NCBI GenBank assembly: GCA_016790165.1
Contig: JAEUPL010000008.1
Span: forward strand, 1-64,000
Direction: 5' to 3'
Source: Burkholderiales bacterium
GTDB taxonomy: Bacteria; Pseudomonadota; Gammaproteobacteria; Burkholderiales; Casimicrobiaceae
DNA length: 64,000 nt
Shown in pieces: positions 1 to 64,000 of this stretch. The position numbers and the translations under genes were made by a program. Numbering within the stretch: position 1 is the first letter of the stretch; each line of letters opens with the position of its first letter. Below the pieces are notes generated by a model. It was not told the origin of the DNA. It ran no database searches and worked only from the letters and a program-made list of their open reading frames with translations.

Positions 1-507
1 GCAACTTGCGTCCTTCCACGGTCAATCTGGCATTCTTATGGCTGTTCACCTGGTTGATTTCCTCTGAGAGTTCTGAAGCGTGCTAACTCCAGTCTCCCAG
101 AATCTTTCAGGTGAACAACCTATTGAAACATCACAACTAGCGGTGCCTTCGCCTGCGGCAAGCAGTGCAACACCGCACGCGAGCAGAATCCGGTGGCCGA
201 TCCGGCGGGCGGGAGCGCCTTGCGATGACCAACGGGGGTGGGTCAGGAGCGAATTCATCGCGGATTACCTACCAAACTCAGATTTCATGCCTGGGCTTTC
301 TCATGACCGCAAGCGGTCCAACGTCATTGCGTTTGGCCGAGCGGTTATCGATCAGTGTCCCGCCGTCATCGGGCCGGCGCGTGTTAACACGCCCCAGAAA
401 TCGAGAGAGACGACGTCATCGCCGATGACGGTGCATGCCGACATTCGCCAATGACCAATGTGATCGCGCTTTCCCGGAGTGTCGCACGCAAACATACAAT
501 CGCCAGC
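1..507. other. Left-edge region without a supported gene
   Basis: I see no convincing gene here. Two overlapping reading frames on opposite strands (80-454 plus, 46-258 minus) show no recognisable domain. The minus frame has a short hydrophobic stretch like a signal peptide, but its partner frame is equally open, as is common in GC-rich DNA. A weak inverted pair, GTTCACCTG near 44-52 and CAGGTGAAC at 108-116, is visible. A TACAAT hexamer at 495-500 could be a -10 box for glmM, but no good -35 accompanies it. Confidence 0.4.
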
Positions 508-1851
508 ATGAGCAATCGCAAATATTTCGGCACCGATGGGGTGCGCGGTGAAGTGGGCAGCGCGCCGATTACGCCGGATTTCATCATGCAGCTGGGCCAT
601 GCCACGGGGCGCGTTTTGCGCGCCCAGGCGAAGCCGGGCAAACGGCCCGCGGTGCTGATCGGTAAGGACACGCGCATCTCGGGCTACATGCTCGAAGCGG
701 CTCTGGAGGCCGGACTATCGTCGGCGGGCGTGGATACGTTATTGACCGGTCCGTTGCCGACGCCGGCCATCGCCTACTTGACTCGCGCGTTGCGCGTGCA
801 GGCGGGGCTCGTGATCTCGGCGTCACATAACCCGTTCCCGGACAATGGCATCAAGTTTTTCGACGCGCAGGGAGACAAGATCTCCGACGCCGCTGAATTG
901 GCCATCGAGGCGGAGATCGAGCAGGGGCTGCGTTGCGTCGCCTCGGGTGACCTTGGCAAAGCCAAACGCGTGAACGATGCGCCGGGCCGCTACATCGAGT
1001 TCTGCAAGCGGGCGTTTCCCGCCGAGCTCAGCTTGCGCGGCCTTCGCATCGTGATCGACTGTGCCCATGGTGCGGCGTATCAGGTGGGGCCGGCCGTGTT
1101 TCACGAACTGGGCGCCGATGTTGTCAGCCTCGGCGTGTCGCCCGATGGCATGAACATCAACAAGGGCGTGGGGGCGACGCACCCGGAATACCTCACGGAG
1201 ATGGTCGTGAAACACGAGGCCGATCTGGGCATCGCGCTGGATGGCGATGCGGATCGCCTGCTGATGGTCGATGCATCGGGCAAGACGTACGACGGCGATC
1301 AGCTGGTCTACATCATCGCGGCGCATCGCGCCCTGAAGGCCGAGCTTGCCGGGGGCGTGGTGGGCACACAGATGACCAACTACGGCCTCGAGCGTGCGTT
1401 CGCTGCGCGCGGTATCGCCTTTGCGCGGGCCAAGGTCGGCGACCGCTATGTGCTCGAGGTGCTGCGCGAGAAGCGCTGGCTGATCGGCGGGGAAAACTCC
1501 GGACACATCCTGTGTCTTGACCGGCACTCGACGGGCGACGCCATCATTGCCGCCCTGGAAGTGCTGCGCGCGCTGGTCGAGCGCGGCGTGTCGCTGGCCG
1601 AGGCGGCGGCCGACGTGCAGTTGCTGCCACAGGAACTCATCAACGTGCGCATCGACAAGGCCTCACCGTGGGCCGAGAAGGCGGCGGTCAAGACCGCACT
1701 CGCCGACTGGGAAGCGACGCTCGCGGGACGCGGACGCATTCTGTTGCGACCCTCCGGTACCGAGCCGGTGGTGCGGGTGATGGTGGAGGCGGACGACGCC
1801 GATCTGGCGCGGCGCGGCGCGCGCGCCATCGCGGACGCCGTGGCGGCATGA
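508..1851 (+). CDS. glmM: Phosphoglucosamine mutase GlmM
   Basis: GlmM interconverts glucosamine-6-phosphate and glucosamine-1-phosphate in the cytoplasm, supplying UDP-GlcNAc for peptidoglycan and LPS. The protein begins [15 protein letters not shown], the usual start of the family. It has the phosphoserine loop SASHNP near residue 106, the metal-binding loop DGDADR near the middle, and the C-terminal phosphate-binding [12 protein letters not shown]. At 447 residues it matches the normal length. The frame is open 19 codons further upstream, but that extension has no family similarity, so the ATG at 508 is preferred. The folP gene that often precedes glmM is not seen here. A DUF599 membrane protein follows after about 40 bp, possibly cotranscribed. 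Confidence 0.97.
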
Positions 1852-1894
1852 GGCAAGCCGGGCGTCTGGCAGCCGCCTTGCGGAGTAGCGCGTG

Positions 1895-2584
1895 ATGCGG
1901 ATGACGTACTCGCACCTCGATTTGCTGGCACTCGGGTTTTTCCTGCTGTGCTGGTTCGGCTATGCCTGGTTCGCCGGGCGGCACGCCGCGGACCGACCGT
2001 CTCTGGTCACGGTGATGAATCCGCTGCGTGACCGCTGGTTCGAGCAAACCCTCACGCGCGAGAACCGGATCGTTGATTCGGCGCTGCTGTCGAATCTGAT
2101 GAACAGCGCAACGTTCTTTTCGTCCACCACGCTGCTCGCGCTGGGTGGCCTGCTCGCGCTGTTTGGTTCGGTGGAAAAGAGTGCCGAGATCATCGAGAAC
2201 CTGCCGTTCGCGCAGCGCACGTCACAGCAGTTGCTCGAAGCGAAAGTGATCACCATGATCCTGCTCTTCGTCTACGCGTTGATCAAATTCACCTGGTCGG
2301 TACGGCAATTCAATTTCGTCACCATTGTGATCGGCTCAATCGCGCCGCGCGATGAATTGACCGCGGATGATCGCCTCTACGCCCGGCGCGCGGCCGGGAT
2401 TCTCAAACTCGCGGGCGAGAACTTCAGTCAGGGCCTGCGGGCCTACTACTTCTCGGTCGCGCTGCTGTTGTGGTTCGTGCAGCCCTGGTTCTTCATTGCA
2501 GCGACGGCGCTGGTCACCATCATGCTCTACCGAATGGAGTTCCATTCACGCACGCTCGCAGTGCTGTGCGGCGACGGTGAGTGA
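1895..2584 (+). CDS. DUF599 family membrane protein
   Basis: About 229 residues. There is an N-terminal hydrophobic segment (LLALGFFLLCWFGYAW), a conserved RIVDSALLSNLMNSATFF block followed by a second membrane segment, and two further C-terminal segments around LLLWFVQPWFFIAATALVTIML. The combination of RxxDSALLxNL with about four membrane helices fits the DUF599 family of unknown function. The ATG at 1895 is preferred to an in-frame GTG at 1892. The gene lies 43 bp after glmM in the same direction. A copy of the 120-bp palindromic repeat begins 20 bp after its stop, which may end or process the transcript. The biological role is unknown. Confidence 0.8.
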   Translation: MRMTYSHLDLLALGFFLLCWFGYAWFAGRHAADRPSLVTVMNPLRDRWFEQTLTRENRIVDSALLSNLMNSATFFSSTTLLALGGLLALFGSVEKSAEIIENLPFAQRTSQQLLEAKVITMILLFVYALIKFTWSVRQFNFVTIVIGSIAPRDELTADDRLYARRAAGILKLAGENFSQGLRAYYFSVALLLWFVQPWFFIAATALVTIMLYRMEFHSRTLAVLCGDGE

Positions 2585-2604
2585 CGGCAGCCTGCGGGCC
2601 GCGT

Positions 2605-2721
2605 ACAGCTTTTTGAGTCCAGCGGCTGCCCGGCGGTCGTTTGCTCTACATTTTGACAAGAGTCGACAATCATGTTTTTCTCCTTGCAACGACCGTCCGC
2701 TGGTCGGTTGATCGAAAAAGC
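2605..2721. repeat. 120-bp palindromic intergenic element, copy A
   Basis: Imperfect palindrome of 117 bp. The left end is ACAGCTTTTT and the right end GAAAAAGC; GTCGAC lies near the centre at 2662-2667. The arms share CCAGCGG and CGGTCGTT in inverted orientation. It lies between the DUF599 gene and the patatin gene and overlaps the first codons of the latter. It has the same architecture as the copies at 10026, 20660, 36789, 48961 and 59691. Confidence 0.75.
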
Positions 2722-4984
2722 CATATCGCACTGCGTGCGGACGGTGACAACGTGGTGCGTCCTCGCGGCAGGCGTCGCGCTTGCGCAGACGCCATCGGCG
2801 CCACCGATTGCGTCCGGCGACATCACGCGCGTTAACGCGGCACCCAGCGGAGCCCGACCGAAAATTGGCCTCGCGTTGTCGGGCGGCGGCGCACGCGGGC
2901 TTGCGCATGTGGGGGTGCTCAAGGAGCTTGAGGCCGCACGCATTCCGGTCGACTTTGTCGCGGGGACCAGCATGGGCGCCATCGTCGGCGGCCTGTACGC
3001 CAGCGGCATGTCTGCCGCCGAGCTCGAACGGCGTGTCCGGGCCATGAACTGGGCGCAGATGTTCGCCGACCGGCCGCCGCGCGATCAGCTCTCGTTACGG
3101 CGCAAGGCCGACGACCTTCGTCTCTCACTGCCGCTGGAATTTGGCATGCGCGACGGCGAACTGCGCGCGCCGCGCGCGGCCGTGGGCTCCAGTGCGCTGG
3201 AGACGACGCTGAAGGCGCTGACCGACGGGCTACCCAGCAACGCCGAGTTTGACCAGTTGCCGATTCCGTTTCGCGCCGTGGCCACCGATCTCGTCAACGG
3301 CGAGGCGGTGGTGTTCTCGCGCGGCGAGCTGGCCAGCGTGATGCGCGCGAGCATGAGTGTTCCCGCAGCGTTCGCGCCGGTCGAAATCGACGGCCGTCTG
3401 CTGGTCGACGGTGGCCTCGTCGACAACCTGCCGGTGGATGTAGTGCGTCGCATGGGCGCAGACATCGTCATCGCCGTCAACATCGGTTCCCCGTTGTTGC
3501 CGCGGGAAGAACTGGGCTCGATTCTCGGCATCGGCATGCAGATGCTCAACATCCTGACCGAGCAAAACGTGCGCGCATCCATCGCCTCGCTGAAGGCGGG
3601 TGACGTGCTGGTGGTGCCTGACCTGAGCAAGATTACCTCCGTCGATTTTGCGCTGTCGCACGACGCCATCGCACGGGGCAGCGAGGCTGCGCGCGGCGTG
3701 CTGCCGCTCTTGACCGACTACGCGCTCAGCGAGTCTGACTATCGTCGTCATCTGGTCGCGCAGCGCAACCACGTGCTGCCGTCGCGCATTGACGAGGTAC
3801 GTGTTGAGGGCAATCGCTACGCCAGCGCCGAGGCGGTGCGCGCCCAGCTTGCCCTCGAACCGGGCCACCCCTTTAGTCCACGCGACGTGGAGCGCGATCT
3901 CGCGTGGCTCGCCGGGCGCGGCGATTTTGAGCGGCTCGACTACCGCGTGGTCACCGAGCGTGATCGCAACGTGCTGCTGGTGCAGGTGCAGGAGAAGTCA
4001 TGGGGGCCGAACTACTTTCGCTTCGGTCTCAATCTCGGCACGGATTTTCGCGGGCTGGGCGAATTCAACTTTGTCGCCAACCACACGCGGCGCTGGCTCA
4101 ACAGTTTTGGGGCAGAGTGGCGCAACGAGTTGCAGATCGGTCGCACGCAACGACTTTCGACGGAGCTGTATCAGCCGCTAACGCGCGCCGAAACACTGTT
4201 TCTGAGTCTCGGCGCCGAAACGGAGCGTCGCGTCGCCGATGTGTCCGTGCGCTTGCCGGATGGCTCAGTGCCGCATCCGATTGCGCAGTTCTCCACGTTG
4301 AACAGCAAGGTTGCGCTCGATCTGGGCGCCGCGTTTGGCCGCTACGGCGAATTCCGGCTCGGTCCGGTCTACGAGCGCAACACGATTTCACCCCGCATCG
4401 GCGACCCGACGTTGGTGGGCGTGAAAAGCAACGACTCCGGGTTGCACGCGAGCGTGGTGTTTGATCAGCGCGACTCGGCGACGTTTGCGCGCAGCGGCTA
4501 CCGCATCGACGCCAGCCTGCTGCGATCACTCACCGCATTTGGCGCCACGCGCACCGCGTCACGCGTGCAATGGCTGTCGGAATACGCGCATACGTTCGGC
4601 GACAACACCATCGACGTCGCGCTCAAGTACGGCGGCCAGTTCGGTGCGGGTGAGGCGCCGTATCCATACTTTGAGCTCGGCGGTTTCTTGCAGTTGTCGG
4701 GGCTGCGGCCAGCCGAATTGCGCGGAGAGCAGGTCTACCTGGCCCGCGCGATGGGCTTTCGCAAGATCGGCAATCTGCCCGCGTTCGGGCGAGGCATCTA
4801 CCTCGGTGGCTCGTTCGAGGCCGGTCGCGTGGAATCGCCCAATACCGTGCTCGCACAAGCTCGCTCGGTGCTCGCCGGCAGCCTGTTCCTCGGCCTCGAT
4901 ACGGCACTCGGCCCGTTCTACATCGGCTACGGGCAGGCCAGCGGCGCCCGCCGCAGCGGGTATCTCTACCTTGGGCGGCCGTAG
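2672..4984 (+). CDS. PlpD-like patatin phospholipase with POTRA and outer-membrane barrel (type Vd autotransporter)
   Basis: A 770-residue protein. The order is signal peptide (hydrophobic core WCVLAAGVALA, likely cleavage after ALA-38), patatin lipase domain, one POTRA domain (about residues 370-440) and a C-terminal surface-antigen beta-barrel. Lipase signatures are the oxyanion loop GGGARG at 71-76, the nucleophile elbow GTSMG with Ser100, and DGG of the Ser-Asp dyad. This is the layout of Pseudomonas PlpD, in which the barrel exports the lipase (family knowledge). The barrel is expected in the outer membrane; whether the lipase is released is not known. The ATG at 2672 lies inside palindromic element A; a GTG near codon 22 would still leave a signal peptide, so the start is uncertain. 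Confidence 0.9.
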   Translation: MFFSLQRPSAGRLIEKAISHCVRTVTTWCVLAAGVALAQTPSAPPIASGDITRVNAAPSGARPKIGLALSGGGARGLAHVGVLKELEAARIPVDFVAGTSMGAIVGGLYASGMSAAELERRVRAMNWAQMFADRPPRDQLSLRRKADDLRLSLPLEFGMRDGELRAPRAAVGSSALETTLKALTDGLPSNAEFDQLPIPFRAVATDLVNGEAVVFSRGELASVMRASMSVPAAFAPVEIDGRLLVDGGLVDNLPVDVVRRMGADIVIAVNIGSPLLPREELGSILGIGMQMLNILTEQNVRASIASLKAGDVLVVPDLSKITSVDFALSHDAIARGSEAARGVLPLLTDYALSESDYRRHLVAQRNHVLPSRIDEVRVEGNRYASAEAVRAQLALEPGHPFSPRDVERDLAWLAGRGDFERLDYRVVTERDRNVLLVQVQEKSWGPNYFRFGLNLGTDFRGLGEFNFVANHTRRWLNSFGAEWRNELQIGRTQRLSTELYQPLTRAETLFLSLGAETERRVADVSVRLPDGSVPHPIAQFSTLNSKVALDLGAAFGRYGEFRLGPVYERNTISPRIGDPTLVGVKSNDSGLHASVVFDQRDSATFARSGYRIDASLLRSLTAFGATRTASRVQWLSEYAHTFGDNTIDVALKYGGQFGAGEAPYPYFELGGFLQLSGLRPAELRGEQVYLARAMGFRKIGNLPAFGRGIYLGGSFEAGRVESPNTVLAQARSVLAGSLFLGLDTALGPFYIGYGQASGARRSGYLYLGRP

Positions 4985-4993
4985 ACGGTAGCG

Positions 4994-6172
4994 CTACGAA
5001 GCGGGCAGCGAATCCGGATCCCGCGCCGGCAAAAAACTCACCGCCAGTAGCGTGAGTGAGGCAATCACGGCCATGGTGAAGAGCAGCGTGGTGAAGCCGC
5101 TGGCTTTGACGAACGGGCCGAGTGCCCAGACGGCGAGCGACGAGAAGCCGAAACTCACCGCGAGGCGCAGCCCGGCGACGCGCGAGCGCATGCTGTCGTC
5201 GACGAAGCGCGCGATGATGGCGTCGGTGAACGGAATCGCGCCGAAGACGAAGGTCATGTAGGCCACCGCGAAGGCATAGAACGCCCAGCCGTCGCTGCGC
5301 GCGGCGAGCAAGAAACTGAGCAACTGGGCCGCGACGATCGGCAGGAACACGCGCTTGATCGGGAAGCGGTCGATCAGGCGACCCACGATCACCTGTGCGA
5401 CGGACGCGATGGCGTAGATGCCCGCGAGCAACAGCCCAAGCATCGCCGGATCGCTGGCCGCACCGGCCACGCCAGACACGCGCTCGCGCAGCAGCTCGCC
5501 GTTGCCGTTGGTGGTGAAGTTGAAGATCAGGCTGCCCAGCGTCGTGGTGCAGGTCAGCACCGCAAACACGCGTACCGCTGTGGCGTGATCCACATGCAGC
5601 GCACGGCTGCCCTTGCGTGACGCCGGTGACGACGCTTCACGCGGCACCATGTACATGAACACGACGCCGAGCGCCAACGCAATCGCGCCCGGTACGGCGA
5701 ACGCGGCACGCCAGCCGAACTGCTTGACCAGGAAGCCCGTGAGCAGGGCGGCAAAGGCGATGCCGAGGTTGCCTGCCAGGCCGTTGATGCCAATCACCGC
5801 GCCCGCCTTTTGCGCGTGCTGCAACAGCATCGGGATCCCAACCGGGTGATAGATCGCCGAAAACGCGCCCATCAGCGTGAGCGCAATGCCAATCTGGAGC
5901 GGTGACTGGGTGGCCGCGACCAGCAAGAGCGAGCCACCCATGCCGAAGAAGAACACCAGCATCATCGCGCGTCGGCCCCACAAGTCGCCATAGCGGCCGG
6001 CGGGCAACGAGGCCACGCCGAACATGACGAACGCGCCGGTGGTGTAGGGCATCATGTCCTCCCAGCGCGCAAGCCCAAAGTCGGTAGCGATGGCGCTGAC
6101 GGCGGTGGCGAAGATCAACAACGCGAGGTGGTCAATGGCGTGCGCGAGGTAAAGCAGGAGTCGGGTGGTCAT
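4994..6172 (-). CDS. MFS transporter, Fsr-like
   Basis: A 392-residue major facilitator with about twelve hydrophobic segments. The loop GRYGDLWGRRAMM is the MFS cytoplasmic signature, and SAIYHPVGIPML resembles the YHP motif of fosmidomycin-resistance (Fsr) type exporters. The substrate cannot be read from the sequence. The start is MTTRLLLYLAHAIDHLA at 6172; upstream in-frame sequence is low-complexity and overlaps the preceding gene. The ATG overlaps the stop of the upstream membrane protein by 4 bp (ATGA), so the two are probably translationally coupled. Its stop is 10 bp from the end of the convergent patatin gene. Confidence 0.88.
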   Translation of the reverse strand: MTTRLLLYLAHAIDHLALLIFATAVSAIATDFGLARWEDMMPYTTGAFVMFGVASLPAGRYGDLWGRRAMMLVFFFGMGGSLLLVAATQSPLQIGIALTLMGAFSAIYHPVGIPMLLQHAQKAGAVIGINGLAGNLGIAFAALLTGFLVKQFGWRAAFAVPGAIALALGVVFMYMVPREASSPASRKGSRALHVDHATAVRVFAVLTCTTTLGSLIFNFTTNGNGELLRERVSGVAGAASDPAMLGLLLAGIYAIASVAQVIVGRLIDRFPIKRVFLPIVAAQLLSFLLAARSDGWAFYAFAVAYMTFVFGAIPFTDAIIARFVDDSMRSRVAGLRLAVSFGFSSLAVWALGPFVKASGFTTLLFTMAVIASLTLLAVSFLPARDPDSLPAS

Positions 6173-8454
6173 GCCGCATTGTCGCTTGTGTCGCGGGCGG
6201 CGGGTGCCGATGGAGCCGTTGGCGTGGGGAGGGACGCGAGCCGCGCTCGCAGGGCCCACAGCGCCGGGTCGAGCTTCATCGCAAGCAGCAGGCGCGCCCG
6301 CCCGCCGTCCACGTTGCCCTGTGCCAGCAGCAACTCGGCCATCGCAGCGTGCGCACCGCCCAGCTGCGGGTGCCAAAGCGCCAGTTTGCCAATGGCGTCG
6401 GAGAACGCGGCGGGGCCTGAAGCACGCAGCCCGAGCCGTGCGATGTAGCTCTCGCCGAGTGGTTCTTTCAGCGAAACGCCACTATGCACCAGCGACTGCT
6501 GCGCTGCTTGCCAGTCGTCGGCCAGCAGGTGCAGCTCCGCCAGGTCGCGGGCGAACTGGGCCGGTGGGTCTGCATCAGACAAGGTGGCGACAGCGCGTGC
6601 ACGATCCCCGAGCAGCAAGTGCGCCAGCGCCAGCGCACGGCGGTTTCCGGGCGAGGCCGCCGCGAGCGGCGCGAGTTCGACCACCTGCGGCTGGCGACCC
6701 GTTTGATGCGCCAGCTCGAGCAGCGCGTCATAGTGCGCCGTGGTGAGGGCTGGCGAGGCGAACAGGCGGTCGCCGGCGGCGGTGGCGGTATCGAGATCGT
6801 TCTCGGCGAGCGCCACCCGAAGGCGCGCAAAATGCGTGGCCCGCGCCGCAGAGGCGAGCTCGGTCATCTTTTGCAACGCCATGCGCGCGGTGCCCAGCTC
6901 ATTTCGCCCTAGCGCGGCGTGAACGCGCTCGGCGTGGCTATCGAGCAAACTCAGCGCATCGGCGGAGAGATCGTCTTCGCGCTTCGCACGCTCATCAACG
7001 CGGGTTTCGGCCATGGACTCGGCCACCGCGTCCAGCCGTGGCTGAATGGCCAGCAGCAGGCACGCTAACGCCGGCAGCCAGAGGGCAATCAATGCGCTCG
7101 ATTCCCCACTGAGCAGCGCGAGCCGCGGTGTGGCGAGCACGACCGTGGCGCCGACCACGGCCCAGAGTGTCGCGGCCGCCGCGCCGCGCGACCACGACGC
7201 GGCACTGGCGGGCGCTGGCCAGAACTGATGCAATGCCACGAGACCGAGTGCGACGCCGGGCAAGCCACTGGCGCTGCCCGCCACGGCGAGCAAGCCGCGC
7301 GTCGGATCCGTCAGCGGCGCCAACGCCGGCAGCGCGGCGACGATGCCCTGCGCGGTAGCCGCGAGCCACAGCGCCGGGGTCAACGCGAGCAACGCGGAGG
7401 CGACCGGCACCTGTGTCGGCCAGCGTTGCGCCAGGGCGATCGTCAGCGCAGGCAGCAACGCAACGACAGCAACGACGGGTGCGAGCCACGCACCGAGCAG
7501 CGCCAGCAGGGCGACGACCGCCCAGCGTAGCGGTGAACGAAGCGCCGCCTGCAGGGCCGCTGGGAGGGCTGCGACCCAGCGCCCGGGCGGCGCCAGAACG
7601 ATCAGCGCCAACGCCAGCAGCAGGCCCGCCCAGATCGGCGGAGCGAGGCCGGGCCAGTGGTTGCCTGCGAGCGTCAGTGCGACGCACAGCAGCGACACGC
7701 TGACGGCCAGCGCTCGGAACGCGGACGCACGGGCCGCCGGCGCCATCTTGCTCAGCCGGGCCACGCTCCACAGCGCGAGTGCGCTGACGATCGCGATGAA
7801 CGCGAGCCAGATCGCGAGCGGCAGCACGCGAACCACCGTGTCGTCCAAGCGCGTGTAATTGCGCTCGTTGCCAAACCACGCTGCCCCGAGCAATTGCATT
7901 GCCCCAGCGGGATTGGCCGGAATGGCTTCAATCGGGCCAAGACGTAACACGCCGTCGCCGATGTTGCCGGACGGTGGCACCGCGCGTGCCGGGCGCGCTG
8001 ACGGTTCGACGGCGAACGCCAGTTGTGAGAGGTTGCCGCGCCAACGCAGGTGGCCGGTGGTTTGCACCACCACGTCGCGCGTCACGGCGCCCGCGGGCAG
8101 CCGTACCGACGCCGTTGTCGCATTGCGGAAGTCCTCCGCAACGCGCCAGCCCAGCGCGAGCTGAATGGGATCGGCGGCCGCCTCGGCGTGCATTGTGAAA
8201 CCCAGAATGTCCTTCGCCAGCGCGTCCAGATGGCGCGCCTGCGCCACCGCCGGCCCTCGGCTCGCGTCGAATGCAAACGCGGTGCCGTTTGCGCCTTTGA
8301 TCGCCTCGACACCGCGCACTGGAACGAGATCGACGGCGCGCAGCCGGCCGCCAAGGCCCCATGCGCCGAGCAGCGAAATCTGGATCATGAGCGCCAACAC
8401 GGTGGCAAAAGCGGTTGCGCCGAGCGCAAGGAAGACAGCGCGGCGGGGGGTCAT
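6169..8454 (-). CDS. Large membrane protein with C-terminal TPR-like region, function unknown
   Basis: About 761 residues from MTPRRAVFLALGA. After an N-terminal membrane anchor comes a soluble stretch of about 200 residues, then a run of about eight to ten hydrophobic segments, and finally an alanine- and leucine-rich helical region (last 250 residues) with TPR/SEL-like periodicity such as LALAHLLLGDRARAV. I do not recognise the family. The architecture recalls O-antigen-ligase-like or glycosyl-transfer membrane proteins with TPR tails, but no catalytic motif is visible, so no function is assigned. The start could also be MRKYGDD at 8496. It is the first gene of a coupled pair with the MFS exporter. 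Confidence 0.65.
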   Translation of the reverse strand: MTPRRAVFLALGATAFATVLALMIQISLLGAWGLGGRLRAVDLVPVRGVEAIKGANGTAFAFDASRGPAVAQARHLDALAKDILGFTMHAEAAADPIQLALGWRVAEDFRNATTASVRLPAGAVTRDVVVQTTGHLRWRGNLSQLAFAVEPSARPARAVPPSGNIGDGVLRLGPIEAIPANPAGAMQLLGAAWFGNERNYTRLDDTVVRVLPLAIWLAFIAIVSALALWSVARLSKMAPAARASAFRALAVSVSLLCVALTLAGNHWPGLAPPIWAGLLLALALIVLAPPGRWVAALPAALQAALRSPLRWAVVALLALLGAWLAPVVAVVALLPALTIALAQRWPTQVPVASALLALTPALWLAATAQGIVAALPALAPLTDPTRGLLAVAGSASGLPGVALGLVALHQFWPAPASAASWSRGAAAATLWAVVGATVVLATPRLALLSGESSALIALWLPALACLLLAIQPRLDAVAESMAETRVDERAKREDDLSADALSLLDSHAERVHAALGRNELGTARMALQKMTELASAARATHFARLRVALAENDLDTATAAGDRLFASPALTTAHYDALLELAHQTGRQPQVVELAPLAAASPGNRRALALAHLLLGDRARAVATLSDADPPAQFARDLAELHLLADDWQAAQQSLVHSGVSLKEPLGESYIARLGLRASGPAAFSDAIGKLALWHPQLGGAHAAMAELLLAQGNVDGGRARLLLAMKLDPALWALRARLASLPTPTAPSAPAARDTSDNAA

Positions 8455-8702
8455 CGCAGGCGGGGCAGGGAGGCAGTCATCCCCGTATTTTCGCATCGCC
8501 GCTTTGGGACGCTGCGACGGCGTTGTCAGGAAAGCCGTGGTCACCTCCGCGTCACGTCTTGCTGCCAGCCACGGGTAGGTCGAGCGCAGGAGCGCGTGCG
8601 GTGAGCGCACGGCGAATTGATAACCCAATCGGCCGATAATCACAGCTCTAAGTGGCGCCAACCCCGCCGCCATGCCTCATTCCAACGCGACCCCAGCCCG
8701 CC

Positions 8703-10010
8703 ATGACGCACGATCGAGACCACGGCTACCCCGACCAACCTGAGCGTCGCCGCTGGCTGCGCGCCGCCACTGCGGCGGGTGCGGCGCCGGTCATTGCGGG
8801 TGTGCCGCTGGCGCAGGCAGCGGTGCTGGCGTTCAGCCCAGCGGCGTTCGATGTCATGCCCGGCAGCGCGCTGATCTGGATCTCCGCGAACGACGCCGTA
8901 CGCGCGCACGTGCGCTGGGGGACGACGATGGACGTCCTCGACCGACGCAGCAACGAGATCGAGCTGGACCGGCGCGTGGATTACACCGGGGTGGTCCGCC
9001 TGACTGGCTTGCCGGATGGTGCTGCGATTTTCTACCGCGTCTTTGTGGGCGACACCGCCGTCGGCAGCGGGCGGTTCAATAGCGTGCGCACGGCCGCGCA
9101 GCCGGTAAGCATTGCGTTTTCGGGCGACATGGAGGAGAAGTACAAGCCATTTCGACTCTTCGACGTGATCGATGCAGCGAAGCCGGACTACTTCGTGCAC
9201 CTGGGTGACACGGTGTACGCGGACATCCCGAAGCGCGAATTTGTGCCCACGCAGTCGCACTACCGCAGCAAACACGCGCGAATCCGCGCCGACCGGCCCT
9301 TGCAGGCGTTCCTGGCCGCGCACGGCACCTATGCGATTTGGGATGATCACGAAAGCCAGAACGATGCGAATGGCGCGTTGCCGTTCATGGCGGTGGCCGA
9401 AGCGGTGTTTCGCGAGTACTGGCCGTGCGCGACCGTGCAACCCGTGGGGCTCTATCGGGCCGTGCGCGTGGCGCCGGCGGTGGAACTCATCATCCTCGAT
9501 ACGCGACGCTTCCGCAGCGTGCAGGGCATGGCGGACGGCCCCGACAAGACCATGCTCGGGAGTGAACAGAGGCAGTGGTTCTTTGATACGCTGAAACGAT
9601 CGCGCGCCACATGGAAAATTGTTGCCACCTCAGTGCCGTTTCACGGCGGCAGCCAGGATGCGTGGGGCAACTACAAAACCGAGCGCGACGAGGTGGTGGC
9701 CTTTCTCAAACGCTCGCGGATCGACAACGTGGTGATGATCTCAGCCGACTATCACTTTGCGCGCGACTGGAGCAACAAGCGCACCGGCATTCACGAGTTC
9801 ATGGCCGGGCCGATTGCCACCTTCCGCGCGTTCGACAAAACGCCGGAAACGCGTGAGCGGCATAGCAAGGGTCCGCACTTCGTGTACGGCGATGACTTCA
9901 ATTTCGGGCTGCTGCGTTTCGATCCCGCCGACCGCTCGCTGACCGTGAGCTATCAGGACGGCGTGGGCAAAACCCTGTTCGAGCAGCGGCTCGCGACCGC
10001 GGGTGAATGA
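8703..10010 (+). CDS. PhoD-like alkaline phosphatase / metallophosphoesterase
   Basis: A 435-residue secreted phosphoesterase of the PhoD family. The N terminus has a Tat-like signal, RRRWLRAATAAGAAP followed by a hydrophobic stretch ending in AQA. Metal-site motifs follow in order: GDM (near residue 140), LGDTVYAD, WDDHESQND and SADYHFAR. Family members hydrolyse phosphate mono- and diesters in the periplasm using Fe/Ca or other metals. The start at 8703 is chosen because the twin-arginine signal follows it directly; the 17 codons upstream are proline-rich and uncharacteristic. The 248 bp between this gene and the divergent membrane-protein operon should hold both promoters. Confidence 0.9.
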   Translation: MTHDRDHGYPDQPERRRWLRAATAAGAAPVIAGVPLAQAAVLAFSPAAFDVMPGSALIWISANDAVRAHVRWGTTMDVLDRRSNEIELDRRVDYTGVVRLTGLPDGAAIFYRVFVGDTAVGSGRFNSVRTAAQPVSIAFSGDMEEKYKPFRLFDVIDAAKPDYFVHLGDTVYADIPKREFVPTQSHYRSKHARIRADRPLQAFLAAHGTYAIWDDHESQNDANGALPFMAVAEAVFREYWPCATVQPVGLYRAVRVAPAVELIILDTRRFRSVQGMADGPDKTMLGSEQRQWFFDTLKRSRATWKIVATSVPFHGGSQDAWGNYKTERDEVVAFLKRSRIDNVVMISADYHFARDWSNKRTGIHEFMAGPIATFRAFDKTPETRERHSKGPHFVYGDDFNFGLLRFDPADRSLTVSYQDGVGKTLFEQRLATAGE

Positions 10011-10025
10011 GCATGGGGCGTCATT

Positions 10026-10145
10026 ACAACTTTTTTGATGCAATGACGATTCTGCGGTCACTGGAGTGTGATTTTCTGGATAGTCGACTAACTGATTTTT
10101 TTCGCTCTAGCGACCGAGCGGCGGTCGTTAGACCTGAAAAGCTGT
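10026..10145. repeat. 120-bp palindromic intergenic element, copy B
   Basis: A 120-bp imperfect palindrome centred on GTCGAC at 10083-10088. The left end ACAACTTTTTT is a diverged version of ACAGCTTTT; the right end is GAAAAGCTGT. The right arm contains GCGGCGGTCGTT. It lies just after the PhoD-like gene and runs through the open frame at the 5' end of the LasA-like protease gene. Confidence 0.72.
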
Positions 10146-11644
10146 TGCAATGCAGTGCGATGTGTTGCGCCGTCGCACTCGGCGCGACCGTGTTGCTGGG
10201 CAGCAGCGTGGCCGCAGCGCAGGCGCCGCGCCAGGTGACCGATCGCGACATGGTGTGGGACACGCGCGTACTCAGCCTCGAATCCGCCTACGCCGCGCTC
10301 GATGCCGTTCCCGCGCTGCGCCCGTATCGCGCGCGCCTGATCGATCGCGCCGGGTTGCATAGCGTCAATCCGCAGGTCATCGCGCTAATCGTCGCAGAAG
10401 CGGCGCCCGGCGCGCTGGACGGCAAGGACACCGCAGCCGCCGAGCACTACCTCGACGCGCTCGTCGCGGCCGTCGCCGGCATGTACGATCTCGGACGCAG
10501 CATCGCGCGACTTGAGCGGCAGGACAGCGCGACGACGGCACCGGACGACGCCGGAATGGCCGCTGTCGCCGAAACCTTCTTTGTCGGCGAACAACGCACA
10601 CGCGGCTTCGCCTCGCGCTTCGCAGCGCGTTTCTCCGCACTCAATCACCCGGTCGCTGCAGAGCCATCGCAAAAGAGCGCGCCGCAAACCTCGCTGGCCG
10701 CGCCGGCGGATTTTTTGCGCCTGCCGTGGACGCTCGGCCAGACGGGCTGGAGTTTCAACGGCGTTCACACCACGACGGGTGGCTGCGGCACGGCGCCTTG
10801 TGCCTCGCCGCAATCCTTGATCGACTTCTCGCTTGGCTGGCCGGTGTGGGGCAGTGACACGTCGAAAGCGCGCGTGCTCGCCGCGCACGACGGTACTGTC
10901 ACCGTGTTTTCCAGTTGCAATATCCGCGTCACCCACAGCAATGGCTGGGCAACGAACTACTACCACCTCGACGCGCCGCTGGTGGCAACGGGCGCGGTGG
11001 TATACGTCGGGCAACCCATTGCGATCTACGCGAACAATTCGGCGCAAGCGTTGTGCCAGGGCGGATCGTCAACCGGGCCGCACGTGCATTTTTCGCTGCT
11101 CTACAACGGGGCGCATACCGCGCTCGACCAAAGCACGCTCAGCGGCTGGACGGTTAACGCCACGTTATCAAGCGGTGACTACGATTCGCTGTGCACTCAC
11201 ATGAACCTCTCCCGCGCTGGCATCACGGCGTGCGCCTACAACGGCGCCTCGCCCAGCGCGTGGGCCATGCACACACTGCCGTCCACCATGGCATCGAACA
11301 CGCGCTGCGCGCTCGACGTGGACGGCAATGGGGTGGTTGACGCGGCCACCGACGGTGTGCTTTTGCTGCGCTATCTGCTGGGCGCGCGCGGCAGCGCGCT
11401 GACCTCGGGTGCCCTGGGCGCCGGTGCGACTCGCAACACTGCGGGCGCCGTCGAGAGTTTTCTCGCGACCCGAAACTATGATCTCGACGTTGACGGCGTG
11501 ACGCTCGGCGGCGGCGATGGACTCATGGCGCTGCGTGTTTTGCGCGGTATCACCGGCAACGCGGTCGGTACTGGGGCGATCCGCGGCGGCGGCTTGTTGA
11601 TCAACGGAACGCAGGTTGCGGCGTACGTCGCGGGGTGTCGATGA
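10043..11644 (+). CDS. LasA-like M23 metallopeptidase with calcium-loop (dockerin-like) C-terminal repeats
   Basis: A secreted zinc endopeptidase similar to Pseudomonas staphylolysin LasA. Family features visible are NGVH and SLIDFSLGWP for two zinc ligands, WATNYYHLD, GGSSTGPHVHFSLLYNGA with the HxH motif, and the tail NYDxxC-like SGDYDSLC. LasA-type enzymes cleave glycine-containing peptide bonds, for example in cell-wall cross-bridges. The N terminus has a hydrophobic signal core (AVALGATVLLGSSVAAAQA) and a propeptide of about 190 residues. Downstream of the M23 domain are two Asp-rich loops, LDVDGNGVVDAATDG and LDVDGVTLGGGDG, like dockerin/EF-hand repeats. The start is uncertain: the frame is open from 10007, overlapping the phoD stop, but 10026-10145 is palindromic element B; ATGs at 10043 and 10160 are alternatives. 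Coupled to the next gene by ATGA. Confidence 0.88.
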   Translation: MTILRSLECDFLDSRLTDFFRSSDRAAVVRPEKLLQCSAMCCAVALGATVLLGSSVAAAQAPRQVTDRDMVWDTRVLSLESAYAALDAVPALRPYRARLIDRAGLHSVNPQVIALIVAEAAPGALDGKDTAAAEHYLDALVAAVAGMYDLGRSIARLERQDSATTAPDDAGMAAVAETFFVGEQRTRGFASRFAARFSALNHPVAAEPSQKSAPQTSLAAPADFLRLPWTLGQTGWSFNGVHTTTGGCGTAPCASPQSLIDFSLGWPVWGSDTSKARVLAAHDGTVTVFSSCNIRVTHSNGWATNYYHLDAPLVATGAVVYVGQPIAIYANNSAQALCQGGSSTGPHVHFSLLYNGAHTALDQSTLSGWTVNATLSSGDYDSLCTHMNLSRAGITACAYNGASPSAWAMHTLPSTMASNTRCALDVDGNGVVDAATDGVLLLRYLLGARGSALTSGALGAGATRNTAGAVESFLATRNYDLDVDGVTLGGGDGLMALRVLRGITGNAVGTGAIRGGGLLINGTQVAAYVAGCR

Positions 11645-12924
11645 AAACTGGTATTCGTAGCGCAGGGTCCACCGTGCGCGCAATGGCCGTCGCGCTGATC
11701 GGCCTGCCCGGCAGTGCGGCGGTGGCGGGCGCGGCACCGTCGCTGAGTGTTGACGACTTGCAGGCTTGCATGGAACGCCTCCGGCCACAGGCGATTGCCG
11801 CCGGCGTGTCGTCGGCGAGCTTTGCCGCGCACACCGCCACGATCAAACCCGAGCCCTCGGTGCTCGAGAAGCTCGACTACCAGCCCGAGTTCAAGACGGC
11901 GGTCTGGGACTATCTCGCCGCGCTGGTTGATGACGAGCGCGTGGCGGACGGCAAGGCGATGCTGGCGACGCATGCTGCGACGCTCGCGGCCGTGGCGCAG
12001 CGCTACGGGGTGGACGCGGAAACCGTGGTCGCCGTGTGGGGCGTGGAGAGCAACTTCGGCCGCGCCCAGGGCAACTATCGGCTGCCACAGGCGCTCGCGA
12101 CACTTGCTTGCGCCGGACGTCGGCAAACCTTTTTTCGGGGCGAATTGTTTGCCGCGCTGCGAATTTTGCAGGGGGGGCACTTTGCGCCAGAAAAGCTCGT
12201 CGGCTCGTGGGCTGGGGCGTTTGGCCAGACGCAGTTCATGCCCTCAACCTTTGAGCGCCTCGCGGTGGATTTCGATGGCGACGGTCGCAAGGACTTGATC
12301 GACAGCGCTGCCGACGCGCTCGGCTCGACCGCTAATTATCTGAAGCAGGCCGGCTGGCGCACCGCGCAGCCGTGGGGCGTTGAGGTCAAATTGCCCGCCG
12401 CTTTTGACGCCGGGCTCGTCGGCCGCACCAAGCGCCGCCCGCTGGCGGCCTGGCAGGCGCTCGGCGTTGTCGCTATCGACGGCAAGCCGCTGTCTGCGAG
12501 TGTCGTGGGCGAGGGCGACTATGGCCTGCTGCTGCCGGGCCTGGCCTCGGGCGCGCAGTTGCCCACTGCCGGGCCGGCGTTTCTTGTCGGGCGCAACTTC
12601 GACGCGATCTACAGCTACAACGCGTCGGAAAGCTACGGACTCGCCATCGCCCACCTTGCGGACCGACTGCGTGGACGCGGAGCCTTCCTCACGCCGTGGC
12701 CGATTGACGACCGCGGGCTATCGCGCACCGAACGGCGCGAACTGCAGCGGCTGCTCGCGGCGCGTGGCCACGACATCGGCGAAGTGGATGGCCTGCTCGG
12801 CGAGAAAAGCCGCGTTGCCGTGCGCGCCGAGCAGACGCGGCTTGGCATGCGAGTCACTGGGCGCGCGGGGGAACATCTGCTCGCGCGACTGCGCCAGACA
12901 TCCACGCAACCCGCGTCGCGCTAA
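11641..12924 (+). CDS. Lytic murein transglycosylase, MltB family
   Basis: A 427-residue periplasmic enzyme that cleaves the MurNAc-GlcNAc bond with 1,6-anhydro formation. It has an N-terminal signal peptide (AVALIGLPGSAAVAGA), the catalytic region AVWGVESNFGRAQGNY with the Glu expected of the SLT/MltB fold, and GAFGQTQFMPSTF. A C-terminal peptidoglycan-binding_1 repeat follows (LQRLLAARGHDIGEVDGLLGEKSRVAV). There is no lipobox, so it looks soluble rather than lipid-anchored. Its ATG overlaps the stop of the LasA-like gene (ATGA), tying the protease and the transglycosylase into one cell-wall-degrading unit. The start at 11641 is preferred to an in-frame GTG two codons earlier. Confidence 0.93.
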   Translation: MKTGIRSAGSTVRAMAVALIGLPGSAAVAGAAPSLSVDDLQACMERLRPQAIAAGVSSASFAAHTATIKPEPSVLEKLDYQPEFKTAVWDYLAALVDDERVADGKAMLATHAATLAAVAQRYGVDAETVVAVWGVESNFGRAQGNYRLPQALATLACAGRRQTFFRGELFAALRILQGGHFAPEKLVGSWAGAFGQTQFMPSTFERLAVDFDGDGRKDLIDSAADALGSTANYLKQAGWRTAQPWGVEVKLPAAFDAGLVGRTKRRPLAAWQALGVVAIDGKPLSASVVGEGDYGLLLPGLASGAQLPTAGPAFLVGRNFDAIYSYNASESYGLAIAHLADRLRGRGAFLTPWPIDDRGLSRTERRELQRLLAARGHDIGEVDGLLGEKSRVAVRAEQTRLGMRVTGRAGEHLLARLRQTSTQPASR

Positions 12925-12961
12925 CAACGCGCTGCGTGGCGGGTTGCGGGCGCCGTCGTCG

Positions 12962-13354
12962 CTATTTGGGCCGGTGCAGCGCGCAAAGCTTGTTGCCGTC
13001 GGGATCGCGCACGTAGGCGAGGTACATCGCACCCAGTTTGCTCTCGCGCAGGCCCGGAGGCTGCTCAATCGAGCTTCCGCCATGTGCGACGGCAACATCG
13101 TGGAACTGTTTCACTTGTTCTGGCGAGGCGCACTTGAAGCCGATGGTGCCGCCATTGGCGAACGTCGCGGGTTCATCGTTGATTGGCTCGCTCACGCAGA
13201 ACGTCCCGCCATCGTGACGATAGAAGAGCCGCTGGTGACCCGTGCCAGCGACGTTGTGTACCGGCGCTCCTGCACCCAACACGCCGAGCACGGCATCGTA
13301 GAACGCTCTCGAGCGCGCGATGTCACTCGATCCGACCATCACGTGGCTGAACAT
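12962..13354 (-). CDS. VOC (glyoxalase/bleomycin-resistance fold) family protein
   Basis: A 130-residue single VOC domain starting MFSHVMVGSSDIARSRAFYDAVLGVLG and ending YVRDPDGNKLCALHRPK, the typical beginning and end of the fold. Members bind a metal and catalyse isomerisation, epimerisation or dioxygenation; the substrate cannot be predicted here. The upstream part of the open frame (to 13444) runs into the 116-bp tandem repeat and has no VOC similarity, so the start at 13354 is used. It is the last gene before the repeat and lies on the same strand as the AAA ATPase. Confidence 0.87.
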   Translation of the reverse strand: MFSHVMVGSSDIARSRAFYDAVLGVLGAGAPVHNVAGTGHQRLFYRHDGGTFCVSEPINDEPATFANGGTIGFKCASPEQVKQFHDVAVAHGGSSIEQPPGLRESKLGAMYLAYVRDPDGNKLCALHRPK

Positions 13355-13400
13355 GGCTTGTCTCCCAATACGTTGTTGTCGCCACGATGCTACGCGAAAC

Positions 13401-13690
13401 GACGAAGCGAAGCCGGACGCGCTAAAAGCCAATACTCCGGGCAAATTTGACGTCCGGCTGCGAGGAGCGCGGGGCGTCGCGCAGCGACGACAAGGCCGCA
13501 GGCCCGCCCCCGTGGCGACGAAGCGAAGCCGGACCCGCTAGAAGCCAATGCTCCGGGCAAATTTGACGTACGGCTGCGAGGAGCGCGGGGCGTCGCGCAG
13601 CGACGACAAGGCCGCAGGCCCGCCCCCGCGGCGACGAAGCGAAGCCGGACCCGCTAGAAGCCAATGCTCCGAGCAAATTTGACGTCCGGC
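13401..13690. repeat. 116-bp tandem repeat, 2.5 copies, overlapping the ATPase 3' end
   Basis: Units start GACGAAGCGAAGCCGGAC at 13401, 13517 and 13633. The first two are full length (116 bp) and the third is partial (58 bp). The partial unit contains the last codons and stop of the AAA ATPase gene, so the two full units carry extra copies of the terminal PDVKFARSIGF coding sequence plus 3' flank. The copies are nearly identical. Each unit also contains a GC-rich, hairpin-prone middle. Confidence 0.9.
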
Positions 13691-15978
13691 TTCACCTTAT
13701 GCTCCTGCTCCAGCTGCGCAAGGAATTCGTCGGGTGTCATCGTTTCGTCGAGCAGGGTAATCTGCCGCTTTACGGCCGCGAAGTCGCCGGGTGTCAGGAT
13801 CTGCAACTTGTTGAGGCGGTCGGCGAGTTTGCCGGTCAGATTTGCCACGTTGCCGTCGAGCGCTTCGGTGACGAACATCTTCTCGCGCTGCTCGCGGGTG
13901 AGCGGCTTGAATTGAATCTTGAACGTGAAGCGGCGCATCGCAGCTTCGTCGATGCGGTCGATGAGGTTGGTCGTGCAGATGAATACGCCCTTGAAGCGTT
14001 CCATCCCCTGCAGCATCTCGTTGACTTCGGTGACCTCGTAGCTGCGCTGCGCGAGGGCGCGGCTTTGCAGAAAACTGTCGGCCTCGTCGAGCAGCAGCAC
14101 GGCTTTTTCCTGCTCGGCCTCCTTGAACATCGCCGCCATGTTCTGCTCGGTCTCGCCGACGTACTTGCTCATCAGGTCGCTGGCCTTCTTGATGATCAGC
14201 GGACGTTCGATGGACTTGGCGATGTGTTCGCCCAGGGCCGTTTTTCCGGTGCCAGGCAGGCCAAAAAAGCACAGCGTGCCCGCGCCCTTGTTGCGCAGCG
14301 CGTTGATGATTTTTTCGACGGGATGGCGCGTCTCGATGTTGAGTAGTGAGAGGTCATACGTCGTCACCATCGGGCGATAAATCGACTTGTCGATCTCTTC
14401 CTTGTGGCCAAGCGCCTCGTCGCTGCGGTCGAGCTGCTTGAGCAGCAGCGCCTCGACGTCGTCTTCCACATGTTCGCGCGTGAGATCGACGAAGCGCGCT
14501 GCCGCGTGAATCTGGGCCGGCGTCAGCGTGCGCCGCGCAGCGAGCTTGTCGACAAATTCCGGGCTCAGATCAAGCCCGGCGAGGTGCTTTCGCGTGATGT
14601 TCGCTCGCACATTTTGCGGCGGATTTTTCAGTTCGATGTGGAACTGAAAGCGGCGCCGATACGCCGGATCAATCTGATTGATCGAATTGGAAATCCAGAT
14701 CGTCGGCACCGGATTGGATTCCAGCGTCTGGTTGACCCAGGCCTTGCCGTTCACGCTGCCCCGATGCGCCTCGTCGGCGAGGAACATGTTGAGCATTTCC
14801 GATGGATTGCTCGGGAACACGTCTTCCACTTCATCGAACAGAAGCACGGTGTTTTCGCGCCCCTTGAGGAACGACTGCGACACCTGCAGCGAGCGGTAGC
14901 GCTCCTTGCCCGACAGGCTCTGGCCTTCGCGGTCGAAGCATTCCACTTCGTAGAGCTCGGCGCCGGCCATGGCCGTGATGACTTTGGCGAACTCGGTTTT
15001 TCCCGTGCCCGGCGCGCCGTAGATGAGCACGTTCACGCCCTTTTCACGACGCGTCGCGGCACTCTTGAGCAGCGCGGCGAGGTAGCGGGCATCCGCTTCA
15101 ACATGCGGGTAATCGGTGACGGTCAGTTCCGTCGGCTTCGCCGGGCGCGTGAACGCAGCCATCATCGCGCCCTCGTTCTCGTAGCCGTCCAGAAGGATCG
15201 GCAACAAGCGATCAGACAGGCGCATCAGATCGCCCAGGTCGGTGATGTTGTGCTCGGCAATCGGCGTGTCGATGAGTGCAAGTGACTCCAGGCGGCCGCC
15301 GGGTTTGAGCGCGACGGCAATGTCGTTCGGCGACACCTTGGCCACTTCGCCCAGCATGGCGTGCGCTTCGGCAGCGCTTGATGCCTTGCAGTCCACGAGA
15401 ATCGGGCGCAGATCGCGCGAACACTTGGCCAGTGCGGCACACTCGATCAGCGTGCACTCGGCCGCAGTGAGCGAGAGCACCTTCGACAGCATGCCGATGT
15501 TCTGCGTCAAGCGCACCGGCGTCAGGCGGGCGTGCTTGTCGAGTGCGTCGGCGGTGGTCTGGAACAGCGCCAGCAGGTCCTTCGCGTTCTGTTTGCAGAA
15601 CTCGTCGAGATAGTAGAAGAGGGTCGTGTCGTCGTAGGTGCCATTCCACAGTCCGTGGCGGGCGATGAATTCCTCCGGGGAGAGTTTGCCCACGCCCGCC
15701 CAGGCTGGCATGTCGACGCAACGGTTGGCGAGAAAGCGCTGCACCTTTTGCGCCACCGACACCGGCCAGACCAGATGCCGTGCGCAGAGCGTCATGACGT
15801 CGTTGATGTCACGACGCAGGTTGAACTTGGGGCCGAGCGACAACACCAGGCGCAACGCCAGTAGCGCTGACAGTCGATCCACTGGCGTGGCCAGATGGGC
15901 TTGCGGTGCGGGAATGGCGAATGCACCCGCGTCGGCGCCGGGTTCGACAGGCATGTGGTCGGTCGTGAAAGCGGTCAT
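13654..15978 (-). CDS. Tandem AAA ATPase
   Basis: A 774-residue protein with an N-terminal region of about 290 residues of unknown fold and two AAA modules. The first module has Walker A GAPGTGKT at 321-328 and Walker B LLFDEVED at about 379-386. The second has Walker A GLPGTGKT at 573-580, Walker B LLLDEADS, sensor-1 CTTN and arginine-rich DEAAMRRFTF. Such double-AAA proteins remodel proteins or complexes; no substrate-specific domain is recognisable. The ATG at 15978 has a GGGGA ribosome site and is preferred to a TTG two codons earlier. The C-terminal PDVKFARSIGF and stop lie in the partial last unit of the 116-bp tandem repeat. The gene stands alone. Confidence 0.85.
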   Translation of the reverse strand: MTAFTTDHMPVEPGADAGAFAIPAPQAHLATPVDRLSALLALRLVLSLGPKFNLRRDINDVMTLCARHLVWPVSVAQKVQRFLANRCVDMPAWAGVGKLSPEEFIARHGLWNGTYDDTTLFYYLDEFCKQNAKDLLALFQTTADALDKHARLTPVRLTQNIGMLSKVLSLTAAECTLIECAALAKCSRDLRPILVDCKASSAAEAHAMLGEVAKVSPNDIAVALKPGGRLESLALIDTPIAEHNITDLGDLMRLSDRLLPILLDGYENEGAMMAAFTRPAKPTELTVTDYPHVEADARYLAALLKSAATRREKGVNVLIYGAPGTGKTEFAKVITAMAGAELYEVECFDREGQSLSGKERYRSLQVSQSFLKGRENTVLLFDEVEDVFPSNPSEMLNMFLADEAHRGSVNGKAWVNQTLESNPVPTIWISNSINQIDPAYRRRFQFHIELKNPPQNVRANITRKHLAGLDLSPEFVDKLAARRTLTPAQIHAAARFVDLTREHVEDDVEALLLKQLDRSDEALGHKEEIDKSIYRPMVTTYDLSLLNIETRHPVEKIINALRNKGAGTLCFFGLPGTGKTALGEHIAKSIERPLIIKKASDLMSKYVGETEQNMAAMFKEAEQEKAVLLLDEADSFLQSRALAQRSYEVTEVNEMLQGMERFKGVFICTTNLIDRIDEAAMRRFTFKIQFKPLTREQREKMFVTEALDGNVANLTGKLADRLNKLQILTPGDFAAVKRQITLLDETMTPDEFLAQLEQEHKVKPDVKFARSIGF

Positions 15979-16168
15979 GGCCAATCCCCAAAAGTCGCAA
16001 GCGTCGTGCGGTGCACGACTTGAGCGCGACTGTAACGCAAACCCTGGGTGGATGGTGGACAGCGAAACGTCCGATGGGCTGCGGGTGACTGGCTTGGGGC
16101 GCGCTGCCGGGTGGTCCGGTGGCGCCGACCTGGCCGGAATTGCATTGGGTCAGCAATCAGGTATAGTT

Positions 16169-16184
16169 GTTCGATATATAGAAC
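16169..16184. promoter_or_regulatory. Palindromic operator candidate upstream of the DMT exporter
   Basis: The 16-bp near-perfect palindrome GTTCGATATATAGAAC lies 12 bp before the ATG of the DMT exporter, within an AT-rich stretch in otherwise GC-rich DNA. Its place over the expected promoter suggests a repressor site. The cognate regulator is not in the immediate neighbourhood. Confidence 0.4.
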
Positions 16185-16196
16185 GCGCCGATAGCC

Positions 16197-17063
16197 ATGT
16201 CTCCCCAATCTTCCGGTCTGCTACTGGGCTTGCTGGGTGTACTCATCTTCAGTTTGACCATGCCCATGACGCGGATTGCGATGGCTGGCGACTGGTTGTC
16301 CCCGTGGTTTGTCTGGTCGGGGCGGGCTGCGTTGGCCGCGTTTGCCGGCGCCGCATATTTGCTCGCGACGCGGGCAGGCTGGCCGCCCCGTGCGGCCTGG
16401 TGGCCATTGCTCGGCGCGACGATTGGCATCGTATTTGGCTGGCCGCTGCTCAATACCGTTGCACTGCAAACTGTACCGGCGAGCCACGCCGCTGTGGTCA
16501 ATGGCATTCTGCCGCTCGCCACGGCGGTGATCGGGGCGTGGCTGAATCGCGAGCGACCGTCGCGGCGTTTCTGGGCGTGCGCGGTGGGCGGTACGCTGCT
16601 GGTGTGTGGTTACGCATGGCAGCGGGCGCATGGCAGTCTGCATGCAGCGGATGCGCTTATGCTGGTGAGCGTGCTTCTCGGCGGCTTGGGATACGCCTCG
16701 GGTGCCATTGCCACCCGACATCTCGGTGGTCCGCAGGTCATTTCCTGGGCGCTGCTGCTTGGCTTGCCGGTGACGCTGGCGATTGCGATCGGCAGCGCGC
16801 CTGACGTACCGGGGCGCGTATCAGGTGTGTCGTGGGCGGCGTTCGCCTACCTTGGTTTGATGAGCCAGTGGATCGGTTTTTTCTTCTGGTATCGCGGCTT
16901 GGCCAGAGGCGGTATCGCACGCGTGAGTCAAGTGCAATTGTTGCAGTTGTTTTTCACCCTTGCGTTCGCCGCAGCACTCCTCGGCGAGCGCATCGAGCTG
17001 GCGATGGTGGTGGTCGCGGCGTTCACGGTGCTGCTGATCGCGGTGGGGCGGCGGGCAAAGTAA
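16197..17063 (+). CDS. EamA/DMT family transporter
   Basis: A 288-residue inner-membrane protein with ten predicted hydrophobic segments in two EamA repeats (GLLGVLIFSLTMPMTRIA opens the first; SVLLGGLGYASGAIATRHL opens the second). Family members export metabolites or amino acids. The substrate is not predictable. It is transcribed divergently from the AAA ATPase, and a palindromic site (16169-16184) precedes the start. The 150 bp that follow before the PaiB-like gene contain no recognisable feature. Confidence 0.9.
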   Translation: MSPQSSGLLLGLLGVLIFSLTMPMTRIAMAGDWLSPWFVWSGRAALAAFAGAAYLLATRAGWPPRAAWWPLLGATIGIVFGWPLLNTVALQTVPASHAAVVNGILPLATAVIGAWLNRERPSRRFWACAVGGTLLVCGYAWQRAHGSLHAADALMLVSVLLGGLGYASGAIATRHLGGPQVISWALLLGLPVTLAIAIGSAPDVPGRVSGVSWAAFAYLGLMSQWIGFFFWYRGLARGGIARVSQVQLLQLFFTLAFAAALLGERIELAMVVVAAFTVLLIAVGRRAK

Positions 17064-17215
17064 ACGCCCCTGCGAGCCACGGTTGCCTCGCGCCGCAAGC
17101 CTGCCCATCACTCACGAGGCAGACAATGAGGTACGATGCGTCGTAGACATCGTCACGCATTGGTGGTTGCTGGTGACGGTGCGCGGCGGGTAATGAAAAT
17201 GTCCTGGAGTCGTTG

Positions 17216-17827
17216 ATGTATTTGCCAAAGCAGTTTTCACAAAGCGAACGCGCGCTCACGCTTGAGGTGATGCGGGAGCACAGTTTTGCCACGCTCACCA
17301 CGGTCGACGGGGATGGCGCGCCGTTTGCGACCCATTTGCCGGTCGTGGTGAGCGATGACGGCGAGACGATGACGCTGCATTTCCATCTTGCACGCGCAAA
17401 CCCGCAGGTGGAGTCGCTTCGTGCTGGGGGCTCGGCGATGATTGCCTTTCTCGGGCCGCACGCCTACATGTCGCCCAAGGTGTACCCGGACTTGAAACGC
17501 GTGCCGACCTGGAATTACATCGCCGTGCACGCGTATGGCCGTGCGGAAGAAATTTCGGACCCTGCGCGCAAGGATGCGATGCTGAAGTCGCTCATCGCGC
17601 TGCACGAGCCCTCCTACGCAGCCCAATGGCTGGGCCTGGAGCCCGCGTTTCAGGAAACCATGCTCGGCGCGATCGCCGTGTTTCGCATGCCGGTAACCCG
17701 ACTGGAAAGCAAGTTCAAACTGAACCAGCACCGCAAGGAGGCGCATGCCTCGATGAAGGCTGGCTACGCTGCGGGTAACGAAAATGAACGGGCGCTGGCG
17801 ACATGGATGGAGCGTTTGGGCCTGTGA
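17216..17827 (+). CDS. PaiB-type FMN-binding protein
   Basis: A 203-residue protein starting MYLPKQFSQSE and containing FATLTTVDGDGAPFATHLPVV, HLARANPQ, NYIAVHAYGRAE and a C-terminal SKFKLNQHR. These match the PaiB family, which has a split-barrel FMN-binding fold. PaiB of Bacillus acts as a negative regulator of sporulation and protease genes; in proteobacteria the role is undefined. The ATG at 17216 is preferred to an in-frame TTG just before it. The stop overlaps the GTG start of the TadA-GNAT gene by 4 bp (GTGA). Confidence 0.88.
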   Translation: MYLPKQFSQSERALTLEVMREHSFATLTTVDGDGAPFATHLPVVVSDDGETMTLHFHLARANPQVESLRAGGSAMIAFLGPHAYMSPKVYPDLKRVPTWNYIAVHAYGRAEEISDPARKDAMLKSLIALHEPSYAAQWLGLEPAFQETMLGAIAVFRMPVTRLESKFKLNQHRKEAHASMKAGYAAGNENERALATWMERLGL

Positions 17828-18774
17828 GCACAACGGCGGTAACGCCTGATCGCCCCGCGGCCGCCGCCGACCTGGCGTTCATGGACGTTGCGCTGGCGCT
17901 TGCCGACGAGGCGGGCGCGGCGGGGGAGGTGCCCATCGGTGCCGTGGTCGTGGTGGCGGGTGAGGTTGTCGGCCGCGGCATGAACCGCGTCATCCGCGAT
18001 GGCGACACGACCGCGCACGCCGAGATTGTCGCCTTGCGTGAAGCGTTCCAGCGCATCAACAATTACCGCGTGCCGGGTGCGACCGTGTATAGCACGGTTG
18101 AACCATGCGCGATGTGTGCCGGCGCGCTCTTGCATGCGCGCGTATCGCGAGTGGTTTGGGGCGCGGCTGACCCGAAATTCGGCGCCGCTGGCAGTATCGT
18201 GAATTTGTTTGCGGAGCCAAAACTGAACCACCACGCGCGATCAGTCGAGGGCGGCGTGGCGGGGGAAGCCGCTGCAGCCAGGTTGAAGCGGTTTTTCGCA
18301 GCACGCAGGCACGCCGGTCAGACGCCGCAAGCGCCGCCCACGAACGGGTCGCCAACGTTTCGAGTCAAGACGGCCACGTGGCCGGACGATCACGCAACGC
18401 TGAAAGCCATTCGCTTCGAGGTGTTTGTCGATGAGCAGGGGGTGCCCGCCGAGCTGGAAGTCGATAGCAACGACCCGCTCTCGATCCATGCCATCGCCTG
18501 GATCAATGGGGAGGCTGCCGCGTGTGGGCGATTGCTGCCTGACGGGCATGTTGGGCGCATGGCCGTGCTTCAGCGCTGGCGCGGCAAGGGCGCGGGCGCC
18601 GCCGTGCTCCGGCATTTGATTGAGCGTGCGCGTCAACGCGGTGATCGCGAGGTCGTTTTGTCTGCGCAGACCCACGCCATTGGTTTCTACGAAAAATTCG
18701 GATTTATCGCGGAAGGCGAAATCTATCCGGACTGCGATATTCCACACCGGGAAATGCGCAAGCCGCTTGACTAA
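17824..18774 (+). CDS. tadA: tRNA adenosine deaminase TadA fused to a GNAT acetyltransferase
   Basis: A 316-residue two-domain protein. The N-terminal half (about 20-165) is TadA, which makes inosine at the wobble position of tRNA-Arg(ACG). It shows HAE at 65-67 with the proton-shuttle Glu and PCAMC at 94-98 holding the zinc cysteines. The C-terminal half (about 180-310) is a GNAT acetyltransferase of the ElaA/YjcF type: IRFEVFVDEQGVP, the acetyl-CoA loop RWRGKGAGAAVL and GFYEKFGF. A proline-rich linker joins them. Ordinary TadA ends where the linker starts. The GTG at 17824 overlaps the preceding stop; an ATG at 17803 in the same frame is possible. Confidence 0.9.
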   Translation: MSTTAVTPDRPAAAADLAFMDVALALADEAGAAGEVPIGAVVVVAGEVVGRGMNRVIRDGDTTAHAEIVALREAFQRINNYRVPGATVYSTVEPCAMCAGALLHARVSRVVWGAADPKFGAAGSIVNLFAEPKLNHHARSVEGGVAGEAAAARLKRFFAARRHAGQTPQAPPTNGSPTFRVKTATWPDDHATLKAIRFEVFVDEQGVPAELEVDSNDPLSIHAIAWINGEAAACGRLLPDGHVGRMAVLQRWRGKGAGAAVLRHLIERARQRGDREVVLSAQTHAIGFYEKFGFIAEGEIYPDCDIPHREMRKPLD

Positions 18775-18813
18775 CGCTGCGGCACATCGCGGCTTCTGAG
18801 AAAGGATTTCCCC

Positions 18814-19329
18814 ATGATTGATTCCACCCGCATGACCTGGAAAGGATGGCTCACGATGGGTTTATTTTCGGCTTTGTCGGCGCTGGTCGGCTGTGATCGT
18901 GTCGCTACGGGCGAGCTGCAGCCGGGGCAGTCCACGGTGGCCGACATGAAGCTCAAGATGGGCGAGCCGGCGGCGGTGTATCGTGAGGGTGACCGCGAAG
19001 TGTGGGAATACCCGCTCGGGCCGGAAGGCGTGCGCACGTACATGATGACGGTGAACGCGCAGGGCACGCTGGAAAGGATCGACCAGGTGCTGACCGAGGC
19101 CAACTTCAAGCGCATCCAGCCGGGCATGACGATCACCGAAGTGCGACGCATCCTCGGTCGCAACAGCAAGGAGCAGCGCTACGGTATGACGCCGGGCGAG
19201 CTCACGCACAAGTACAAGTTCAACAATGGCAGCGAAGACCAGTACTTCGACGTGACCTACACGGCCGACGGCCGCGTCAAGGAGACCGGCTACGACACCT
19301 TCAGCCTGCAGCGCGGTTCAGCGAGGTAA
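18814..19329 (+). CDS. BamE/SmpA-like outer-membrane lipoprotein
   Basis: A 171-residue lipoprotein. A signal peptide ends in the lipobox ALVGC, with Cys27 as the expected lipidation site. Two BamE/OmlA-like repeats follow: LQPGQSTVADMKLKMGEPAAVYREGDREVWEY and IQPGMTITEVRRILGRNS. BamE assists the BAM complex in outer-membrane protein insertion. The duplication of the domain and the context differ from canonical bamE, so this is a relative rather than a certain BamE. It is 39 bp downstream of tadA, with an AGAAAGGA-type ribosome site. Confidence 0.82.
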   Translation: MIDSTRMTWKGWLTMGLFSALSALVGCDRVATGELQPGQSTVADMKLKMGEPAAVYREGDREVWEYPLGPEGVRTYMMTVNAQGTLERIDQVLTEANFKRIQPGMTITEVRRILGRNSKEQRYGMTPGELTHKYKFNNGSEDQYFDVTYTADGRVKETGYDTFSLQRGSAR

Positions 19330-19438
19330 GCCGGTGCGACGCAGGGCGGGACGCTTGGCGACCCGCCGCGTGACGTTGCCAGATGTTGTCCGGTTAGCCG
19401 TTTGTGACATCACCGCAAGCGTGCCGCCTTGCCGGCAG

Positions 19439-20515
19439 TTACTCCGCCCGCGCGAGCCGACGCTTTTGCACGTCGGCGGCGAGCTGGCGCAGCACGCCTT
19501 CGGTTTGCGCCCAGTCGATGCAGGCGTCGGTGATCGAGACACCGTAGGCGAGTTCCTTGCCGGGGACGAGGTCCTGGCGGCCAGGGTTCAGGTGCGACTC
19601 GATCATCACGCCAAAGATGCGCTCATCGCCGGCAGCCATCTGACGGCCCACATCGGCCGATACCTCGATCTGCTTCTCATGCTGCTTGCTGGAATTGGCG
19701 TGTGAGAAGTCGATCATGATGCGCTGCGGCAGTCCGGCCTTGGCCAGCTCGGCGGCAGATGCCTCCACGCTCGCGGCGTCGTAGTTCGGCGCTTTGCCGC
19801 CGCGCAGGATCACGTGGCAATCCTCGTTGCCGTTGGTCGAAACGATCGCGCTGTGGCCGCCTTTGGTGACTGAGAGGAAGTAATGTGGTGCAGCGGCCGC
19901 CTTGATGGCGTCAACGGCGATCTTGATGTTGCCGTCGGTGCCGTTCTTGAAACCCATGGCGCAGCTCATGCCCGAGGCGAGCTGGCGGTGCACCTGGCTC
20001 TCCGTGGTGCGCGCGCCGATCGCCCCCCAGGAAATCAGGTCGGCGTAGTACTGAGGCGTCAGTGTGTCGAGGAATTCGGTAGACGCAGGCACGCCCATCT
20101 CGTTGATGTCGAGCAGCAGTTCGCGGCAGAGACGCAGTCCATCGTTGATTTTGAAGCTGCCGTCGAGATGCGGGTCGTTGATCAGGCCCTTCCAGCCGAC
20201 GGTCGTGCGCGGCTTTTCGAAATAGACGCGCATCACGACGATGAGCTCGCGCGCAAGCTCGTCGCGCAGCGTCTTCAGGCGTTTTGCGTATTCCAGCGCG
20301 GCCTTCTTGTCGTGGATCGAGCACGGGCCGACGATGACCACGAGCCGATCGTCGGCTCCGTGCAGCACCTTGTGTATTTCGCGGCGCGTGTCAAACACCA
20401 ACTGCTCGACGGTATCGTTGACCTTGAACTCGCGCAGCAGGTGCGAGGGCGGCGCGAGCTCGAAGATGTCTTTGATGCGGACGTCGTCGATTTGGCGATT
20501 GAGCGTAGCAGGCAT
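19439..20515 (-). CDS. aroG: 3-deoxy-7-phosphoheptulonate synthase, class I
   Basis: DAHP synthase condenses phosphoenolpyruvate with erythrose-4-phosphate, the first step of the shikimate pathway. The 358-residue protein has the family motifs VVIVGPCSIHD, MRVYFEKPRTTVGWKG, GARTTESQVHRQLASG, KNGTDGN, HYFLSVTKGG and the C-terminal GVSITDACI. The length and GPCSIH-to-SITDAC span match the AroFGH (type I-alpha) enzymes, which are feedback-regulated by one aromatic amino acid; which one cannot be read. It converges on the BamE-like gene. Upstream is a 700-bp region with an AT-rich tract and palindromic element C. Confidence 0.96.
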   Translation of the reverse strand: MPATLNRQIDDVRIKDIFELAPPSHLLREFKVNDTVEQLVFDTRREIHKVLHGADDRLVVIVGPCSIHDKKAALEYAKRLKTLRDELARELIVVMRVYFEKPRTTVGWKGLINDPHLDGSFKINDGLRLCRELLLDINEMGVPASTEFLDTLTPQYYADLISWGAIGARTTESQVHRQLASGMSCAMGFKNGTDGNIKIAVDAIKAAAAPHYFLSVTKGGHSAIVSTNGNEDCHVILRGGKAPNYDAASVEASAAELAKAGLPQRIMIDFSHANSSKQHEKQIEVSADVGRQMAAGDERIFGVMIESHLNPGRQDLVPGKELAYGVSITDACIDWAQTEGVLRQLAADVQKRRLARAE

Positions 20516-20659
20516 GATCGTTCCTTGTTGCGATGCAACGATTTTACGTCAAGCAAATTAATTGCTCAGATATCGAATTAATCGAAGTTACTGGCAATAT
20601 TATTGTTGAGTAACAGGATACATATTAAATAAATTCCAACACTAGACGATTGCATTTCA
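20516..20659. other. AT-rich region upstream of aroG
   Basis: This 144-bp stretch is much richer in A and T than its surroundings (repeated AATTAAT and ATTATT runs) and contains no reading frame. It should hold the aroG promoter on the minus strand. It runs directly into palindromic element C. Confidence 0.5.
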
Positions 20660-20779
20660 TTGGCTAGTTGTCTTGAACGACCGTTTGGCGGTCGATTACG
20701 GCTCATTTTGCAAATAGTCGACATGACACATAGTTAGGCGCTAAGCACCATGCAGCGGTCGCTGGAATGAGAAAGCTGT
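20660..20779. repeat. 120-bp palindromic intergenic element, copy C
   Basis: Centred on GTCGAC at 20717-20722. The right end GAAAGCTGTA matches the family end. The left end (TGGCTAGTTG) is diverged, but the internal block AACGACCG...GGCGGTCG is present. It lies between the aroG promoter region and the small-RNA candidate. Confidence 0.65.
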
Positions 20780-20803
20780 AGAGATGGATCGTATCGCCGC
20801 AGC

Positions 20804-20832
20804 AAAAAAAGAGCCCGTACGAAGACGGGCTC
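20804..20832 (-). terminator. Intrinsic terminator (minus strand)
   Basis: The stem GAGCCCGT / ACGGGCTC (20811-20818 with 20825-20832) has a 6-nt loop and is followed on the minus strand by seven U residues (20804-20810). This is a classical rho-independent terminator reading toward aroG. Confidence 0.85.
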
Positions 20833-20970
20833 CAGGATTCGCGCGCGGGCAGGGAGGAGCTGCCCGCGCGCGCGCCGGGCATGCTGGGTAGCACGCGGCA
20901 GCGCTGTCCGATACACGGGGCATCGGGTCGGCGCAGTTCCGGGGAAGAACCTGCGCCCAGAGCGGCGCCC
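20804..20970 (-). ncRNA. Candidate structured small RNA on the minus strand
   Basis: On the minus strand this stretch folds into successive hairpins: GGCGCAG-type arms (20930-20939 with 20947-20957), CCGAT/ATCGG (20908-20926), GCGTGCT/AGCATGC (20879-20896), a perfect 13-bp stem (20840-20852 with 20860-20872), and a terminator hairpin followed by a U-run. One pair in the GCGTGCT hairpin is G-U on the minus strand but A-C on the plus strand, which favours the minus strand as template. A TAGACT box just upstream could be a -10. It is not a family I recognise. It could also be the 3' untranslated tail of the kinase gene, whose stop is about 250 nt upstream. Confidence 0.45.
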
Positions 20971-21219
20971 CAGTCTAGGATGTGGCGTGCTCGATGGTTA
21001 AGACGTGCTTTGCTCGCGAAATACGACAACAGCGTGCACAAACCACACGCGTCTACGACGATTCCGCGTCCGCAAGCAATCCGCACGGCCTGGCTTCCTG
21101 CTTACGCTTCACGCACCGTTGAGCTGCCATGCAGCCCTTCGGGTAGTGCGAAAAGCGCCCCTTGTTGGGGTTCCCACGCCGCCGCGTCGTGAAATCGATG
21201 TGGTTTGTGCGGACAGGGC

Positions 21220-24171
21220 CTACGGCTGGACGTACAGACCGCTTAGTACCGCAGGCAGTTCGTTGCTGCGGCGACCAAAGTGGCGTGCCAGTGGGTCACG
21301 TGCGGCCAGCGCAATGCGCGAGTCAGCGCCGTGTAGCGCTGAGGCCTCTACGTACGCCAGCTGCGCGTACACGCGGTGGGACCGGGCAATGCCGGACGGA
21401 ATCGCGGCGCGCGCTTCGTCCAGCACAGCGCGCGCGCGTTGGCGCATCTCGTCGCCGCCGATGAGCGTCAGGGTGTACGCTTTGTCGAGCAGCGAGTAGG
21501 CGAAGCGCAACGAGGTGGTTTCCTTGGTCTTTGTATACGTTTGAAGTCGGCGTTCGACTTGCTCCAGCGATACGCCGTAGTCGCCCCGGTGGCGGGCAAT
21601 GGCTGCGGCCAGCGCGTCGCTGCGACCGTCGTTGGCGGGCGACTGGTCTTTGCCCAGCGCGCGCGCCGCAGCGTAGGCGCGCTCCGCGAAGGGTACATCC
21701 TCCAGGGTGATGGCAACGGTGCCGATGCGCAATAGCAGCTGCCGGAAGCGCGCCGATGTGGGAGCGATCGACACTTGCACGCGCGCTGCCATATCCTCCA
21801 ATTGCGTGCGGAGCACCTCGGCGCTCGCCAGGTTAAACCGGGCACCCACCTCGATCACATCGACGCGGCTGCGCAAAATGGACGACAGATCCGCATCGCC
21901 GCGACTTTCCAGCCTGGTCAGCAGACGCTGATAGGTCGCCAGCGCCTTGTCACCCGCGCCGGCTTGGGCATAGTAGAGACCCAGGTCATTGAGCAGTTCG
22001 TCAATCCGCTCCGTCTTCTCGCCCGCCAGCTGTTGCCACTGCCCGATCAATGCCAGGATCTTTTCCTCGACACCGCTTGGGTCGCCCAATATGTTTTGTA
22101 CGGTAATCAGGTTGCCCTGATGGTTGAGTGCACTCTTGATGTCATTTCGCGGTGGCGCCGCGTAGGTATCTGCGTGTTTGCGCAGAAGGTCGAGCGCGTC
22201 CTGCCAGCGGCCCGCCCGCGTGTAGGCCGCCGCAAGGTCACCATCAATATCGGCCACCCGCCAATCGCGATCCGGCAACGGCGGGCGCGCGTCCGAAACC
22301 TCGTCGAGCAGCTTCTTGAATTCTGCCTCCGCTTCGGCGTTGCGATAGGCGCCGGCGAGGATATTGGCGTAGCGCTGACGCGTATCCATGAGCTCGATCG
22401 AGCCGGCGGGCAGCAGCTTCGGAAGCGCCTGCATGACTGGCTGCATGCTGGTCACCGCCGCGGCGTAGTCGTCCGACCAGTATTGAATCCAGGCCAGCAG
22501 GCTTTGTGCACGCAGCGTCGGCAGTGCCCTGTCACCGTAGAGTTGCGTCGACAGTTCCAGCGCGCGTTTGGCCAGTGGCAGCGCGTCGGTGTCGCGCGAT
22601 AACGAACGGTAGATCGAGGCAAAGAGCCGCGTGAAGCGCTCCTCGGTCGCGGGATCGTCGCGGAAGCGCTGCCGGCTCTCGCCGGCGGCTTCGTCGAGCA
22701 GATCGGCTGCGGTGGGCCATTTGCCGCCGTGCAGATCAGGATCGGCCCGCCCGAGTAGTTCCACCAGGAATTCTGCCGTTTTGTTGGCGCGCGTTGCCTC
22801 GGCATTGACGCGTCCGTACTGCCACAACGAGACCGCGAGCCCGGCGCCGAGCGCAACGATCAGCGTGGCTGTCAGGCCGACCGGCAGCCAGTTGCGGCGT
22901 AGCCAGAGCCGGGTGCGGTAGCTTCGGTCCTCGCGGCGGGCGGCGATGGGACGGCGATCGCTCCAGCGGCGTAGGTCAGCCACAAACGCTTCCATCGTGG
23001 GGTAGCGATCGGCCGGGTCGATGCGCATGGCCCGTGCGATGATCGCATCAAGGTCGCCCGCGAGACGGTGTGCGTCGGTCGGCGGCGGAATCGTGTCCTT
23101 CACGGTGGCGGGGGGCGTATGCGTGGCGGCGTGCGACAGCCGTTCGGGAACCTGGTGCAGCACTGCGTATTCCAGCGCCGCGCGACCGGGTTTCTCGGGA
23201 AGATGCGCCCGGTGACCAGCCAGCAGGTGGTAGGCGAGGCTGCCCAGCGAGTAGATGTCGCTCGCCACCCCCGTTGCATCGCCAGTGATCTGCTCGGGGG
23301 CGGCATATTCCACCGTCAGGCCGCGCCCGCCGATTCGAGTGGCCTCGGATGACGTCGCCTCGTCGTGCTCGGCATCCTCCAGCAGGCCGGCGACGCCAAA
23401 GTCGAGCAGCTTCACGTGCCCGCCCGGGGTGACCAGCACGTTCGAGGGTTTGAGGTCGCGGTGCACCACCAGTTGCGTGTGCGCGTAAGAAACGGCTTCA
23501 CCAATTTCGCGCACGATATCGACCCGCGACTGCACGGTGGGCGCCAGCTCGGCCACGAAATTCAGGAGCGGTTTGCCGTCGACGTACTCCAGCACCAGAA
23601 ACGGCTGGCTGAACAGGCGGCCGGCATCCATCAGACGGGCGATCCCCGGGTGGTTCAAGCGCGCCAGCAGAGTACGCTCTTGCGCAAACCGCGCTTCGAA
23701 CCGCTCAATGTCACCGTCCGTTCGCAGGAACTTGACCGCGGCGCGCGCCTGGTAAAGGCCATCGGCGCGTGAGGCGAGCCAGACCTCGCCCATCCCTCCC
23801 ACGCCGATGACTTCCTGCAATTTCCAGGCACCGCACATCTCGCCAGCGTGGCGCGCGTTTTGTGCGCGCGATCGCTCGGCGCGCAGGGCGCGCCGCAGCA
23901 GCCCGTCAAAGCCGCGCTCGCCGCCATCGGGCAGAACCGGTATGAGCTCCGTGGTCAGCCCGCCGCTGCCGCGCCCCGCGCGCACGTAGTCGGTCACGAG
24001 CGTCTGCTGATGGGCGCGTCCGAGCAGCTTGCGTACTTCGTCGGCGAGGCGAGGATCGCGCGCGCGCAGCGATTGCACGAATGCCGGACGCGTTAGGTCG
24101 TCGCACTCGAGTGCTTCGTCGAGCGCTGCGTTGACGGCGCGCCAGAACGGCGCGTCAAAGCTCTCAGCCAC
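21220..24171 (-). CDS. Membrane Ser/Thr protein kinase with C-terminal TPR-like sensor region
   Basis: A 983-residue PknB-type kinase. The glycine loop GVGGMG is at 123-128, the ATP lysine is K147, the catalytic loop HRDLKPSN is at 237-244 and DFG at 257-259, so the kinase looks active. A single membrane helix spans about 428-450, and the remaining roughly 530 residues are a helical TPR-rich region outside the membrane. The N terminus (1-100) is a short helical region often found before such kinases. It lies 197 bp downstream of an ECF sigma factor on the same strand. That pairing is common and suggests a phosphorylation-controlled transcription module. No target is visible. Confidence 0.92.
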   Translation of the reverse strand: MAESFDAPFWRAVNAALDEALECDDLTRPAFVQSLRARDPRLADEVRKLLGRAHQQTLVTDYVRAGRGSGGLTTELIPVLPDGGERGFDGLLRRALRAERSRAQNARHAGEMCGAWKLQEVIGVGGMGEVWLASRADGLYQARAAVKFLRTDGDIERFEARFAQERTLLARLNHPGIARLMDAGRLFSQPFLVLEYVDGKPLLNFVAELAPTVQSRVDIVREIGEAVSYAHTQLVVHRDLKPSNVLVTPGGHVKLLDFGVAGLLEDAEHDEATSSEATRIGGRGLTVEYAAPEQITGDATGVASDIYSLGSLAYHLLAGHRAHLPEKPGRAALEYAVLHQVPERLSHAATHTPPATVKDTIPPPTDAHRLAGDLDAIIARAMRIDPADRYPTMEAFVADLRRWSDRRPIAARREDRSYRTRLWLRRNWLPVGLTATLIVALGAGLAVSLWQYGRVNAEATRANKTAEFLVELLGRADPDLHGGKWPTAADLLDEAAGESRQRFRDDPATEERFTRLFASIYRSLSRDTDALPLAKRALELSTQLYGDRALPTLRAQSLLAWIQYWSDDYAAAVTSMQPVMQALPKLLPAGSIELMDTRQRYANILAGAYRNAEAEAEFKKLLDEVSDARPPLPDRDWRVADIDGDLAAAYTRAGRWQDALDLLRKHADTYAAPPRNDIKSALNHQGNLITVQNILGDPSGVEEKILALIGQWQQLAGEKTERIDELLNDLGLYYAQAGAGDKALATYQRLLTRLESRGDADLSSILRSRVDVIEVGARFNLASAEVLRTQLEDMAARVQVSIAPTSARFRQLLLRIGTVAITLEDVPFAERAYAAARALGKDQSPANDGRSDALAAAIARHRGDYGVSLEQVERRLQTYTKTKETTSLRFAYSLLDKAYTLTLIGGDEMRQRARAVLDEARAAIPSGIARSHRVYAQLAYVEASALHGADSRIALAARDPLARHFGRRSNELPAVLSGLYVQP

Positions 24172-24368
24172 GTTGACTTTTCGGCAAGGACGGACGAAGA
24201 AACTCGAAGGCGTCGGGCATCGAATGCAAAGCGGGCTGGCGGCGATGCAAATTCGGTGGCATCAATGGGAACACTGTGTCGCCCGGCAACCCTGTGTCAG
24301 CAAAGACGGGATCGTGGCAAAAATGACGCCACGCTGTGGCGCTGGGGCCCGGCCTCTCCACGCCGCGC

Positions 24369-24944
24369 TCAGGCCGGCGGCGACCCGACATCCAGCCACT
24401 GTGCCAGCAGCGCCCGGGCCTTGGTGATCTCGCGGTTGACGGTGCGCGTCGAAACGCCACGTGCTTCGGCGGTTTCCTCAATCGTCATTCCGCAAAAGAA
24501 GTGCAACTCGGCGGTGTGGTACATCCCTTCGTCGACCGCCTTGAGCTTTTCCAGCGCGTCGTCGAGCGCAACCACATCCACAGCGGGCAGCCAGCCGTCG
24601 GCAGCGGCGTCAGCATGCGACATGGTGAGCAGCGTGACGCCGCCACCGCGCTTCTCGGCATCGCGCGCGCGTACGAAATCAATCACGATCGAACGCAGCA
24701 CTTTGCCAACGTAGGCGAAGAACTGCACGCGCGTGTCGCCCTGCAGACCCTTGCGTTCGGCCATGCGCATGAAGCCCTCATGCACGAGGGCCGTGGCGTT
24801 CAGTCCGGTCACGCCGCCCGCCTGCGCGAGACGAGCGCGCGCCACCCGCTTGATTTCCGGGTACAGTTCCGAATACAGCGCGCTCATTGCGGCGGCATCG
24901 CCGCCGGCGGCGCGGTGGAAGAGTTCGGGAGCGACGTCTGGCAT
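24369..24944 (-). CDS. ECF-family RNA polymerase sigma factor (kinase-associated type)
   Basis: A 191-residue sigma factor. Region 2 is FFAYVGKVLRSIVIDFVRARDAEKRGGG and region 4 carries a helix-turn-helix, TIEETAEARGVSTRTVNREITKARALL. This matches the ECF subgroup usually encoded beside Ser/Thr kinases (TIGR02999-like). No anti-sigma factor is encoded beside it, so control through the neighbouring kinase is an attractive inference. The 197-bp gap to the kinase contains no gene. Confidence 0.9.
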   Translation of the reverse strand: MPDVAPELFHRAAGGDAAAMSALYSELYPEIKRVARARLAQAGGVTGLNATALVHEGFMRMAERKGLQGDTRVQFFAYVGKVLRSIVIDFVRARDAEKRGGGVTLLTMSHADAAADGWLPAVDVVALDDALEKLKAVDEGMYHTAELHFFCGMTIEETAEARGVSTRTVNREITKARALLAQWLDVGSPPA

Positions 24945-25057
24945 GTATTTCCTGCGAATCGCGTCTTTTTAACCTTTTTTTGCGATTTTGTTGCCGTCGC
25001 CGCCACGCGGCGAAACAAATCGACCCTCTACAGGACGCAGCCCGGCTGCGCTCAACC

Positions 25058-26290
25058 ATGAATCGTCAAGTGTTGCGCAACGCGCGCGTGTTCGACAGTG
25101 TCACCGGCCAGGTCTCGGCGCCGTCAACCATCGTAGTCACGGACGGTCGCGTCGACGCGGTGCTGCATGCGGCCGCTCAAGCGCCGGCCGGCGTTGAGAC
25201 CGATCTTGGCGGACGAATCGTGTTGCCCGGGCTGATTGATTGCCACGTGCACGTCATGGCGGTCCACCACGACGTCTGGCAGCTCTCCATGCAGCCGCCG
25301 ACGTACATCACGGCGCAGGCGACGCATGTGCTCGAGGGCATGCTGATGCGTGGTTTCACCACCGTGCGTGACGCGGCAGGCGCCGACTACGGTGTGCAGC
25401 TCGCCATTGAGCGTGGCTTCCTGCGTGGGCCAAGGCTGTTCATCGCCGGGGCGCCGCTGTCGCAAACGGGTGGCCACGCCGACATCCGCCCGCGGGGCGT
25501 CAAGGAATTCATCTGCACCTGTGCCGGCGTCGGACTGTTCCCTGCGCTCGCCGACGGTGTGCCGGAGGTGCGTCGAGCGGTACGTGAGCAACTGCGCCTC
25601 GGGGCCAACCAAATCAAGATCATGGCAGGTGGCGGCGTGGCGAGCCCCACTGATCCAATCGACGGCACGCAGTATTCGCTGGAGGAACTGACCGCGATCT
25701 GCGAGGAGACGACCGCCGCCAACACCTACGCGATGGCGCATGCCTACTCCCCGCGCTCGATCACCCGCGCCGTCCAGTGCGGCGTGCGCACCATCGAGCA
25801 CGGCAACCTGCTCGACGACGCCTCGGCGAAAATGATGAAGCAGCACGGCGCCTTTCTGGTGCCGACGCTTGCCACCTACTCAGTACTCGGAGACGAAGGT
25901 CAGCGGCTGAAGTGGAGCGATGAGATGCTCGCCAAACTTGATCGGGTGAAGGACGCCGGCACGCGAGCCATCGCCATCGCCAAAGCGGCCGGGGTGCCCA
26001 TCGCTTTCGGCACCGATCTGTTAGGCACCATGCACCCGCAGCAGGCCCGCGAGTGGCGGTTGCGGGCGGACGTGCAGACGCCGGTGGAGCAATTGCAGAG
26101 CGCCACGAGCGTTGCGGCAACGGTCCTCAATCAGACTGGCCTGCTCGGCGTGATTGCTCCGGGTGCCCATGCTGATCTCATCGTGGTCGACGGAGACCCG
26201 ACGGTGGATATCTCGATCATGTGTGAACCGGAAAAAAACTTCGTCGGCATCATGAAGGCGGGGAAATGGGAGAAGCCGTTTGCCCTCTAA
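25058..26290 (+). CDS. Amidohydrolase (imidazolonepropionase/prolidase-like)
   Basis: A 410-residue metal-dependent hydrolase. Motifs in order are GRIVLPGLIDCHVHV with the first HxH, KIMAGGG with the bridging lysine position, AHAYSPRSI and IEHGNLL with the next histidines, and AFGTDLLG with the catalytic aspartate. The family includes Xaa-Pro dipeptidase-like and carnosinase-like enzymes; the substrate is not predictable. The frame is open 57 codons further upstream, but that part is Arg-rich shadow sequence, so the ATG at 25058 is chosen. It diverges from the ECF sigma gene and is followed by a bidirectional terminator. Confidence 0.88.
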   Translation: MNRQVLRNARVFDSVTGQVSAPSTIVVTDGRVDAVLHAAAQAPAGVETDLGGRIVLPGLIDCHVHVMAVHHDVWQLSMQPPTYITAQATHVLEGMLMRGFTTVRDAAGADYGVQLAIERGFLRGPRLFIAGAPLSQTGGHADIRPRGVKEFICTCAGVGLFPALADGVPEVRRAVREQLRLGANQIKIMAGGGVASPTDPIDGTQYSLEELTAICEETTAANTYAMAHAYSPRSITRAVQCGVRTIEHGNLLDDASAKMMKQHGAFLVPTLATYSVLGDEGQRLKWSDEMLAKLDRVKDAGTRAIAIAKAAGVPIAFGTDLLGTMHPQQAREWRLRADVQTPVEQLQSATSVAATVLNQTGLLGVIAPGAHADLIVVDGDPTVDISIMCEPEKNFVGIMKAGKWEKPFAL

Positions 26291-26520
26291 ATGCCGATAG
26301 CTGTTAGCTTTGGTTGTGTTGCAGAGTTCATTGTCGCCTGACGAGGGCTCCTCGAGTTCGGGGAAAAGTTAATGAGCGCAGCATTTCCGATGTAAGTGTC
26401 AATCGGCGGTCGCTTCTAGAACGGAATTGATTTTCCGTTGAGCGTGAATCCACGCGTGCGAGTCGCTGTGTCTTGCCGCGACGTCATGAGACATCGTGGT
26501 TCCGACGTGTGATGCAAATA

Positions 26521-26547
26521 AAAACAGGCGCTCCGGCGCCTGTTTTT
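26521..26547. terminator. Bidirectional terminator
   Basis: Stem ACAGGCGC / GCGCCTGT (26524-26531 with 26536-26543) with loop TCCG, flanked by A-run and T-run on either side. It can end both the amidohydrolase transcript (plus) and the binding-protein transcript (minus). The rest of the 279-bp gap contains another small hairpin, AACGGAA/TTCCGTT at 26420-26439, and a stretch vaguely like the 120-bp palindromes. Confidence 0.88.
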
Positions 26548-26569
26548 CTTGTGTCACGACACGCGTGAG

Positions 26570-28171
26570 TCAGGACCCGCCGCCCGACACCTTCGCGAAA
26601 CGTGCCTCCGGACGGTCGTCCGAGCGGTGCAGCGTGGTGACTTCCTTCTTCATCGCCCACGGACGGATTTGGTGATGCAGCGTCACGTAGTAGCTTTCTT
26701 CCTTGGTGCGCTCCAGTGCGCGACGGATGAGGGCGTTGCGTTTGGTCACGTCCGGCTCGGTTTTGAGCTGGTCGATGATGGCGTCAAGACGGGTGTCGTT
26801 GATGCGGCCGAGGTTGAAGTTGCCATCAGCGCCGGTCGTCTTGGTGCGGACCAGTGACTGCAGGGAGTAGAGTGCGTCGTAGGTGGCTACGCCCCAACCG
26901 AGCATATAGACGCTGGTGTCGAAGTTCTGGATCTTGGCAATGTACGGCGCGAAGTTCATCGAATTCAACTTCGGCTTGAGGCCGATCTTCGCCCACATGG
27001 CAACCACTGCCTGGCAGACCTTTTCGTCGTTGACGTAGCGGTTGTTCGGGCAATCCAGTGTCAGTTCGAACCCGTTCGGGTACCCCGCTTCGGCGAGCAG
27101 CTTTTTGGCCTTTTCGACATTGAACTCGGCTTTGTCGATGTCGTTGCTGTGGCCGTTCACGCCTGGCGCTACCATGATGCCTGCCGGCACCGAGAGGCCG
27201 CGCATGATCGACTTCTTGATCGCTTCGCGGTCCACGGCGAGCGACAGCGCTTCACGCACGCGCTTGTCCTTGAACGGGTTCTTGCCCTTGACGTTGGTGT
27301 ATTTGGCCTCGTCGCTCCATTGGTCCATGCCGAGGAAGATGGTGCGAACTTCAATGCCTTCCAGCACCTTCAGCTTCGGGTCTTTCTTGAGGCGCTCCAC
27401 GTCCTGCGGCGGCACCTCGGACGACATGTCGATGTCACCGGCGATCAGTGCGGAGATGCGGGTGGCATCGGCCTTGATCGGCAGATACGTGTAGGCGGTG
27501 ACATTGCCGTCTTTCTTGCCCCACCAATTGGTGTTTTCGACCAGCTCAATCTTCTGTTCTGCGGCCCAGCCCTTCCACATGTACGGGCCGGTGCCCATCG
27601 CATTGCGCGAGGCGTATGTGTCTTCTTTCGCCTTGTAGTCCTGGATGTTGGTGACCTTGTTCTTCTCGCTCCACGCCTTGCTCATGATGCGGAAGTCAAT
27701 GATGTTTCGTAGAAGAATCGGGTTCGGTGCCGGCATGATGAAGTCAACCGTGTAGTCGTCGATCTTCTTCACTTCGCTGATGCCGGCGATGTAGATCTGC
27801 ATCGTGCCCTGCGGCTGCTTGATGCGGTTGAAGCTGAACACCACGTCGTCGGCTGTGAACGGCGTGCCGTCATGGAATTTCACGCCCTTGCGCAGATCGA
27901 AGCGCACCTGTGTCGGCGAGATGTACGTCCACTTGGTGGCGAGTGCCGGCTCAACCTCGAACTTCTGGTTGTACCGGGTCAGCCCTTCATACACGTGCAT
28001 CAGGATGGCGTTCGTCGTTGCGTGGTTCTGCGAGTGCGGGTCGGCCGTCAGGATGTCGTTCTGAGCTGCGTTTTTCAGCGCGGCAGCAGACGCGGACATC
28101 GCGGTCAGGCCAAACGCCAGTGACAGGGCAGTCGCAACACCGGCGACTGCGGTTCGTTTGAAATGAAACAT
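26570..28171 (-). CDS. ABC transporter periplasmic binding protein, family 5 (peptide/nickel type)
   Basis: A 533-residue secreted solute-binding protein. A signal peptide (FKRTAVAGVATALSLAFGL...ASAAA) is followed by the family-5 signature region VRFDLRKGVKFHDGTPFTADDVVFSFNRI. Such proteins deliver oligopeptides or related ligands to an ABC permease. No permease or ATPase gene is adjacent, so it is an orphan component here. The start MFHFKRTAV at 28171 is preferred because the signal peptide follows; eight more codons are open upstream. It converges on the amidohydrolase through a shared terminator. Confidence 0.93.
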   Translation of the reverse strand: MFHFKRTAVAGVATALSLAFGLTAMSASAAALKNAAQNDILTADPHSQNHATTNAILMHVYEGLTRYNQKFEVEPALATKWTYISPTQVRFDLRKGVKFHDGTPFTADDVVFSFNRIKQPQGTMQIYIAGISEVKKIDDYTVDFIMPAPNPILLRNIIDFRIMSKAWSEKNKVTNIQDYKAKEDTYASRNAMGTGPYMWKGWAAEQKIELVENTNWWGKKDGNVTAYTYLPIKADATRISALIAGDIDMSSEVPPQDVERLKKDPKLKVLEGIEVRTIFLGMDQWSDEAKYTNVKGKNPFKDKRVREALSLAVDREAIKKSIMRGLSVPAGIMVAPGVNGHSNDIDKAEFNVEKAKKLLAEAGYPNGFELTLDCPNNRYVNDEKVCQAVVAMWAKIGLKPKLNSMNFAPYIAKIQNFDTSVYMLGWGVATYDALYSLQSLVRTKTTGADGNFNLGRINDTRLDAIIDQLKTEPDVTKRNALIRRALERTKEESYYVTLHHQIRPWAMKKEVTTLHRSDDRPEARFAKVSGGGS

Positions 28172-28403
28172 GTGAGGGAACCTCCGAAGAAACAATCCTC
28201 AAATTTATCCGCAATCGTCGCTGGGTGCTGCGATGCGCTTCAAACTAGGCGTGCGGGTTATCCCGACTTTGATGCTCCGCAACAACAGCGAAAGCGGCTA
28301 CACTGCCCATGGCAGCAGTTGCCACGTGACCGAGATGCGACCGGTGGTGTCGCCCTCGCCGTTGCGGCCTCCTGCGCCAGTCAACCAAAAGGGGAGGTGA
28401 CCG

Positions 28404-29519
28404 GTGAGAATCGGCGTCATCAAGGAGACCACGGCCGGGGAGACGCGCGTCGCCGCGACGCCCGAGACCGTCAAAAAAATCGCTGCCATACCCGGCTTTT
28501 CCGTCACCGTCGAGTCGGGTGCGGGGGCCGCGTCCAGCTTGCTCGATGACGCCTACGCGGCGGCCGGCGCGTCCATCGGCGCGAGCGCGACCGACGTGCT
28601 CGCCGCGAGTGACGTCGTGCTGAAGGTGCGTGCACCCGGCGCCGACGAACTGGCGGCCATGAAGTCTGGCACCCATCTGGTCGGCATGCTGAATCCCTTT
28701 AACACGGAGGGTATCGCTGCGATCAAGGCGAAAGGGGTCAACGGCTTCTCGCTGGAGCGGGCGCCGCGTACGACGCGCGCACAGAGCCTGGACGTGCTGT
28801 CCTCGCAGGCCAATATCGCGGGTTACAAGGCGGTGATCCTGGCCGCGAACCACTATCCAAAGTTTTTCCCGATGCTGATGACGGCGGCGGGCACGGTAAA
28901 AGCCGCGCGCGTGGTCATCCTTGGCGTGGGCGTTGCCGGTTTGCAGGCAATCGCGACGGCCAAGCGCCTGGGCGCTGTGATCGAGGCGTCCGACGTGCGG
29001 CCGGCGGTGAAAGAACAGGTCGAGTCACTCGGCGCCAAATTTATCGATGTGCCGTATGAAACCGACGAAGAGCGGGAGACGGCCCAGGGCGTGGGCGGTT
29101 ATGCCAAGCCGATGCCGGAGAGCTGGATGGCGCGGCAGCGTGCCGAAGTCGCCAAACGGGTGGCGATGGCTGATTGCGTGATCACGACTGCGCTGATTCC
29201 GGGCCGTCCGGCGCCGGTGCTGGTGACCGAGGAGATGGTGAAAGCGATGAAGCCGGGCTCGGTCATCGTTGACCTCGCCGCGGAGCAGGGCGGTAATTGC
29301 CCGCTCACCGAGAAGGACAAAGTGGTTGTCAAGCATGGCGTCACGCTGGTTGGGCACACCAATCTCGCTGCGCTCCTGCCTCAGGATGCGAGCGCACTGT
29401 ACGCGCGAAACGTGCTCGACTTTTTGAAACTGCTAGTTGATTTCAAGACCGGCGAGTTCAAGATCAACATGGACGACGACATTGTGGCGGCAACGCTGGT
29501 GACGGGAGACAAGCAATGA
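28404..29519 (+). CDS. pntAA: NAD(P) transhydrogenase alpha subunit, part 1
   Basis: A 371-residue NAD(H)-binding component of proton-translocating transhydrogenase. Alanine-dehydrogenase-like signatures are MRIGVIKETTAGETRVAATP at the N terminus and VVILGVGVAGLQAIATAKRLGA as the Rossmann loop, with RPAVKEQVESLGAKF following. It lacks the membrane helices, which are encoded by the next gene, as in Rhodospirillum-type three-subunit enzymes. The start is GTG at 28404 with a GGGGAGG site about 8 bp upstream. The stop overlaps the next ATG by 4 bp. Confidence 0.95.
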   Translation: MRIGVIKETTAGETRVAATPETVKKIAAIPGFSVTVESGAGAASSLLDDAYAAAGASIGASATDVLAASDVVLKVRAPGADELAAMKSGTHLVGMLNPFNTEGIAAIKAKGVNGFSLERAPRTTRAQSLDVLSSQANIAGYKAVILAANHYPKFFPMLMTAAGTVKAARVVILGVGVAGLQAIATAKRLGAVIEASDVRPAVKEQVESLGAKFIDVPYETDEERETAQGVGGYAKPMPESWMARQRAEVAKRVAMADCVITTALIPGRPAPVLVTEEMVKAMKPGSVIVDLAAEQGGNCPLTEKDKVVVKHGVTLVGHTNLAALLPQDASALYARNVLDFLKLLVDFKTGEFKINMDDDIVAATLVTGDKQ

Positions 29520-29836
29520 GTGGCGTTGAACACATCGTGGTCAATCTGATCATTTTTGTGCTGGCGATTTACGTCGGCTATCACGTGGTGTGGACCGTGA
29601 CGCCCGCTTTGCACACGCCGCTGATGGCTGTGACCAACGCGATCTCTGCAATCATCATCGTGGGGGCGATGCTGGCCGCGGCGCTCACCGAAACCACGTT
29701 GGGCAAGACCATGGGCGTGCTCGCAGTGGCGCTCGCGGCGGTGAACATCTTCGGTGGCTTTTTGGTGACCAAGCGCATGCTGGAAATGTTCAAGAAGAAA
29801 GAGAAGAAAGAACCGAAAGCGGAGGCAGGCAAATGA
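29516..29836 (+). CDS. pntAB: NAD(P) transhydrogenase alpha subunit, part 2 (membrane)
   Basis: A 106-residue membrane protein with three hydrophobic segments (IVVNLIIFVLAIYVGYHVVW; AIIIVGAMLAAAL; VLAVALAAVNIFGGFLVTKRML) and a lysine-rich tail. It forms part of the proton channel of transhydrogenase. It overlaps pntAA by ATGA, so the two are coupled. The 61-bp gap to pntB contains a short heptamer repeat. Confidence 0.93.
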   Translation: MSGVEHIVVNLIIFVLAIYVGYHVVWTVTPALHTPLMAVTNAISAIIIVGAMLAAALTETTLGKTMGVLAVALAAVNIFGGFLVTKRMLEMFKKKEKKEPKAEAGK

Positions 29837-29851
29837 ATCAGCACCGCGTTC

Positions 29852-29879
29852 GTCATTTGTCATTTGCCATTCGTCGTTG
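29852..29879. repeat. Heptamer tandem repeat in the pnt operon
   Basis: Four degenerate 7-bp units: GTCATTT, GTCATTT, GCCATTC, GTCGTTG. They fill the pntAB-pntB spacer. Confidence 0.5.
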
Positions 29880-29897
29880 TGACGCAAGGAGCGCCCA

Positions 29898-31319
29898 ATG
29901 AGCATGAACGTCGTCGTTCTCCTCTACCTGGTGGCGTCGGTGTGCTTCATCCAGGCACTGAAAGGACTGTCGCATCCCACCACATCGATCACCGGCAATC
30001 GCTTTGGCATGGTGGGCATGGCAATAGCCATGCTGACTACGGCTGCGCTGATTTTCAAACTGGCCGGTGAGTCCACGCTGGGACTCGGTTACGTGCTGGC
30101 GGGCCTCGTCGTCGGTGGCGGCATCGGCGCGGTCATGGCCAAGCGGGTTGAGATGACGAAAATGCCTGAACTGGTCGCCTTCATGCACAGCATGATTGGT
30201 CTCGCTGCTGTTTTCATCGCGGTGGCAGCCGTCGTCGAACCGCACGCTTTCGGTATCACGCAGAAGGGCGCGGAAATCCCCAACGGCAACCGGCTCGAGC
30301 TCTTCCTCGGCGCGGCCATTGGAGCCATCACGTTTAGTGGCTCGGTCATCGCGTTCGGCAAGCTGTCGGGCAAATACAAGTTCCGGTTGTTCCAGGGGGC
30401 CCCGGTCGTGTTCCCCGGTCAGCACATGGTGAACGCACTGGTTGGCATCGCCATCATCGGGCTGGGTATTTACTTCATGTTTACTGGCAACTGGACGGCG
30501 TTTCTGGTAATGCTGGCGCTGTCGTTCGTAATCGGCGTGCTGATCATCATCCCGATTGGTGGCGCAGATATGCCGGTGGTGGTCTCGATGCTCAACAGCT
30601 ACTCAGGCTGGGCGGCGGCCGGCATTGGCTTCTCATTGAATAACCCCATGCTGATCATTGCGGGCTCGCTGGTGGGCTCGTCGGGCGCCATCCTGTCGTA
30701 CATCATGTGCAAGGCGATGAACCGCTCGTTCATCAGCGTGATCCTCGGGGGCTTCGGTGGGGAGGGTGGAGCGGTAGCCGGCAGCAAGGAGCAGCGTCCG
30801 GTCAAGAGCGGCAGCGCTGACGATGCCGCGTTCATGCTATCGAACGCCGACAGTGTGGTGATCGTGCCGGGTTACGGTCTCGCCGTCGCCCGCGCCCAGC
30901 ATGCAGTGAAGGAGCTGGCGCAGAAGCTCATCGCGAAGGGAGTCGATGTGAAGTACGCCATTCACCCGGTGGCGGGTCGTATGCCGGGCCACATGAACGT
31001 GTTGCTGGCGGAAGCCGAAGTGCCCTACGACCAGGTGCACGAAATGGAGGACATCAACTCCGAGTTCGCGCAGACCGATGTGGTGCTCGTGCTGGGGGCT
31101 AACGACGTGGTCAACCCGTTGGCGCTTCAGAAGGGCAGCCCGATCTACGGCATGCCGATTCTGGACGCCTACAAGGCTCGCACGGTGATCGTGAACAAGC
31201 GATCGATGGCGGCGGGCTACGCGGGGCTCGACAATGAGCTTTTCTACATGGACAAGACCATGATGGTGTTCGGTGACGCCAAGGGCGTTGTTGAGGCCAT
31301 GTTGAAGGCAGTGGAATAG
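29898..31319 (+). CDS. pntB: NAD(P) transhydrogenase beta subunit
   Basis: A 473-residue protein with about nine membrane helices followed by a soluble NADP(H)-binding domain. The soluble domain has VVIVPGYGLAVARAQHAVKEL, HPVAGRMPGHMNVLLAEA, VLVLGANDVVNP and IVNKRSMAAGYAG. The complete complex uses the proton gradient to reduce NADP with NADH, supplying NADPH. It is the third gene of the pnt operon; a c-type cytochrome gene follows 9 bp after its stop. Confidence 0.96.
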   Translation: MSMNVVVLLYLVASVCFIQALKGLSHPTTSITGNRFGMVGMAIAMLTTAALIFKLAGESTLGLGYVLAGLVVGGGIGAVMAKRVEMTKMPELVAFMHSMIGLAAVFIAVAAVVEPHAFGITQKGAEIPNGNRLELFLGAAIGAITFSGSVIAFGKLSGKYKFRLFQGAPVVFPGQHMVNALVGIAIIGLGIYFMFTGNWTAFLVMLALSFVIGVLIIIPIGGADMPVVVSMLNSYSGWAAAGIGFSLNNPMLIIAGSLVGSSGAILSYIMCKAMNRSFISVILGGFGGEGGAVAGSKEQRPVKSGSADDAAFMLSNADSVVIVPGYGLAVARAQHAVKELAQKLIAKGVDVKYAIHPVAGRMPGHMNVLLAEAEVPYDQVHEMEDINSEFAQTDVVLVLGANDVVNPLALQKGSPIYGMPILDAYKARTVIVNKRSMAAGYAGLDNELFYMDKTMMVFGDAKGVVEAMLKAVE

Positions 31320-31328
31320 CACGGTTTG

Positions 31329-31829
31329 ATGGGAGTAGTTGGCGTGGTGCCTTTTCGTACCTTTCACGGTTCCGTTTGTGCGGTGGTGTTGTGCGCCATG
31401 CCGACGCTGTCATGCGCTGCGATGCCCGGACAGGTCAAAACTGGCGAGCAGGTGTACCAGACCATCTGTTCGGCCTGTCATCGCGACGGGGTTGCCCATG
31501 CGCCGAAGGTCGGCGACCGGGCGGCATGGTCCAAGCTGATCGCGGAAAAGCAGGTCGAACTGACCGCAGACGCCTGGGCCGGAACCCGCGCGATGCCGCC
31601 GAAGGGTGGAGCGACTGACCTGAGCCTGCGGGAATTCGGTGGTGCCGTTGCGTATATGGCGAGCCAGTCTGGCGCCGATTGGCAAGCCCCTGACGATGCG
31701 ATGATGGTGCGCATTCGCGCTGCCGCTCGAGGGGCGCTGGACAAGAAAATCAGGCAGGCTCAGGCGATGCGCCGCGAGCTGGACGCATCCCCGATTGTGG
31801 TGAAAGGCGGCAAATCTCCAGCACAGTGA
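31329..31829 (+). CDS. c5-type monohaem cytochrome c
   Basis: A 166-residue secreted cytochrome. A signal peptide (GSVCAVVLCAMPTLSCAA) is followed by the haem-binding CSACH at about 47-51 and the axial methionine in AMPPKGGATDLS, the arrangement of cytochrome c5/CycB-type proteins. A lysine- and arginine-rich tail of about 45 residues extends beyond the usual domain. It likely carries electrons in the periplasm. The ATG at 31329 follows an in-frame TTG. The stop overlaps the GTG of the next gene. Confidence 0.87.
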   Translation: MGVVGVVPFRTFHGSVCAVVLCAMPTLSCAAMPGQVKTGEQVYQTICSACHRDGVAHAPKVGDRAAWSKLIAEKQVELTADAWAGTRAMPPKGGATDLSLREFGGAVAYMASQSGADWQAPDDAMMVRIRAAARGALDKKIRQAQAMRRELDASPIVVKGGKSPAQ

Positions 31830-32755
31830 CGCGACGGGAGCGGATGGCCCTGCCGTGGCGCGATAGCCTGCTTGCGCTCGCGATCGCTACCGTCTGGGGC
31901 CTTACTTTCGTCTCGATCAAGCTGTCACTGATGTCTGTCCCGCCGTTTGCGCTGTCCGGCTGGCGATTTTTCATGGCGGCCGTGCCGCTGGTTTTTTTCG
32001 TTGGGCGGCCGCAGGTGCCGTGGCGGTGGTTGGTGCTCTACGCACTGTTCATCGCCGTGGGCCAGTTCGCCGTACTCTTTATCGCACTCAACCTGGGCAT
32101 GCCAGCGGGGTTGATGTCGCTTGTCGTGCAGACGCAGGTGTTCTTCACGATCGGGCTTGCAGTGGCTTTTTTCGGGGAATCGGTGCAGCGACCGCAACTC
32201 ATCGGCGCACTGGTCGCTGCAGTCGGACTGATCGTGATTGGGGCGACCAAGCTGCAAAGCGGCGTGGCTGGTGCCTTCTTGCTGGTGCTGCTGGCCGCGT
32301 TCTTCTGGGGGGCGGGCAACACAGTGGCGAAGCACGTCGCGCGGATCGCAACGGCGGGACGGGTGAGCGCGATGAACTTCATCGCGTGGTCGAGTCTGGC
32401 CGCCGTGCCACCGCTTGCCCTGATTTCCCTGCTCGTGGAGCCGGATGGCGCACTCTGGCTGCCGATCACGAAGCCGAGCTGGTCGCTATGGGGCAACCTC
32501 TGCGTGCTCGCCTACGCAGCTCAGGTGTTTGGCTATGGCCTGTGGTCGAACCTGCTGACTCGCTATCCCGCATCCATGGTGTCGCCGTTCGCGTTGTGGG
32601 TGCCGGTGGCCGGCATGACGGCGACAGCCTGGGCGTTTGGCGAACGGCTGACGGCGATTCAGATTGCCGGCGCGGCGATCGTGCTGGCGGGGCTGGCGGT
32701 CGCGGTGCTCGGGCCGCGATGGGGGGCGAATCGCGGTTGCCGCCCAGACGCCTAG
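31826..32755 (+). CDS. EamA/DMT family transporter
   Basis: A 309-residue inner-membrane exporter with ten predicted helices and two EamA repeats (LLALAIATVWGLTFVSIKL; LLVLLAAFFWGAGNTVAKH). It is closer to the YdcZ/RhaT-like EamA branch of amino-acid exporters than the copy at 16.2 kb, but the substrate is not readable. The GTG at 31826 overlaps the cytochrome stop (GTGA); an ATG at 31844 (MALPWRDSL) is an equally good start. It converges on the CDF gene with 7 bp between stops. Confidence 0.9.
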   Translation: MTRRERMALPWRDSLLALAIATVWGLTFVSIKLSLMSVPPFALSGWRFFMAAVPLVFFVGRPQVPWRWLVLYALFIAVGQFAVLFIALNLGMPAGLMSLVVQTQVFFTIGLAVAFFGESVQRPQLIGALVAAVGLIVIGATKLQSGVAGAFLLVLLAAFFWGAGNTVAKHVARIATAGRVSAMNFIAWSSLAAVPPLALISLLVEPDGALWLPITKPSWSLWGNLCVLAYAAQVFGYGLWSNLLTRYPASMVSPFALWVPVAGMTATAWAFGERLTAIQIAGAAIVLAGLAVAVLGPRWGANRGCRPDA

Positions 32756-32762
32756 CGGGCTG

Positions 32763-33815
32763 CTAGTGCACGTGCGGCAAACCACAGTGCTCGCGTCGTG
32801 CGCACGGCGCGGCGTCGCCGGTTTCGATTTGCAGCGTCGCATGGTCGATGCTGAATCGATCATGCAGTTCATCGCAGACCTGTTTCAGCCAGGCGTCACC
32901 CGGATGGCCATCCGGGCACACCAGATGCGCCGTCAGTGCCACCGCATGCGTGGAGAGCGCCCAGATGTGCAGATCGTGCATGCCTTGCACCGGTGCTCTG
33001 TGTGCCAGATAGTCGGCCACGGCGGTGGCATCCACGTGTGCGGGGACCGCATCCAGCGACAGGCGCAACGAATCGACCAGCAGCCGCCACGATCCCCATG
33101 CGATCACAATGGCGATGACGAGGCTGGTTGCCGCGTCGAGCCAAAGCCAGCCGGTGATCCGCATCAATGCGGCACTCGCAACGACACCCGCTGAAACGGC
33201 CGCGTCGGCGGCCATGTGCAGGTAAGCGCCGCGCACGTTCAAGTCAGTCTTGCTGCCGCGCATGAAAAGCCAGGCAGTAAACACGTTCACCGCAATGCCA
33301 ATCAGTGCAATCGCCATCACCGGACCGGTTGCGACGACCTGGGGCGTACTGAGCCGCCCGATCGCTTCCCACACGATCGCGCCAAGCGCGACGAACAGCA
33401 GCACCGCGTTCGCCAACGCGGCGAGGATTGACGTGCGTCCCAGGCCGTAGGAATGGCGCACCGATGGTTTGCGGCGAGAGAGCCACACTGCGGCCCAGGC
33501 CAGTAGCAGGCCGAGTACGTCGGAGAGGTTGTGCCCGGCATCGGCCACCAACGCGAGCGAGTGCAGCCAAAAACCCGCTACGGCCTCGATCAACGCATAG
33601 CTGACGTTGAGTGCGACGCCGATGGCAAAAATTCGGTCGTAGTTGACCGGTCCATGCGCGTGTAAATGATCGTGGCGAGCGGCGGGTGGCATGGCCGCCA
33701 AGTCGGGACCGTCCCCATGTGGGTGAGTGTGCGCATCACCGTGGCCGTGCGGGCCGTGCGGCTGGGCCGGTCCAGTGCCCTCGTGAGCGGCAGGGTGCGG
33801 ATGCTGACCGTGCAT
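32763..33815 (-). CDS. Cation diffusion facilitator (zinc/cobalt type)
   Basis: A 350-residue CDF exporter of the CzcD/ZitB type. A histidine-rich N terminus (HPHPAAHEG... and GPHGHGDAHTHPHGDG) probably binds metal. Six membrane helices follow, with the transport-site motifs ADAGHNLSD in helix II and HMAADAAVS in helix V. A cytoplasmic C-terminal domain contains MHDLHIWAL. It exports divalent metals in exchange for protons. The start is MHGQHPHP at 33815. A short GCTATG triplicate (about 33902-33925) lies in the 192-bp gap to the deacetylase gene. Confidence 0.92.
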   Translation of the reverse strand: MHGQHPHPAAHEGTGPAQPHGPHGHGDAHTHPHGDGPDLAAMPPAARHDHLHAHGPVNYDRIFAIGVALNVSYALIEAVAGFWLHSLALVADAGHNLSDVLGLLLAWAAVWLSRRKPSVRHSYGLGRTSILAALANAVLLFVALGAIVWEAIGRLSTPQVVATGPVMAIALIGIAVNVFTAWLFMRGSKTDLNVRGAYLHMAADAAVSAGVVASAALMRITGWLWLDAATSLVIAIVIAWGSWRLLVDSLRLSLDAVPAHVDATAVADYLAHRAPVQGMHDLHIWALSTHAVALTAHLVCPDGHPGDAWLKQVCDELHDRFSIDHATLQIETGDAAPCARREHCGLPHVH

Positions 33816-34007
33816 GCGCGCAATGCTAGCGTCCTGCGTTAGAAATTCGCTGATGAATTCGCCCGAGTATCCATGCCATGCTGCGTTGCCAATCCTCGCC
33901 ATCGCTATGGCTATGGCTATGGCTGCGGCTGGCGTCTTGGCTGACGTCGAAATCGGTCGATTTCATATTCAACGAGTTTTTAACTCAGGACACCAGCGCG
34001 CCCTCCG

Positions 34008-34943
34008 TCAATCCGCGCCGATCAACACCTTGACGTGCTCACCGACGCAACGGGCGAGCGCGCTCAAGTGGTACCCGCCTTCGAGCAGCGACACGATGCG
34101 CCCTCTGCAATGACGGTCTGCGGCGGCCACCAGCTGCTGCGTGAGCCAGCGATAGTCGGCGTCGACCCAGCCGAGTGAGGCGAGATCGTCCTCGCGATGC
34201 GCGTCGAACCCGGCGGAAATGACGATCAGTTCCGGCTTGAATTCGTCGATCGCTGGCATCCAGCGCTCGGTCACGGCCGCGCGCATCACGTCGCCGCGCG
34301 AATACGCAGGCAACGGCACGTTGACCATATTGGCGGCCATTGGCACGTCGCCCGTGCCCGGATAGAGATGATGCTGGAAGGTCGACACCATGAGCACGCG
34401 GCGGGCGTCACACTCGTCGGCAAGGATTTCTTCGGTGCCGTTGCCGTGGTGAACGTCGAAATCGACGAGCAGCACGCGCTGCAAGCCGTGCGCGTGAATG
34501 GCGTGTAGCACGGCGATGGCTGCGTTGTTGAAAAAGCAGAATCCCATCGCGCGGTGACGCTCGGCGTGATGGCCGGGCGGGCGGATGTTGCAGAACGCGC
34601 GCGGCGCGTCACCGCCGCAAACCAGATCGACCGCTTTCACTGCGGCGCCGGCACTGTGTCGCGCGGCGTTCAGCGTGTGCGGATTCATCGTGGTGTCGCC
34701 GTCGATGCCGTGATAGCCCTCTGCCGGTGCGATGCGTTCGATGGCATCGACCATCTCACGCGTGTGGGCGCGCAGAATGGTGTGCGGAGGCGCGACGGCA
34801 GCGGTCTCCTCCCGCATGAAATCGAGCAGCCCCTGCATGCGGAGGTGATCGTCGACCACGCGCACGCGGTCAGGGCATTCGGGGTGGTGCGCGCCCATTT
34901 CGTGTTTCAGCGCGAACGGGTGCGTCAGGTATGCGACGAGCAT
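34008..34943 (-). CDS. Histone-deacetylase-family protein (acetylpolyamine/acetoin-type amidohydrolase)
   Basis: A 311-residue zinc amidohydrolase. Motifs are HPECPDR, IRPPGHHAE with the tandem catalytic histidines, DFDVHHGNGT with the zinc ligands, and SAGFDAHREDDLASLG. Bacterial members deacetylate polyamines or proteins; the substrate here is unknown. The start MLVAYLTHPFALKHEMG is the usual beginning of the family. It lies downstream of efp on the same strand. Confidence 0.92.
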   Translation of the reverse strand: MLVAYLTHPFALKHEMGAHHPECPDRVRVVDDHLRMQGLLDFMREETAAVAPPHTILRAHTREMVDAIERIAPAEGYHGIDGDTTMNPHTLNAARHSAGAAVKAVDLVCGGDAPRAFCNIRPPGHHAERHRAMGFCFFNNAAIAVLHAIHAHGLQRVLLVDFDVHHGNGTEEILADECDARRVLMVSTFQHHLYPGTGDVPMAANMVNVPLPAYSRGDVMRAAVTERWMPAIDEFKPELIVISAGFDAHREDDLASLGWVDADYRWLTQQLVAAADRHCRGRIVSLLEGGYHLSALARCVGEHVKVLIGAD

Positions 34944-34986
34944 CGGTAGTAGAGCCTCCTCGCACGATTATGACCGCACAATGACA

Positions 34987-35015
34987 AACGGCCCGGGCGA
35001 TTGCCACGGGCCGTT
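34987..35015 (-). terminator. Probable efp terminator
   Basis: A perfect 9-bp inverted repeat, AACGGCCCG / CGGGCCGTT, with an 11-nt loop follows the efp stop on the minus strand. The downstream U-tract is short (TTTGT), so termination may be partial. Confidence 0.6.
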
Positions 35016-35055
35016 GCGCTGGATCAAGGCCGCCCCCGTGGGGAACAGCCGCGCG

Positions 35056-35613
35056 CTAGACGCGCTTCTTGAACTCGTCGGTGCGGGTGTCGATTTCGAT
35101 CATGTCGCCCGTATTGACGAACGCCGGCACCGGAATTTCGAAACCAGTCCCCTTGAGTTTGGCGGGCTTCATGACCTTGCCCGACGTGTCGCCGCGAACG
35201 GCGGGTTCGGTGTACTCAACTTCACGCACCAGCGAAGTAGGGAGTTCGATGCCAATGGCGCGGCCTTCGTAGAAGGTGACTTCGCAGGGCATGCCGTCTT
35301 CGAGGTATTTGAGTGCGTCGGTCATGGTGTCCGGTTCGATTTCGAACTGGTTGTACTCGGCGTCCATGAATACGTACATCGGGTCGGCGAAATAGCTGTA
35401 GGTCACCTCCTTCTTCTCGAGGACGATGACATCGAATTTTTCGTCGGCCTTGAACACCGGCTCGGTGCCGGTGCCGGTCAGCAGGTTCTTGAGCTTGGTC
35501 TTGACCACGGCGGCATTGCGGCCGGACTTGTTGTATTCGGCCTTGACCACGACCATCGGGTCGTTACCGATCATGATGACGTTGCCGGCGCGGAGTTCTT
35601 GTGCGGTTTTCAT
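35056..35613 (-). CDS. efp: Elongation factor P, arginine-32 type
   Basis: A 185-residue EF-P that relieves ribosome stalling at polyproline. The tip of the first domain reads NKSGRNAA with Arg32, the residue rhamnosylated by EarP in beta- and some gammaproteobacteria, instead of the lysine modified by EpmA. The three beta-barrel domains are complete and end in [14 protein letters not shown]. The adjacent earP gene (136 bp upstream, same strand) supplies the modifying enzyme. Confidence 0.97.
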
Positions 35614-35748
35614 GGTGATTTCGTTGTGAGTGCGCGCCGGTTGGGAGCGGTTCAGTCACCGTGGCGGTGATGTGCTTGGCCCGCAGGTTTTGTAGCAAAG
35701 CCTTTGATTTTAGCTGACTTTTCGCGCTTTCACCAGCAGCGCTGGGGT

Positions 35749-36783
35749 TCACGCTGTCTGGATGAAGGCCAGCAGACGGGTCGCGAGGTCGGTTTGCGCC
35801 GTCAGCCGTTCCCGCCAGCGCAGGGCGTGGCCACGCAAGGCGGGTAGCTGTTGCGCGAAGTCGGCGAAGTCGTCGGGCGTGGCCGAATGCCCCACCCACG
35901 CGTGGGCTGCGCGGCGATACGCGCGCTCGGCCTCGGGTGACAGCCCGTTGCAGTAGCGATCCAGCCAGGCGTCGAGCTTGGTCAGATGCGCGCCGTCGTC
36001 GGTCGGGTAGATGTGCCAGAGGAACGGTTTCGCCGCCCACTGCGCACGCACAAACGAGTCCTCGCCGCGCACCAACAACACGTCGAATCCGGCGAGCAGG
36101 GCATCAAAATCGGGCTGCGCGACGACGGTCGCGCTCGGCCATTCGGCACGACGGTCAAGCAACGGCGCAGCCACGCCGACCTCAACGCGCGGCGACACCA
36201 GCGCGAGCGCGTCGGCCACCGCACGTGCTGGTGCCTGGGGGTAGGTGAAGGCAAACAGGCGCAATCCCGTCCCCGGTGGCGTTGAGCCCGCATCGTGAGG
36301 CACGGCTGCGGGCACGGACTGCTCGCGGATTAGCCCACCGGTGCGCTCGGTGAACCCCGGGCAGAAGAAGTATTTGGTCAACGGCAATCGGGGATGTGGC
36401 GAGGGCCGACCATGGACATCCTCCACCCACGGCTCGGCGCTCAGGTATTCGAGGTTAAGCCAGACGGGTCGCGGCACGCGCGCGGCCATCGCCCGAACGT
36501 AGGCGTCGGGGGGATCGCAAGCGAAGCCTTCGATGACGACATCGGCCGGGGCGAGCGACGCTGCGGCGGCCCATGGCACCACGGCGACGCCGAGCAGGGA
36601 CTGCCGGGCATCGCCATCCGTCCGGATCTCGGGCGCGAGGTAGCGAAATGCGTGCAGGTCATCGACGATCAATCGCACGACGCACGCGTGCTCGGCCGCC
36701 AGCTGCCGGGCGAGACGCCAACAGACGCCGATGTCGCCGTAGTTGTCGATGACGCGGCAAAACAGATCAATCGAATGCGCCAT
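35749..36783 (-). CDS. earP: EF-P arginine-32 rhamnosyltransferase EarP
   Basis: A 344-residue GT-B glycosyltransferase (DUF2331) that attaches rhamnose from dTDP-L-rhamnose to EF-P Arg32. The N terminus MAHSIDLFCRVIDNYGDIG holds Asp13 and Asp17, the positions known to be essential in characterised EarP. C-terminal nucleotide-sugar contacts include LLVRGEDSFVRAQWAAKPFLW. The length is slightly below that of other members. It is followed on the same strand by efp. The ATG is only 5 bp from palindromic element E. Confidence 0.96.
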   Translation of the reverse strand: MAHSIDLFCRVIDNYGDIGVCWRLARQLAAEHACVVRLIVDDLHAFRYLAPEIRTDGDARQSLLGVAVVPWAAAASLAPADVVIEGFACDPPDAYVRAMAARVPRPVWLNLEYLSAEPWVEDVHGRPSPHPRLPLTKYFFCPGFTERTGGLIREQSVPAAVPHDAGSTPPGTGLRLFAFTYPQAPARAVADALALVSPRVEVGVAAPLLDRRAEWPSATVVAQPDFDALLAGFDVLLVRGEDSFVRAQWAAKPFLWHIYPTDDGAHLTKLDAWLDRYCNGLSPEAERAYRRAAHAWVGHSATPDDFADFAQQLPALRGHALRWRERLTAQTDLATRLLAFIQTA

Positions 36784-36788
36784 GCAAT

Positions 36789-36909
36789 ACAGCTTTGCGG
36801 CCTTATCGACAGCCAGACGGTCGTTTGGAAGACAAATTCCGAGAAGTCGACAACGTCAATAATTGGCCTGTGAGCACCATATAGCCGTCGTGTGCCATAA
36901 AAAGCTGTT
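36789..36909. repeat. 120-bp palindromic intergenic element, copy E
   Basis: A 121-bp element. Ends are ACAGCTTTG and AAAAAGCTGT, and GTCGAC is at 36846-36851 within 1 bp of the exact centre. An inner block GACGGTCGTT is paired with a CCGTCGTG-like block on the other arm. It fills almost the whole gap between the earP start and the tal stop. Confidence 0.78.
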
Positions 36910-36941
36910 AATGGAGCAAAGGTAACGGATGCCGACTCGCG

Positions 36942-37874
36942 CTACCCGGCAGCCGCGATGAGGGCTTCCAGCTTGCCGGCGTCGACGGCAAACGCGCGAA
37001 TGCCCTCGGCGAGTTTCTCGGTGGCCATCGCGTCGTGATTGAGCGCATAGCGGAACGCGGGCTCGGAGGTGTCAAGCTTGACGGGCGCGACGGCGGCCGC
37101 GCCGGGGACGAGCTTGCGTTCGACCGGTTCGTTCATTCCCTGCAGTTGATTCAGCAAATCCGGTGAGATGGTCAGGAGATCGCAGCCTGCAAGCGCGAGA
37201 ATTTCGCCGACGTTGCGAAAGCTGGCGCCCATCACTTCGGTCGGGTAGCCGTAGTGCTTGTAGTACGCGTAGATGAAGCGCACCGACTGCACGCCGGGGT
37301 CTTCTTCGGCGGTGAAATCGCGTCCGTCGCGCTTCTTGTACCAGTCGAGAATGCGGCCCACGAAGGGCGAGATCAACGTGATGCCGCCCTCGGCGCAGGC
37401 TGCGGCCTGAATCGGGCTGAAAAGCAGAGTCAGGTTGCAGTGGATGCCTTCCTTTTCGAGCACGGTCGCCGCCTGAATGCCTTCCCACGTGGCGGCGATC
37501 TTGATCAGCACGCGCTCGCGGCCAATCCCGGCGGCTGCGTAGAGCGCGATCAGCTCACGCGCCTTGGCGACGGTGGCCTGCGTGTCAAAAGAAAGCCGCG
37601 CGTCCACTTCGGTCGACACCCGGCCCGGCACGATCTTGAGGATCTCGAGGCCGAAGCGAATCAGCACCTGATCGACGATGGCGTCGACCGGTTTGCCCTT
37701 GTGCGCCGCGACCGTCTCGCTGAACAGCGGCTTGTACGCATCCTGTTGCACTGCCTTGAGAATCAGCGACGGGTTGGTCGTCGCGTCTCGCGGCGTGTAG
37801 GCGCGCATGGCGTTGAAGTCGCCCGTATCGGCAACGACGGTGGTGTAGCGCTTCAGTTGGTCCAGAGTGTTCAT
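36942..37874 (-). CDS. tal: Transaldolase
   Basis: A 310-residue TalB-type enzyme of the pentose phosphate pathway. It transfers dihydroxyacetone between sedoheptulose-7-phosphate and glyceraldehyde-3-phosphate. The Schiff-base lysine lies in [12 protein letters not shown], and TNPSLILKA and [11 protein letters not shown] are family blocks. It diverges from zwf, so tal and zwf share a 127-bp regulatory region containing a HexR-like palindrome. Confidence 0.96.
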
Positions 37875-37965
37875 CGAGTCAGCGTGGAGCGGGCAAACAG
37901 GGTAGACGGCAATTTTCGCAGGTTGCGACTGGTGCGCCCTGCGGCAGGCGGCATGTAATTCGTGT

Positions 37966-37982
37966 TTGTTGTTTTACTACAA
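37966..37982. promoter_or_regulatory. Candidate HexR operator between tal and zwf
   Basis: The 17-mer TTGTTGTTTTACTACAA differs at one position from the HexR consensus TTGTARTWWWAYTACAA (from published HexR regulons). It lies 19 bp before the zwf ATG and 91 bp before tal, and hexR itself is the next gene after zwf. Confidence 0.7.
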
Positions 37983-38001
37983 GCGTGCTAATGTCTGCGC
38001 C

Positions 38002-39459
<1,458 letters not shown>

Positions 39460-39518
39460 AACGCGGCGTTCGCGCGCACTTGGGTTAATTTTTCAGATGG
39501 GGCAACGAGGAGCAGACC

Positions 39519-40463
39519 ATGACCGCACTACGCATCGCAAAGAACGAGGCGAGCAACGACGACGCGAAACCAGACGCACTGGTATCCCGGATCACCGCCG
39601 TGCGCCTGAGCCTGCGGCCCAGTGAGCAGCGCGTCGCGAGCTACGTGCTCGGGCAACCCAATCGTGTGGCGCATATGGCGATTGCCGAGCTCGCTGAAGC
39701 TGTTGGTGTGACCGACCCGACCATTGCCCGCTTTTGTCAGGCGCTCGGCTTTACCGGCTACAAAGCGTTCAAGGTGGCGCTGGCGAAGAGCCTCGCAACC
39801 GGCGTGCCGTACGTGCATACTGATGTTTCCGCTGCTGACTCGCCTGCCGACGTGGTGGCCAAAGTGTTCGATCGCTCGATCGCCACGTTGATCGCGATGC
39901 GCAATCAAGTGGATCCGAAACTCTTCGAGCGGGCCGCCGACGCGATCGTGCAGGCACGCAAAGTCGAGTTTTACGGCGTCGGCAACTCTGGCGTTGTCGC
40001 GATGGATGCGCAGCACAAATTTTTTCTGCTGGGCATGCACACTGTGGCGTACAACGATCCCCACTGGCAAGTGCAGTCCGCCGCCTTGCTGACTCCCGAG
40101 GACGTCGTGGTAGCGATCTCGCGGACGGGCCGCACGCGCGACATGATTCAGACCTGCGAACTCGCGCAGCGCGCGGGTGCGACGGTGATCGCGGTGACCG
40201 AGCGCGCCTCCCAGCTTGCCAAGCTCGCTGACATCGCGCTGGCGGTCGATGTGGAGGAGGATCCGGATGTCTACTCGCCGATGGTCGGGCGCTTGGCTCA
40301 ACTGACGCTGGTCGATGCGCTCGCCGTTGCCGTGGCGCTCAAGCGCGGGCCTGAGTTGCAGGAAACGCTGCGCAAAGCCAAGGAAACGCTGATTGCCAAA
40401 CGGGAAAAGGAAGGCGACATGCTGACGCCGCTGACGCTGGCGGCGCGCAGCCGCTGGATCTGA
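39519..40463 (+). CDS. hexR: HexR, RpiR-family repressor
   Basis: A 314-residue regulator. An N-terminal helix-turn-helix (MAIAELAEAVGVTDPTIARFCQALGFTGYK) is followed by a SIS sugar-phosphate-binding domain (VEFYGVGNSGVVAMDAQHKFF; AISRTGRTRDM). HexR senses 2-keto-3-deoxy-6-phosphogluconate and represses zwf, edd, eda and related genes. The N-terminal 30 residues are unusually long and polar. The adjacency to zwf and the upstream palindrome support the assignment over other RpiR proteins. Confidence 0.93.
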   Translation: MTALRIAKNEASNDDAKPDALVSRITAVRLSLRPSEQRVASYVLGQPNRVAHMAIAELAEAVGVTDPTIARFCQALGFTGYKAFKVALAKSLATGVPYVHTDVSAADSPADVVAKVFDRSIATLIAMRNQVDPKLFERAADAIVQARKVEFYGVGNSGVVAMDAQHKFFLLGMHTVAYNDPHWQVQSAALLTPEDVVVAISRTGRTRDMIQTCELAQRAGATVIAVTERASQLAKLADIALAVDVEEDPDVYSPMVGRLAQLTLVDALAVAVALKRGPELQETLRKAKETLIAKREKEGDMLTPLTLAARSRWI

Positions 40464-40551
40464 CGCTACGGACGGTGTACCGGTTCGGCGCCGGCGGGCC
40501 GGCAAAGGGGTCGAACTGCTGCTCCGGCGCCTGGCCCGCTAAACTTGCGTC

Positions 40552-41367
40552 ATGACTGAGCCCACGCCCAACGACAGCCTGCCGTCTTCCGAGCTCACGA
40601 TCCGCGAGCGACGCGCTGCGCTGAAAAGCCGCATTCGGCGGCGTGGCATCTACGTGCTGCCCAATTTGTTTACGCTGGCGGCGTTGTTCTTCGGGTTCTA
40701 CGGCATCGTCGAGGCGATGAACTTGCGCTTTGATCAAGCCGCGATATCGGTGTTTATCGCGATGGTCCTCGACAGCCTCGACGGACGCGTCGCGCGCATG
40801 ACCAACACGCAGACCGCGTTTGGCGCAGAACTTGACTCCATCGCTGACATGGTGAGCTTTGGCGCGGCACCGGCGTTGATCATCTACGAATGGGCCTTGC
40901 GCTCGCTTCCAAGCCCGCGCATTGCACTCGCCGTGGCGTTTGTCTACGCCGCCTGTGCGGCACTGCGCCTCGCCCGGTTCAACGTCCAGATCGGCGTCAT
41001 CGACAAGCGCTTTTTCAACGGTCTGCCCAGTCCTGCGGCCGCTGCCATCGTCACGAGTTTTGTGTTGATGATCGAGGATCGTGGCGGCGAGGGACGGGAG
41101 GTCGCCTGGTACGCGCTCGCGGTGACATTGGTGTCCGGTATCTCCATGGTCACGACCGCCAAATTCTTCAGCTTCAAGGCGATGGGGCGGCGCGCTATCT
41201 CGTTTACGGCATTCGCGCTGCTCGCCGTGGGGTTCGGTTTTGTTTTGCTCGATCCGCCCACGGTTGCGTTCGCAGTGTTCATCGCCTACCTCGCGTCTGG
41301 CTATTTGGTCTGGCTCTGGCGTGCGCTGCGCAAGGCGCCGGTGGCCTCTGCCACCGCCGAGCCCTGA
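40552..41367 (+). CDS. pssA: CDP-diacylglycerol-serine O-phosphatidyltransferase
   Basis: A 271-residue membrane enzyme that makes phosphatidylserine, the precursor of phosphatidylethanolamine. It has the CDP-alcohol phosphotransferase motif DSLDGRVARM...GAELDSIADMVSFG with all the metal-binding aspartates. About eight hydrophobic helices are visible. It is the membrane-type (Bacillus-like) PssA common in betaproteobacteria, where it is often found near leuA, as here. Confidence 0.95.
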   Translation: MTEPTPNDSLPSSELTIRERRAALKSRIRRRGIYVLPNLFTLAALFFGFYGIVEAMNLRFDQAAISVFIAMVLDSLDGRVARMTNTQTAFGAELDSIADMVSFGAAPALIIYEWALRSLPSPRIALAVAFVYAACAALRLARFNVQIGVIDKRFFNGLPSPAAAAIVTSFVLMIEDRGGEGREVAWYALAVTLVSGISMVTTAKFFSFKAMGRRAISFTAFALLAVGFGFVLLDPPTVAFAVFIAYLASGYLVWLWRALRKAPVASATAEP

Positions 41368-41400
41368 TATTTCGTGGTTTACTGAGCCGAGGTTGTTGCA

Positions 41401-42522
41401 ATGAGGGGAGTGGCGTTGAGTCTGCTGAAGACCTTGCCGGTCGCGGTGTTGGCGGCATCGGGGACTTTCGCGGCGGCGAATCCCATGGGCGCAACGGAGG
41501 GCGACGCCGCCCCCGCTGTCGTCGTCGCGCCGTTTGCGCCAGCGGATTCGGAGCGAGGCGCAACAGCATTGGCGCCGACCCTTGCGTCGGAGGCAGCTAC
41601 TGCGGGTGAGCTGCTGCTGGCCGCGGTGGACGTGTCATCGGCGCCGCCGGGGACGGCAGCCGTTGGCGCGACGGTCGCCGATGCGACGCGGCAGTGCCAG
41701 GACCGGTTGCGTCTGCCCTGGGGACCGGTGACGCAATGCAAAACAGCGATCGTGGGGAGTGCGTTGGGCGGCGTGATGCTGGTTAGCGGGCTCCAGTGGT
41801 GGCGACGGGGATTCGGATCGAGCTTTCTGCACGCCGACGAAGGCTGGTTCCGCCGCGAAACGTATTCCGGCGGCCTCGACAAACTCGGGCACGTCTACAC
41901 GTTCTATGCCGGAACGCGCTTGCTCAATCAAAGCCTTCGTTGGGCGGGCGTCCCGAAGGGCGAGGCGTTGCTTACATCGATGGCGGTGAATTTCGGCACC
42001 GGCGCACTCATTGAGTTGGGCGACGGCTACATGCGCCGTTCTGCCTATGGTTTCAGCAAGGAGGATTTGGCCTCCAACACGGCGGGCATTTTGCTCGGGG
42101 CGTTGATCGAGACCTACCCTTCGCTGGATCGAAAATTTGCCTATCGCATGGAATTCCGGCCACGCGGCGGCCAGGGTGGGCAGAACATTCTTGATAACTA
42201 CGACAGCCAGCGTTACTACGTCGCCGCACGCCTGTCTGGGTTCATGGAAATGTCGAAATACAACCCGCTGCGCTACCTCGAGCTGGTGTTCGGCTACGGC
42301 GCTACCGGTTTCCGCCCGCGTGACGGCCAAGTCGCTGGTGTGGACTACGTGCGCCACGAGCGTCGCACGTACTATGGCGTGGCGCTCAACGTTGAGGAGG
42401 TGCTGCGCGGCACGCTGTTCGCCGGCAATGACAAACCGAGCCGGGCGCAGGCGATCAGTGAAGGTGTGCTGACCTACGTCCAGTTGCCCGGAACCGTATT
42501 CGCGAAGCATCACGCTTTCTGA
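41401..42522 (+). CDS. DUF2279 family exported protein
   Basis: A 373-residue protein with an N-terminal signal-like segment (SLLKTLPVAVLAASGTFAAA), an Ala-rich linker to about residue 100, and a DUF2279 domain: HADEGWFRRETYSGGLDKLGHVYTFY and GDGYMRRSAYGFSKEDLASNTAG. The family is annotated as periplasmic with unknown role. It is located 33 bp after pssA. The linker (about residues 25-100) is longer than in family members I recall. Confidence 0.82.
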   Translation: MRGVALSLLKTLPVAVLAASGTFAAANPMGATEGDAAPAVVVAPFAPADSERGATALAPTLASEAATAGELLLAAVDVSSAPPGTAAVGATVADATRQCQDRLRLPWGPVTQCKTAIVGSALGGVMLVSGLQWWRRGFGSSFLHADEGWFRRETYSGGLDKLGHVYTFYAGTRLLNQSLRWAGVPKGEALLTSMAVNFGTGALIELGDGYMRRSAYGFSKEDLASNTAGILLGALIETYPSLDRKFAYRMEFRPRGGQGGQNILDNYDSQRYYVAARLSGFMEMSKYNPLRYLELVFGYGATGFRPRDGQVAGVDYVRHERRTYYGVALNVEEVLRGTLFAGNDKPSRAQAISEGVLTYVQLPGTVFAKHHAF

Positions 42523-42623
42523 CACGACGTCGACGTTTTCATAACGGCCAGGCGCCTGGCACGTAAATTCCGCGCTCTGCCGTTTTGACGTTTGCGCGTC
42601 TCCCTGGTGCGCAGGCCGCTGCG

Positions 42624-42652
42624 TTGACGGCGGGCGGGCCGCCCGCTATACT
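42624..42652 (+). promoter_or_regulatory. Sigma-70 promoter of the leuA leader
   Basis: TTGACG at 42624-42629 and TATACT at 42647-42652 with the optimal 17-bp spacer. The expected start site falls at about 42659, which is the A of the leader-peptide ATG, so the leader would be translated from a leaderless mRNA. The spacer is a GC-rich palindrome-like stretch. Confidence 0.8.
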
Positions 42653-42658
42653 GCACGG

Positions 42659-42766
42659 ATGCACTTGCATATCCAGCCCACCGCCACGTTCGCGATTCCG
42701 AGCCTGTTGAGCTCGCTGCGTCTGCTCGGCCTGGCGCTGCTGCTGCGCTCGCGCGCAGACAAATAA
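42659..42766 (+). CDS. leuL: Leucine-rich leader peptide upstream of leuA
   Basis: A 35-codon reading frame, ATG to TAA. It contains ten leucine codons, nine of them within codons 16-29 (mostly CTG). Leader peptides with runs of the codon for the operon's end product are the sensing part of ribosome-mediated attenuation. Stalling on leucine codons when leucyl-tRNA is scarce would change folding of the RNA between here and leuA (42861). The symbol is by analogy with enteric leuL. It is too short to show domains; the evidence is composition, promoter placement and position. Confidence 0.72.
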   Translation: MHLHIQPTATFAIPSLLSSLRLLGLALLLRSRADK

Positions 42767-42788
42767 CCCCCACCCCCTTCCGCCGCGT

Positions 42789-42840
42789 CACACCTAATCC
42801 CTGAAATGGGCGGTGTGGCCGCATTCCAGCATCTTATTTT
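42789..42840 (+). promoter_or_regulatory. Attenuator-like hairpin before leuA
   Basis: CACACC (42789-42794) pairs with GGTGTG (42812-42817), and the stem can be extended outward by the flanking GCG and CCGC with one bulge. A TTATTTT tract follows at 42834-42840, about 17 nt after the core stem. This spacing is loose for a terminator, so it may be only one of the competing structures. Confidence 0.4.
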
Positions 42841-42860
42841 CTGACTCGTCGAGGCACCTC

Positions 42861-44573
42861 ATGCCGATGTTGAAGCAACCCAACCAAAAGTACGCCGCGT
42901 TTAAACCCGTCGCTTTGCCCGACCGCACGTGGCCCAACAAAACCATCACCAAGCCGCCCGTGTGGCTCGCGACGGATCTTCGTGATGGCAATCAGGCGCT
43001 CATTGAGCCGATGGACGTGGAGCGCAAGAAGAAGATGTTCGCGCTGAACGTCGCTGTCGGTATCAAGGAGATCGAAGTTGGATTTCCATCGGCCTCACAG
43101 ACTGATTTCGACTTCGTTCGCCACTTGATTGAAGGCAACAAGATTCCCGATGACGTCTGGATTCAGGTGCTCTCGCCCTCGCGCGAGCAGTTCATCGAGC
43201 GCACGTTCGAGTCGCTCAAGGGCGCGAAGCGCGCGATCTTTCATCTCTACCATGCCGTCGCACCCGTGATGCGCAATGTCGTGTTCGGTATGAGCCAGGA
43301 TCAAATCGTGAACGAGCTCACGATTCCGCACGTCAAACAGGTACGTGAACTCATGAAGAAGTATCCCGAGACTGAGTGGCGCTTCGAGTTCTCGCCGGAG
43401 ATGTTCTCGAACACGGAGCTTGAGTTTTCCAAGCGCGTCGTCGACACGGTGGTCGACGTTTACGGCGCAACGCCGCAAAACAAAGTCATCATCAACTTGC
43501 CGACGACGGTTGAGAACGCCACGCCCAACTGCTACGCCGATCAAATCGAATGGATGCATCGAAACGTCGCCAAGCGCGACTGCATCCTGATCTCGCTGCA
43601 TCCGCACAATGACCGTGGCACCGGCACCGCCGCCGCCGAGCTCGCGCTCATGGCGGGCGCGGATCGCGTGGAGGGCTGCTTGTTCGGCAGCGGCGAACGC
43701 ACGGGTAACGTCGACATCGTGAACCTCGCGCTCAATATGTACTCGCAAGGGGTGCATCCGAATCTGGATTTCAGCGACATTGATGAAGTCAAGAAGACGG
43801 TCGAATATTGCAATCAGTTGCCTGTCCCCGCGCGTCACCCGTATGCGGGCGATCTCGTCTACACCAGCTTCTCCGGGTCGCATCAGGATGCCATCAAAAA
43901 GGCGTTCGCCGCGCGCGAAACCAACAACACGCAGCTTTGGGATATGCCCTATTTGCCGATCGACCCGATGGACGTGGGCCGCAGCTACGAAGCGATCATT
44001 CGCGTGAACTCGCAATCGGGCAAAGGCGGCATCAGCTACCTTCTGCAAAACGAGTACGGCGTCGACCTGCCGCGTCGCATGCAGATTGAATTCTCGCAAG
44101 TCGTACAGCGCGTGATGGATGACACCGGCAAAGAGATGACCGCCGACGACATCTGGAACATTTTCGACAGCGAGTACATCAGCGGCGGCGCACCGTACAA
44201 GTACGTTGCACACAAGCTTGCCGAGGACTCGTCGAAACCGGAGGCGGTCGAAGTGCATGCCGAGGTGGTGATTGACGGTGACACGCATCGCGCGAGAGGG
44301 GTTGGCAACGGACCGATTGACGCGTTCGTCGCTGCCATCGCCAGTGAGTTGCACGCGCCCGTGAAAGTCATGGACTATCACGAGCACGCCATCGGTCAGG
44401 GCGCAAACGCCACGGCTATCACCTACATCGAAATGCGCGTCGGCGACGGCCCGTCGCTGCACGGTGTGGGTATGGACAGCAATATCGTCACTGCGTCGTT
44501 CAAAGCCATCCTGAGTGGCCTCAATCGCGATGCAAAACGTGTCAAGGCGGGCGTTGCGGTCACCGCAAAGTAA
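42861..44573 (+). CDS. leuA: 2-isopropylmalate synthase
   Basis: A 570-residue enzyme condensing acetyl-CoA with 2-ketoisovalerate, the first committed step of leucine synthesis. It is the longer LeuA type-2 form. The DRxGxQ-like [18 protein letters not shown] region and [33 protein letters not shown] with the metal histidines are visible, and the C-terminal regulatory domain for leucine feedback is present. The start [21 protein letters not shown] at 42861 matches the family; the 16 upstream codons belong to the leader RNA. A 541-residue antisense frame (43095-44720) is a shadow. Confidence 0.96.
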
Positions 44574-44582
44574 GCACACGAC

Positions 44583-44604
44583 CGTGCGCGCCGAGGCGCG
44601 CACG
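44583..44604. terminator. Hairpin after leuA
   Basis: A perfect 10-bp inverted repeat CGTGCGCGCC / GGCGCGCACG separated by 2 nt, 9 bp after the leuA stop. There is no T-run, so it may stabilise the 3' end or work with Rho rather than act as an intrinsic terminator. Confidence 0.5.
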
Positions 44605-44617
44605 TAGAAACAAAGCG

Positions 44618-45169
44618 ATGCAAATTCACTATCGGCGCGCGACCGAAGGGGACGCGCTAGCGGTCGCGCGGGTGCATTGCGACAGTTGGCGAAGCACGTA
44701 TCCGGGGCTCGTCGCGGCACACGTGATCGACGCGTGGACCGACGTCGAACGGCGTTACGTGGGTTGGTCGCGCATCATCGCCGAGCGCCCCGAAACGCTT
44801 TGGCTGGCCGTGACGAATAACGAGGTGGTGGGTTTTGCTGACGGCGGCGCGGCGCGCGACCGAAACGACGGTTTCGCCGGGCAGTTGTACAGCATCTATC
44901 TGATTGCCGAGGCGCAACGGCGCGGTATCGGCGAGGGACTCGTTGCTCTCGTATTCGACGACCTGAACCGCGCAGGGCTCCGCAGCGCCCGCGTGGAAGT
45001 GCTCAAAGGCAATCAGCCCGCCATCTGTTTCTACAAAAAGCTCGGTGCTAGCTTGGTTCGGGAAGCGCCGCACGACATCACGGGCGAACCCATGACCGAA
45101 CTCGTCTATGGATGGCGGTCACTACCTTCGCTGGGCGATCTGCGGGGCGCGAAAAGTCTGGCCGCGTAG
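44618..45169 (+). CDS. GNAT family N-acetyltransferase
   Basis: A 183-residue single GNAT domain. YSIYLIAEAQRRGIGEGLVALV is the acetyl-CoA-binding motif A, and CFYKKLGASL the end of the fold. The N-terminal YRRATEGDALAVARVHCDSWRSTYPG resembles the common RimI/YitH-type acetyltransferases. The substrate is unknown. It lies 44 bp after leuA. Confidence 0.88.
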   Translation: MQIHYRRATEGDALAVARVHCDSWRSTYPGLVAAHVIDAWTDVERRYVGWSRIIAERPETLWLAVTNNEVVGFADGGAARDRNDGFAGQLYSIYLIAEAQRRGIGEGLVALVFDDLNRAGLRSARVEVLKGNQPAICFYKKLGASLVREAPHDITGEPMTELVYGWRSLPSLGDLRGAKSLAA

Positions 45170-45263
45170 CGTTGTGGGCCCTGCTTCGGCGGCGCTGGGT
45201 TTTAGCGGTGTGACACGTCGTTGCGTTGCTCGACCTGTATCGCGACGCATTCGACCCGGCGGG

Positions 45264-45704
45264 TCACTCGCCCCAGACCGCCCGGCGTGCCAGCTCGACG
45301 AAACGTTCCTGATCGGCGTCGTTCAGCGGCCGCAGGATGTCCTGTTGCAGGTCCTTCACGACCGGTTGTAGCGCCGCGCGCACGCGATCGCCTTTGGCCG
45401 TTAGCGAGAGTTTGCGGGCGCGGCGGTCCTGTTCGCTGACGACACGGCGTATCCAGCCTTTGCTCTCCAGACGCTCAATGACGCCACCAATCGTCGCTCG
45501 GTCATAGCCGATGACCTCCGCCACGAAGGCTTGATCGGTGCCGGGGTGCTCGAAGATCGCCTCCAGCGCGGCGTACTGCACCGGTGTCAGGTCAAACCCG
45601 GCGGCTTGGGTTCGCTGCGTGAAGAGCTGCGTTGACTGCTGATGCAGGCGACGGATGAGGTGCCCCGCGACGTCGAGCGTGGCGATGCCGGTTTTCTGTT
45701 GCAT
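45264..45704 (-). CDS. MarR-family regulator, MobR-like
   Basis: A 146-residue winged-helix regulator. It has AEVIGYDRATIGGVIERLESKGWIRRVVSEQDRRARKLSLTAKG, the MarR recognition helix and wing. It is transcribed away from a MobA-like monooxygenase, with the 131-bp AT-rich gap between. In Comamonas testosteroni a MarR protein, MobR, represses the divergent mobA and is released by 3-hydroxybenzoate, so a similar role is inferred. Confidence 0.85.
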   Translation of the reverse strand: MQQKTGIATLDVAGHLIRRLHQQSTQLFTQRTQAAGFDLTPVQYAALEAIFEHPGTDQAFVAEVIGYDRATIGGVIERLESKGWIRRVVSEQDRRARKLSLTAKGDRVRAALQPVVKDLQQDILRPLNDADQERFVELARRAVWGE

Positions 45705-45756
45705 TCTGTTCGTTCAGGGCGTCGGTTACATCGAAGTAGTAATCATACATACCATA

Positions 45757-45786
45757 TTGACAGCAATTAGTAAGTACAGTTATTAT
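45757..45786 (+). promoter_or_regulatory. Promoter of the MobA-like gene
   Basis: TTGACA (45757-45762) and TATTAT (45781-45786) with an 18-bp spacer lie about 50 bp before the monooxygenase ATG, inside a markedly AT-rich stretch shared with the divergent marR. This is where a MobR-like repressor would be expected to bind. Confidence 0.65.
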
Positions 45787-45835
45787 TTCCATACGCCGCG
45801 ACGTCGGTGCCTGTCAATCGCGCTGGAGACGAGAG

Positions 45836-47746
45836 ATGCAGTTCTACAAAGACGGATTTAGAGGTGGCAACCCCGACATCAAGGAGGCAGCACCAAACCG
45901 CCGCAACCGCGGTGTCAACGAACCACTGCCCGAGAAAGTCGATGTGCTGATCGCTGGCACCGGACCTGCGGGCTTGTGTCTGGCTGCGCAGTTGGCGCAG
46001 TATCCGGACATCGAGACGATGATCGTCGAGCGCATGCCCGCCAACATCATTAAGGGCAAAGCCGACGGCATCAACACGCGCACGATGGAAATGTTTCAGG
46101 CCTTCGGCTTCGCCGACAAGGTGAAGCGCGAAACCTACTGGGTCAATCAGACAGCATTCTGGATGCCTGATCCTGCGCGCCCGGAGCACATCAAGCGCGT
46201 CGGTCGCGTTCAGGACGTCGCCGATGACAGCTCCGAGATGCCGCACATCTTGATTAATCAGGCGCGACTGCACGAGCTCTTTCTGGAGGTCATGCGCAAT
46301 TCCGCGTCACGACTGGAACCCGACTACGGCTGGGAGGTTGTGGGGCTGACCATTGACCCCACCACCGACGACTACCCGGTGACGGTGACGTTGAAAGATG
46401 CAACTGGCATCAACTGGTGGGCAACGCGCACGGTGCGTGCCAACTACGTGGTCGGATGCGACGGTGCACACTCGGCCGTGCGCAAGGCGATTGGTGGCGA
46501 ATTGCATGGCGACGCAGCGCATCAGGCCTGGGGTGTGATGGACATCCTCGCCAACACCGACTTCCCCGATGTTCGCCAGAAGTGCCTGATTTCTTCTGCC
46601 AGCGAGGGAAACGTGTTGATCATTCCACGCGAAGGCGGCTACGTCTTTCGCATGTACGTTGAGCTCGACAAGCTGCGTCCCGATGAGAAGGCCGCGCACC
46701 GCAAGTTCACGCAGGAGGACATGATCGCGGCAGCGAACCGTATCATCCGGCCCTATTCGCTTGACGTGAAAGAAATCGTGTGGTGGTCGATCTATGACAT
46801 CGGCCACAGCATTACCGACAAATTTGACGATGTATCCGCGGGCGAAAACCGCAACCCGCGGGTGTTTACGGCAGGCGATGCTTGCCACACCCATTCTCCG
46901 AAAGCGGGGCAGGGCATGAATGTGTCGATGCAAGACACGTTCAATCTGGGTTGGAAGCTCATTCACGTGCTGCAAGGTCGCGCCGATGCGAGCCTGTTGC
47001 GCAGCTACTCAAAAGAGCGCTTGACGGAAGCCAAGCGGCTCGTGGAAACCGATCACGCGTGGGCGCGCATCATGTCGGCACCGACCACGCAGGCTGAGCG
47101 CGATGGCACCGAAGAGCCGCGCATCATTCGGCAGTTCAAACAAAATCTGGAGTTCACCGGCGGCACCGCCGTGAAGTACGACACGTCTTACCTGTTTGCC
47201 GCGCCGACACATCAGGCGCTGGCCACCGGGGAGGAAATTGGTCGCCGTTTTCACTCGGCACCGGTGGTGCGGCTCTCAGACGCGAAACAAATGCAGCTCG
47301 GTCACATCGCCGAAGCCGATGCGCGCTGGCGCATCTACGCGTTTGCCGCCAAGGCGGACGGTTCGAGCGCGGGCTCCGCAATTCACAAGCTGGCAGACTG
47401 GCTCGAAAATGATGCCGACTCTCCCGTCGTCAAGTACCGGCGTACTGGTGATGACATCGACGCGGTGATTGACGTCCGCGCCGTATTTCAGCAAACCTTC
47501 GAGCAGCTTGCGTACGAGGACATGCCTTCGCTGCTGCGACCGCGAACCGGGAAGCTCGGTCTGCAGGACCATGAGAAGGTATTCTGCGTCGATCACAAGG
47601 GCGCGGGCGACATTTTCGATCTGCGTGGCATCGACCGTGAACGCGGTTGCATGATTGTCGTGCGCCCCGATCAGTATGTGGCGAATGTTTTGCCGCTGGA
47701 CGGATATCGGCCTTTGGCGGACTACTTTGCCGCGATTTTGAGATGA
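45836..47746 (+). CDS. mobA: FAD-dependent aromatic monooxygenase, 3-hydroxybenzoate 4-monooxygenase type
   Basis: A 636-residue flavoprotein of the PHBH/phenol hydroxylase group. The FAD loop is VLIAGTGPAGLCLAAQLAQ, and VVGCDGAHSAVRKAIGG and VFTAGDACHTHSPKAGQGMN are the DG and GD motifs. A C-terminal thioredoxin-like domain (GIDRERGCMIVVRPDQYVANV) is typical of this subgroup. Length and divergent MarR match Comamonas MobA, which converts 3-hydroxybenzoate to protocatechuate. Phenol 2-monooxygenase is the main alternative, so the symbol is tentative. Confidence 0.82.
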   Translation: MQFYKDGFRGGNPDIKEAAPNRRNRGVNEPLPEKVDVLIAGTGPAGLCLAAQLAQYPDIETMIVERMPANIIKGKADGINTRTMEMFQAFGFADKVKRETYWVNQTAFWMPDPARPEHIKRVGRVQDVADDSSEMPHILINQARLHELFLEVMRNSASRLEPDYGWEVVGLTIDPTTDDYPVTVTLKDATGINWWATRTVRANYVVGCDGAHSAVRKAIGGELHGDAAHQAWGVMDILANTDFPDVRQKCLISSASEGNVLIIPREGGYVFRMYVELDKLRPDEKAAHRKFTQEDMIAAANRIIRPYSLDVKEIVWWSIYDIGHSITDKFDDVSAGENRNPRVFTAGDACHTHSPKAGQGMNVSMQDTFNLGWKLIHVLQGRADASLLRSYSKERLTEAKRLVETDHAWARIMSAPTTQAERDGTEEPRIIRQFKQNLEFTGGTAVKYDTSYLFAAPTHQALATGEEIGRRFHSAPVVRLSDAKQMQLGHIAEADARWRIYAFAAKADGSSAGSAIHKLADWLENDADSPVVKYRRTGDDIDAVIDVRAVFQQTFEQLAYEDMPSLLRPRTGKLGLQDHEKVFCVDHKGAGDIFDLRGIDRERGCMIVVRPDQYVANVLPLDGYRPLADYFAAILR

Positions 47747-47850
47747 CGTGGTTGTCCGCGCGCGGCGTCGCAATGCGCCAAGTGCGGTGAAGCGACAGCG
47801 GTGCGGCCTAGACTGTCGGGCATTCATTCCGCAATAGACAGCGAGGCACC

Positions 47851-48948
47851 ATGCGCACGATACACCCTGACACCCTGCATCGCTGGGTGATGGATTTATT
47901 TGCCGCCGCTGGCTCCAGCCCGAACGAAGCGCGGTTGACGGCTGATCATCTCGTGCTCTCGAATTTGTCCGGGCACGACTCGCATGGCGTGGGGATGGTG
48001 CCGCGCTATGTCAAGGCGATTGCCGCTGGTGAGCTCACGCTCAACACCGACGTTGAGGTGGTGACTGATGCCGGCGGCATTCTGGTCATCGACGCCCATC
48101 GTGGCATCGGACAAAGCGTGACGCACCAGGCGATGAAACTCGCGATTGCGCGTGCGCACGAGTCCGGCGTGTGCGTGATGGGCTTGCGCAATTCGCACCA
48201 CCTCGGCCGCGTTGGGCACTGGGCCGAGCAGGCGGTGGCTGAGGGACTGATCGCCGTGCACTTCACCAATGCCGTGAGTCAGCACTGGGTGGCGCCCTAT
48301 GGCGGCGCCGAAGCCCGCTTCGTGACCAATCCGTTCACGGTGGGTATTCCACGCGCGGACGCGGATGGCGGGCCCATCGTGCTGGATTTCGCCACCAGCG
48401 CCATCGCGCAGGGCAAGGTGCGCGTCGCCTACAACGCGAAGAAGCACACGCCAGAAGGCGCGCTGATTGATCACGAGGGCTTTCCAACCACCAATCCGGG
48501 CGTGCTGTTCGAGCCCGTCAACGGCCGCACCGGCGCGCTCACCACGATGGCGGCGCACAAGGGCTACGCGCTGGCGATGGTGTGTGAGTTGCTCGGTGCC
48601 GCGCTGACGGGCGGCGCGGTGACCATTCCACGCAATCAGCCCAAGGCGGGGGTGTGGAACAACATGCTGACGATTGTGTTTGACCCGGCGCGCTTTGGTA
48701 CGGCGTCGGCGTTTGATGTTTCGATGCGGGACTTCGTGGCCTGGGTGAAATCGGCGCGCCTGGCCGAAGGCTTCGACGAAATCCTGATGCCGGGCGACCC
48801 GGAGCGTCGCTCGCGCGCGGCGCGCGCCAGCGCGGTGCCGATCGACGAGGGCACCATTACCGAGATGGATCAGGCCGCTGCCAACGTGGCGGCCACGCGC
48901 GGCAAGGGGCCCGGGCCACTCTCGGTCTTGATGGCAGGTACGGCGTAG
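47851..48948 (+). CDS. Malate/L-lactate dehydrogenase family oxidoreductase
   Basis: A 365-residue protein of the Ldh_2 family (YlbC/ComC/YiaK type), which has an NAD(P)-binding fold unlike classical lactate dehydrogenases. Conserved blocks are HDSHGVGMVPRYV, LRNSHHLGRVGHWAEQA, FVTNPFTVGIP, DFATSAIAQGKVRVA and AAHKGYALAMVCELLGAALTG. Members reduce various 2-keto acids or imines; the substrate is not predictable. It lies 104 bp after the monooxygenase and may belong to that pathway. Confidence 0.9.
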   Translation: MRTIHPDTLHRWVMDLFAAAGSSPNEARLTADHLVLSNLSGHDSHGVGMVPRYVKAIAAGELTLNTDVEVVTDAGGILVIDAHRGIGQSVTHQAMKLAIARAHESGVCVMGLRNSHHLGRVGHWAEQAVAEGLIAVHFTNAVSQHWVAPYGGAEARFVTNPFTVGIPRADADGGPIVLDFATSAIAQGKVRVAYNAKKHTPEGALIDHEGFPTTNPGVLFEPVNGRTGALTTMAAHKGYALAMVCELLGAALTGGAVTIPRNQPKAGVWNNMLTIVFDPARFGTASAFDVSMRDFVAWVKSARLAEGFDEILMPGDPERRSRAARASAVPIDEGTITEMDQAAANVAATRGKGPGPLSVLMAGTA

Positions 48949-48960
48949 TACGACGCGTTT

Positions 48961-49080
48961 ACAGCTTTTCAGCGCGATCGACGGATCCACCTGCCGTTTG
49001 TCGCAGTTTATCGGTAAGTCGACTTGACAAAAAAATTGGCTATAACGACCGCTGATTGGTCGATAGCGTCGAAAAGCTGT
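48961..49080. repeat. 120-bp palindromic intergenic element, copy F (best preserved)
   Basis: Ends ACAGCTTTTC and GAAAAGCTGT are perfect 10-bp inverted repeats at exactly 48961-48970 and 49071-49080. GTCGAC at 49018-49023 is the exact centre. The right arm contains ATAACGACCGCTGATTGG. It starts 12 bp after the Ldh-family stop. Its right end abuts the TTAG target duplication of an IS5-like MITE. Confidence 0.85.
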
Positions 49081-49084
49081 TTAG

Positions 49085-49246
49085 GGAAACGCTGAACAAG
49101 TCCCACGCGCACGTCGCATCGTCGGGCTTGGGCGATCTGCGAGCCAAAAATTTCTCGCCATAGCCCCGCTATGGCTCCAAATTTTCGACTCCCAGCTCAT
49201 CCCAATCCAACGCGCGACGTATCGCGGAGACTTGTTCAGCGTTTCC
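49085..49246. mobile_element. IS5-family MITE (non-autonomous insertion element)
   Basis: A 162-bp element bounded by perfect 18-bp inverted repeats, GGAAACGCTGAACAAGTC at the left and its complement at the right. The flanking 4-bp direct repeats TTAG (49081-49084 and 49247-49250) fit the YTAR target of IS5-group elements. There is no transposase gene inside. An internal inverted pair (AGCCATAGCGGGGC-like) lies near 49165. This looks like an internally deleted IS5-type element mobilised in trans. Together with copy F it accounts for the 322-bp gap. Confidence 0.85.
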
Positions 49247-49270
49247 TTAGCACTGACGGACGGCAGGAAT

Positions 49271-50041
49271 CTACTTCGGCCCGAGCGTGATGTCACCAAA
49301 ACGGGCGCTGGCCTTTTCACCGGTATTGTCGGTGTCGACCATGATGGCGATGCCCGAAATGCGGGTGGGTTCCTCGCCGAACGCGCGCTTGTAGTCGTCG
49401 TAGATGTTGCGCACGAAGCGCTTCCATTGGCCAACGGACTGCGGATCGGCGTCGACCACGATCATCTTGACACGCGTCGTGTAGGGGTTGGCGAATGTCG
49501 CGCCGAGGGCGGCCTTGTGCGTGAACACGTACGAGAGCGCCGCGTGCGGCGGCGTCTCACCGTAGAGCATGTGAGCAATCGCATTCTCAGCCTTCTCGCG
49601 CGCGCTCGCGCGATCACGATCATACGCAAACGTGATGTAAATGCGGGCGACATAGTCATCGCCCGCTTTGCTTTTGGGGTCGCTCGACGCGATCAGCCCG
49701 CCGGGCTTCCACATGAAACGCAGAATGGAGTCGACGCGGGCGTCGGCATCGAAGCGCCAGATCAACGCGCCCGCGGCAGCGTCCGCCGTAGCCTCGAGTA
49801 CGGTTGAGCCGATGTCGTCGTCACGTACCAGCGAGTACAGCGTTCGATGCTTTGCACCACGCACGGGCTGGAATTGCCAGGCACCCAGTGCGCGCCCCGG
49901 GGACATGCTGGAAAACAAGGCGAGACCAGGCGCCCCGGCCGATGTTTCGTTGGTCGCCCAGACCGGGGGCATGAGCGATGCGGCGAGCAAGGCCAGCGTG
50001 GCGCGGCGCGCGTTCAAAAGGAGCGTCGGAAACGTTGCCAT
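49271..50041 (-). CDS. DUF3047 family exported protein
   Basis: A 256-residue protein with an N-terminal signal (LNARRATLALLAASLMPPVWA) and a DUF3047 domain: ALIWRFDADARVDS, DYVARIYITFAYDRDRASAREKAENAIA and a C-terminal ISGIAIMVDTDNTGEKASARFGDI. The function is unknown. It overlaps the 3' end of the ATP-grasp gene by 28 bp, so the two belong to one operon. Confidence 0.82.
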   Translation of the reverse strand: MATFPTLLLNARRATLALLAASLMPPVWATNETSAGAPGLALFSSMSPGRALGAWQFQPVRGAKHRTLYSLVRDDDIGSTVLEATADAAAGALIWRFDADARVDSILRFMWKPGGLIASSDPKSKAGDDYVARIYITFAYDRDRASAREKAENAIAHMLYGETPPHAALSYVFTHKAALGATFANPYTTRVKMIVVDADPQSVGQWKRFVRNIYDDYKRAFGEEPTRISGIAIMVDTDNTGEKASARFGDITLGPK

Positions 50042-51348
50042 GGGGACGATTTTGCCGCACCGACCTCAGCATCAAAGTGCAGATGCTGGCAGACGTCGTC
50101 GAAGCGTGCCAGCAAGTCGTCGTGGTCGCGTCCGCCGAGGTGAACGAGGGCGTAACGGTAGTTGCCGAGCCATTTGGTCTCACGCGCGCGCGAGGTGCTG
50201 TGTTTGAGATCCAGAAACAGGCGCGCATCGGGATAAGCTGTCGCCAACCACTGCCGTTGCGCGAGCGGCGGTGCCTGCTTGACGGCATCACCGAACTCGC
50301 GGAAAACGAAGCTGGCGGCCGAGCCAAACGCCCCCTGTCGCTGCGGGAATCGCGGTGTCTTGCCGAGCGCGAGGTCAAGCTCAAGCGACCACAGGCTGTT
50401 GCCGTCGACGCGCTCGTAGAGATCGGAGAACTGACCCGCCATGCGCGGATTGATCTCAATAATCGTGATGCGACCGCTTTCCGGTTGGTAGAACAGCTCG
50501 ACGTTGAACAGGCCATGCGTGAAACCGATGGCAGCCACCGCGCGGCGCGCCACGTCTTCGAGCCGCGCGACAACTTCGCTGCCGAGCCGCGAGGGATATT
50601 CGAAGCGCATGAACGCGCTGGTGCCCGGATACATCACCGAGTCCACAGTGCCCAGGATGTTGACCTTGCCAGCGTGCGCGTAGCCGTCGACGCAGACCTG
50701 CAAGGCGTTATCCACGCAACCTTCGGCGATGAAACAGTCGGCGTCAATTTCGCAGTCGAGGTACTGCTTCGAGACGCGGCGGAACGGCCAGGTCAACCGC
50801 TTGATGATGAGCTTTTCCCAAAGGCGAAAGCGCAGATGTTCGCGCAGCACGCCCTCGTCGGCGCAGCGCTTTGCCAGCACCGAGAATGCGGCCTTCACTG
50901 GCTTGACGAAGAGCGGATAGTCGATGGTGACGGCGCGGGCGATGTCGGCGTCGTAGCGGAAGCCGCAGAACGGGGGCACATGCTCCGGCAGGACCTGGCT
51001 GTGAATCTGCCGTGCGACGAACTTGTGCTGCGCCGTAAGCAGCGCCTTGAGCGGCGTGCCCGGCAGCCCGAGCCTGCGCGTCAGCAGGCTCGCGGCGAGG
51101 GCACCGAACTGCTCATGTGTTGATACCACCGCCGCAATCTCGCGATGACGGTACTTTCTGGCAAGCGCGTCAACGAAGCGCTCGACGTCGAACCAGAGAA
51201 TGCGCACGTTCTGTGGAAACGTGAAGAAATCGAAACCCTCACGAACGAATTCGAATTCGTTGTGGGAAGCGATCAGCGGATCGAGAGCGAATTCGTCGTA
51301 TTCCTGGGCAAAAAGTACAAGGACCAGTGGCTTCAATTTGCGCAGCAT
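50014..51348 (-). CDS. ATP-grasp domain protein
   Basis: A 444-residue protein with an ATP-grasp fold: YPLFVKPVKAAFSVLAKRC for the nucleotide-contacting lysine and ITIIEINPRMAGQFSDLYERVDG for the metal-binding EINPR. Members ligate a carboxylate to an amine or thiol; the substrate is unknown. The start is MLRKLKPLVLVLFAQE at 51348; a further 66 codons upstream are low-similarity. It is the second gene from the 3' end of a minus-strand group (VTT-flavoprotein, DUF547, ATP-grasp, DUF3047). Confidence 0.85.
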   Translation of the reverse strand: MLRKLKPLVLVLFAQEYDEFALDPLIASHNEFEFVREGFDFFTFPQNVRILWFDVERFVDALARKYRHREIAAVVSTHEQFGALAASLLTRRLGLPGTPLKALLTAQHKFVARQIHSQVLPEHVPPFCGFRYDADIARAVTIDYPLFVKPVKAAFSVLAKRCADEGVLREHLRFRLWEKLIIKRLTWPFRRVSKQYLDCEIDADCFIAEGCVDNALQVCVDGYAHAGKVNILGTVDSVMYPGTSAFMRFEYPSRLGSEVVARLEDVARRAVAAIGFTHGLFNVELFYQPESGRITIIEINPRMAGQFSDLYERVDGNSLWSLELDLALGKTPRFPQRQGAFGSAASFVFREFGDAVKQAPPLAQRQWLATAYPDARLFLDLKHSTSRARETKWLGNYRYALVHLGGRDHDDLLARFDDVCQHLHFDAEVGAAKSSPWQRFRRSF

Positions 51349-51371
51349 GAAGCGCCGAATGTTACTTCGGG

Positions 51372-52181
51372 CTACTTCTTGTCGTTCAGGTTCCAATCGT
51401 AGTCGAGGTAGCTGATTGACACCTTCCCGGCCCGGATCTCCGCCTGTGCAGCCGGATCGGCACTCAGGCGGTCGGCGTATTTGCCGAGCGTGGTCTCCAG
51501 CGACGAGAAGCCCTTGTACCCCTTGGTGAAGTCCTTCTTGTACCAATCGAAGATCTTGCTGACTTCGAGTTTCTTCGACTCGGCGTTGTAGCGGTTGCGC
51601 GACTTGTCGGACAGGAAGCGCTGCATGCCGTCCTCCAGTTGGCTATCGATTCGCTCACCGGTGAACGCCTCATTGCGCAGCATCGGGCAGCCGATCGACG
51701 CACACACGACCGCGACATGGATGCGTGGGTCGTTAAACACGCCCTCGGCGCGGATCATGTCGTGTTCGATGTTGTCAAGCGTTGTCTCCCTGCCGAACAG
51801 CGTGAAGAACTTGAGCGACCAGGGTTTGGTGAAGGTGCCGCCGAGCTCACGGATCGACTTGACGTTCGGGTACTTCGTGAGGATCAGCTCAATCGTGTAG
51901 GCGTTGTAGGCGTTGATCAGAAACGCGAGCTGCTGCGGCTTGCTCCAGCTCTTGTACGTCGCCTCGGGCACGGCGGAGACGCCGCCGAGATAGGCCTTGA
52001 GCGCCGCGCGATCACGCGCGAAACCAGCATACGAGACCTGCGAGGCGTTGCCGTTGCTGATGTAGCTGACGTGCTTCTTCAGCAAGTCATCGAAACCCTT
52101 GTGCGAGTGGTCGAACTGAGCGACGGCGGATGCTGATGCGAGTGCAAGCAGCGTGGCGAAGGAGTGAATAACGCGCATCAT
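51372..52181 (-). CDS. DUF547 family exported protein
   Basis: A 269-residue protein with a signal peptide (RVIHSFATLLALASASAVA) and a DUF547 domain: QLAFLINAYNAYTIELIL, DNIEHDMIRAEGVFNDPRIHVAVVCASIGCPMLRNEAFTG. DUF547 has a cysteine-histidine arrangement like transglutaminase-type folds; its role is unknown. Its ATG overlaps the stop of the VTT-flavoprotein gene (ATGA), and it commonly neighbours such genes (inference). Confidence 0.87.
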   Translation of the reverse strand: MMRVIHSFATLLALASASAVAQFDHSHKGFDDLLKKHVSYISNGNASQVSYAGFARDRAALKAYLGGVSAVPEATYKSWSKPQQLAFLINAYNAYTIELILTKYPNVKSIRELGGTFTKPWSLKFFTLFGRETTLDNIEHDMIRAEGVFNDPRIHVAVVCASIGCPMLRNEAFTGERIDSQLEDGMQRFLSDKSRNRYNAESKKLEVSKIFDWYKKDFTKGYKGFSSLETTLGKYADRLSADPAAQAEIRAGKVSISYLDYDWNLNDKK

Positions 52182-54331
52182 GAACGCTCCCATGCGTGAA
52201 ATTTCTTGACCCATTCGAGCAGTCTGGCCGGCTGATGGTTACGCTTCCAGACGCCGGCCGCGTACTTGTTGGCCTCGCCCATGGTCGGATAGGTGTGGAT
52301 CGTGCCCAGGATCTTGTTAAGGCCGATGCCGTACTTCATTGCGGTGACGTACTCGACCAGAATATCGCCGGCGTGTTCGCCAACGATGGTGGCGCCGAGG
52401 ATCGTGTCCTTGCCGGCCGCAGTGATCACCTTGACGAAACCATGTGCCTCGCCGTCGGCGATGGCACGGTCGAGGTCGTCGATGCCATAGACCGTGACCT
52501 CGTGCGCGATCTTCTTTTCTCTGGCTTCGGTCTCGGACAGGCCCACGCGCGCGACCTCGGGGTCGGTGAAGGTGGCCCAGGGGATCACACGGTAATCGGC
52601 GCGGAACTTCTTGAAACGTCCGAAGAGCGCGTTGACCGCCGCGTACCAAGCCTGGTGCGAGGCGGTGTGCGTGAACTGGTACGGCCCCGCGACGTCGCCG
52701 CAGGCGTAGATGTTCGGGAAAATCGTCTGCAGGTAGTCGTTGGTTTCGATGGTCTTATTGGGCCGTGTCGGAATCCCCAGTTCCTCGAGGCCGAAGCCGG
52801 TCACGTTGGCCGTGCGCCCAACCGCGACCAGGATCTGGTCAAACGGCAGTCGCACCTCGGCGCCCGCGTGTTCGCAAACGAGGACTTTCTCGCCGTTTTC
52901 GACCCGCACCTGCTTGGCCTTGTGGCCCGTCAGCACGGCGACGCCATCTTTCTGCAAGGACTGGGTGACGATCTCGGAAACCTCGGGGTCTTCGCGGATC
53001 AGAATGCGCGGCAGCATCTCCACCTGCGACACCTGTGAGCCGAAGCGTGCGAAGCATTGCGTGAGCTCGCTGCCGATCGGGCCACCCCCCAGCACAACGA
53101 GGCGCTTGGGTAGCTCGCGCAGGTTCCAGATAGTGTCGCTGGTCAGGTAATCGACGGCCTCCAGACCGGGAATCGGCGGCACGAAGGGCCGCGCGCCCGA
53201 GGCGATCACGATGTTCCTGGTGGTCAACGTCTGCTTGGCGCCGCCGGGCGCCGTGAACTCGACCGACCAGGGCGAGACGATCTTCGCGGTGCCGGTCAGG
53301 CATTCAACGCCGAGTTCGCTGTAGCGCTCGACGGAGTCGTGCGGCTCAATCTCGCTGACGACGCGCTGCACGCGCTGCATGACATCGGCGAAGTTCCATT
53401 CGGCTTTCGCGCTGGCGAGACCGAACTCCTGCGAGCGTTTCATGTGTGACAGGAGCTTCGCCGACTTGATCAACGCCTTCGACGGCACGCATCCGGTGTT
53501 CAGGCAGTCGCCGCCCATCTTGTGCTTTTCGATCAGGGTAACCTTCGCCTTGACGGCAGCTGCGATGTAGGCGGTGACCAGCCCCGCCGAGCCGGCACCG
53601 ATCACCACCAGGTTGCGGTCGAACGACTTCGGCTTCAGATGCGCCCATTGGGCGTAGACCTTGCGGCCCTTGAGCCAGTCGAGCACCTTCTTGGCGAGGA
53701 TCGGGAAGATGCCCAGCAGCACGAAGGAGCCGAGAATCGCCGGTGAGAGGATGCCCTTCAGGCTATCGAGCTGCGCGAGTTGGGTGCCCGCGTTGACGTA
53801 GACGGCGGTACCGGCCAGCATGCCGATCTGGCTGACCCAGTAGAACGGCAAGGTCTTGATCGGGGTCAGGCCCATCAGCAGGTTGACCACGAAAAACGGG
53901 AACAATGGCACCAGGCGCAGCGCGAACAGGTAAAACGCGCCATCTTTCTCCACGCCCTCGTTGATCGGCTTCAGGCGGTCGCGGAACTTGCTCTGCACGA
54001 AATCGCGCAGCAGGAAACGGGCCGACAGAAAGGCCAGGGTGGCACCGACCGAGGAGGCGAACGAGACGAGAATCAGCCCCGTCCAGAAGCCGAAGACGGC
54101 ACCACCAATCAGCGTCAGGATTGCCGCACCTGGGAAAGAAGTGGCGGCAACCGCGACGTAGACCGCGAAGAACAGCAGGCCACTTTGCCACGGGTGCTCT
54201 GCAACGTACGCCGAGAGCGTCGCCTGGCGCGACTTGAAACTCTCCAGCGTGAGGTAACTGCCGAGGTCGAAGTAAAAGAAGGCACCAACGATGGCCGCGA
54301 TGACCACCAGCAATGCGATTTTCGATTTCAT
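52178..54331 (-). CDS. VTT (TVP38/TMEM64) membrane domain fused to a mercuric-reductase-like flavoprotein disulfide oxidoreductase
   Basis: A 717-residue fusion. Residues about 1-225 form a VTT/DedA-type membrane domain (AAILTLIGGAVFGFWTGLI; LRLVPLFPFFVVNLLMGLTPI). The rest is a class I pyridine-nucleotide disulfide oxidoreductase: LVVIGAGSAGLVTAYIAA, redox motif GGDCLNTGCVPSK with both cysteines, LVVLGGGPIGSELTQCF, ACGDVAGPYQFTHTASHQA and the C-terminal HTYPT. It joins a membrane transporter-like module to NAD(P)H-dependent disulfide chemistry, perhaps acting on a quinone or thiol substrate. The start MKSKIALLVV at 54331 is preferred over one eight codons upstream. Confidence 0.88.
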   Translation of the reverse strand: MKSKIALLVVIAAIVGAFFYFDLGSYLTLESFKSRQATLSAYVAEHPWQSGLLFFAVYVAVAATSFPGAAILTLIGGAVFGFWTGLILVSFASSVGATLAFLSARFLLRDFVQSKFRDRLKPINEGVEKDGAFYLFALRLVPLFPFFVVNLLMGLTPIKTLPFYWVSQIGMLAGTAVYVNAGTQLAQLDSLKGILSPAILGSFVLLGIFPILAKKVLDWLKGRKVYAQWAHLKPKSFDRNLVVIGAGSAGLVTAYIAAAVKAKVTLIEKHKMGGDCLNTGCVPSKALIKSAKLLSHMKRSQEFGLASAKAEWNFADVMQRVQRVVSEIEPHDSVERYSELGVECLTGTAKIVSPWSVEFTAPGGAKQTLTTRNIVIASGARPFVPPIPGLEAVDYLTSDTIWNLRELPKRLVVLGGGPIGSELTQCFARFGSQVSQVEMLPRILIREDPEVSEIVTQSLQKDGVAVLTGHKAKQVRVENGEKVLVCEHAGAEVRLPFDQILVAVGRTANVTGFGLEELGIPTRPNKTIETNDYLQTIFPNIYACGDVAGPYQFTHTASHQAWYAAVNALFGRFKKFRADYRVIPWATFTDPEVARVGLSETEAREKKIAHEVTVYGIDDLDRAIADGEAHGFVKVITAAGKDTILGATIVGEHAGDILVEYVTAMKYGIGLNKILGTIHTYPTMGEANKYAAGVWKRNHQPARLLEWVKKFHAWERS

Positions 54332-54424
54332 ACGCCCTTTCCCCGCACTCGCCAAACCGTTCAGTGAACGACTGAAGTTTCGGTTTTAGCGCTTTGTCGC
54401 GTGCGGGGCGAGGGCCTTACAGTC

Positions 54425-54461
54425 GCGACGTGCTCGTGACACTTGTTCAGCGATTCCCTAG
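54425..54461 (-). mobile_element. Relic end of an IS5-type element
   Basis: On the minus strand the sequence GGAATCGCTGAACAAGT followed by CACGAGCACGTCGC matches the left 37 bp of the intact MITE at 49085 with few changes. It abuts a CTAG (54458-54461) that fits the YTAR target. No second terminal repeat or matching duplication is visible nearby, so only one end survives. The stop codon of the adjacent decarboxylase gene lies inside that CTAG. Confidence 0.65.
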
Positions 54462-55456
54462 ATCCTGAACGCTTCCAGCGATTCCGGTGCGAATAGCTCG
54501 TCAAGCGCGAGCGGGCGTTTCGATAAGCCCTGTTCGTAGTGGTAACGCGTAAACGTCTCCAGTGCCTTGCGGTTTCGTTCCAGACCGTAAGGCCACCAGT
54601 CGTCGCCCATCTCGTGGCGCGCTTCTTCGACATGGGCAACCAGCCAGGGCAGCATCGCCTTCAGCGCCGCCGTCTCGGCAAGATCCGCGTAGGCATTGCG
54701 CTGCGCGGCGTAGAACGCTTTGGTGAGCGATTGCGCAATCCAGCGGTTGGCCTCATAGACGTCTCGCCGCATGACGATGACGTGCATGATGGGGAAGATG
54801 CCCGTGTCGCGCCAGTAGGCGCGCTCTATCTCGGCGTAGTTCTCGAACAGGCGTCGCACGCGGCCGTCTCCGCGAGTGAACGACGACGGCGCGCGGGCCG
54901 TGTACAGCGCGTCGATTTCGCCGTCGGCGAGCATTTGCGACAGGGTTTGCGTGGGGCCGATGGGCTGAAGTTTGATGTGCGGCGGCAAGTCGAGCTTGAT
55001 CTTCTCAATGCGACCAGGCTCCTCTTCGCCCCCGAAGAAATACGAGTGACCGCCGTTGTCCACCGGGACGCCGTAGTGATCCTGCAGGATGCCGCGGATC
55101 CACACCGGCGCCGTCATCTGATACTCGGGGCTCGCGATGCGCCTGCCAATCAGGTCTTTCGGTTCTCGAATGCCCGCGTTGGCGTTGACGTAGATGCACG
55201 AGTGCCGGAAGAAGCGCGAGGGATAAACCGGGAGCGCAACGAACGGACGATCCGGTTTGTGTAGCGAGACACAGTACGACGAGAACGACATCTCGGCGAC
55301 GTCAAACTCGCGATGTCGCGCCATGCGGAAGAACGTCTCCTCAACGGGCAGGCACAGGTAGTTGAGGTCGATGCCATCGGCCTGCACCGAACCGTCGAGC
55401 AGGGCGCGCGTGCGGTCGTAGTTCCAGCAAGCGAAGGAGAGGCGTAGTCTTGACAT
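54458..55456 (-). CDS. pht5: 4,5-dihydroxyphthalate decarboxylase-type protein
   Basis: A 332-residue protein starting MSRLRLSFACWNYDRTRALLDG, typical of Pht5/OphC-like decarboxylases. They have a periplasmic-binding-protein-like fold and convert 4,5-dihydroxyphthalate to protocatechuate. Blocks LPPHIKLQPIGPTQTLSQMLADGEIDALYTARAP and DTGIFPIMHVIVMRRDVY support the family. The upstream 86 codons of the open frame overlap the oxygenase gene and are rejected. It lies 25 bp after the dioxygenase stop in the same operon. It ends at a CTAG bounding an insertion-element relic. Confidence 0.88.
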   Translation of the reverse strand: MSRLRLSFACWNYDRTRALLDGSVQADGIDLNYLCLPVEETFFRMARHREFDVAEMSFSSYCVSLHKPDRPFVALPVYPSRFFRHSCIYVNANAGIREPKDLIGRRIASPEYQMTAPVWIRGILQDHYGVPVDNGGHSYFFGGEEEPGRIEKIKLDLPPHIKLQPIGPTQTLSQMLADGEIDALYTARAPSSFTRGDGRVRRLFENYAEIERAYWRDTGIFPIMHVIVMRRDVYEANRWIAQSLTKAFYAAQRNAYADLAETAALKAMLPWLVAHVEEARHEMGDDWWPYGLERNRKALETFTRYHYEQGLSKRPLALDELFAPESLEAFRI

Positions 55457-55481
55457 GCGAAGTATTCTTCCCGTGAACCAC

Positions 55482-56804
55482 CTACGAGCCGGACGCGGAT
55501 GTCGAATAGGACGGTTCCAGCGCGGGTTCCGCGCGGTCCCATACGTACTTCGCTGTGTAGGCGCGCCAATCGGTGGACTTCGGAATGATGGCCTGATAGC
55601 TGCAAACCTCAGTTGGAATCGCGCTGTCGCCGGTGCCAATCGCCGGTTCCCCGCGTGCAAATGCCTGTACCGCTTCCACCATCTGTTTGCGGAATTCGAC
55701 GATTGCCAGATCACTGGCGCCGAGGCGCTCGCGCCAGCGCTCGGCGATCGGACCCATCGTGAGCCACATGGCGACGTCCTGGTTCGGAAATCCGATGATG
55801 CCGGTGAAGTTGCCCGCTTTCATCGCCGCACGGTCCTGCCAGAAGCGGTTATCCATGTTACGCAGCGGCCGATAGTATTGATCCAGGTCCTCGCCGACCG
55901 TCTGGCGCAGGAACTTGCGCCAGGTAGCGGTGTCAGGCGTCTGCTCGGGGTGTCCCCAGGCGATGAAGTAGAACGCCGTGTTGGTGTCGTCCATCGGCAC
56001 GTTGATGTTCGCCACGTTGTACAGATTATTCGGCGGAATCAAGGCCGTTGCCGGGGCCACGAACACGGTCTGCCGAACGTAGTCATTGACGTTGGCATTG
56101 GCGATCGGCCGCCGGAGCGCGGCGTAGCGGAAACCGTAGCCGGTCCGTTCCACCTGCAGGCGCGGTGCCTTGTCGGTGGATGGGCGCAACCAGAGCGAAT
56201 CGGTTGCCTTGGCGCCGTCGACACGAGCGGGCACCATGTCGGACGAATGCAGGCTTGAGCTGTGCGCTGAGTCAATCGCACCTTCGAGGATTTGCGCCCA
56301 GTTGCATGGGAGAACGACCTTCGCAATGGTGACTTGTGCATCGGCAACCGGTGCCCAGTTCGGCGCCCGAAAGGCCGGCATCGTCTCGCGCGGCCCGAGG
56401 TACGCCCAGACGAAGCCGCCCCATTCCTGCACCGGGTAGGCGGTGTGCTTGACCTTTTGTGCCATCACACTCGCCGCCGGTTCGGACACCATCTCGACGA
56501 CGTTGCCCTCGACGTCCATCTTCCAGCCGTGATAGAGGCAGCGCAGGCCGCAGTTTTCGTTGCGGCCAAACACCAGCGACGCGCGGCGATGCGGGCAGTA
56601 CTCGTCCATCACGCCGACGCGGCCGTCGGTATCGCGGAACACGACGAGGTCCTCGCCGAGTACTTTGGCTTTCACCGGCGTACCGTCCGCTTCCGCAACC
56701 TCTTCGAGCAGGCAGACCGGCGTCCAGTACCGGCGCATCATCTGGCCCATGGGGGCGTCACCTTCGACGCGGCAGAGCAGGTCGTTTTCTTCACGTGTCA
56801 GCAC
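55482..56804 (-). CDS. pht3: Phthalate 4,5-dioxygenase, oxygenase subunit
   Basis: A 440-residue Rieske oxygenase that dihydroxylates phthalate at positions 4 and 5. The Rieske cluster motif is CPHRRASLVFGRNENCGLRC then LYHGW (C-x-H-x17-C-x2-H). The mononuclear iron histidines lie in the AIDSAHSSSLH region. The N-terminal LTREENDLLCRVEGDAPMGQMMRRYW is characteristic of the phthalate group. The start is GTG at 56804 with a GGAGG site 8 bp upstream; the open frame to 56915 is not supported. It is first in the minus operon, followed by pht5. Confidence 0.92.
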   Translation of the reverse strand: MLTREENDLLCRVEGDAPMGQMMRRYWTPVCLLEEVAEADGTPVKAKVLGEDLVVFRDTDGRVGVMDEYCPHRRASLVFGRNENCGLRCLYHGWKMDVEGNVVEMVSEPAASVMAQKVKHTAYPVQEWGGFVWAYLGPRETMPAFRAPNWAPVADAQVTIAKVVLPCNWAQILEGAIDSAHSSSLHSSDMVPARVDGAKATDSLWLRPSTDKAPRLQVERTGYGFRYAALRRPIANANVNDYVRQTVFVAPATALIPPNNLYNVANINVPMDDTNTAFYFIAWGHPEQTPDTATWRKFLRQTVGEDLDQYYRPLRNMDNRFWQDRAAMKAGNFTGIIGFPNQDVAMWLTMGPIAERWRERLGASDLAIVEFRKQMVEAVQAFARGEPAIGTGDSAIPTEVCSYQAIIPKSTDWRAYTAKYVWDRAEPALEPSYSTSASGS

Positions 56805-56816
56805 GGCGTGCCTCCA

Positions 56817-56858
56817 TTGAGACTTGATTTGCGTCAACAGTATACTTAGTTGGCTAAG
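56817..56858. promoter_or_regulatory. Divergent phthalate promoter with MarR-type operator
   Basis: For the plus strand TTGAGA (56817-56822) and TATACT (56841-56846) have an 18-bp spacer. An inverted repeat CTTAG-TTGG-CTAAG (56845-56858) overlaps the -10 and start site, where a repressor would block both operons. The MarR gene at the end of the plus operon is the natural candidate ligand sensor. Confidence 0.6.
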
Positions 56859-56884
56859 AAAATTTTCCATGAAGGCGCCAAACA

Positions 56885-57883
56885 GTGCAACTGACCGACG
56901 GGCGTGTGCCAACAACCTCCGATGGTTCGCTGGCGCTATGGTTTGACCTCCGCGTTGTCGGAAAGGCGCGAATCGCCTCCGAGGTGTGGCAATTTGAACT
57001 GGCGGGCGAGGCCGGCGTGCCCCTACCCGCCTTCGCTGCTGGGGCGCATGTCACGGTCATCACACCCCTTGGCCAGCGCCGCAACTACTCGCTCTGCGGT
57101 GCGCCACAGGATCGAAGCCGCTATGTGCTCGCTATCAAACGCGAAGCGCGTGGCCGCGGTGGTTCCGTGTGCCTGGTCGATGATGTGGCCGTCGGTACGA
57201 CGCTGCGCGTGAGCGAGCCACGCAATCACTTCGCCCTGAGTCCGCGCGCGCGTTCATTTATCTTCATCGCCGGCGGCATCGGCATTACGCCGATCTACGC
57301 CATGATGCAGCAGTTGCGCGCCTCCGGAAACGAGGATTTCAGTCTCGTCTACTGCTCACGCGATCGGGCCAGCGCGGCGTTTGCCGACCAACTCGAGGCG
57401 GAGTTCGGCGGCAAGGTGCATCTACACCATGATGGCGGGCACCCGGCGCAGGCGTACGACTTCTGGCCGCTGCTCGAACGGCCGACGGCGGCACACGTTT
57501 ATTGCTGCGGGCCCACCGCCCTGATGGAGTGCGTCGCGGACATGTCTGGCCACTGGCCAACCGGCGCGGTGCATTTCGAGCGCTTCGGGGTCAGCTACGC
57601 CGCGCGCGCGGCGGATGAGCCTTTTGTCGCGCGCTTGAGGCAGACCGACGTCTCGGTGCAAGTCGGTGCTCAGGAAAGCCTGCTTGATGCACTGCGCCGC
57701 GCCGGTGTCGCCATACGAAGTTCCTGCGAGAGTGGCGTCTGTGGTGCCTGCAAGACCCGGCTGATTGCTGGCGACGTGGCGCATCGGGATCAAGTGCTGT
57801 CGGACGCGGAGCGGGCACAGCACATCATGGTCTGCGTGTCGCGTGCCTCAGGCGCGGGGTGCGAACTGGTGCTCGATCTATGA
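56885..57883 (+). CDS. pht2: Phthalate dioxygenase reductase-type protein
   Basis: A 332-residue electron-transfer protein: FMN/FAD-binding RNYSLCGAPQDRSRY, NAD-binding FIFIAGGIGITPIYAMMQQL and CCGPTALMECV, then a plant-type ferredoxin domain with SCESGVCGACKTRLIAG and a distal Cys in IMVCVSRA. This order (flavin, NAD, 2Fe-2S at C terminus) is that of phthalate dioxygenase reductase, which feeds the oxygenase on the opposite strand. The start is GTG at 56885. The stop overlaps the next ATG (ATGA). Confidence 0.9.
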   Translation: MQLTDGRVPTTSDGSLALWFDLRVVGKARIASEVWQFELAGEAGVPLPAFAAGAHVTVITPLGQRRNYSLCGAPQDRSRYVLAIKREARGRGGSVCLVDDVAVGTTLRVSEPRNHFALSPRARSFIFIAGGIGITPIYAMMQQLRASGNEDFSLVYCSRDRASAAFADQLEAEFGGKVHLHHDGGHPAQAYDFWPLLERPTAAHVYCCGPTALMECVADMSGHWPTGAVHFERFGVSYAARAADEPFVARLRQTDVSVQVGAQESLLDALRRAGVAIRSSCESGVCGACKTRLIAGDVAHRDQVLSDAERAQHIMVCVSRASGAGCELVLDL

Positions 57884-59115
57884 AAAGGGAACGCGCTGCA
57901 TCCTCTGACGAGCCGCTGCGCATGGGGGTGATCGGACTTGGCCGTGCGTTCACGTTGATGCTGCCAACGTTTCAGCGCGATCCACGCGTCCGGCTGGTCG
58001 CGGCGTGTGATTTGAGCGACGCGGCACGTAAGCAGTTTGTTGCCGACTTCGGCGCTGCAGCCTATCCCGATGCAGCGGCGCTGTGCGCCGATCCGTCGGT
58101 GGAGCTGGTCTACGTGGCCTCGCCGCATCAGTGCCATGCAGCGCATGTGGCGCTGGCCGCCGCGAACGGCAAACACGTGCTGCTCGAAAAGCCAATGGCG
58201 GTCACACTCGACGAGTGCGATGCGATGATCTCGGCGATGCGCGCCGCCGGATGTGCGCTGATCGTCGGACACAGCCACAGTTTCGACGCACCGGTGTTGC
58301 GTGCGCGTGAACTCATTGACAGCGATGAGATCGGCGACGTGCGCATGATCCAGGCCTTCAACTACACCGATTTTTTGTACCGGCCGCGACGCCCCGAGGA
58401 GCTCGACACCGCGCAGGGCGGGGGCGTGGTGCACAGTCAGGCCGCACACCAGGTGGATGTGGTGCGCCTGCTGGGGGGCGGCTTGCTCGCGAGCGTGCGT
58501 GCCATCGCCGGGCGGTGGGACGCGGCCCGTCCGACGGAGGGTGCTTACAGCGCACTGTTGAGCTTTCAGGGCGGCGCCTTTGCCAGCCTGAGCTACAGCG
58601 GCTACGGTCACTTCGACAGCGACGTATGGATGGATGGGCGCGGCGAACTGGGCCAAACCAAGTCTGCGGATGACTACGGTGTCGCGCGCCGGCGGCTGCG
58701 GGCGCTCGCGCATCGCGACGATGAGGCCGCGGCGAAGGCGGCGCGAAACTACGGCGGACCTGCATGGTCTCCGGCGGGTGTGGAAACGGCAGCCGATGCC
58801 GAAAGCGCCTCGCGCCCCTCGCACCAGCATTTCGGCCCGGTGATCATCAGCGGCGAGCGCGGCGCGCTGCGGCTCACGCCGCACGGCGTCTGGCGCTATG
58901 GCGCGCAGCGTTGTGAGTTCGAGGCGATTGCTGTGCCGCCCGTCCCGCGCCGCGAAGTCATCGATGAGCTCTGGCAGGTGCTGCGCAGTGGCGGTGTGCC
59001 GCAGCACGACGGCGCATGGGCGCGCGCAACGACCGAGGCGTGCCTGGCGATCCTCGAATCGTCACGCACGGGCGTGGACGTAGCTTTGCGGCAGCAGGTG
59101 GCGTGGCGGCGATAA
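57880..59115 (+). CDS. pht4: Gfo/Idh/MocA-family phthalate cis-4,5-dihydrodiol dehydrogenase
   Basis: A 411-residue NAD(P)-dependent dehydrogenase: MGVIGLGRAFTLMLPTFQRDP for the nucleotide fold, HVLLEKPMAVTLDECDAMI with the Gfo catalytic EKP, and LDTAQGGGVVHSQAAHQVDV. Pht4 belongs to this family and converts phthalate 4,5-dihydrodiol to 4,5-dihydroxyphthalate, so the operon context supports the function. Other Gfo/Idh activities cannot be excluded from sequence alone. It overlaps the reductase by ATGA. Confidence 0.87.
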   Translation: MKRERAASSDEPLRMGVIGLGRAFTLMLPTFQRDPRVRLVAACDLSDAARKQFVADFGAAAYPDAAALCADPSVELVYVASPHQCHAAHVALAAANGKHVLLEKPMAVTLDECDAMISAMRAAGCALIVGHSHSFDAPVLRARELIDSDEIGDVRMIQAFNYTDFLYRPRRPEELDTAQGGGVVHSQAAHQVDVVRLLGGGLLASVRAIAGRWDAARPTEGAYSALLSFQGGAFASLSYSGYGHFDSDVWMDGRGELGQTKSADDYGVARRRLRALAHRDDEAAAKAARNYGGPAWSPAGVETAADAESASRPSHQHFGPVIISGERGALRLTPHGVWRYGAQRCEFEAIAVPPVPRREVIDELWQVLRSGGVPQHDGAWARATTEACLAILESSRTGVDVALRQQVAWRR

Positions 59116-59123
59116 TCGTCGCA

Positions 59124-59684
59124 ATGGCTACGCACGACCAAACGCTCACTACTGTGGCATCCCGATCAAGGCAGCGGGCGTCCGCGCCCGGCAGGCTGAC
59201 GCCGGATCGGCATTCGATTCTGCGGCACTGGCTCGAGGCCGTACCGGATGATCGCTTCGCACATCTCGTGAAGGACGCGACACGCTCGTTCCAGCGCGCC
59301 TTGCAGTCGCGGTTGTCCCAGCACGATGTGCCGTTCGGACACTGGACGTTTCTGCGCGTGCTTTGGGAGCGGGACGGATTGACGCAAAAGCAGTTGTCGG
59401 ACGAGGTGGGCGTGATGGAGCCCACGACGCTGATGGCGGTACGCGCCATGGAGGCGCGCGGTTGGGTGGAGCGGCGGCAGCGCGCCGAGAACCGCAAAAA
59501 CGTGCACGTTTATCTCACCGACGCGGGGCGCGCACTCAAGGATGTCCTCGTGCCACTGGCAGAGGACGTCAATCGTGTGGGGGCCAGCGGCATTTCCGCT
59601 GACGATGTCGCCACGGCCCGCCGCGTGCTGCTCGCCATGATCACCAACCTGGCCGAGGACAGCGCGAGCACGCCTTCGGGTTGA
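59124..59684 (+). CDS. MarR-family regulator of the phthalate cluster
   Basis: A 186-residue winged-helix protein with QKQLSDEVGVMEPTTLMAVRAMEARGWVERRQRAENRKNVHVYLTDAG as the DNA-binding core and an N-terminal extension of about 45 residues. It is the third gene of the plus operon, 8 bp after pht4, so it could autoregulate through the inverted repeat at 56845. Other phthalate clusters use LysR or IclR regulators, which makes a MarR regulator of interest. The start is ATG at 59124. Confidence 0.87.
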   Translation: MATHDQTLTTVASRSRQRASAPGRLTPDRHSILRHWLEAVPDDRFAHLVKDATRSFQRALQSRLSQHDVPFGHWTFLRVLWERDGLTQKQLSDEVGVMEPTTLMAVRAMEARGWVERRQRAENRKNVHVYLTDAGRALKDVLVPLAEDVNRVGASGISADDVATARRVLLAMITNLAEDSASTPSG

Positions 59685-59690
59685 CGACCA

Positions 59691-59810
59691 ACAGCTTTTC
59701 GTACCCAACGACCGCTGCTGGATGATCACAGCGCGAATTTGTGAAAAGTCGACTTCGAACGAATTCGCGCGCTGAGGTCCACATCGACGTGCACTGGCGC
59801 GAAAAGCTGA
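59691..59810. repeat. 120-bp palindromic intergenic element, copy G
   Basis: Ends ACAGCTTTTC and GAAAAGCTGA. GTCGAC at 59748-59753 is the exact centre. The left arm contains CAACGACCGCTGCTGG; the inner arms contain GCGCGAATTTG and CGAATTCGCGC. It begins 6 bp after the marR stop and lies 43 bp before the tRNA-like attachment site of the integrated element. Confidence 0.82.
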
Positions 59811-59853
59811 ATCGCGGTCCTCGGGTGCGAGACCGTCAATTGGGTGGCGTGCT

Positions 59854-59875
59854 TGGTGCCGGAACGGGGATCGAA
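59854..59875 (-). other. tRNA 3'-end fragment, candidate att site
   Basis: On the minus strand this 22-bp stretch reads TTCGA then TCCCCGTTCCGGCACCA. It looks like the T-loop, acceptor strand and CCA of a tRNA, missing one base of the T-loop and with no tRNA body upstream. Tyrosine integrases commonly use tRNA 3' ends, leaving such a fragment at the far junction. Confidence 0.6.
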
Positions 59876-59926
59876 TGTTGCGTAAAAGCAACGTCTGAAA
59901 GCCATTTGCCGGCGATTCGCTTTCCG

Positions 59927-59950
59927 ATGTGCCCCCAAATGTGCCCCCAA
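59927..59950. repeat. Tandem 12-bp repeat, possible integrase arm sites
   Basis: ATGTGCCCCCAA occurs twice head to tail about 50 bp inside the element from the tRNA fragment. Short tandem repeats in this place are typical of integrase arm-type binding sites (inference). Confidence 0.5.
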
Positions 59951-60029
59951 TTTCTCGCGCTTGTCCAACCAACCCGCACGGGTCGTGTCCACTTAACCCC
60001 TCCATGAAGGTTTTGAAACTAGCCAGCGG

Positions 60030-60695
60030 TCGCGCTCGTTTCGCCCCGTGTGAGGAGTCGCCCGGAAGGACCCGTGATATTTCGCGCTTCACTTAGCCCC
60101 CAGCGGCCACCGGTTGCGCGTGGCTTGGCATCATGGCCGACGCGACAGCTTTGCTCGCATCGTCGAGTGCGGCGCGGATTGCCTCGCGCATCTTCGCTTG
60201 TGTGGTGGCGTCGAGTGCCATGCGTTCGGGCACGGTCATCATCGCGTCGCGGATCATGCGAAAGCCTGTCTCGATAGCCATCTCCACGCCTTCGCGATTG
60301 ATCAGGTTGCCTTCCGTCTCACGCAACCGCAGCGCGGACAGGGCCGCTTCCGACTGTTCGCGATCTGCGCGGGCAGTGGCATAGCGTGACTCGCCGTCGT
60401 TGATTGCTGAAGTGTCCTTGGTGTTGCCAGCGCGGGGGCGAGTGTTCTTGCTCCATTGCGCATCCGCAATTGCGGCATCGAGCTTTCCGCCGATCAGGAC
60501 GATTCGCCCGTCACGCACAGCCCGTGCCACTGCGTTGCGACTCACACCCCGGCGGCGAGCATAGGCCGCCATCGTCATCATTTCCGCTTGTGCCATCTCT
60601 GTAACCCTTTCTGTGAACAAATTGCCGGGGCAGTCGCTGGCGCTTGTTCGCGCTCGTTTCGCCCCGTGTGAGGAATCGCCCGGAAGGACCCGCGA
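60030..60695. repeat. 48-bp direct repeats flanking the small-terminase gene
   Basis: Copies at 60030-60077 and 60648-60695 match at 46 of 48 positions (TCGCGCTCGTTTCGCCCC...). On the minus strand each contains GGTCCTTCCGGGCGA. They lie just upstream and just downstream of the 60093-60596 gene, 618 bp apart. They may be packaging or regulatory sites of the element. Confidence 0.75.
60093..60596 (-). CDS. Small-terminase-like (Nu1 family) phage protein
   Basis: A 167-residue protein. An N-terminal winged-helix segment, YARRRGVSRNAVARAVRDGRI, is followed by LDAAIADAQWSKNTRP, then a charged helix (ADREQSEAALSALRLRETEGNLI) and a C-terminal helical region. This pattern is that of Nu1-type small terminases, which recognise packaging sites. 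There is no large terminase next to it, as in phage satellites that redirect a helper's packaging. The start is MAQAEMMTMAAY at 60596; the frame upstream runs through the direct repeat. The 367-bp gap upstream holds a direct-repeat copy and iterons. Confidence 0.62.
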   Translation of the reverse strand: MAQAEMMTMAAYARRRGVSRNAVARAVRDGRIVLIGGKLDAAIADAQWSKNTRPRAGNTKDTSAINDGESRYATARADREQSEAALSALRLRETEGNLINREGVEMAIETGFRMIRDAMMTVPERMALDATTQAKMREAIRAALDDASKAVASAMMPSHAQPVAAGG

Positions 60696-60838
60696 CAATT
60701 CGGCGGGGCTCTCCCTTGTGTGTGGTGTTTCATCCGGTGACGTGCAGCAGCTTCCAGCGGCGCGAAGGATTGCCGCACCACGCGCCCGCCTCGCGCGCCG
60801 GCCGATGTCGTGCGAATTGCCCAGCCAAAAAAAGCCGT

Positions 60839-60948
60839 GCTAACACCGCTAACAGTGCTAACAGAACGCCGCAACCCGCATGCGGCAAGGCTTGCCGCTG
60901 TTAGCGGTTCAGTCCTATTCTGTTGGCGGTCACGCGAAAGTGCCAACA
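60839..60948. repeat. Iteron-like GCTAACA array, candidate replication origin
   Basis: GCTAACA occurs three times at 9-bp spacing (60839, 60848, 60857). An inverted TGTTAGC is at 60899, and the variant pair TGTTGGC / GCCAACA (60921-60927, 60942-60948) forms a hairpin. A palindrome GCGGCAAG-G-CTTGCCGC lies between (60882-60898). The array is directly downstream of the primase gene, as expected for an origin used by the element's own replication protein. Confidence 0.5.
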
Positions 60949-60963
60949 GGAACGGGGCCACGG

Positions 60964-63759
60964 TCATGCCGCTGCCTCGCCGTCGTCAGACAGAATCGAC
61001 GCTTTGATGACGACGCATTGTGCGAGCTTGTTGTCCGCCATGCCGGGCAGTCGCACGGCGAGCGTGTTACGTGCATGGTTGTGGCGTAGATGCCCCGCCT
61101 TCTTCAGCAGGTCAAGCACTCGCTTTTCGTCGCGCCCTTGGCAGAACTCTTGCCGGAACACGTCACGCGAGTGCACGAACTCCACTTCGCGGCCGTCATC
61201 GCCCGTGGCGTTGAAGTCGTCGTTCTCGATTGCTGCGCCTGTCACGCTGAGTTTGCGTCGCCAGCCCAGCGCGTTCGGTACGTTTGGGGCGCGCGTGTCG
61301 TTGGCGCGTTCCCATGGGACATAGCGCCCCCGCCCGTTGCTGGCGATCAGGCGCCGCACATGGGCGAGTGTTTCCATATCGTCTCGCGATCCGAAGCCGC
61401 CGCGCTCGTCACACCAGGCGATGAAGCACGCGTATGCCGCTGCCTTCGCTTCGCCGTGGCGCCAGCCGGTCAGGCCCATGCCGGATGCCATCTCACCCGC
61501 GACGGCCACCAGCGCGAAGCGATCCGCAGCGCGGTGCACTTCGGCGGCGCCCTGCACGTCCCATTCGCGCACCACGTCGCGAACACGATCCCGCACCACG
61601 TCGCCCAGCTTCGCCGCGTGCTCGCTCAGTTGCTTGACGAACTCGGGCCCGGCCTCGCCGTAGTGTTCGCGGGTGCGCTCGTTCAACCGCTCGGCAAACG
61701 CCTTGCCGTCGGCTTGCCCGTGCAGCGCTTCGAAGATGCCGTGGCCAGCGCCAGCGTTCGACGGAATGTCAGGCACGCGCACTTCCTGCCCGGCGTGTGT
61801 CTTGCCGTTGCCTTCGCGGATGTGGTCCTGCACGCTGATTTCGCCGGTCGAGAGAAACAGCACGCGCCATTCGTGCCGGTGCCGGTTCGCCCCGCCCTGG
61901 TTGCTGCGCGCCTTGCCCGATCCGTTCGCGATCATGTAGGCGCACTGCCCAATCTTGGTGGCCTCGATCTCCTTCAGCTCGTCGAGTGGCAGGAAGCTAT
62001 CGCAACGCGATGCGCACACCCATTCGAGCGCGCTGTCCGTCGCGCGCCACGTTTGCACAAACGCGGGCGCACCCCAGACCGACGCGGCCACACGCAGCGC
62101 CGATGTCTTGCCCTCCGTGGTGCCGCCACGAAAGTGAAAGCCCCCGCCCATTTGCTGTGACGGTTCCAGCAGCGCACCCGCGAAGGCGCAACCTATGGCG
62201 AACACCAGACGCGAATTGCCGGCAGCGAGTGCGGCCACCTCGTCGCGCCACTTTGCGAGCGTGCCCCGCCGCTTGAATCCGGTATCCGGTTCGCCGTCGT
62301 TTGCCAGGTGGTAGGGCTCGCTCGCGTCCGCCTGAATCACACCATGTGGCAGCACGTAGGCGCGGCGGTCATCGTGCCAGCCCATGCGGCGCACGATGCG
62401 CGCGAAAGTGTCAATTGGCCGGGTCATGATGTATTCAGTCAACAGGCGGCGCTCGCGGGCCATTTGCGGCGGTTCGAAGCCCAGCGACGCAAGCTGCGCG
62501 CGGTACTCGGTGCCGTCCCCGGCGAGCATGCGGGCCGGCAACACCCATTCCTTGCTGTGCCCTTGCGGATCACGGAAGGCGAGCAGATAGCCCCATTCGG
62601 TGCCATCGCCGGTGCGGGTGCGGGCGCGCACCCAAAGCGGCGGGCACACGCGCACCGGATAGGCTCGTTTGCTCTTGGCGTCGTAGTCGTTGAAGGTCAC
62701 GCCGTTGTCGTCAACGGTGAAGCGGTCACCTTCGATCAAGGCGGGCGCTGCGGTCGTTGCGGGCGGTGGCGCGGGTGGCAGCACGGCGGCCACGCATTCG
62801 CGCACACTGTCGAGCCCAGCCGATTGCGCCAGGTCGTTGAAGTCGGTCAAGCCGTCGGGCAAGCCAGCGGGCAACGCGACCACGCCGCCCACGGCCTGCG
62901 CGGCCTTCTCTCCTTTGGCCTTGCCGGGGTTGCTGCCGTCGGCGTGCTTGGTCTTGTCGTTCGCGTCATCGTCAGCGCACAGCACAATGCCCGCCTTCGG
63001 GTGCAGCGCCCGCAGTGCCTTCGCCACCGGGAGCAGGTTGCCGCAATCGAACGCGACCGCGCACGGGTAGCCGGTCGCCTCGTGCAAGCTCGCGGCGGTG
63101 GCGTAGCCTTCGGCGATCAGCAGCGGGGCATCGGGCGCGGCGAGTGCCGGGCCGACCCAATGCCACAGGCCGGACTTGCGGCCACCGGGCAAAAACCGCT
63201 TGCTGCCGTCGGGCGCGATGCGCTGCACGTTCCACAGCTCGCCCGCCTGGTCGCGCATTGGCACCAGCAGAGCGCCATCGTCGAATTTCACGCCGTAGGC
63301 GCTGCAACGCTTGCGGGATAGGTATTGGCTCGTCCCGGTGTCGCTCGCGTTGCGTAGGGCGGTTTCCGCCTCGCGGCGGGCGCGTTGCTGTGCGTCCGCC
63401 ATACGCTTCGCTGCATCCTTTTCGCGTTGCTCGCGTTCGGCCCGGCGCCGTGCTTCTTCGGCGGGGTCTGGCGGTGGCGCGTCGCGGTCGAGTGTGTAGC
63501 CGTGGCGCTTCGCTTCCTCGATCAGTGTGGCTATGGTGTAGCCACCGGGCCGATGCTTGAAGCTCTTCCAAGTGCTGCGCGCGGCCCGCTTGTCGTAGTC
63601 GTTGCCGCGCGCGCTCCACTCGTCGAACAGCGCGAAGCCATCGGGGCCGGGGTATTCCGAGTGCAGCGCCATGCCGATGCGCACCCAGGCGTCGCGATCA
63701 AGGTCCGCCGGAATGCATGCCAGCATCGCCCGGCATTGGTTCAGGTCAGGCGGCCGCAT
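60964..63759 (-). CDS. Mobile-element primase/ATPase (PriCT-2, Toprim, DUF927)
   Basis: A 931-residue replication protein. The N terminus (about 1-85) resembles the PriCT-2 primase module (RDAWVRIGMALHSEYPGPDGFALFDEWSARG). A charged coiled coil spans about 100-135. A Toprim-like segment covers about 205-305 (LLIAEGYATAASLHEATG; IVLCADDDAND). A DUF927 ATPase/helicase-like domain covers about 340-700, with a P-loop GGTTEGKTS at 545-553. The C terminus is a further unassigned region. It would prime and unwind the element's DNA. The start overlaps the stop of the upstream small gene by 14 bp. Confidence 0.82.
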   Translation of the reverse strand: MRPPDLNQCRAMLACIPADLDRDAWVRIGMALHSEYPGPDGFALFDEWSARGNDYDKRAARSTWKSFKHRPGGYTIATLIEEAKRHGYTLDRDAPPPDPAEEARRRAEREQREKDAAKRMADAQQRARREAETALRNASDTGTSQYLSRKRCSAYGVKFDDGALLVPMRDQAGELWNVQRIAPDGSKRFLPGGRKSGLWHWVGPALAAPDAPLLIAEGYATAASLHEATGYPCAVAFDCGNLLPVAKALRALHPKAGIVLCADDDANDKTKHADGSNPGKAKGEKAAQAVGGVVALPAGLPDGLTDFNDLAQSAGLDSVRECVAAVLPPAPPPATTAAPALIEGDRFTVDDNGVTFNDYDAKSKRAYPVRVCPPLWVRARTRTGDGTEWGYLLAFRDPQGHSKEWVLPARMLAGDGTEYRAQLASLGFEPPQMARERRLLTEYIMTRPIDTFARIVRRMGWHDDRRAYVLPHGVIQADASEPYHLANDGEPDTGFKRRGTLAKWRDEVAALAAGNSRLVFAIGCAFAGALLEPSQQMGGGFHFRGGTTEGKTSALRVAASVWGAPAFVQTWRATDSALEWVCASRCDSFLPLDELKEIEATKIGQCAYMIANGSGKARSNQGGANRHRHEWRVLFLSTGEISVQDHIREGNGKTHAGQEVRVPDIPSNAGAGHGIFEALHGQADGKAFAERLNERTREHYGEAGPEFVKQLSEHAAKLGDVVRDRVRDVVREWDVQGAAEVHRAADRFALVAVAGEMASGMGLTGWRHGEAKAAAYACFIAWCDERGGFGSRDDMETLAHVRRLIASNGRGRYVPWERANDTRAPNVPNALGWRRKLSVTGAAIENDDFNATGDDGREVEFVHSRDVFRQEFCQGRDEKRVLDLLKKAGHLRHNHARNTLAVRLPGMADNKLAQCVVIKASILSDDGEAAA

Positions 63760-63997
63760 CGTTCACGCTCCACGGCATACGCACGATCACGGGCAGAGTC
63801 GGCGTGTAGTCGCCTCGCACTTCCAGCCACAAGCCGGCCGGCTTCGCGCGCTCCACAAGGCGCCATATCCACTGTGCGCCCCGAAAGTCGAAAGGCCCCG
63901 CGTCATGCAGCACGGTTTCGCGAGCACGGATCGGGCCCGTGTGCGCCCAGTGCCGCGCCGGTTTGTTGGAAGCGTGCCACAGTGCCACGTCGTACAC
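63746..63997 (-). CDS. Small mobile-element protein of unknown function, possibly partial
   Basis: An 83-residue frame rich in Trp and His (WHASNKPARHWAHTGPIRA; GAQWIWRLVERAKPAGLWLEVRG). It begins at a GTG near the window edge, so the true start could lie beyond 64000. No domain is recognised. It overlaps the primase start by 14 bp, which supports real translation and operon membership. Confidence 0.5.
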   Translation of the reverse strand: MYDVALWHASNKPARHWAHTGPIRARETVLHDAGPFDFRGAQWIWRLVERAKPAGLWLEVRGDYTPTLPVIVRMPWSVNDAAA

Positions 63998-64000
63998 CTG

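Follow-up and report, generated by a model that had tools for sequence, protein, structure and literature searches.

A family of 122-bp, two-fold symmetric elements with rigid geometry occurs in one genus of the family of genomes searched, occupies orthologous places in different species and carries arm motifs that vary between species as 'dialects'. Six copies lie in the window, the whole 64-kb stretch of DNA that was analysed. Judged from sequence, the elements could be individually selected docking sites of a putative protein assembly, probably a chromosome-organising one, a tentative reading that is given slightly less than even weight here. The initial annotation had left mobile, RNA-processing and DNA-binding roles open, and its interpretation is partly supported. 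Of these, a DNA-binding role appears the best supported, given the rigid symmetric geometry, the helical phasing and the conserved positions.

Structure of the element

Each element is a rigid 122-bp array of five dyads, with ends CAGCTTTT, arms of the form A.CGACC...GGTCG.T and the centre GTCGAC. A/T-rich tracts recur about every 10 bp along it (W-rich peaks at ~10-bp steps, strongest period 9.5 bp). In G000, 79 arms and 79 ends, out of 80 each, keep the exact offset, and a change of length is hardly tolerated. The copies had been described as palindromes, which holds for the motifs, these being symmetric, but not for the element at length, where only 41-62% of bases match the mirror complement around the core.

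The pattern AGCTTT-N49-GTCGAC-N49-AAAGCT, with up to three mismatches, matches 210 places in the window's genome and none in a reversed-pattern control, so the doubt raised in the initial annotation, that no more than six copies might exist genome-wide, is removed. Forty copies in 464 kb of G000 reach leave-one-out profile scores of 39-112 (random maximum -39), and their motifs hold ~98 bits of information without sample-size correction. Outside the motifs, likeness between copies is at chance level: identity in variable columns averages 0.320 in G000 (maximum 0.552), 0.325 in G005 (0.543) and 0.311 in G010 (0.500). No pair of copies stands out in any of these three genomes, and the length-wise likeness or recent duplicates expected of a MITE are not seen there. 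A general repeat search (seed 11, minimum length 60) missed the family because the spacers are unrelated.

The ends vary between copies, none being invariant. Decayed copies also exist, with five matches scoring 1-39 in other contigs and degraded ones in G020. Density is uneven: the 40 copies in 464 kb come from contigs partly picked from the hit list, and 332 kb of other contigs hold 21 matches, 16 of them strong, an unevenness that counts against a role as chromosomal anchors.

Copies in the window

The six copies are all real and lie within a few bases of where they were initially placed, with refined limits of 122 bp each:

Element 1, 2604-2725, no strand assigned: core 2607-2722, centre GTCGAC at 2662-2667; between a DUF599 gene (1895-2584, plus strand) and a patatin/Omp85 gene.
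Element 2, 10025-10146, no strand assigned: core 10028-10143, centre 10083-10088; flanked by genes for a PhoD-like phosphatase and an M23 peptidase.
Element 3, 20659-20780, no strand assigned: core 20662-20777, centre 20717-20722; between Ser/Thr kinase-TPR and DAHP synthase genes.
Element 4, 36788-36909, no strand assigned: core 36791-36906, centre 36846-36851; flanked by the transaldolase gene and earP.
Element 5, 48960-49081, no strand assigned: core 48963-49078, centre 49018-49023; flanked by an Ldh_2 and a DUF3047 gene in convergent orientation.
Element 6, 59690-59811, no strand assigned: core 59693-59808, centre 59748-59753; flanked by two predicted genes in convergent orientation.

In leave-one-out profile scoring they reach 72-104 bits, where simulated sequence does not exceed -39; element 6 is the weakest, at 72. 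GTCGAC is central in all six when the copies are aligned on it, rather than in most, as first reported. All are intergenic by the gene finder, as had been claimed, but element 1 may contain the start codon of the patatin gene: an ATG lies in its right half at 2672, where the longest ORF begins, and in several relatives an ORF runs, judged by eye, through the right end of the element into that gene. Element 2 fills its gap, leaving 13-14 bp per side; element 4 ends 4 bp from the earP start; the left end motif of element 3 is degenerate.

Several of these positions are repeated in relatives. An element precedes the patatin gene in 7 of the 9 relatives in which that gene was found, and the position of element 2 recurs in 3 of 5 in which the M23 gene was found. 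For element 3, 15 relatives were examined and 9 of them have a clear copy beyond their best match to the kinase, while the position of element 4 recurs in 5 of 13 examined, 3 more having weaker candidates further upstream. No target-site duplication was seen by eye in the flanks of the six copies, and a search of a plasmid collection with one window gene gave no match.

Distribution and genomic context

Within the bacterial family searched, the element is limited to one genus, perhaps Casimicrobium. The search is saturated in 15 of its 17 members. The exceptions are G020, which has about 13 sites, and G014, which has no site; the system is therefore dispensable, a point against the docking-site reading. 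A scan across the order with a looser pattern of 12 bases matched 25 of 399 genomes, and only G000 (77), G005 (26), G010 (6) and G006 (4) matched more than once, the reversed control also matching in many genomes, with up to 3 matches each. Matches in G051 (E 0.0085) were rejected as copies, being situated in another repeat array. A pattern scan of IMG/VR returned a single exact match (L271), judged to be chance because its GC content is 0.34 and its arms do not fit. Searches of open-access PMC text brought up no description of such an element.

Copies are found between genes in every orientation (21 tandem, 11 convergent and 7 divergent among 39) and in all examined parts of the genomes except an island in G005. 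That island, a 105-kb element-free hole, contains conjugation genes (3 of 10 proteins are tra-like) and is thus probably acquired DNA. Spacing is far more even than chance on C15 of G000 (CV 0.42, null 0.88, 0 of 5000) and in positions 1-400 kb of G005 minus the island (CV 0.41, null 0.90, 0 of 5000). Evenness is borderline for C18 of G000 alone (235 of 5000), the window by itself has 5 intervals (73 of 5000), and spacing is not regular in G010 (CV 0.72) or G007 (CV 0.84). Even spacing was accordingly rejected as a general rule; it is true only for the examined parts of G000 and G005. By eye, some copies have a terminator-like arm hairpin with a T run, as in L226 near 9917 and at the gyrA 3' end of G006 and G010.

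Recurrence at orthologous positions

In different species, elements are found again at the ends of the same genes, with turnover elsewhere. Among 202 orthologous gene ends compared between two species, 12 carry an element in both (3.9 expected) and 32 in one only. At the 3' end of gyrA an element is present in 11 of 16 genomes, one of them weak. In each of 30 comparisons made at the same locus, motif columns agree better than spacer columns, a contrast that is partly biased because copies were found by their motifs.

Another site of the element is the gap between pheS and pheT, which likely form an operon. Of four outgroup genomes, three have only 7-12 bp there. Within the genus it holds an element in 7 of 12 genomes; the 5 gaps without one contain other sequence, which in 4 of them is another repeat.

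Arm dialects

The arm motif varies by species, also at one and the same locus. Among 80 arms of G000, 72 half-motifs are CGAC/GTCG and 1 is GCCC/GGGC, whereas in the 54 arms of G005 the counts are 6 and 52; at the gyrA locus the two genomes differ in dialect at the same place. On the GyrA tree, the CGAC dialect requires at least two changes. The kinase-TPR tree, built from a family that contains paralogues, conflicts with it, joining G012 to G011 and G019 to G016 and thereby placing the CGAC dialect in three places; the PheS tree is without G012 and G019. GyrA itself was rejected as the dialect reader, since it hardly changes between G000, G005 and G018 (branches 0.007-0.03) despite their differing dialects.

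Alternative explanations

The elements might instead be an old MITE- or REPIN-like family that a putative transposase dispersed in the genus ancestor, with dialects as successive waves and persistence by drift or weak secondary use. Such an origin, which is unlikely though the most serious of the rivals, would fit copies that occupy gaps short in other genera (pheS-pheT) and positions that turn over, as well as the Y1_Tnp genes of 15 of the 17 genus genomes, missing exactly in G014 and G020. Against it, variable columns at chance in G000, G005 and G010 leave no room for recent copying there, and G000 keeps its ~98 bits of motif where unselected insertions would lose motif and spacers alike. 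The lack of a target duplication visible by eye may also speak against it. Nor is recent MITE-like movement supported, given the near-absence of half elements in G000 and G005 and the Y1_Tnp loci themselves: in 15 of 44 matches, from 11 of 15 genomes and with ~1.5 kb inspected on each side where the contig allowed, none is flanked by an element, the nearest approach being one copy 1.2 kb away. Y1_Tnp was therefore rejected as the mobiliser, although its presence pattern fits, and the RAYT/REPIN and recent-MITE readings failed their tests. Of 7 loci searched, 5 have other short inverted repeats next to Y1_Tnp. That each copy gives rise to a structured RNA or an RNA-processing signal on transcription is very improbable. 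Inverted-repeat arms could pair, and in a test limited to the arm the halves in G010 pair slightly above shuffled ones (0.504 against 0.456, with 3 of 2000 as high). Independent half-sites would not predict this excess, though it could stem from weak copies among those of G010; in G000 and G005 pairing at the same register is at chance (212 and 263 of 2000). Nor, in any of the three genomes, do the two arms within a copy resemble each other more than arms taken from separate copies do (0.334 in G000 against 0.320 permuted, sd 0.013, with G005 and G010 similar). No Rfam family matched in the 64-kb window, and two-fold symmetry together with copies in every gene orientation, convergent 3' ends among them, suits DNA better.

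Two further readings keep the element at the DNA level, and both are improbable. It might be a transcription-level device, either a bidirectional terminator or insulator or the operator of a very large regulon, as the location between genes, the arms that by eye resemble a terminator hairpin with a T run, and the copy that may contain a start codon would allow. Yet tandem, convergent and divergent gaps are all occupied, as is the likely pheS-pheT operon; the consensus arms lack an adjacent T run, and an operator needs no rigid 122-bp array of five dyads. Marginally less probable still, the copies could be strong loading sites for DNA gyrase or another topoisomerase, wrapped symmetrically and cut at the central TCGA, with supercoiling set per domain. 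The E. coli gyrase motif, as described in PMC6379681, is symmetric, ~130 bp long, with a 4-bp central cleavage stagger and flanks of 10.75-bp periodic GC, to which the 122-bp length, the 4-bp TCGA core dyad and the W tracts about every 10 bp are similar. That motif is degenerate, however, while the dyads of the element are sharply specific and its strongest period is 9.5 rather than 10.75 bp. GyrA is also unremarkable in length (859-890 aa in genus members with a full-length protein) and nearly constant among three genomes of differing dialect, and G021, from another genus, has gyrA without elements.

A possible role in chromosome organisation

In the docking-site explanation, a two-fold symmetric protein assembly would dock on each element, its sequence-specific subunits reading the AGCT ends, both of the inverted-repeat arms and the TCGA dyad at the centre. 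The DNA between the dyads, with its A/T tracts about every 10 bp, would bend or wrap on the complex. The roughly two hundred sites in the window's own genome would then most likely be anchoring points by which the chromosome is divided or folded into loops or supercoil domains. We infer that the element is read by a protein and that the dialects follow changes in that protein, for which no candidate was found. Chromosome architecture as the job of the element is the weakest step of the explanation.

A bolder version is doubtful: the genus may have its own chromosome-organising system of about two hundred 122-bp, five-dyad anchors, in which, on at least two occasions, a lineage moved its sites in place between GGGC and CGAC dialects, tracking a changed or replaced reader. 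If so, hundreds of binding sites would have been rewritten by evolution in step with one protein. A motif that serves hundreds of places is generally considered difficult to alter, because the reader and all sites must shift together. With 17 related genomes and several dialects, partly at the same locus, the question of how a genome-wide code is rewritten becomes directly testable. Should loops or supercoil domains be anchored at these elements, this would represent a new, sequence-encoded way of organising a bacterial chromosome, for which G020, with its roughly 13 sites, and G014, which lacks them, offer natural controls.

Comparison with known systems

Chromosome-organising sites such as matS, SBS, NBS and parS are dispersed and palindromic, with one protein reading all copies, as would be the case for the element. 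Those sites are short (~13-20 bp) and mostly regional, whereas the element spans 122 bp with five dyads and is found in all examined genome parts except an island. Bacterial MITEs, among them Correia/NEMIS, RUP and BOX, resemble it in size (~100-150 bp), terminal inverted repeats, intergenic location and high copy number. Copies of those families share sequence along their length; the spacers of the element, in contrast, are unrelated between copies. BIMEs and RAYT-associated REPINs are likewise high-copy and intergenic, with two inverted units around a spacer and species-specific sequence. REPINs have invariant 16-mer ends and commonly show compensatory hairpin changes (PMC3116915), while the element has neither invariant ends nor left-right compensation, and the examined Y1_Tnp loci carry other repeats. 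Strong gyrase sites share the symmetric ~120-130 bp layout, the 4-bp central dyad and the helically phased A/T and G/C; the element differs from them in its specific dyads, its restriction to one genus and its dialects, which differ while GyrA stays nearly the same.

Structure and copy number of the element

The six dispersed palindromes of about 120 bp described in the window by the initial annotation are real, aligning without gaps when centred on GTCGAC, and a search of the whole genome (G000) extends the family far beyond six. Allowing up to 3 mismatches, the pattern AGCTTT-N49-GTCGAC-N49-AAAGCT is present 210 times in 3.76 Mb (reversed control, 0). A profile was refined on 464 kb from G000 (the window, contig C15 1-280000 and contig C18 120001-240000), where it recovers 40 copies. 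Their scores are 56-116, or 39-112 if each copy is omitted from its own profile, against control maxima of -39 (simulated sequence) and -13.5 (reversed profile, real sequence). In 20 stretches from 20 other G000 contigs (331,754 bp), 21 matches score above 0, of which 16 are strong (64-105) and 5 weak (39, 23, 19, 1 and 1). Element density in the window's region is above the G000 average, and we infer a genome total of about 210-240.

The consensus of one arm in G000 is aACaGCTTTTt.gc...A.CGAC.g.c...cGGtcgtT...g.c..atttt.....aaGTCGAC, followed by its mirror image, with dyads at the ends (AGCT), one in each arm and one at the centre. All but one of the 80 arms and all but one of the 80 ends keep the exact offset, and A/T-rich peaks recur at steps of about 10 bp, the strongest period being 9.5 bp. 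Half elements outside full ones are rare: matches above the random maximum number 10 in G000 (scoring from -4 to 13), 3 in G005 and 6 in G010 (one scoring 30), both of the same genus. Within a copy, the likeness of the left arm to the right does not exceed that of arms paired by chance. A GC-rich unit of 116 nt also occurs three times in tandem in the window (13400-13747; likeness to the first copy 96% and 65%); it has the length of the element core and none of its motifs.

Distribution and dialects

A profile of five dialects, the forms of the arm motif that differ between species, was built from 76 copies and applied to 64 genomes from the family under stricter filters that lose weak matches. 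Fifteen of the 17 genus members hold at least 55-56 matches each, G020 holds 26 (13 sites read on both strands, two of them half matches) and G014 none. With these filters, the 47 genomes of six other genera have no matches except two weak ones within another repeat in G051; a short contig there (L166, C288 55-157) carries tandem GGGGTCAGACTCGAATTAATT units and is the source of a weak false match. In trees of PheS and of GyrA, G014 and G020 are sister species; both have smaller genomes (2.5-2.6 Mb), no or few elements and no Y1_Tnp match. An exact-type pattern (2 mismatches) gives 0 to 229 counts per genome across the genus, reflecting dialect as well as copy number. In a named collection, an exact 20-base pattern occurs in 60 stretches, all within five MAG records (JAPUER, JAGNQL, JAKPSO, JANXNO and JANXUB) titled Betaproteobacteria, Burkholderiales or Pseudomonadota.

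CGAC/GTCG arms are found in G000, G012 and G019, the last assigned by profile scores (one exact half-motif of each kind was counted) from a MAG with 7% contamination, a possibility for MAGs generally. GCCC/GGGC arms are found in G005, G018, G015, G017, G011, G016 and G013, the last from one sampled copy plus pheST. Related GCC..GGC forms occur in G006, G008, G009, G010 and G007, and ACGCCC..GGGGCGT in G020; for most of the ten further species among these, the dialect is based on 1-8 copies. Among 80 G000 arms, CGAC/GTCG half-motifs number 72 vs 1 GCCC/GGGC, and among 54 G005 arms 6 vs 52. Different dialects occupy one place at the gyrA, patatin and M23 loci. On the single-gene GyrA tree, from which the kinase tree deviates in detail, the CGAC group requires two changes or more; a single change suffices in 0% of 200 bootstrap trees.

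Conservation of chromosomal places

Same-locus comparisons used window elements, together with gyrA, picked as a test of gyrase even though a nearby G011 copy was already known from a list, and pheS, picked because of a G020 copy there. An element follows the gyrA stop in 11 of 16 genus genomes (weakly in G008, score 22); at this 3' end none was found in G014, G020, G009 or G019, and G012 has just a weak distant match. One lies upstream of the patatin gene in 7 of the 9 relatives where the gene was found, before the M23 gene in 3 of 5, and before earP in 5 of 13 examined, with weaker candidates farther upstream in G007, G008 and G010. Past the best kinase-TPR match, a clear element stands in 9 of 15 examined (a contig end cuts one of the rest), in a family that includes paralogues. 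These Ser/Thr kinase-TPR proteins (window 21220-24171) form a large family in the genus, each of 16 genomes having between 1 and 13 matches. The pheS-pheT gap holds an element in 7 of 12, half decayed in G020, and another repeat instead in the window's own species. An inverted repeat distinct from the element, GACGAATGACCAATGACGAATGAC ... GTCATTCGTC, lies at the element's place in this gap in G000, G005 and G006 (L197, L194 and L198).

Across 107 reciprocal-best gene pairs from the stretches sampled, 12 of 202 gene ends have an element in both species (3.9 expected; multi-species pairs are not independent), 32 in one and 158 in neither. Because of these shared and unshared ends and the same-locus copies, element places are partly conserved, with turnover. 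In all 30 same-locus comparisons, likeness is higher in the motif columns than in the spacer columns, and sister species (G015-G017, G005-G018, G011-G016 and G012-G019) show motif identities of 0.67-0.83 and spacer identities of 0.40-0.71, a contrast biased by copies having been located through their motifs. In most sister pairs, spacer likeness shows that the copies descend from one another's ancestor at the locus; within G000, G005 or G010, no pair of copies stands out in this respect.

Gene context and spacing

By a simple gene finder made for this analysis, 39 of 40 G000 copies have two neighbour genes (21 tandem, 11 convergent and 7 divergent) and overlap predicted genes by at most 29 bp. 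G005 has 28 copies located between genes, a single one of which exceeds 40 bp of overlap with its neighbours (48). Several copies fill the whole intergenic gap, as at 10025-10146, with 13-14 bp per side.

Spacing is regular on C15 (24 intervals, mean 11.4 kb), a contig chosen from a match list, with a CV of 0.42 vs 0.88 for places drawn randomly between genes (0 of 5000 draws reach so low a value), and in G005 1-400 kb without its island, a region not so chosen (26 intervals, mean 10.1 kb, CV 0.41 vs 0.90; 0 of 5000). The window (5 intervals, CV 0.25) gives 73 of 5000, and C18, also taken from the match list, 235 of 5000 (8 intervals). Spacing is irregular in G010 (CV 0.72), in G007 (CV 0.84) and in G005 when its 105-kb hole is included (CV 1.36). 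No element was found within this hole (L130-L135, C1 ~112-214 kb), where 3 of 10 proteins tested are conjugation proteins (TraC, TraG_N and TraG-D_C). Because of these and its topoisomerase, helicase and methylase genes, the hole is taken as acquired DNA lacking elements, probably an integrative conjugative island.

Possible roles and relation to known repeats

The initial annotation had left mobile, RNA-processing and DNA-binding roles open. In G010, Watson-Crick pairing inside the arm, taken at the arm's register, is 0.504 vs 0.456 shuffled (3 of 2000 shuffles as high). This copy set mixes strong and weak copies, and mixing alone makes arm halves correlate, but the arms may still act as hairpins there. 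The corresponding values are 0.519 vs 0.504 in G000 (212 of 2000) and 0.405 vs 0.388 in G005 (263 of 2000). Terminator-like hairpins with T runs seem to be part of an element arm in L226 (near 9917) and at the gyrA 3' ends in L241 and L239, where one stretch may act as both element and terminator.

A REPIN reading was first prompted by the presence pattern of Y1_Tnp, found in 15 of 17 genus genomes and missing in G014 and G020. It was rejected: of 44 matches, 15 Y1_Tnp loci were examined and none is flanked by an element, and other short inverted repeats occur at 5 of 7 loci searched. Short inverted repeats, different in each species, adjoin the RAYT-like Y1_Tnp genes in L272, L274, L277, L278 and L279.

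We infer a protein that reads the element, and reach an architectural role by a longer step of reasoning. A symmetric protein assembly would read the dyads and bend the DNA, and the element might then serve as an anchor in chromosome folding. Rfam returns no match in the window, and literature searches, which cover open-access text, listed nothing comparable. To our knowledge, no site family combines this length, five-dyad symmetry and a change of dialect at the same places. Defining features of both REPINs and MITEs were looked for and are lacking here.
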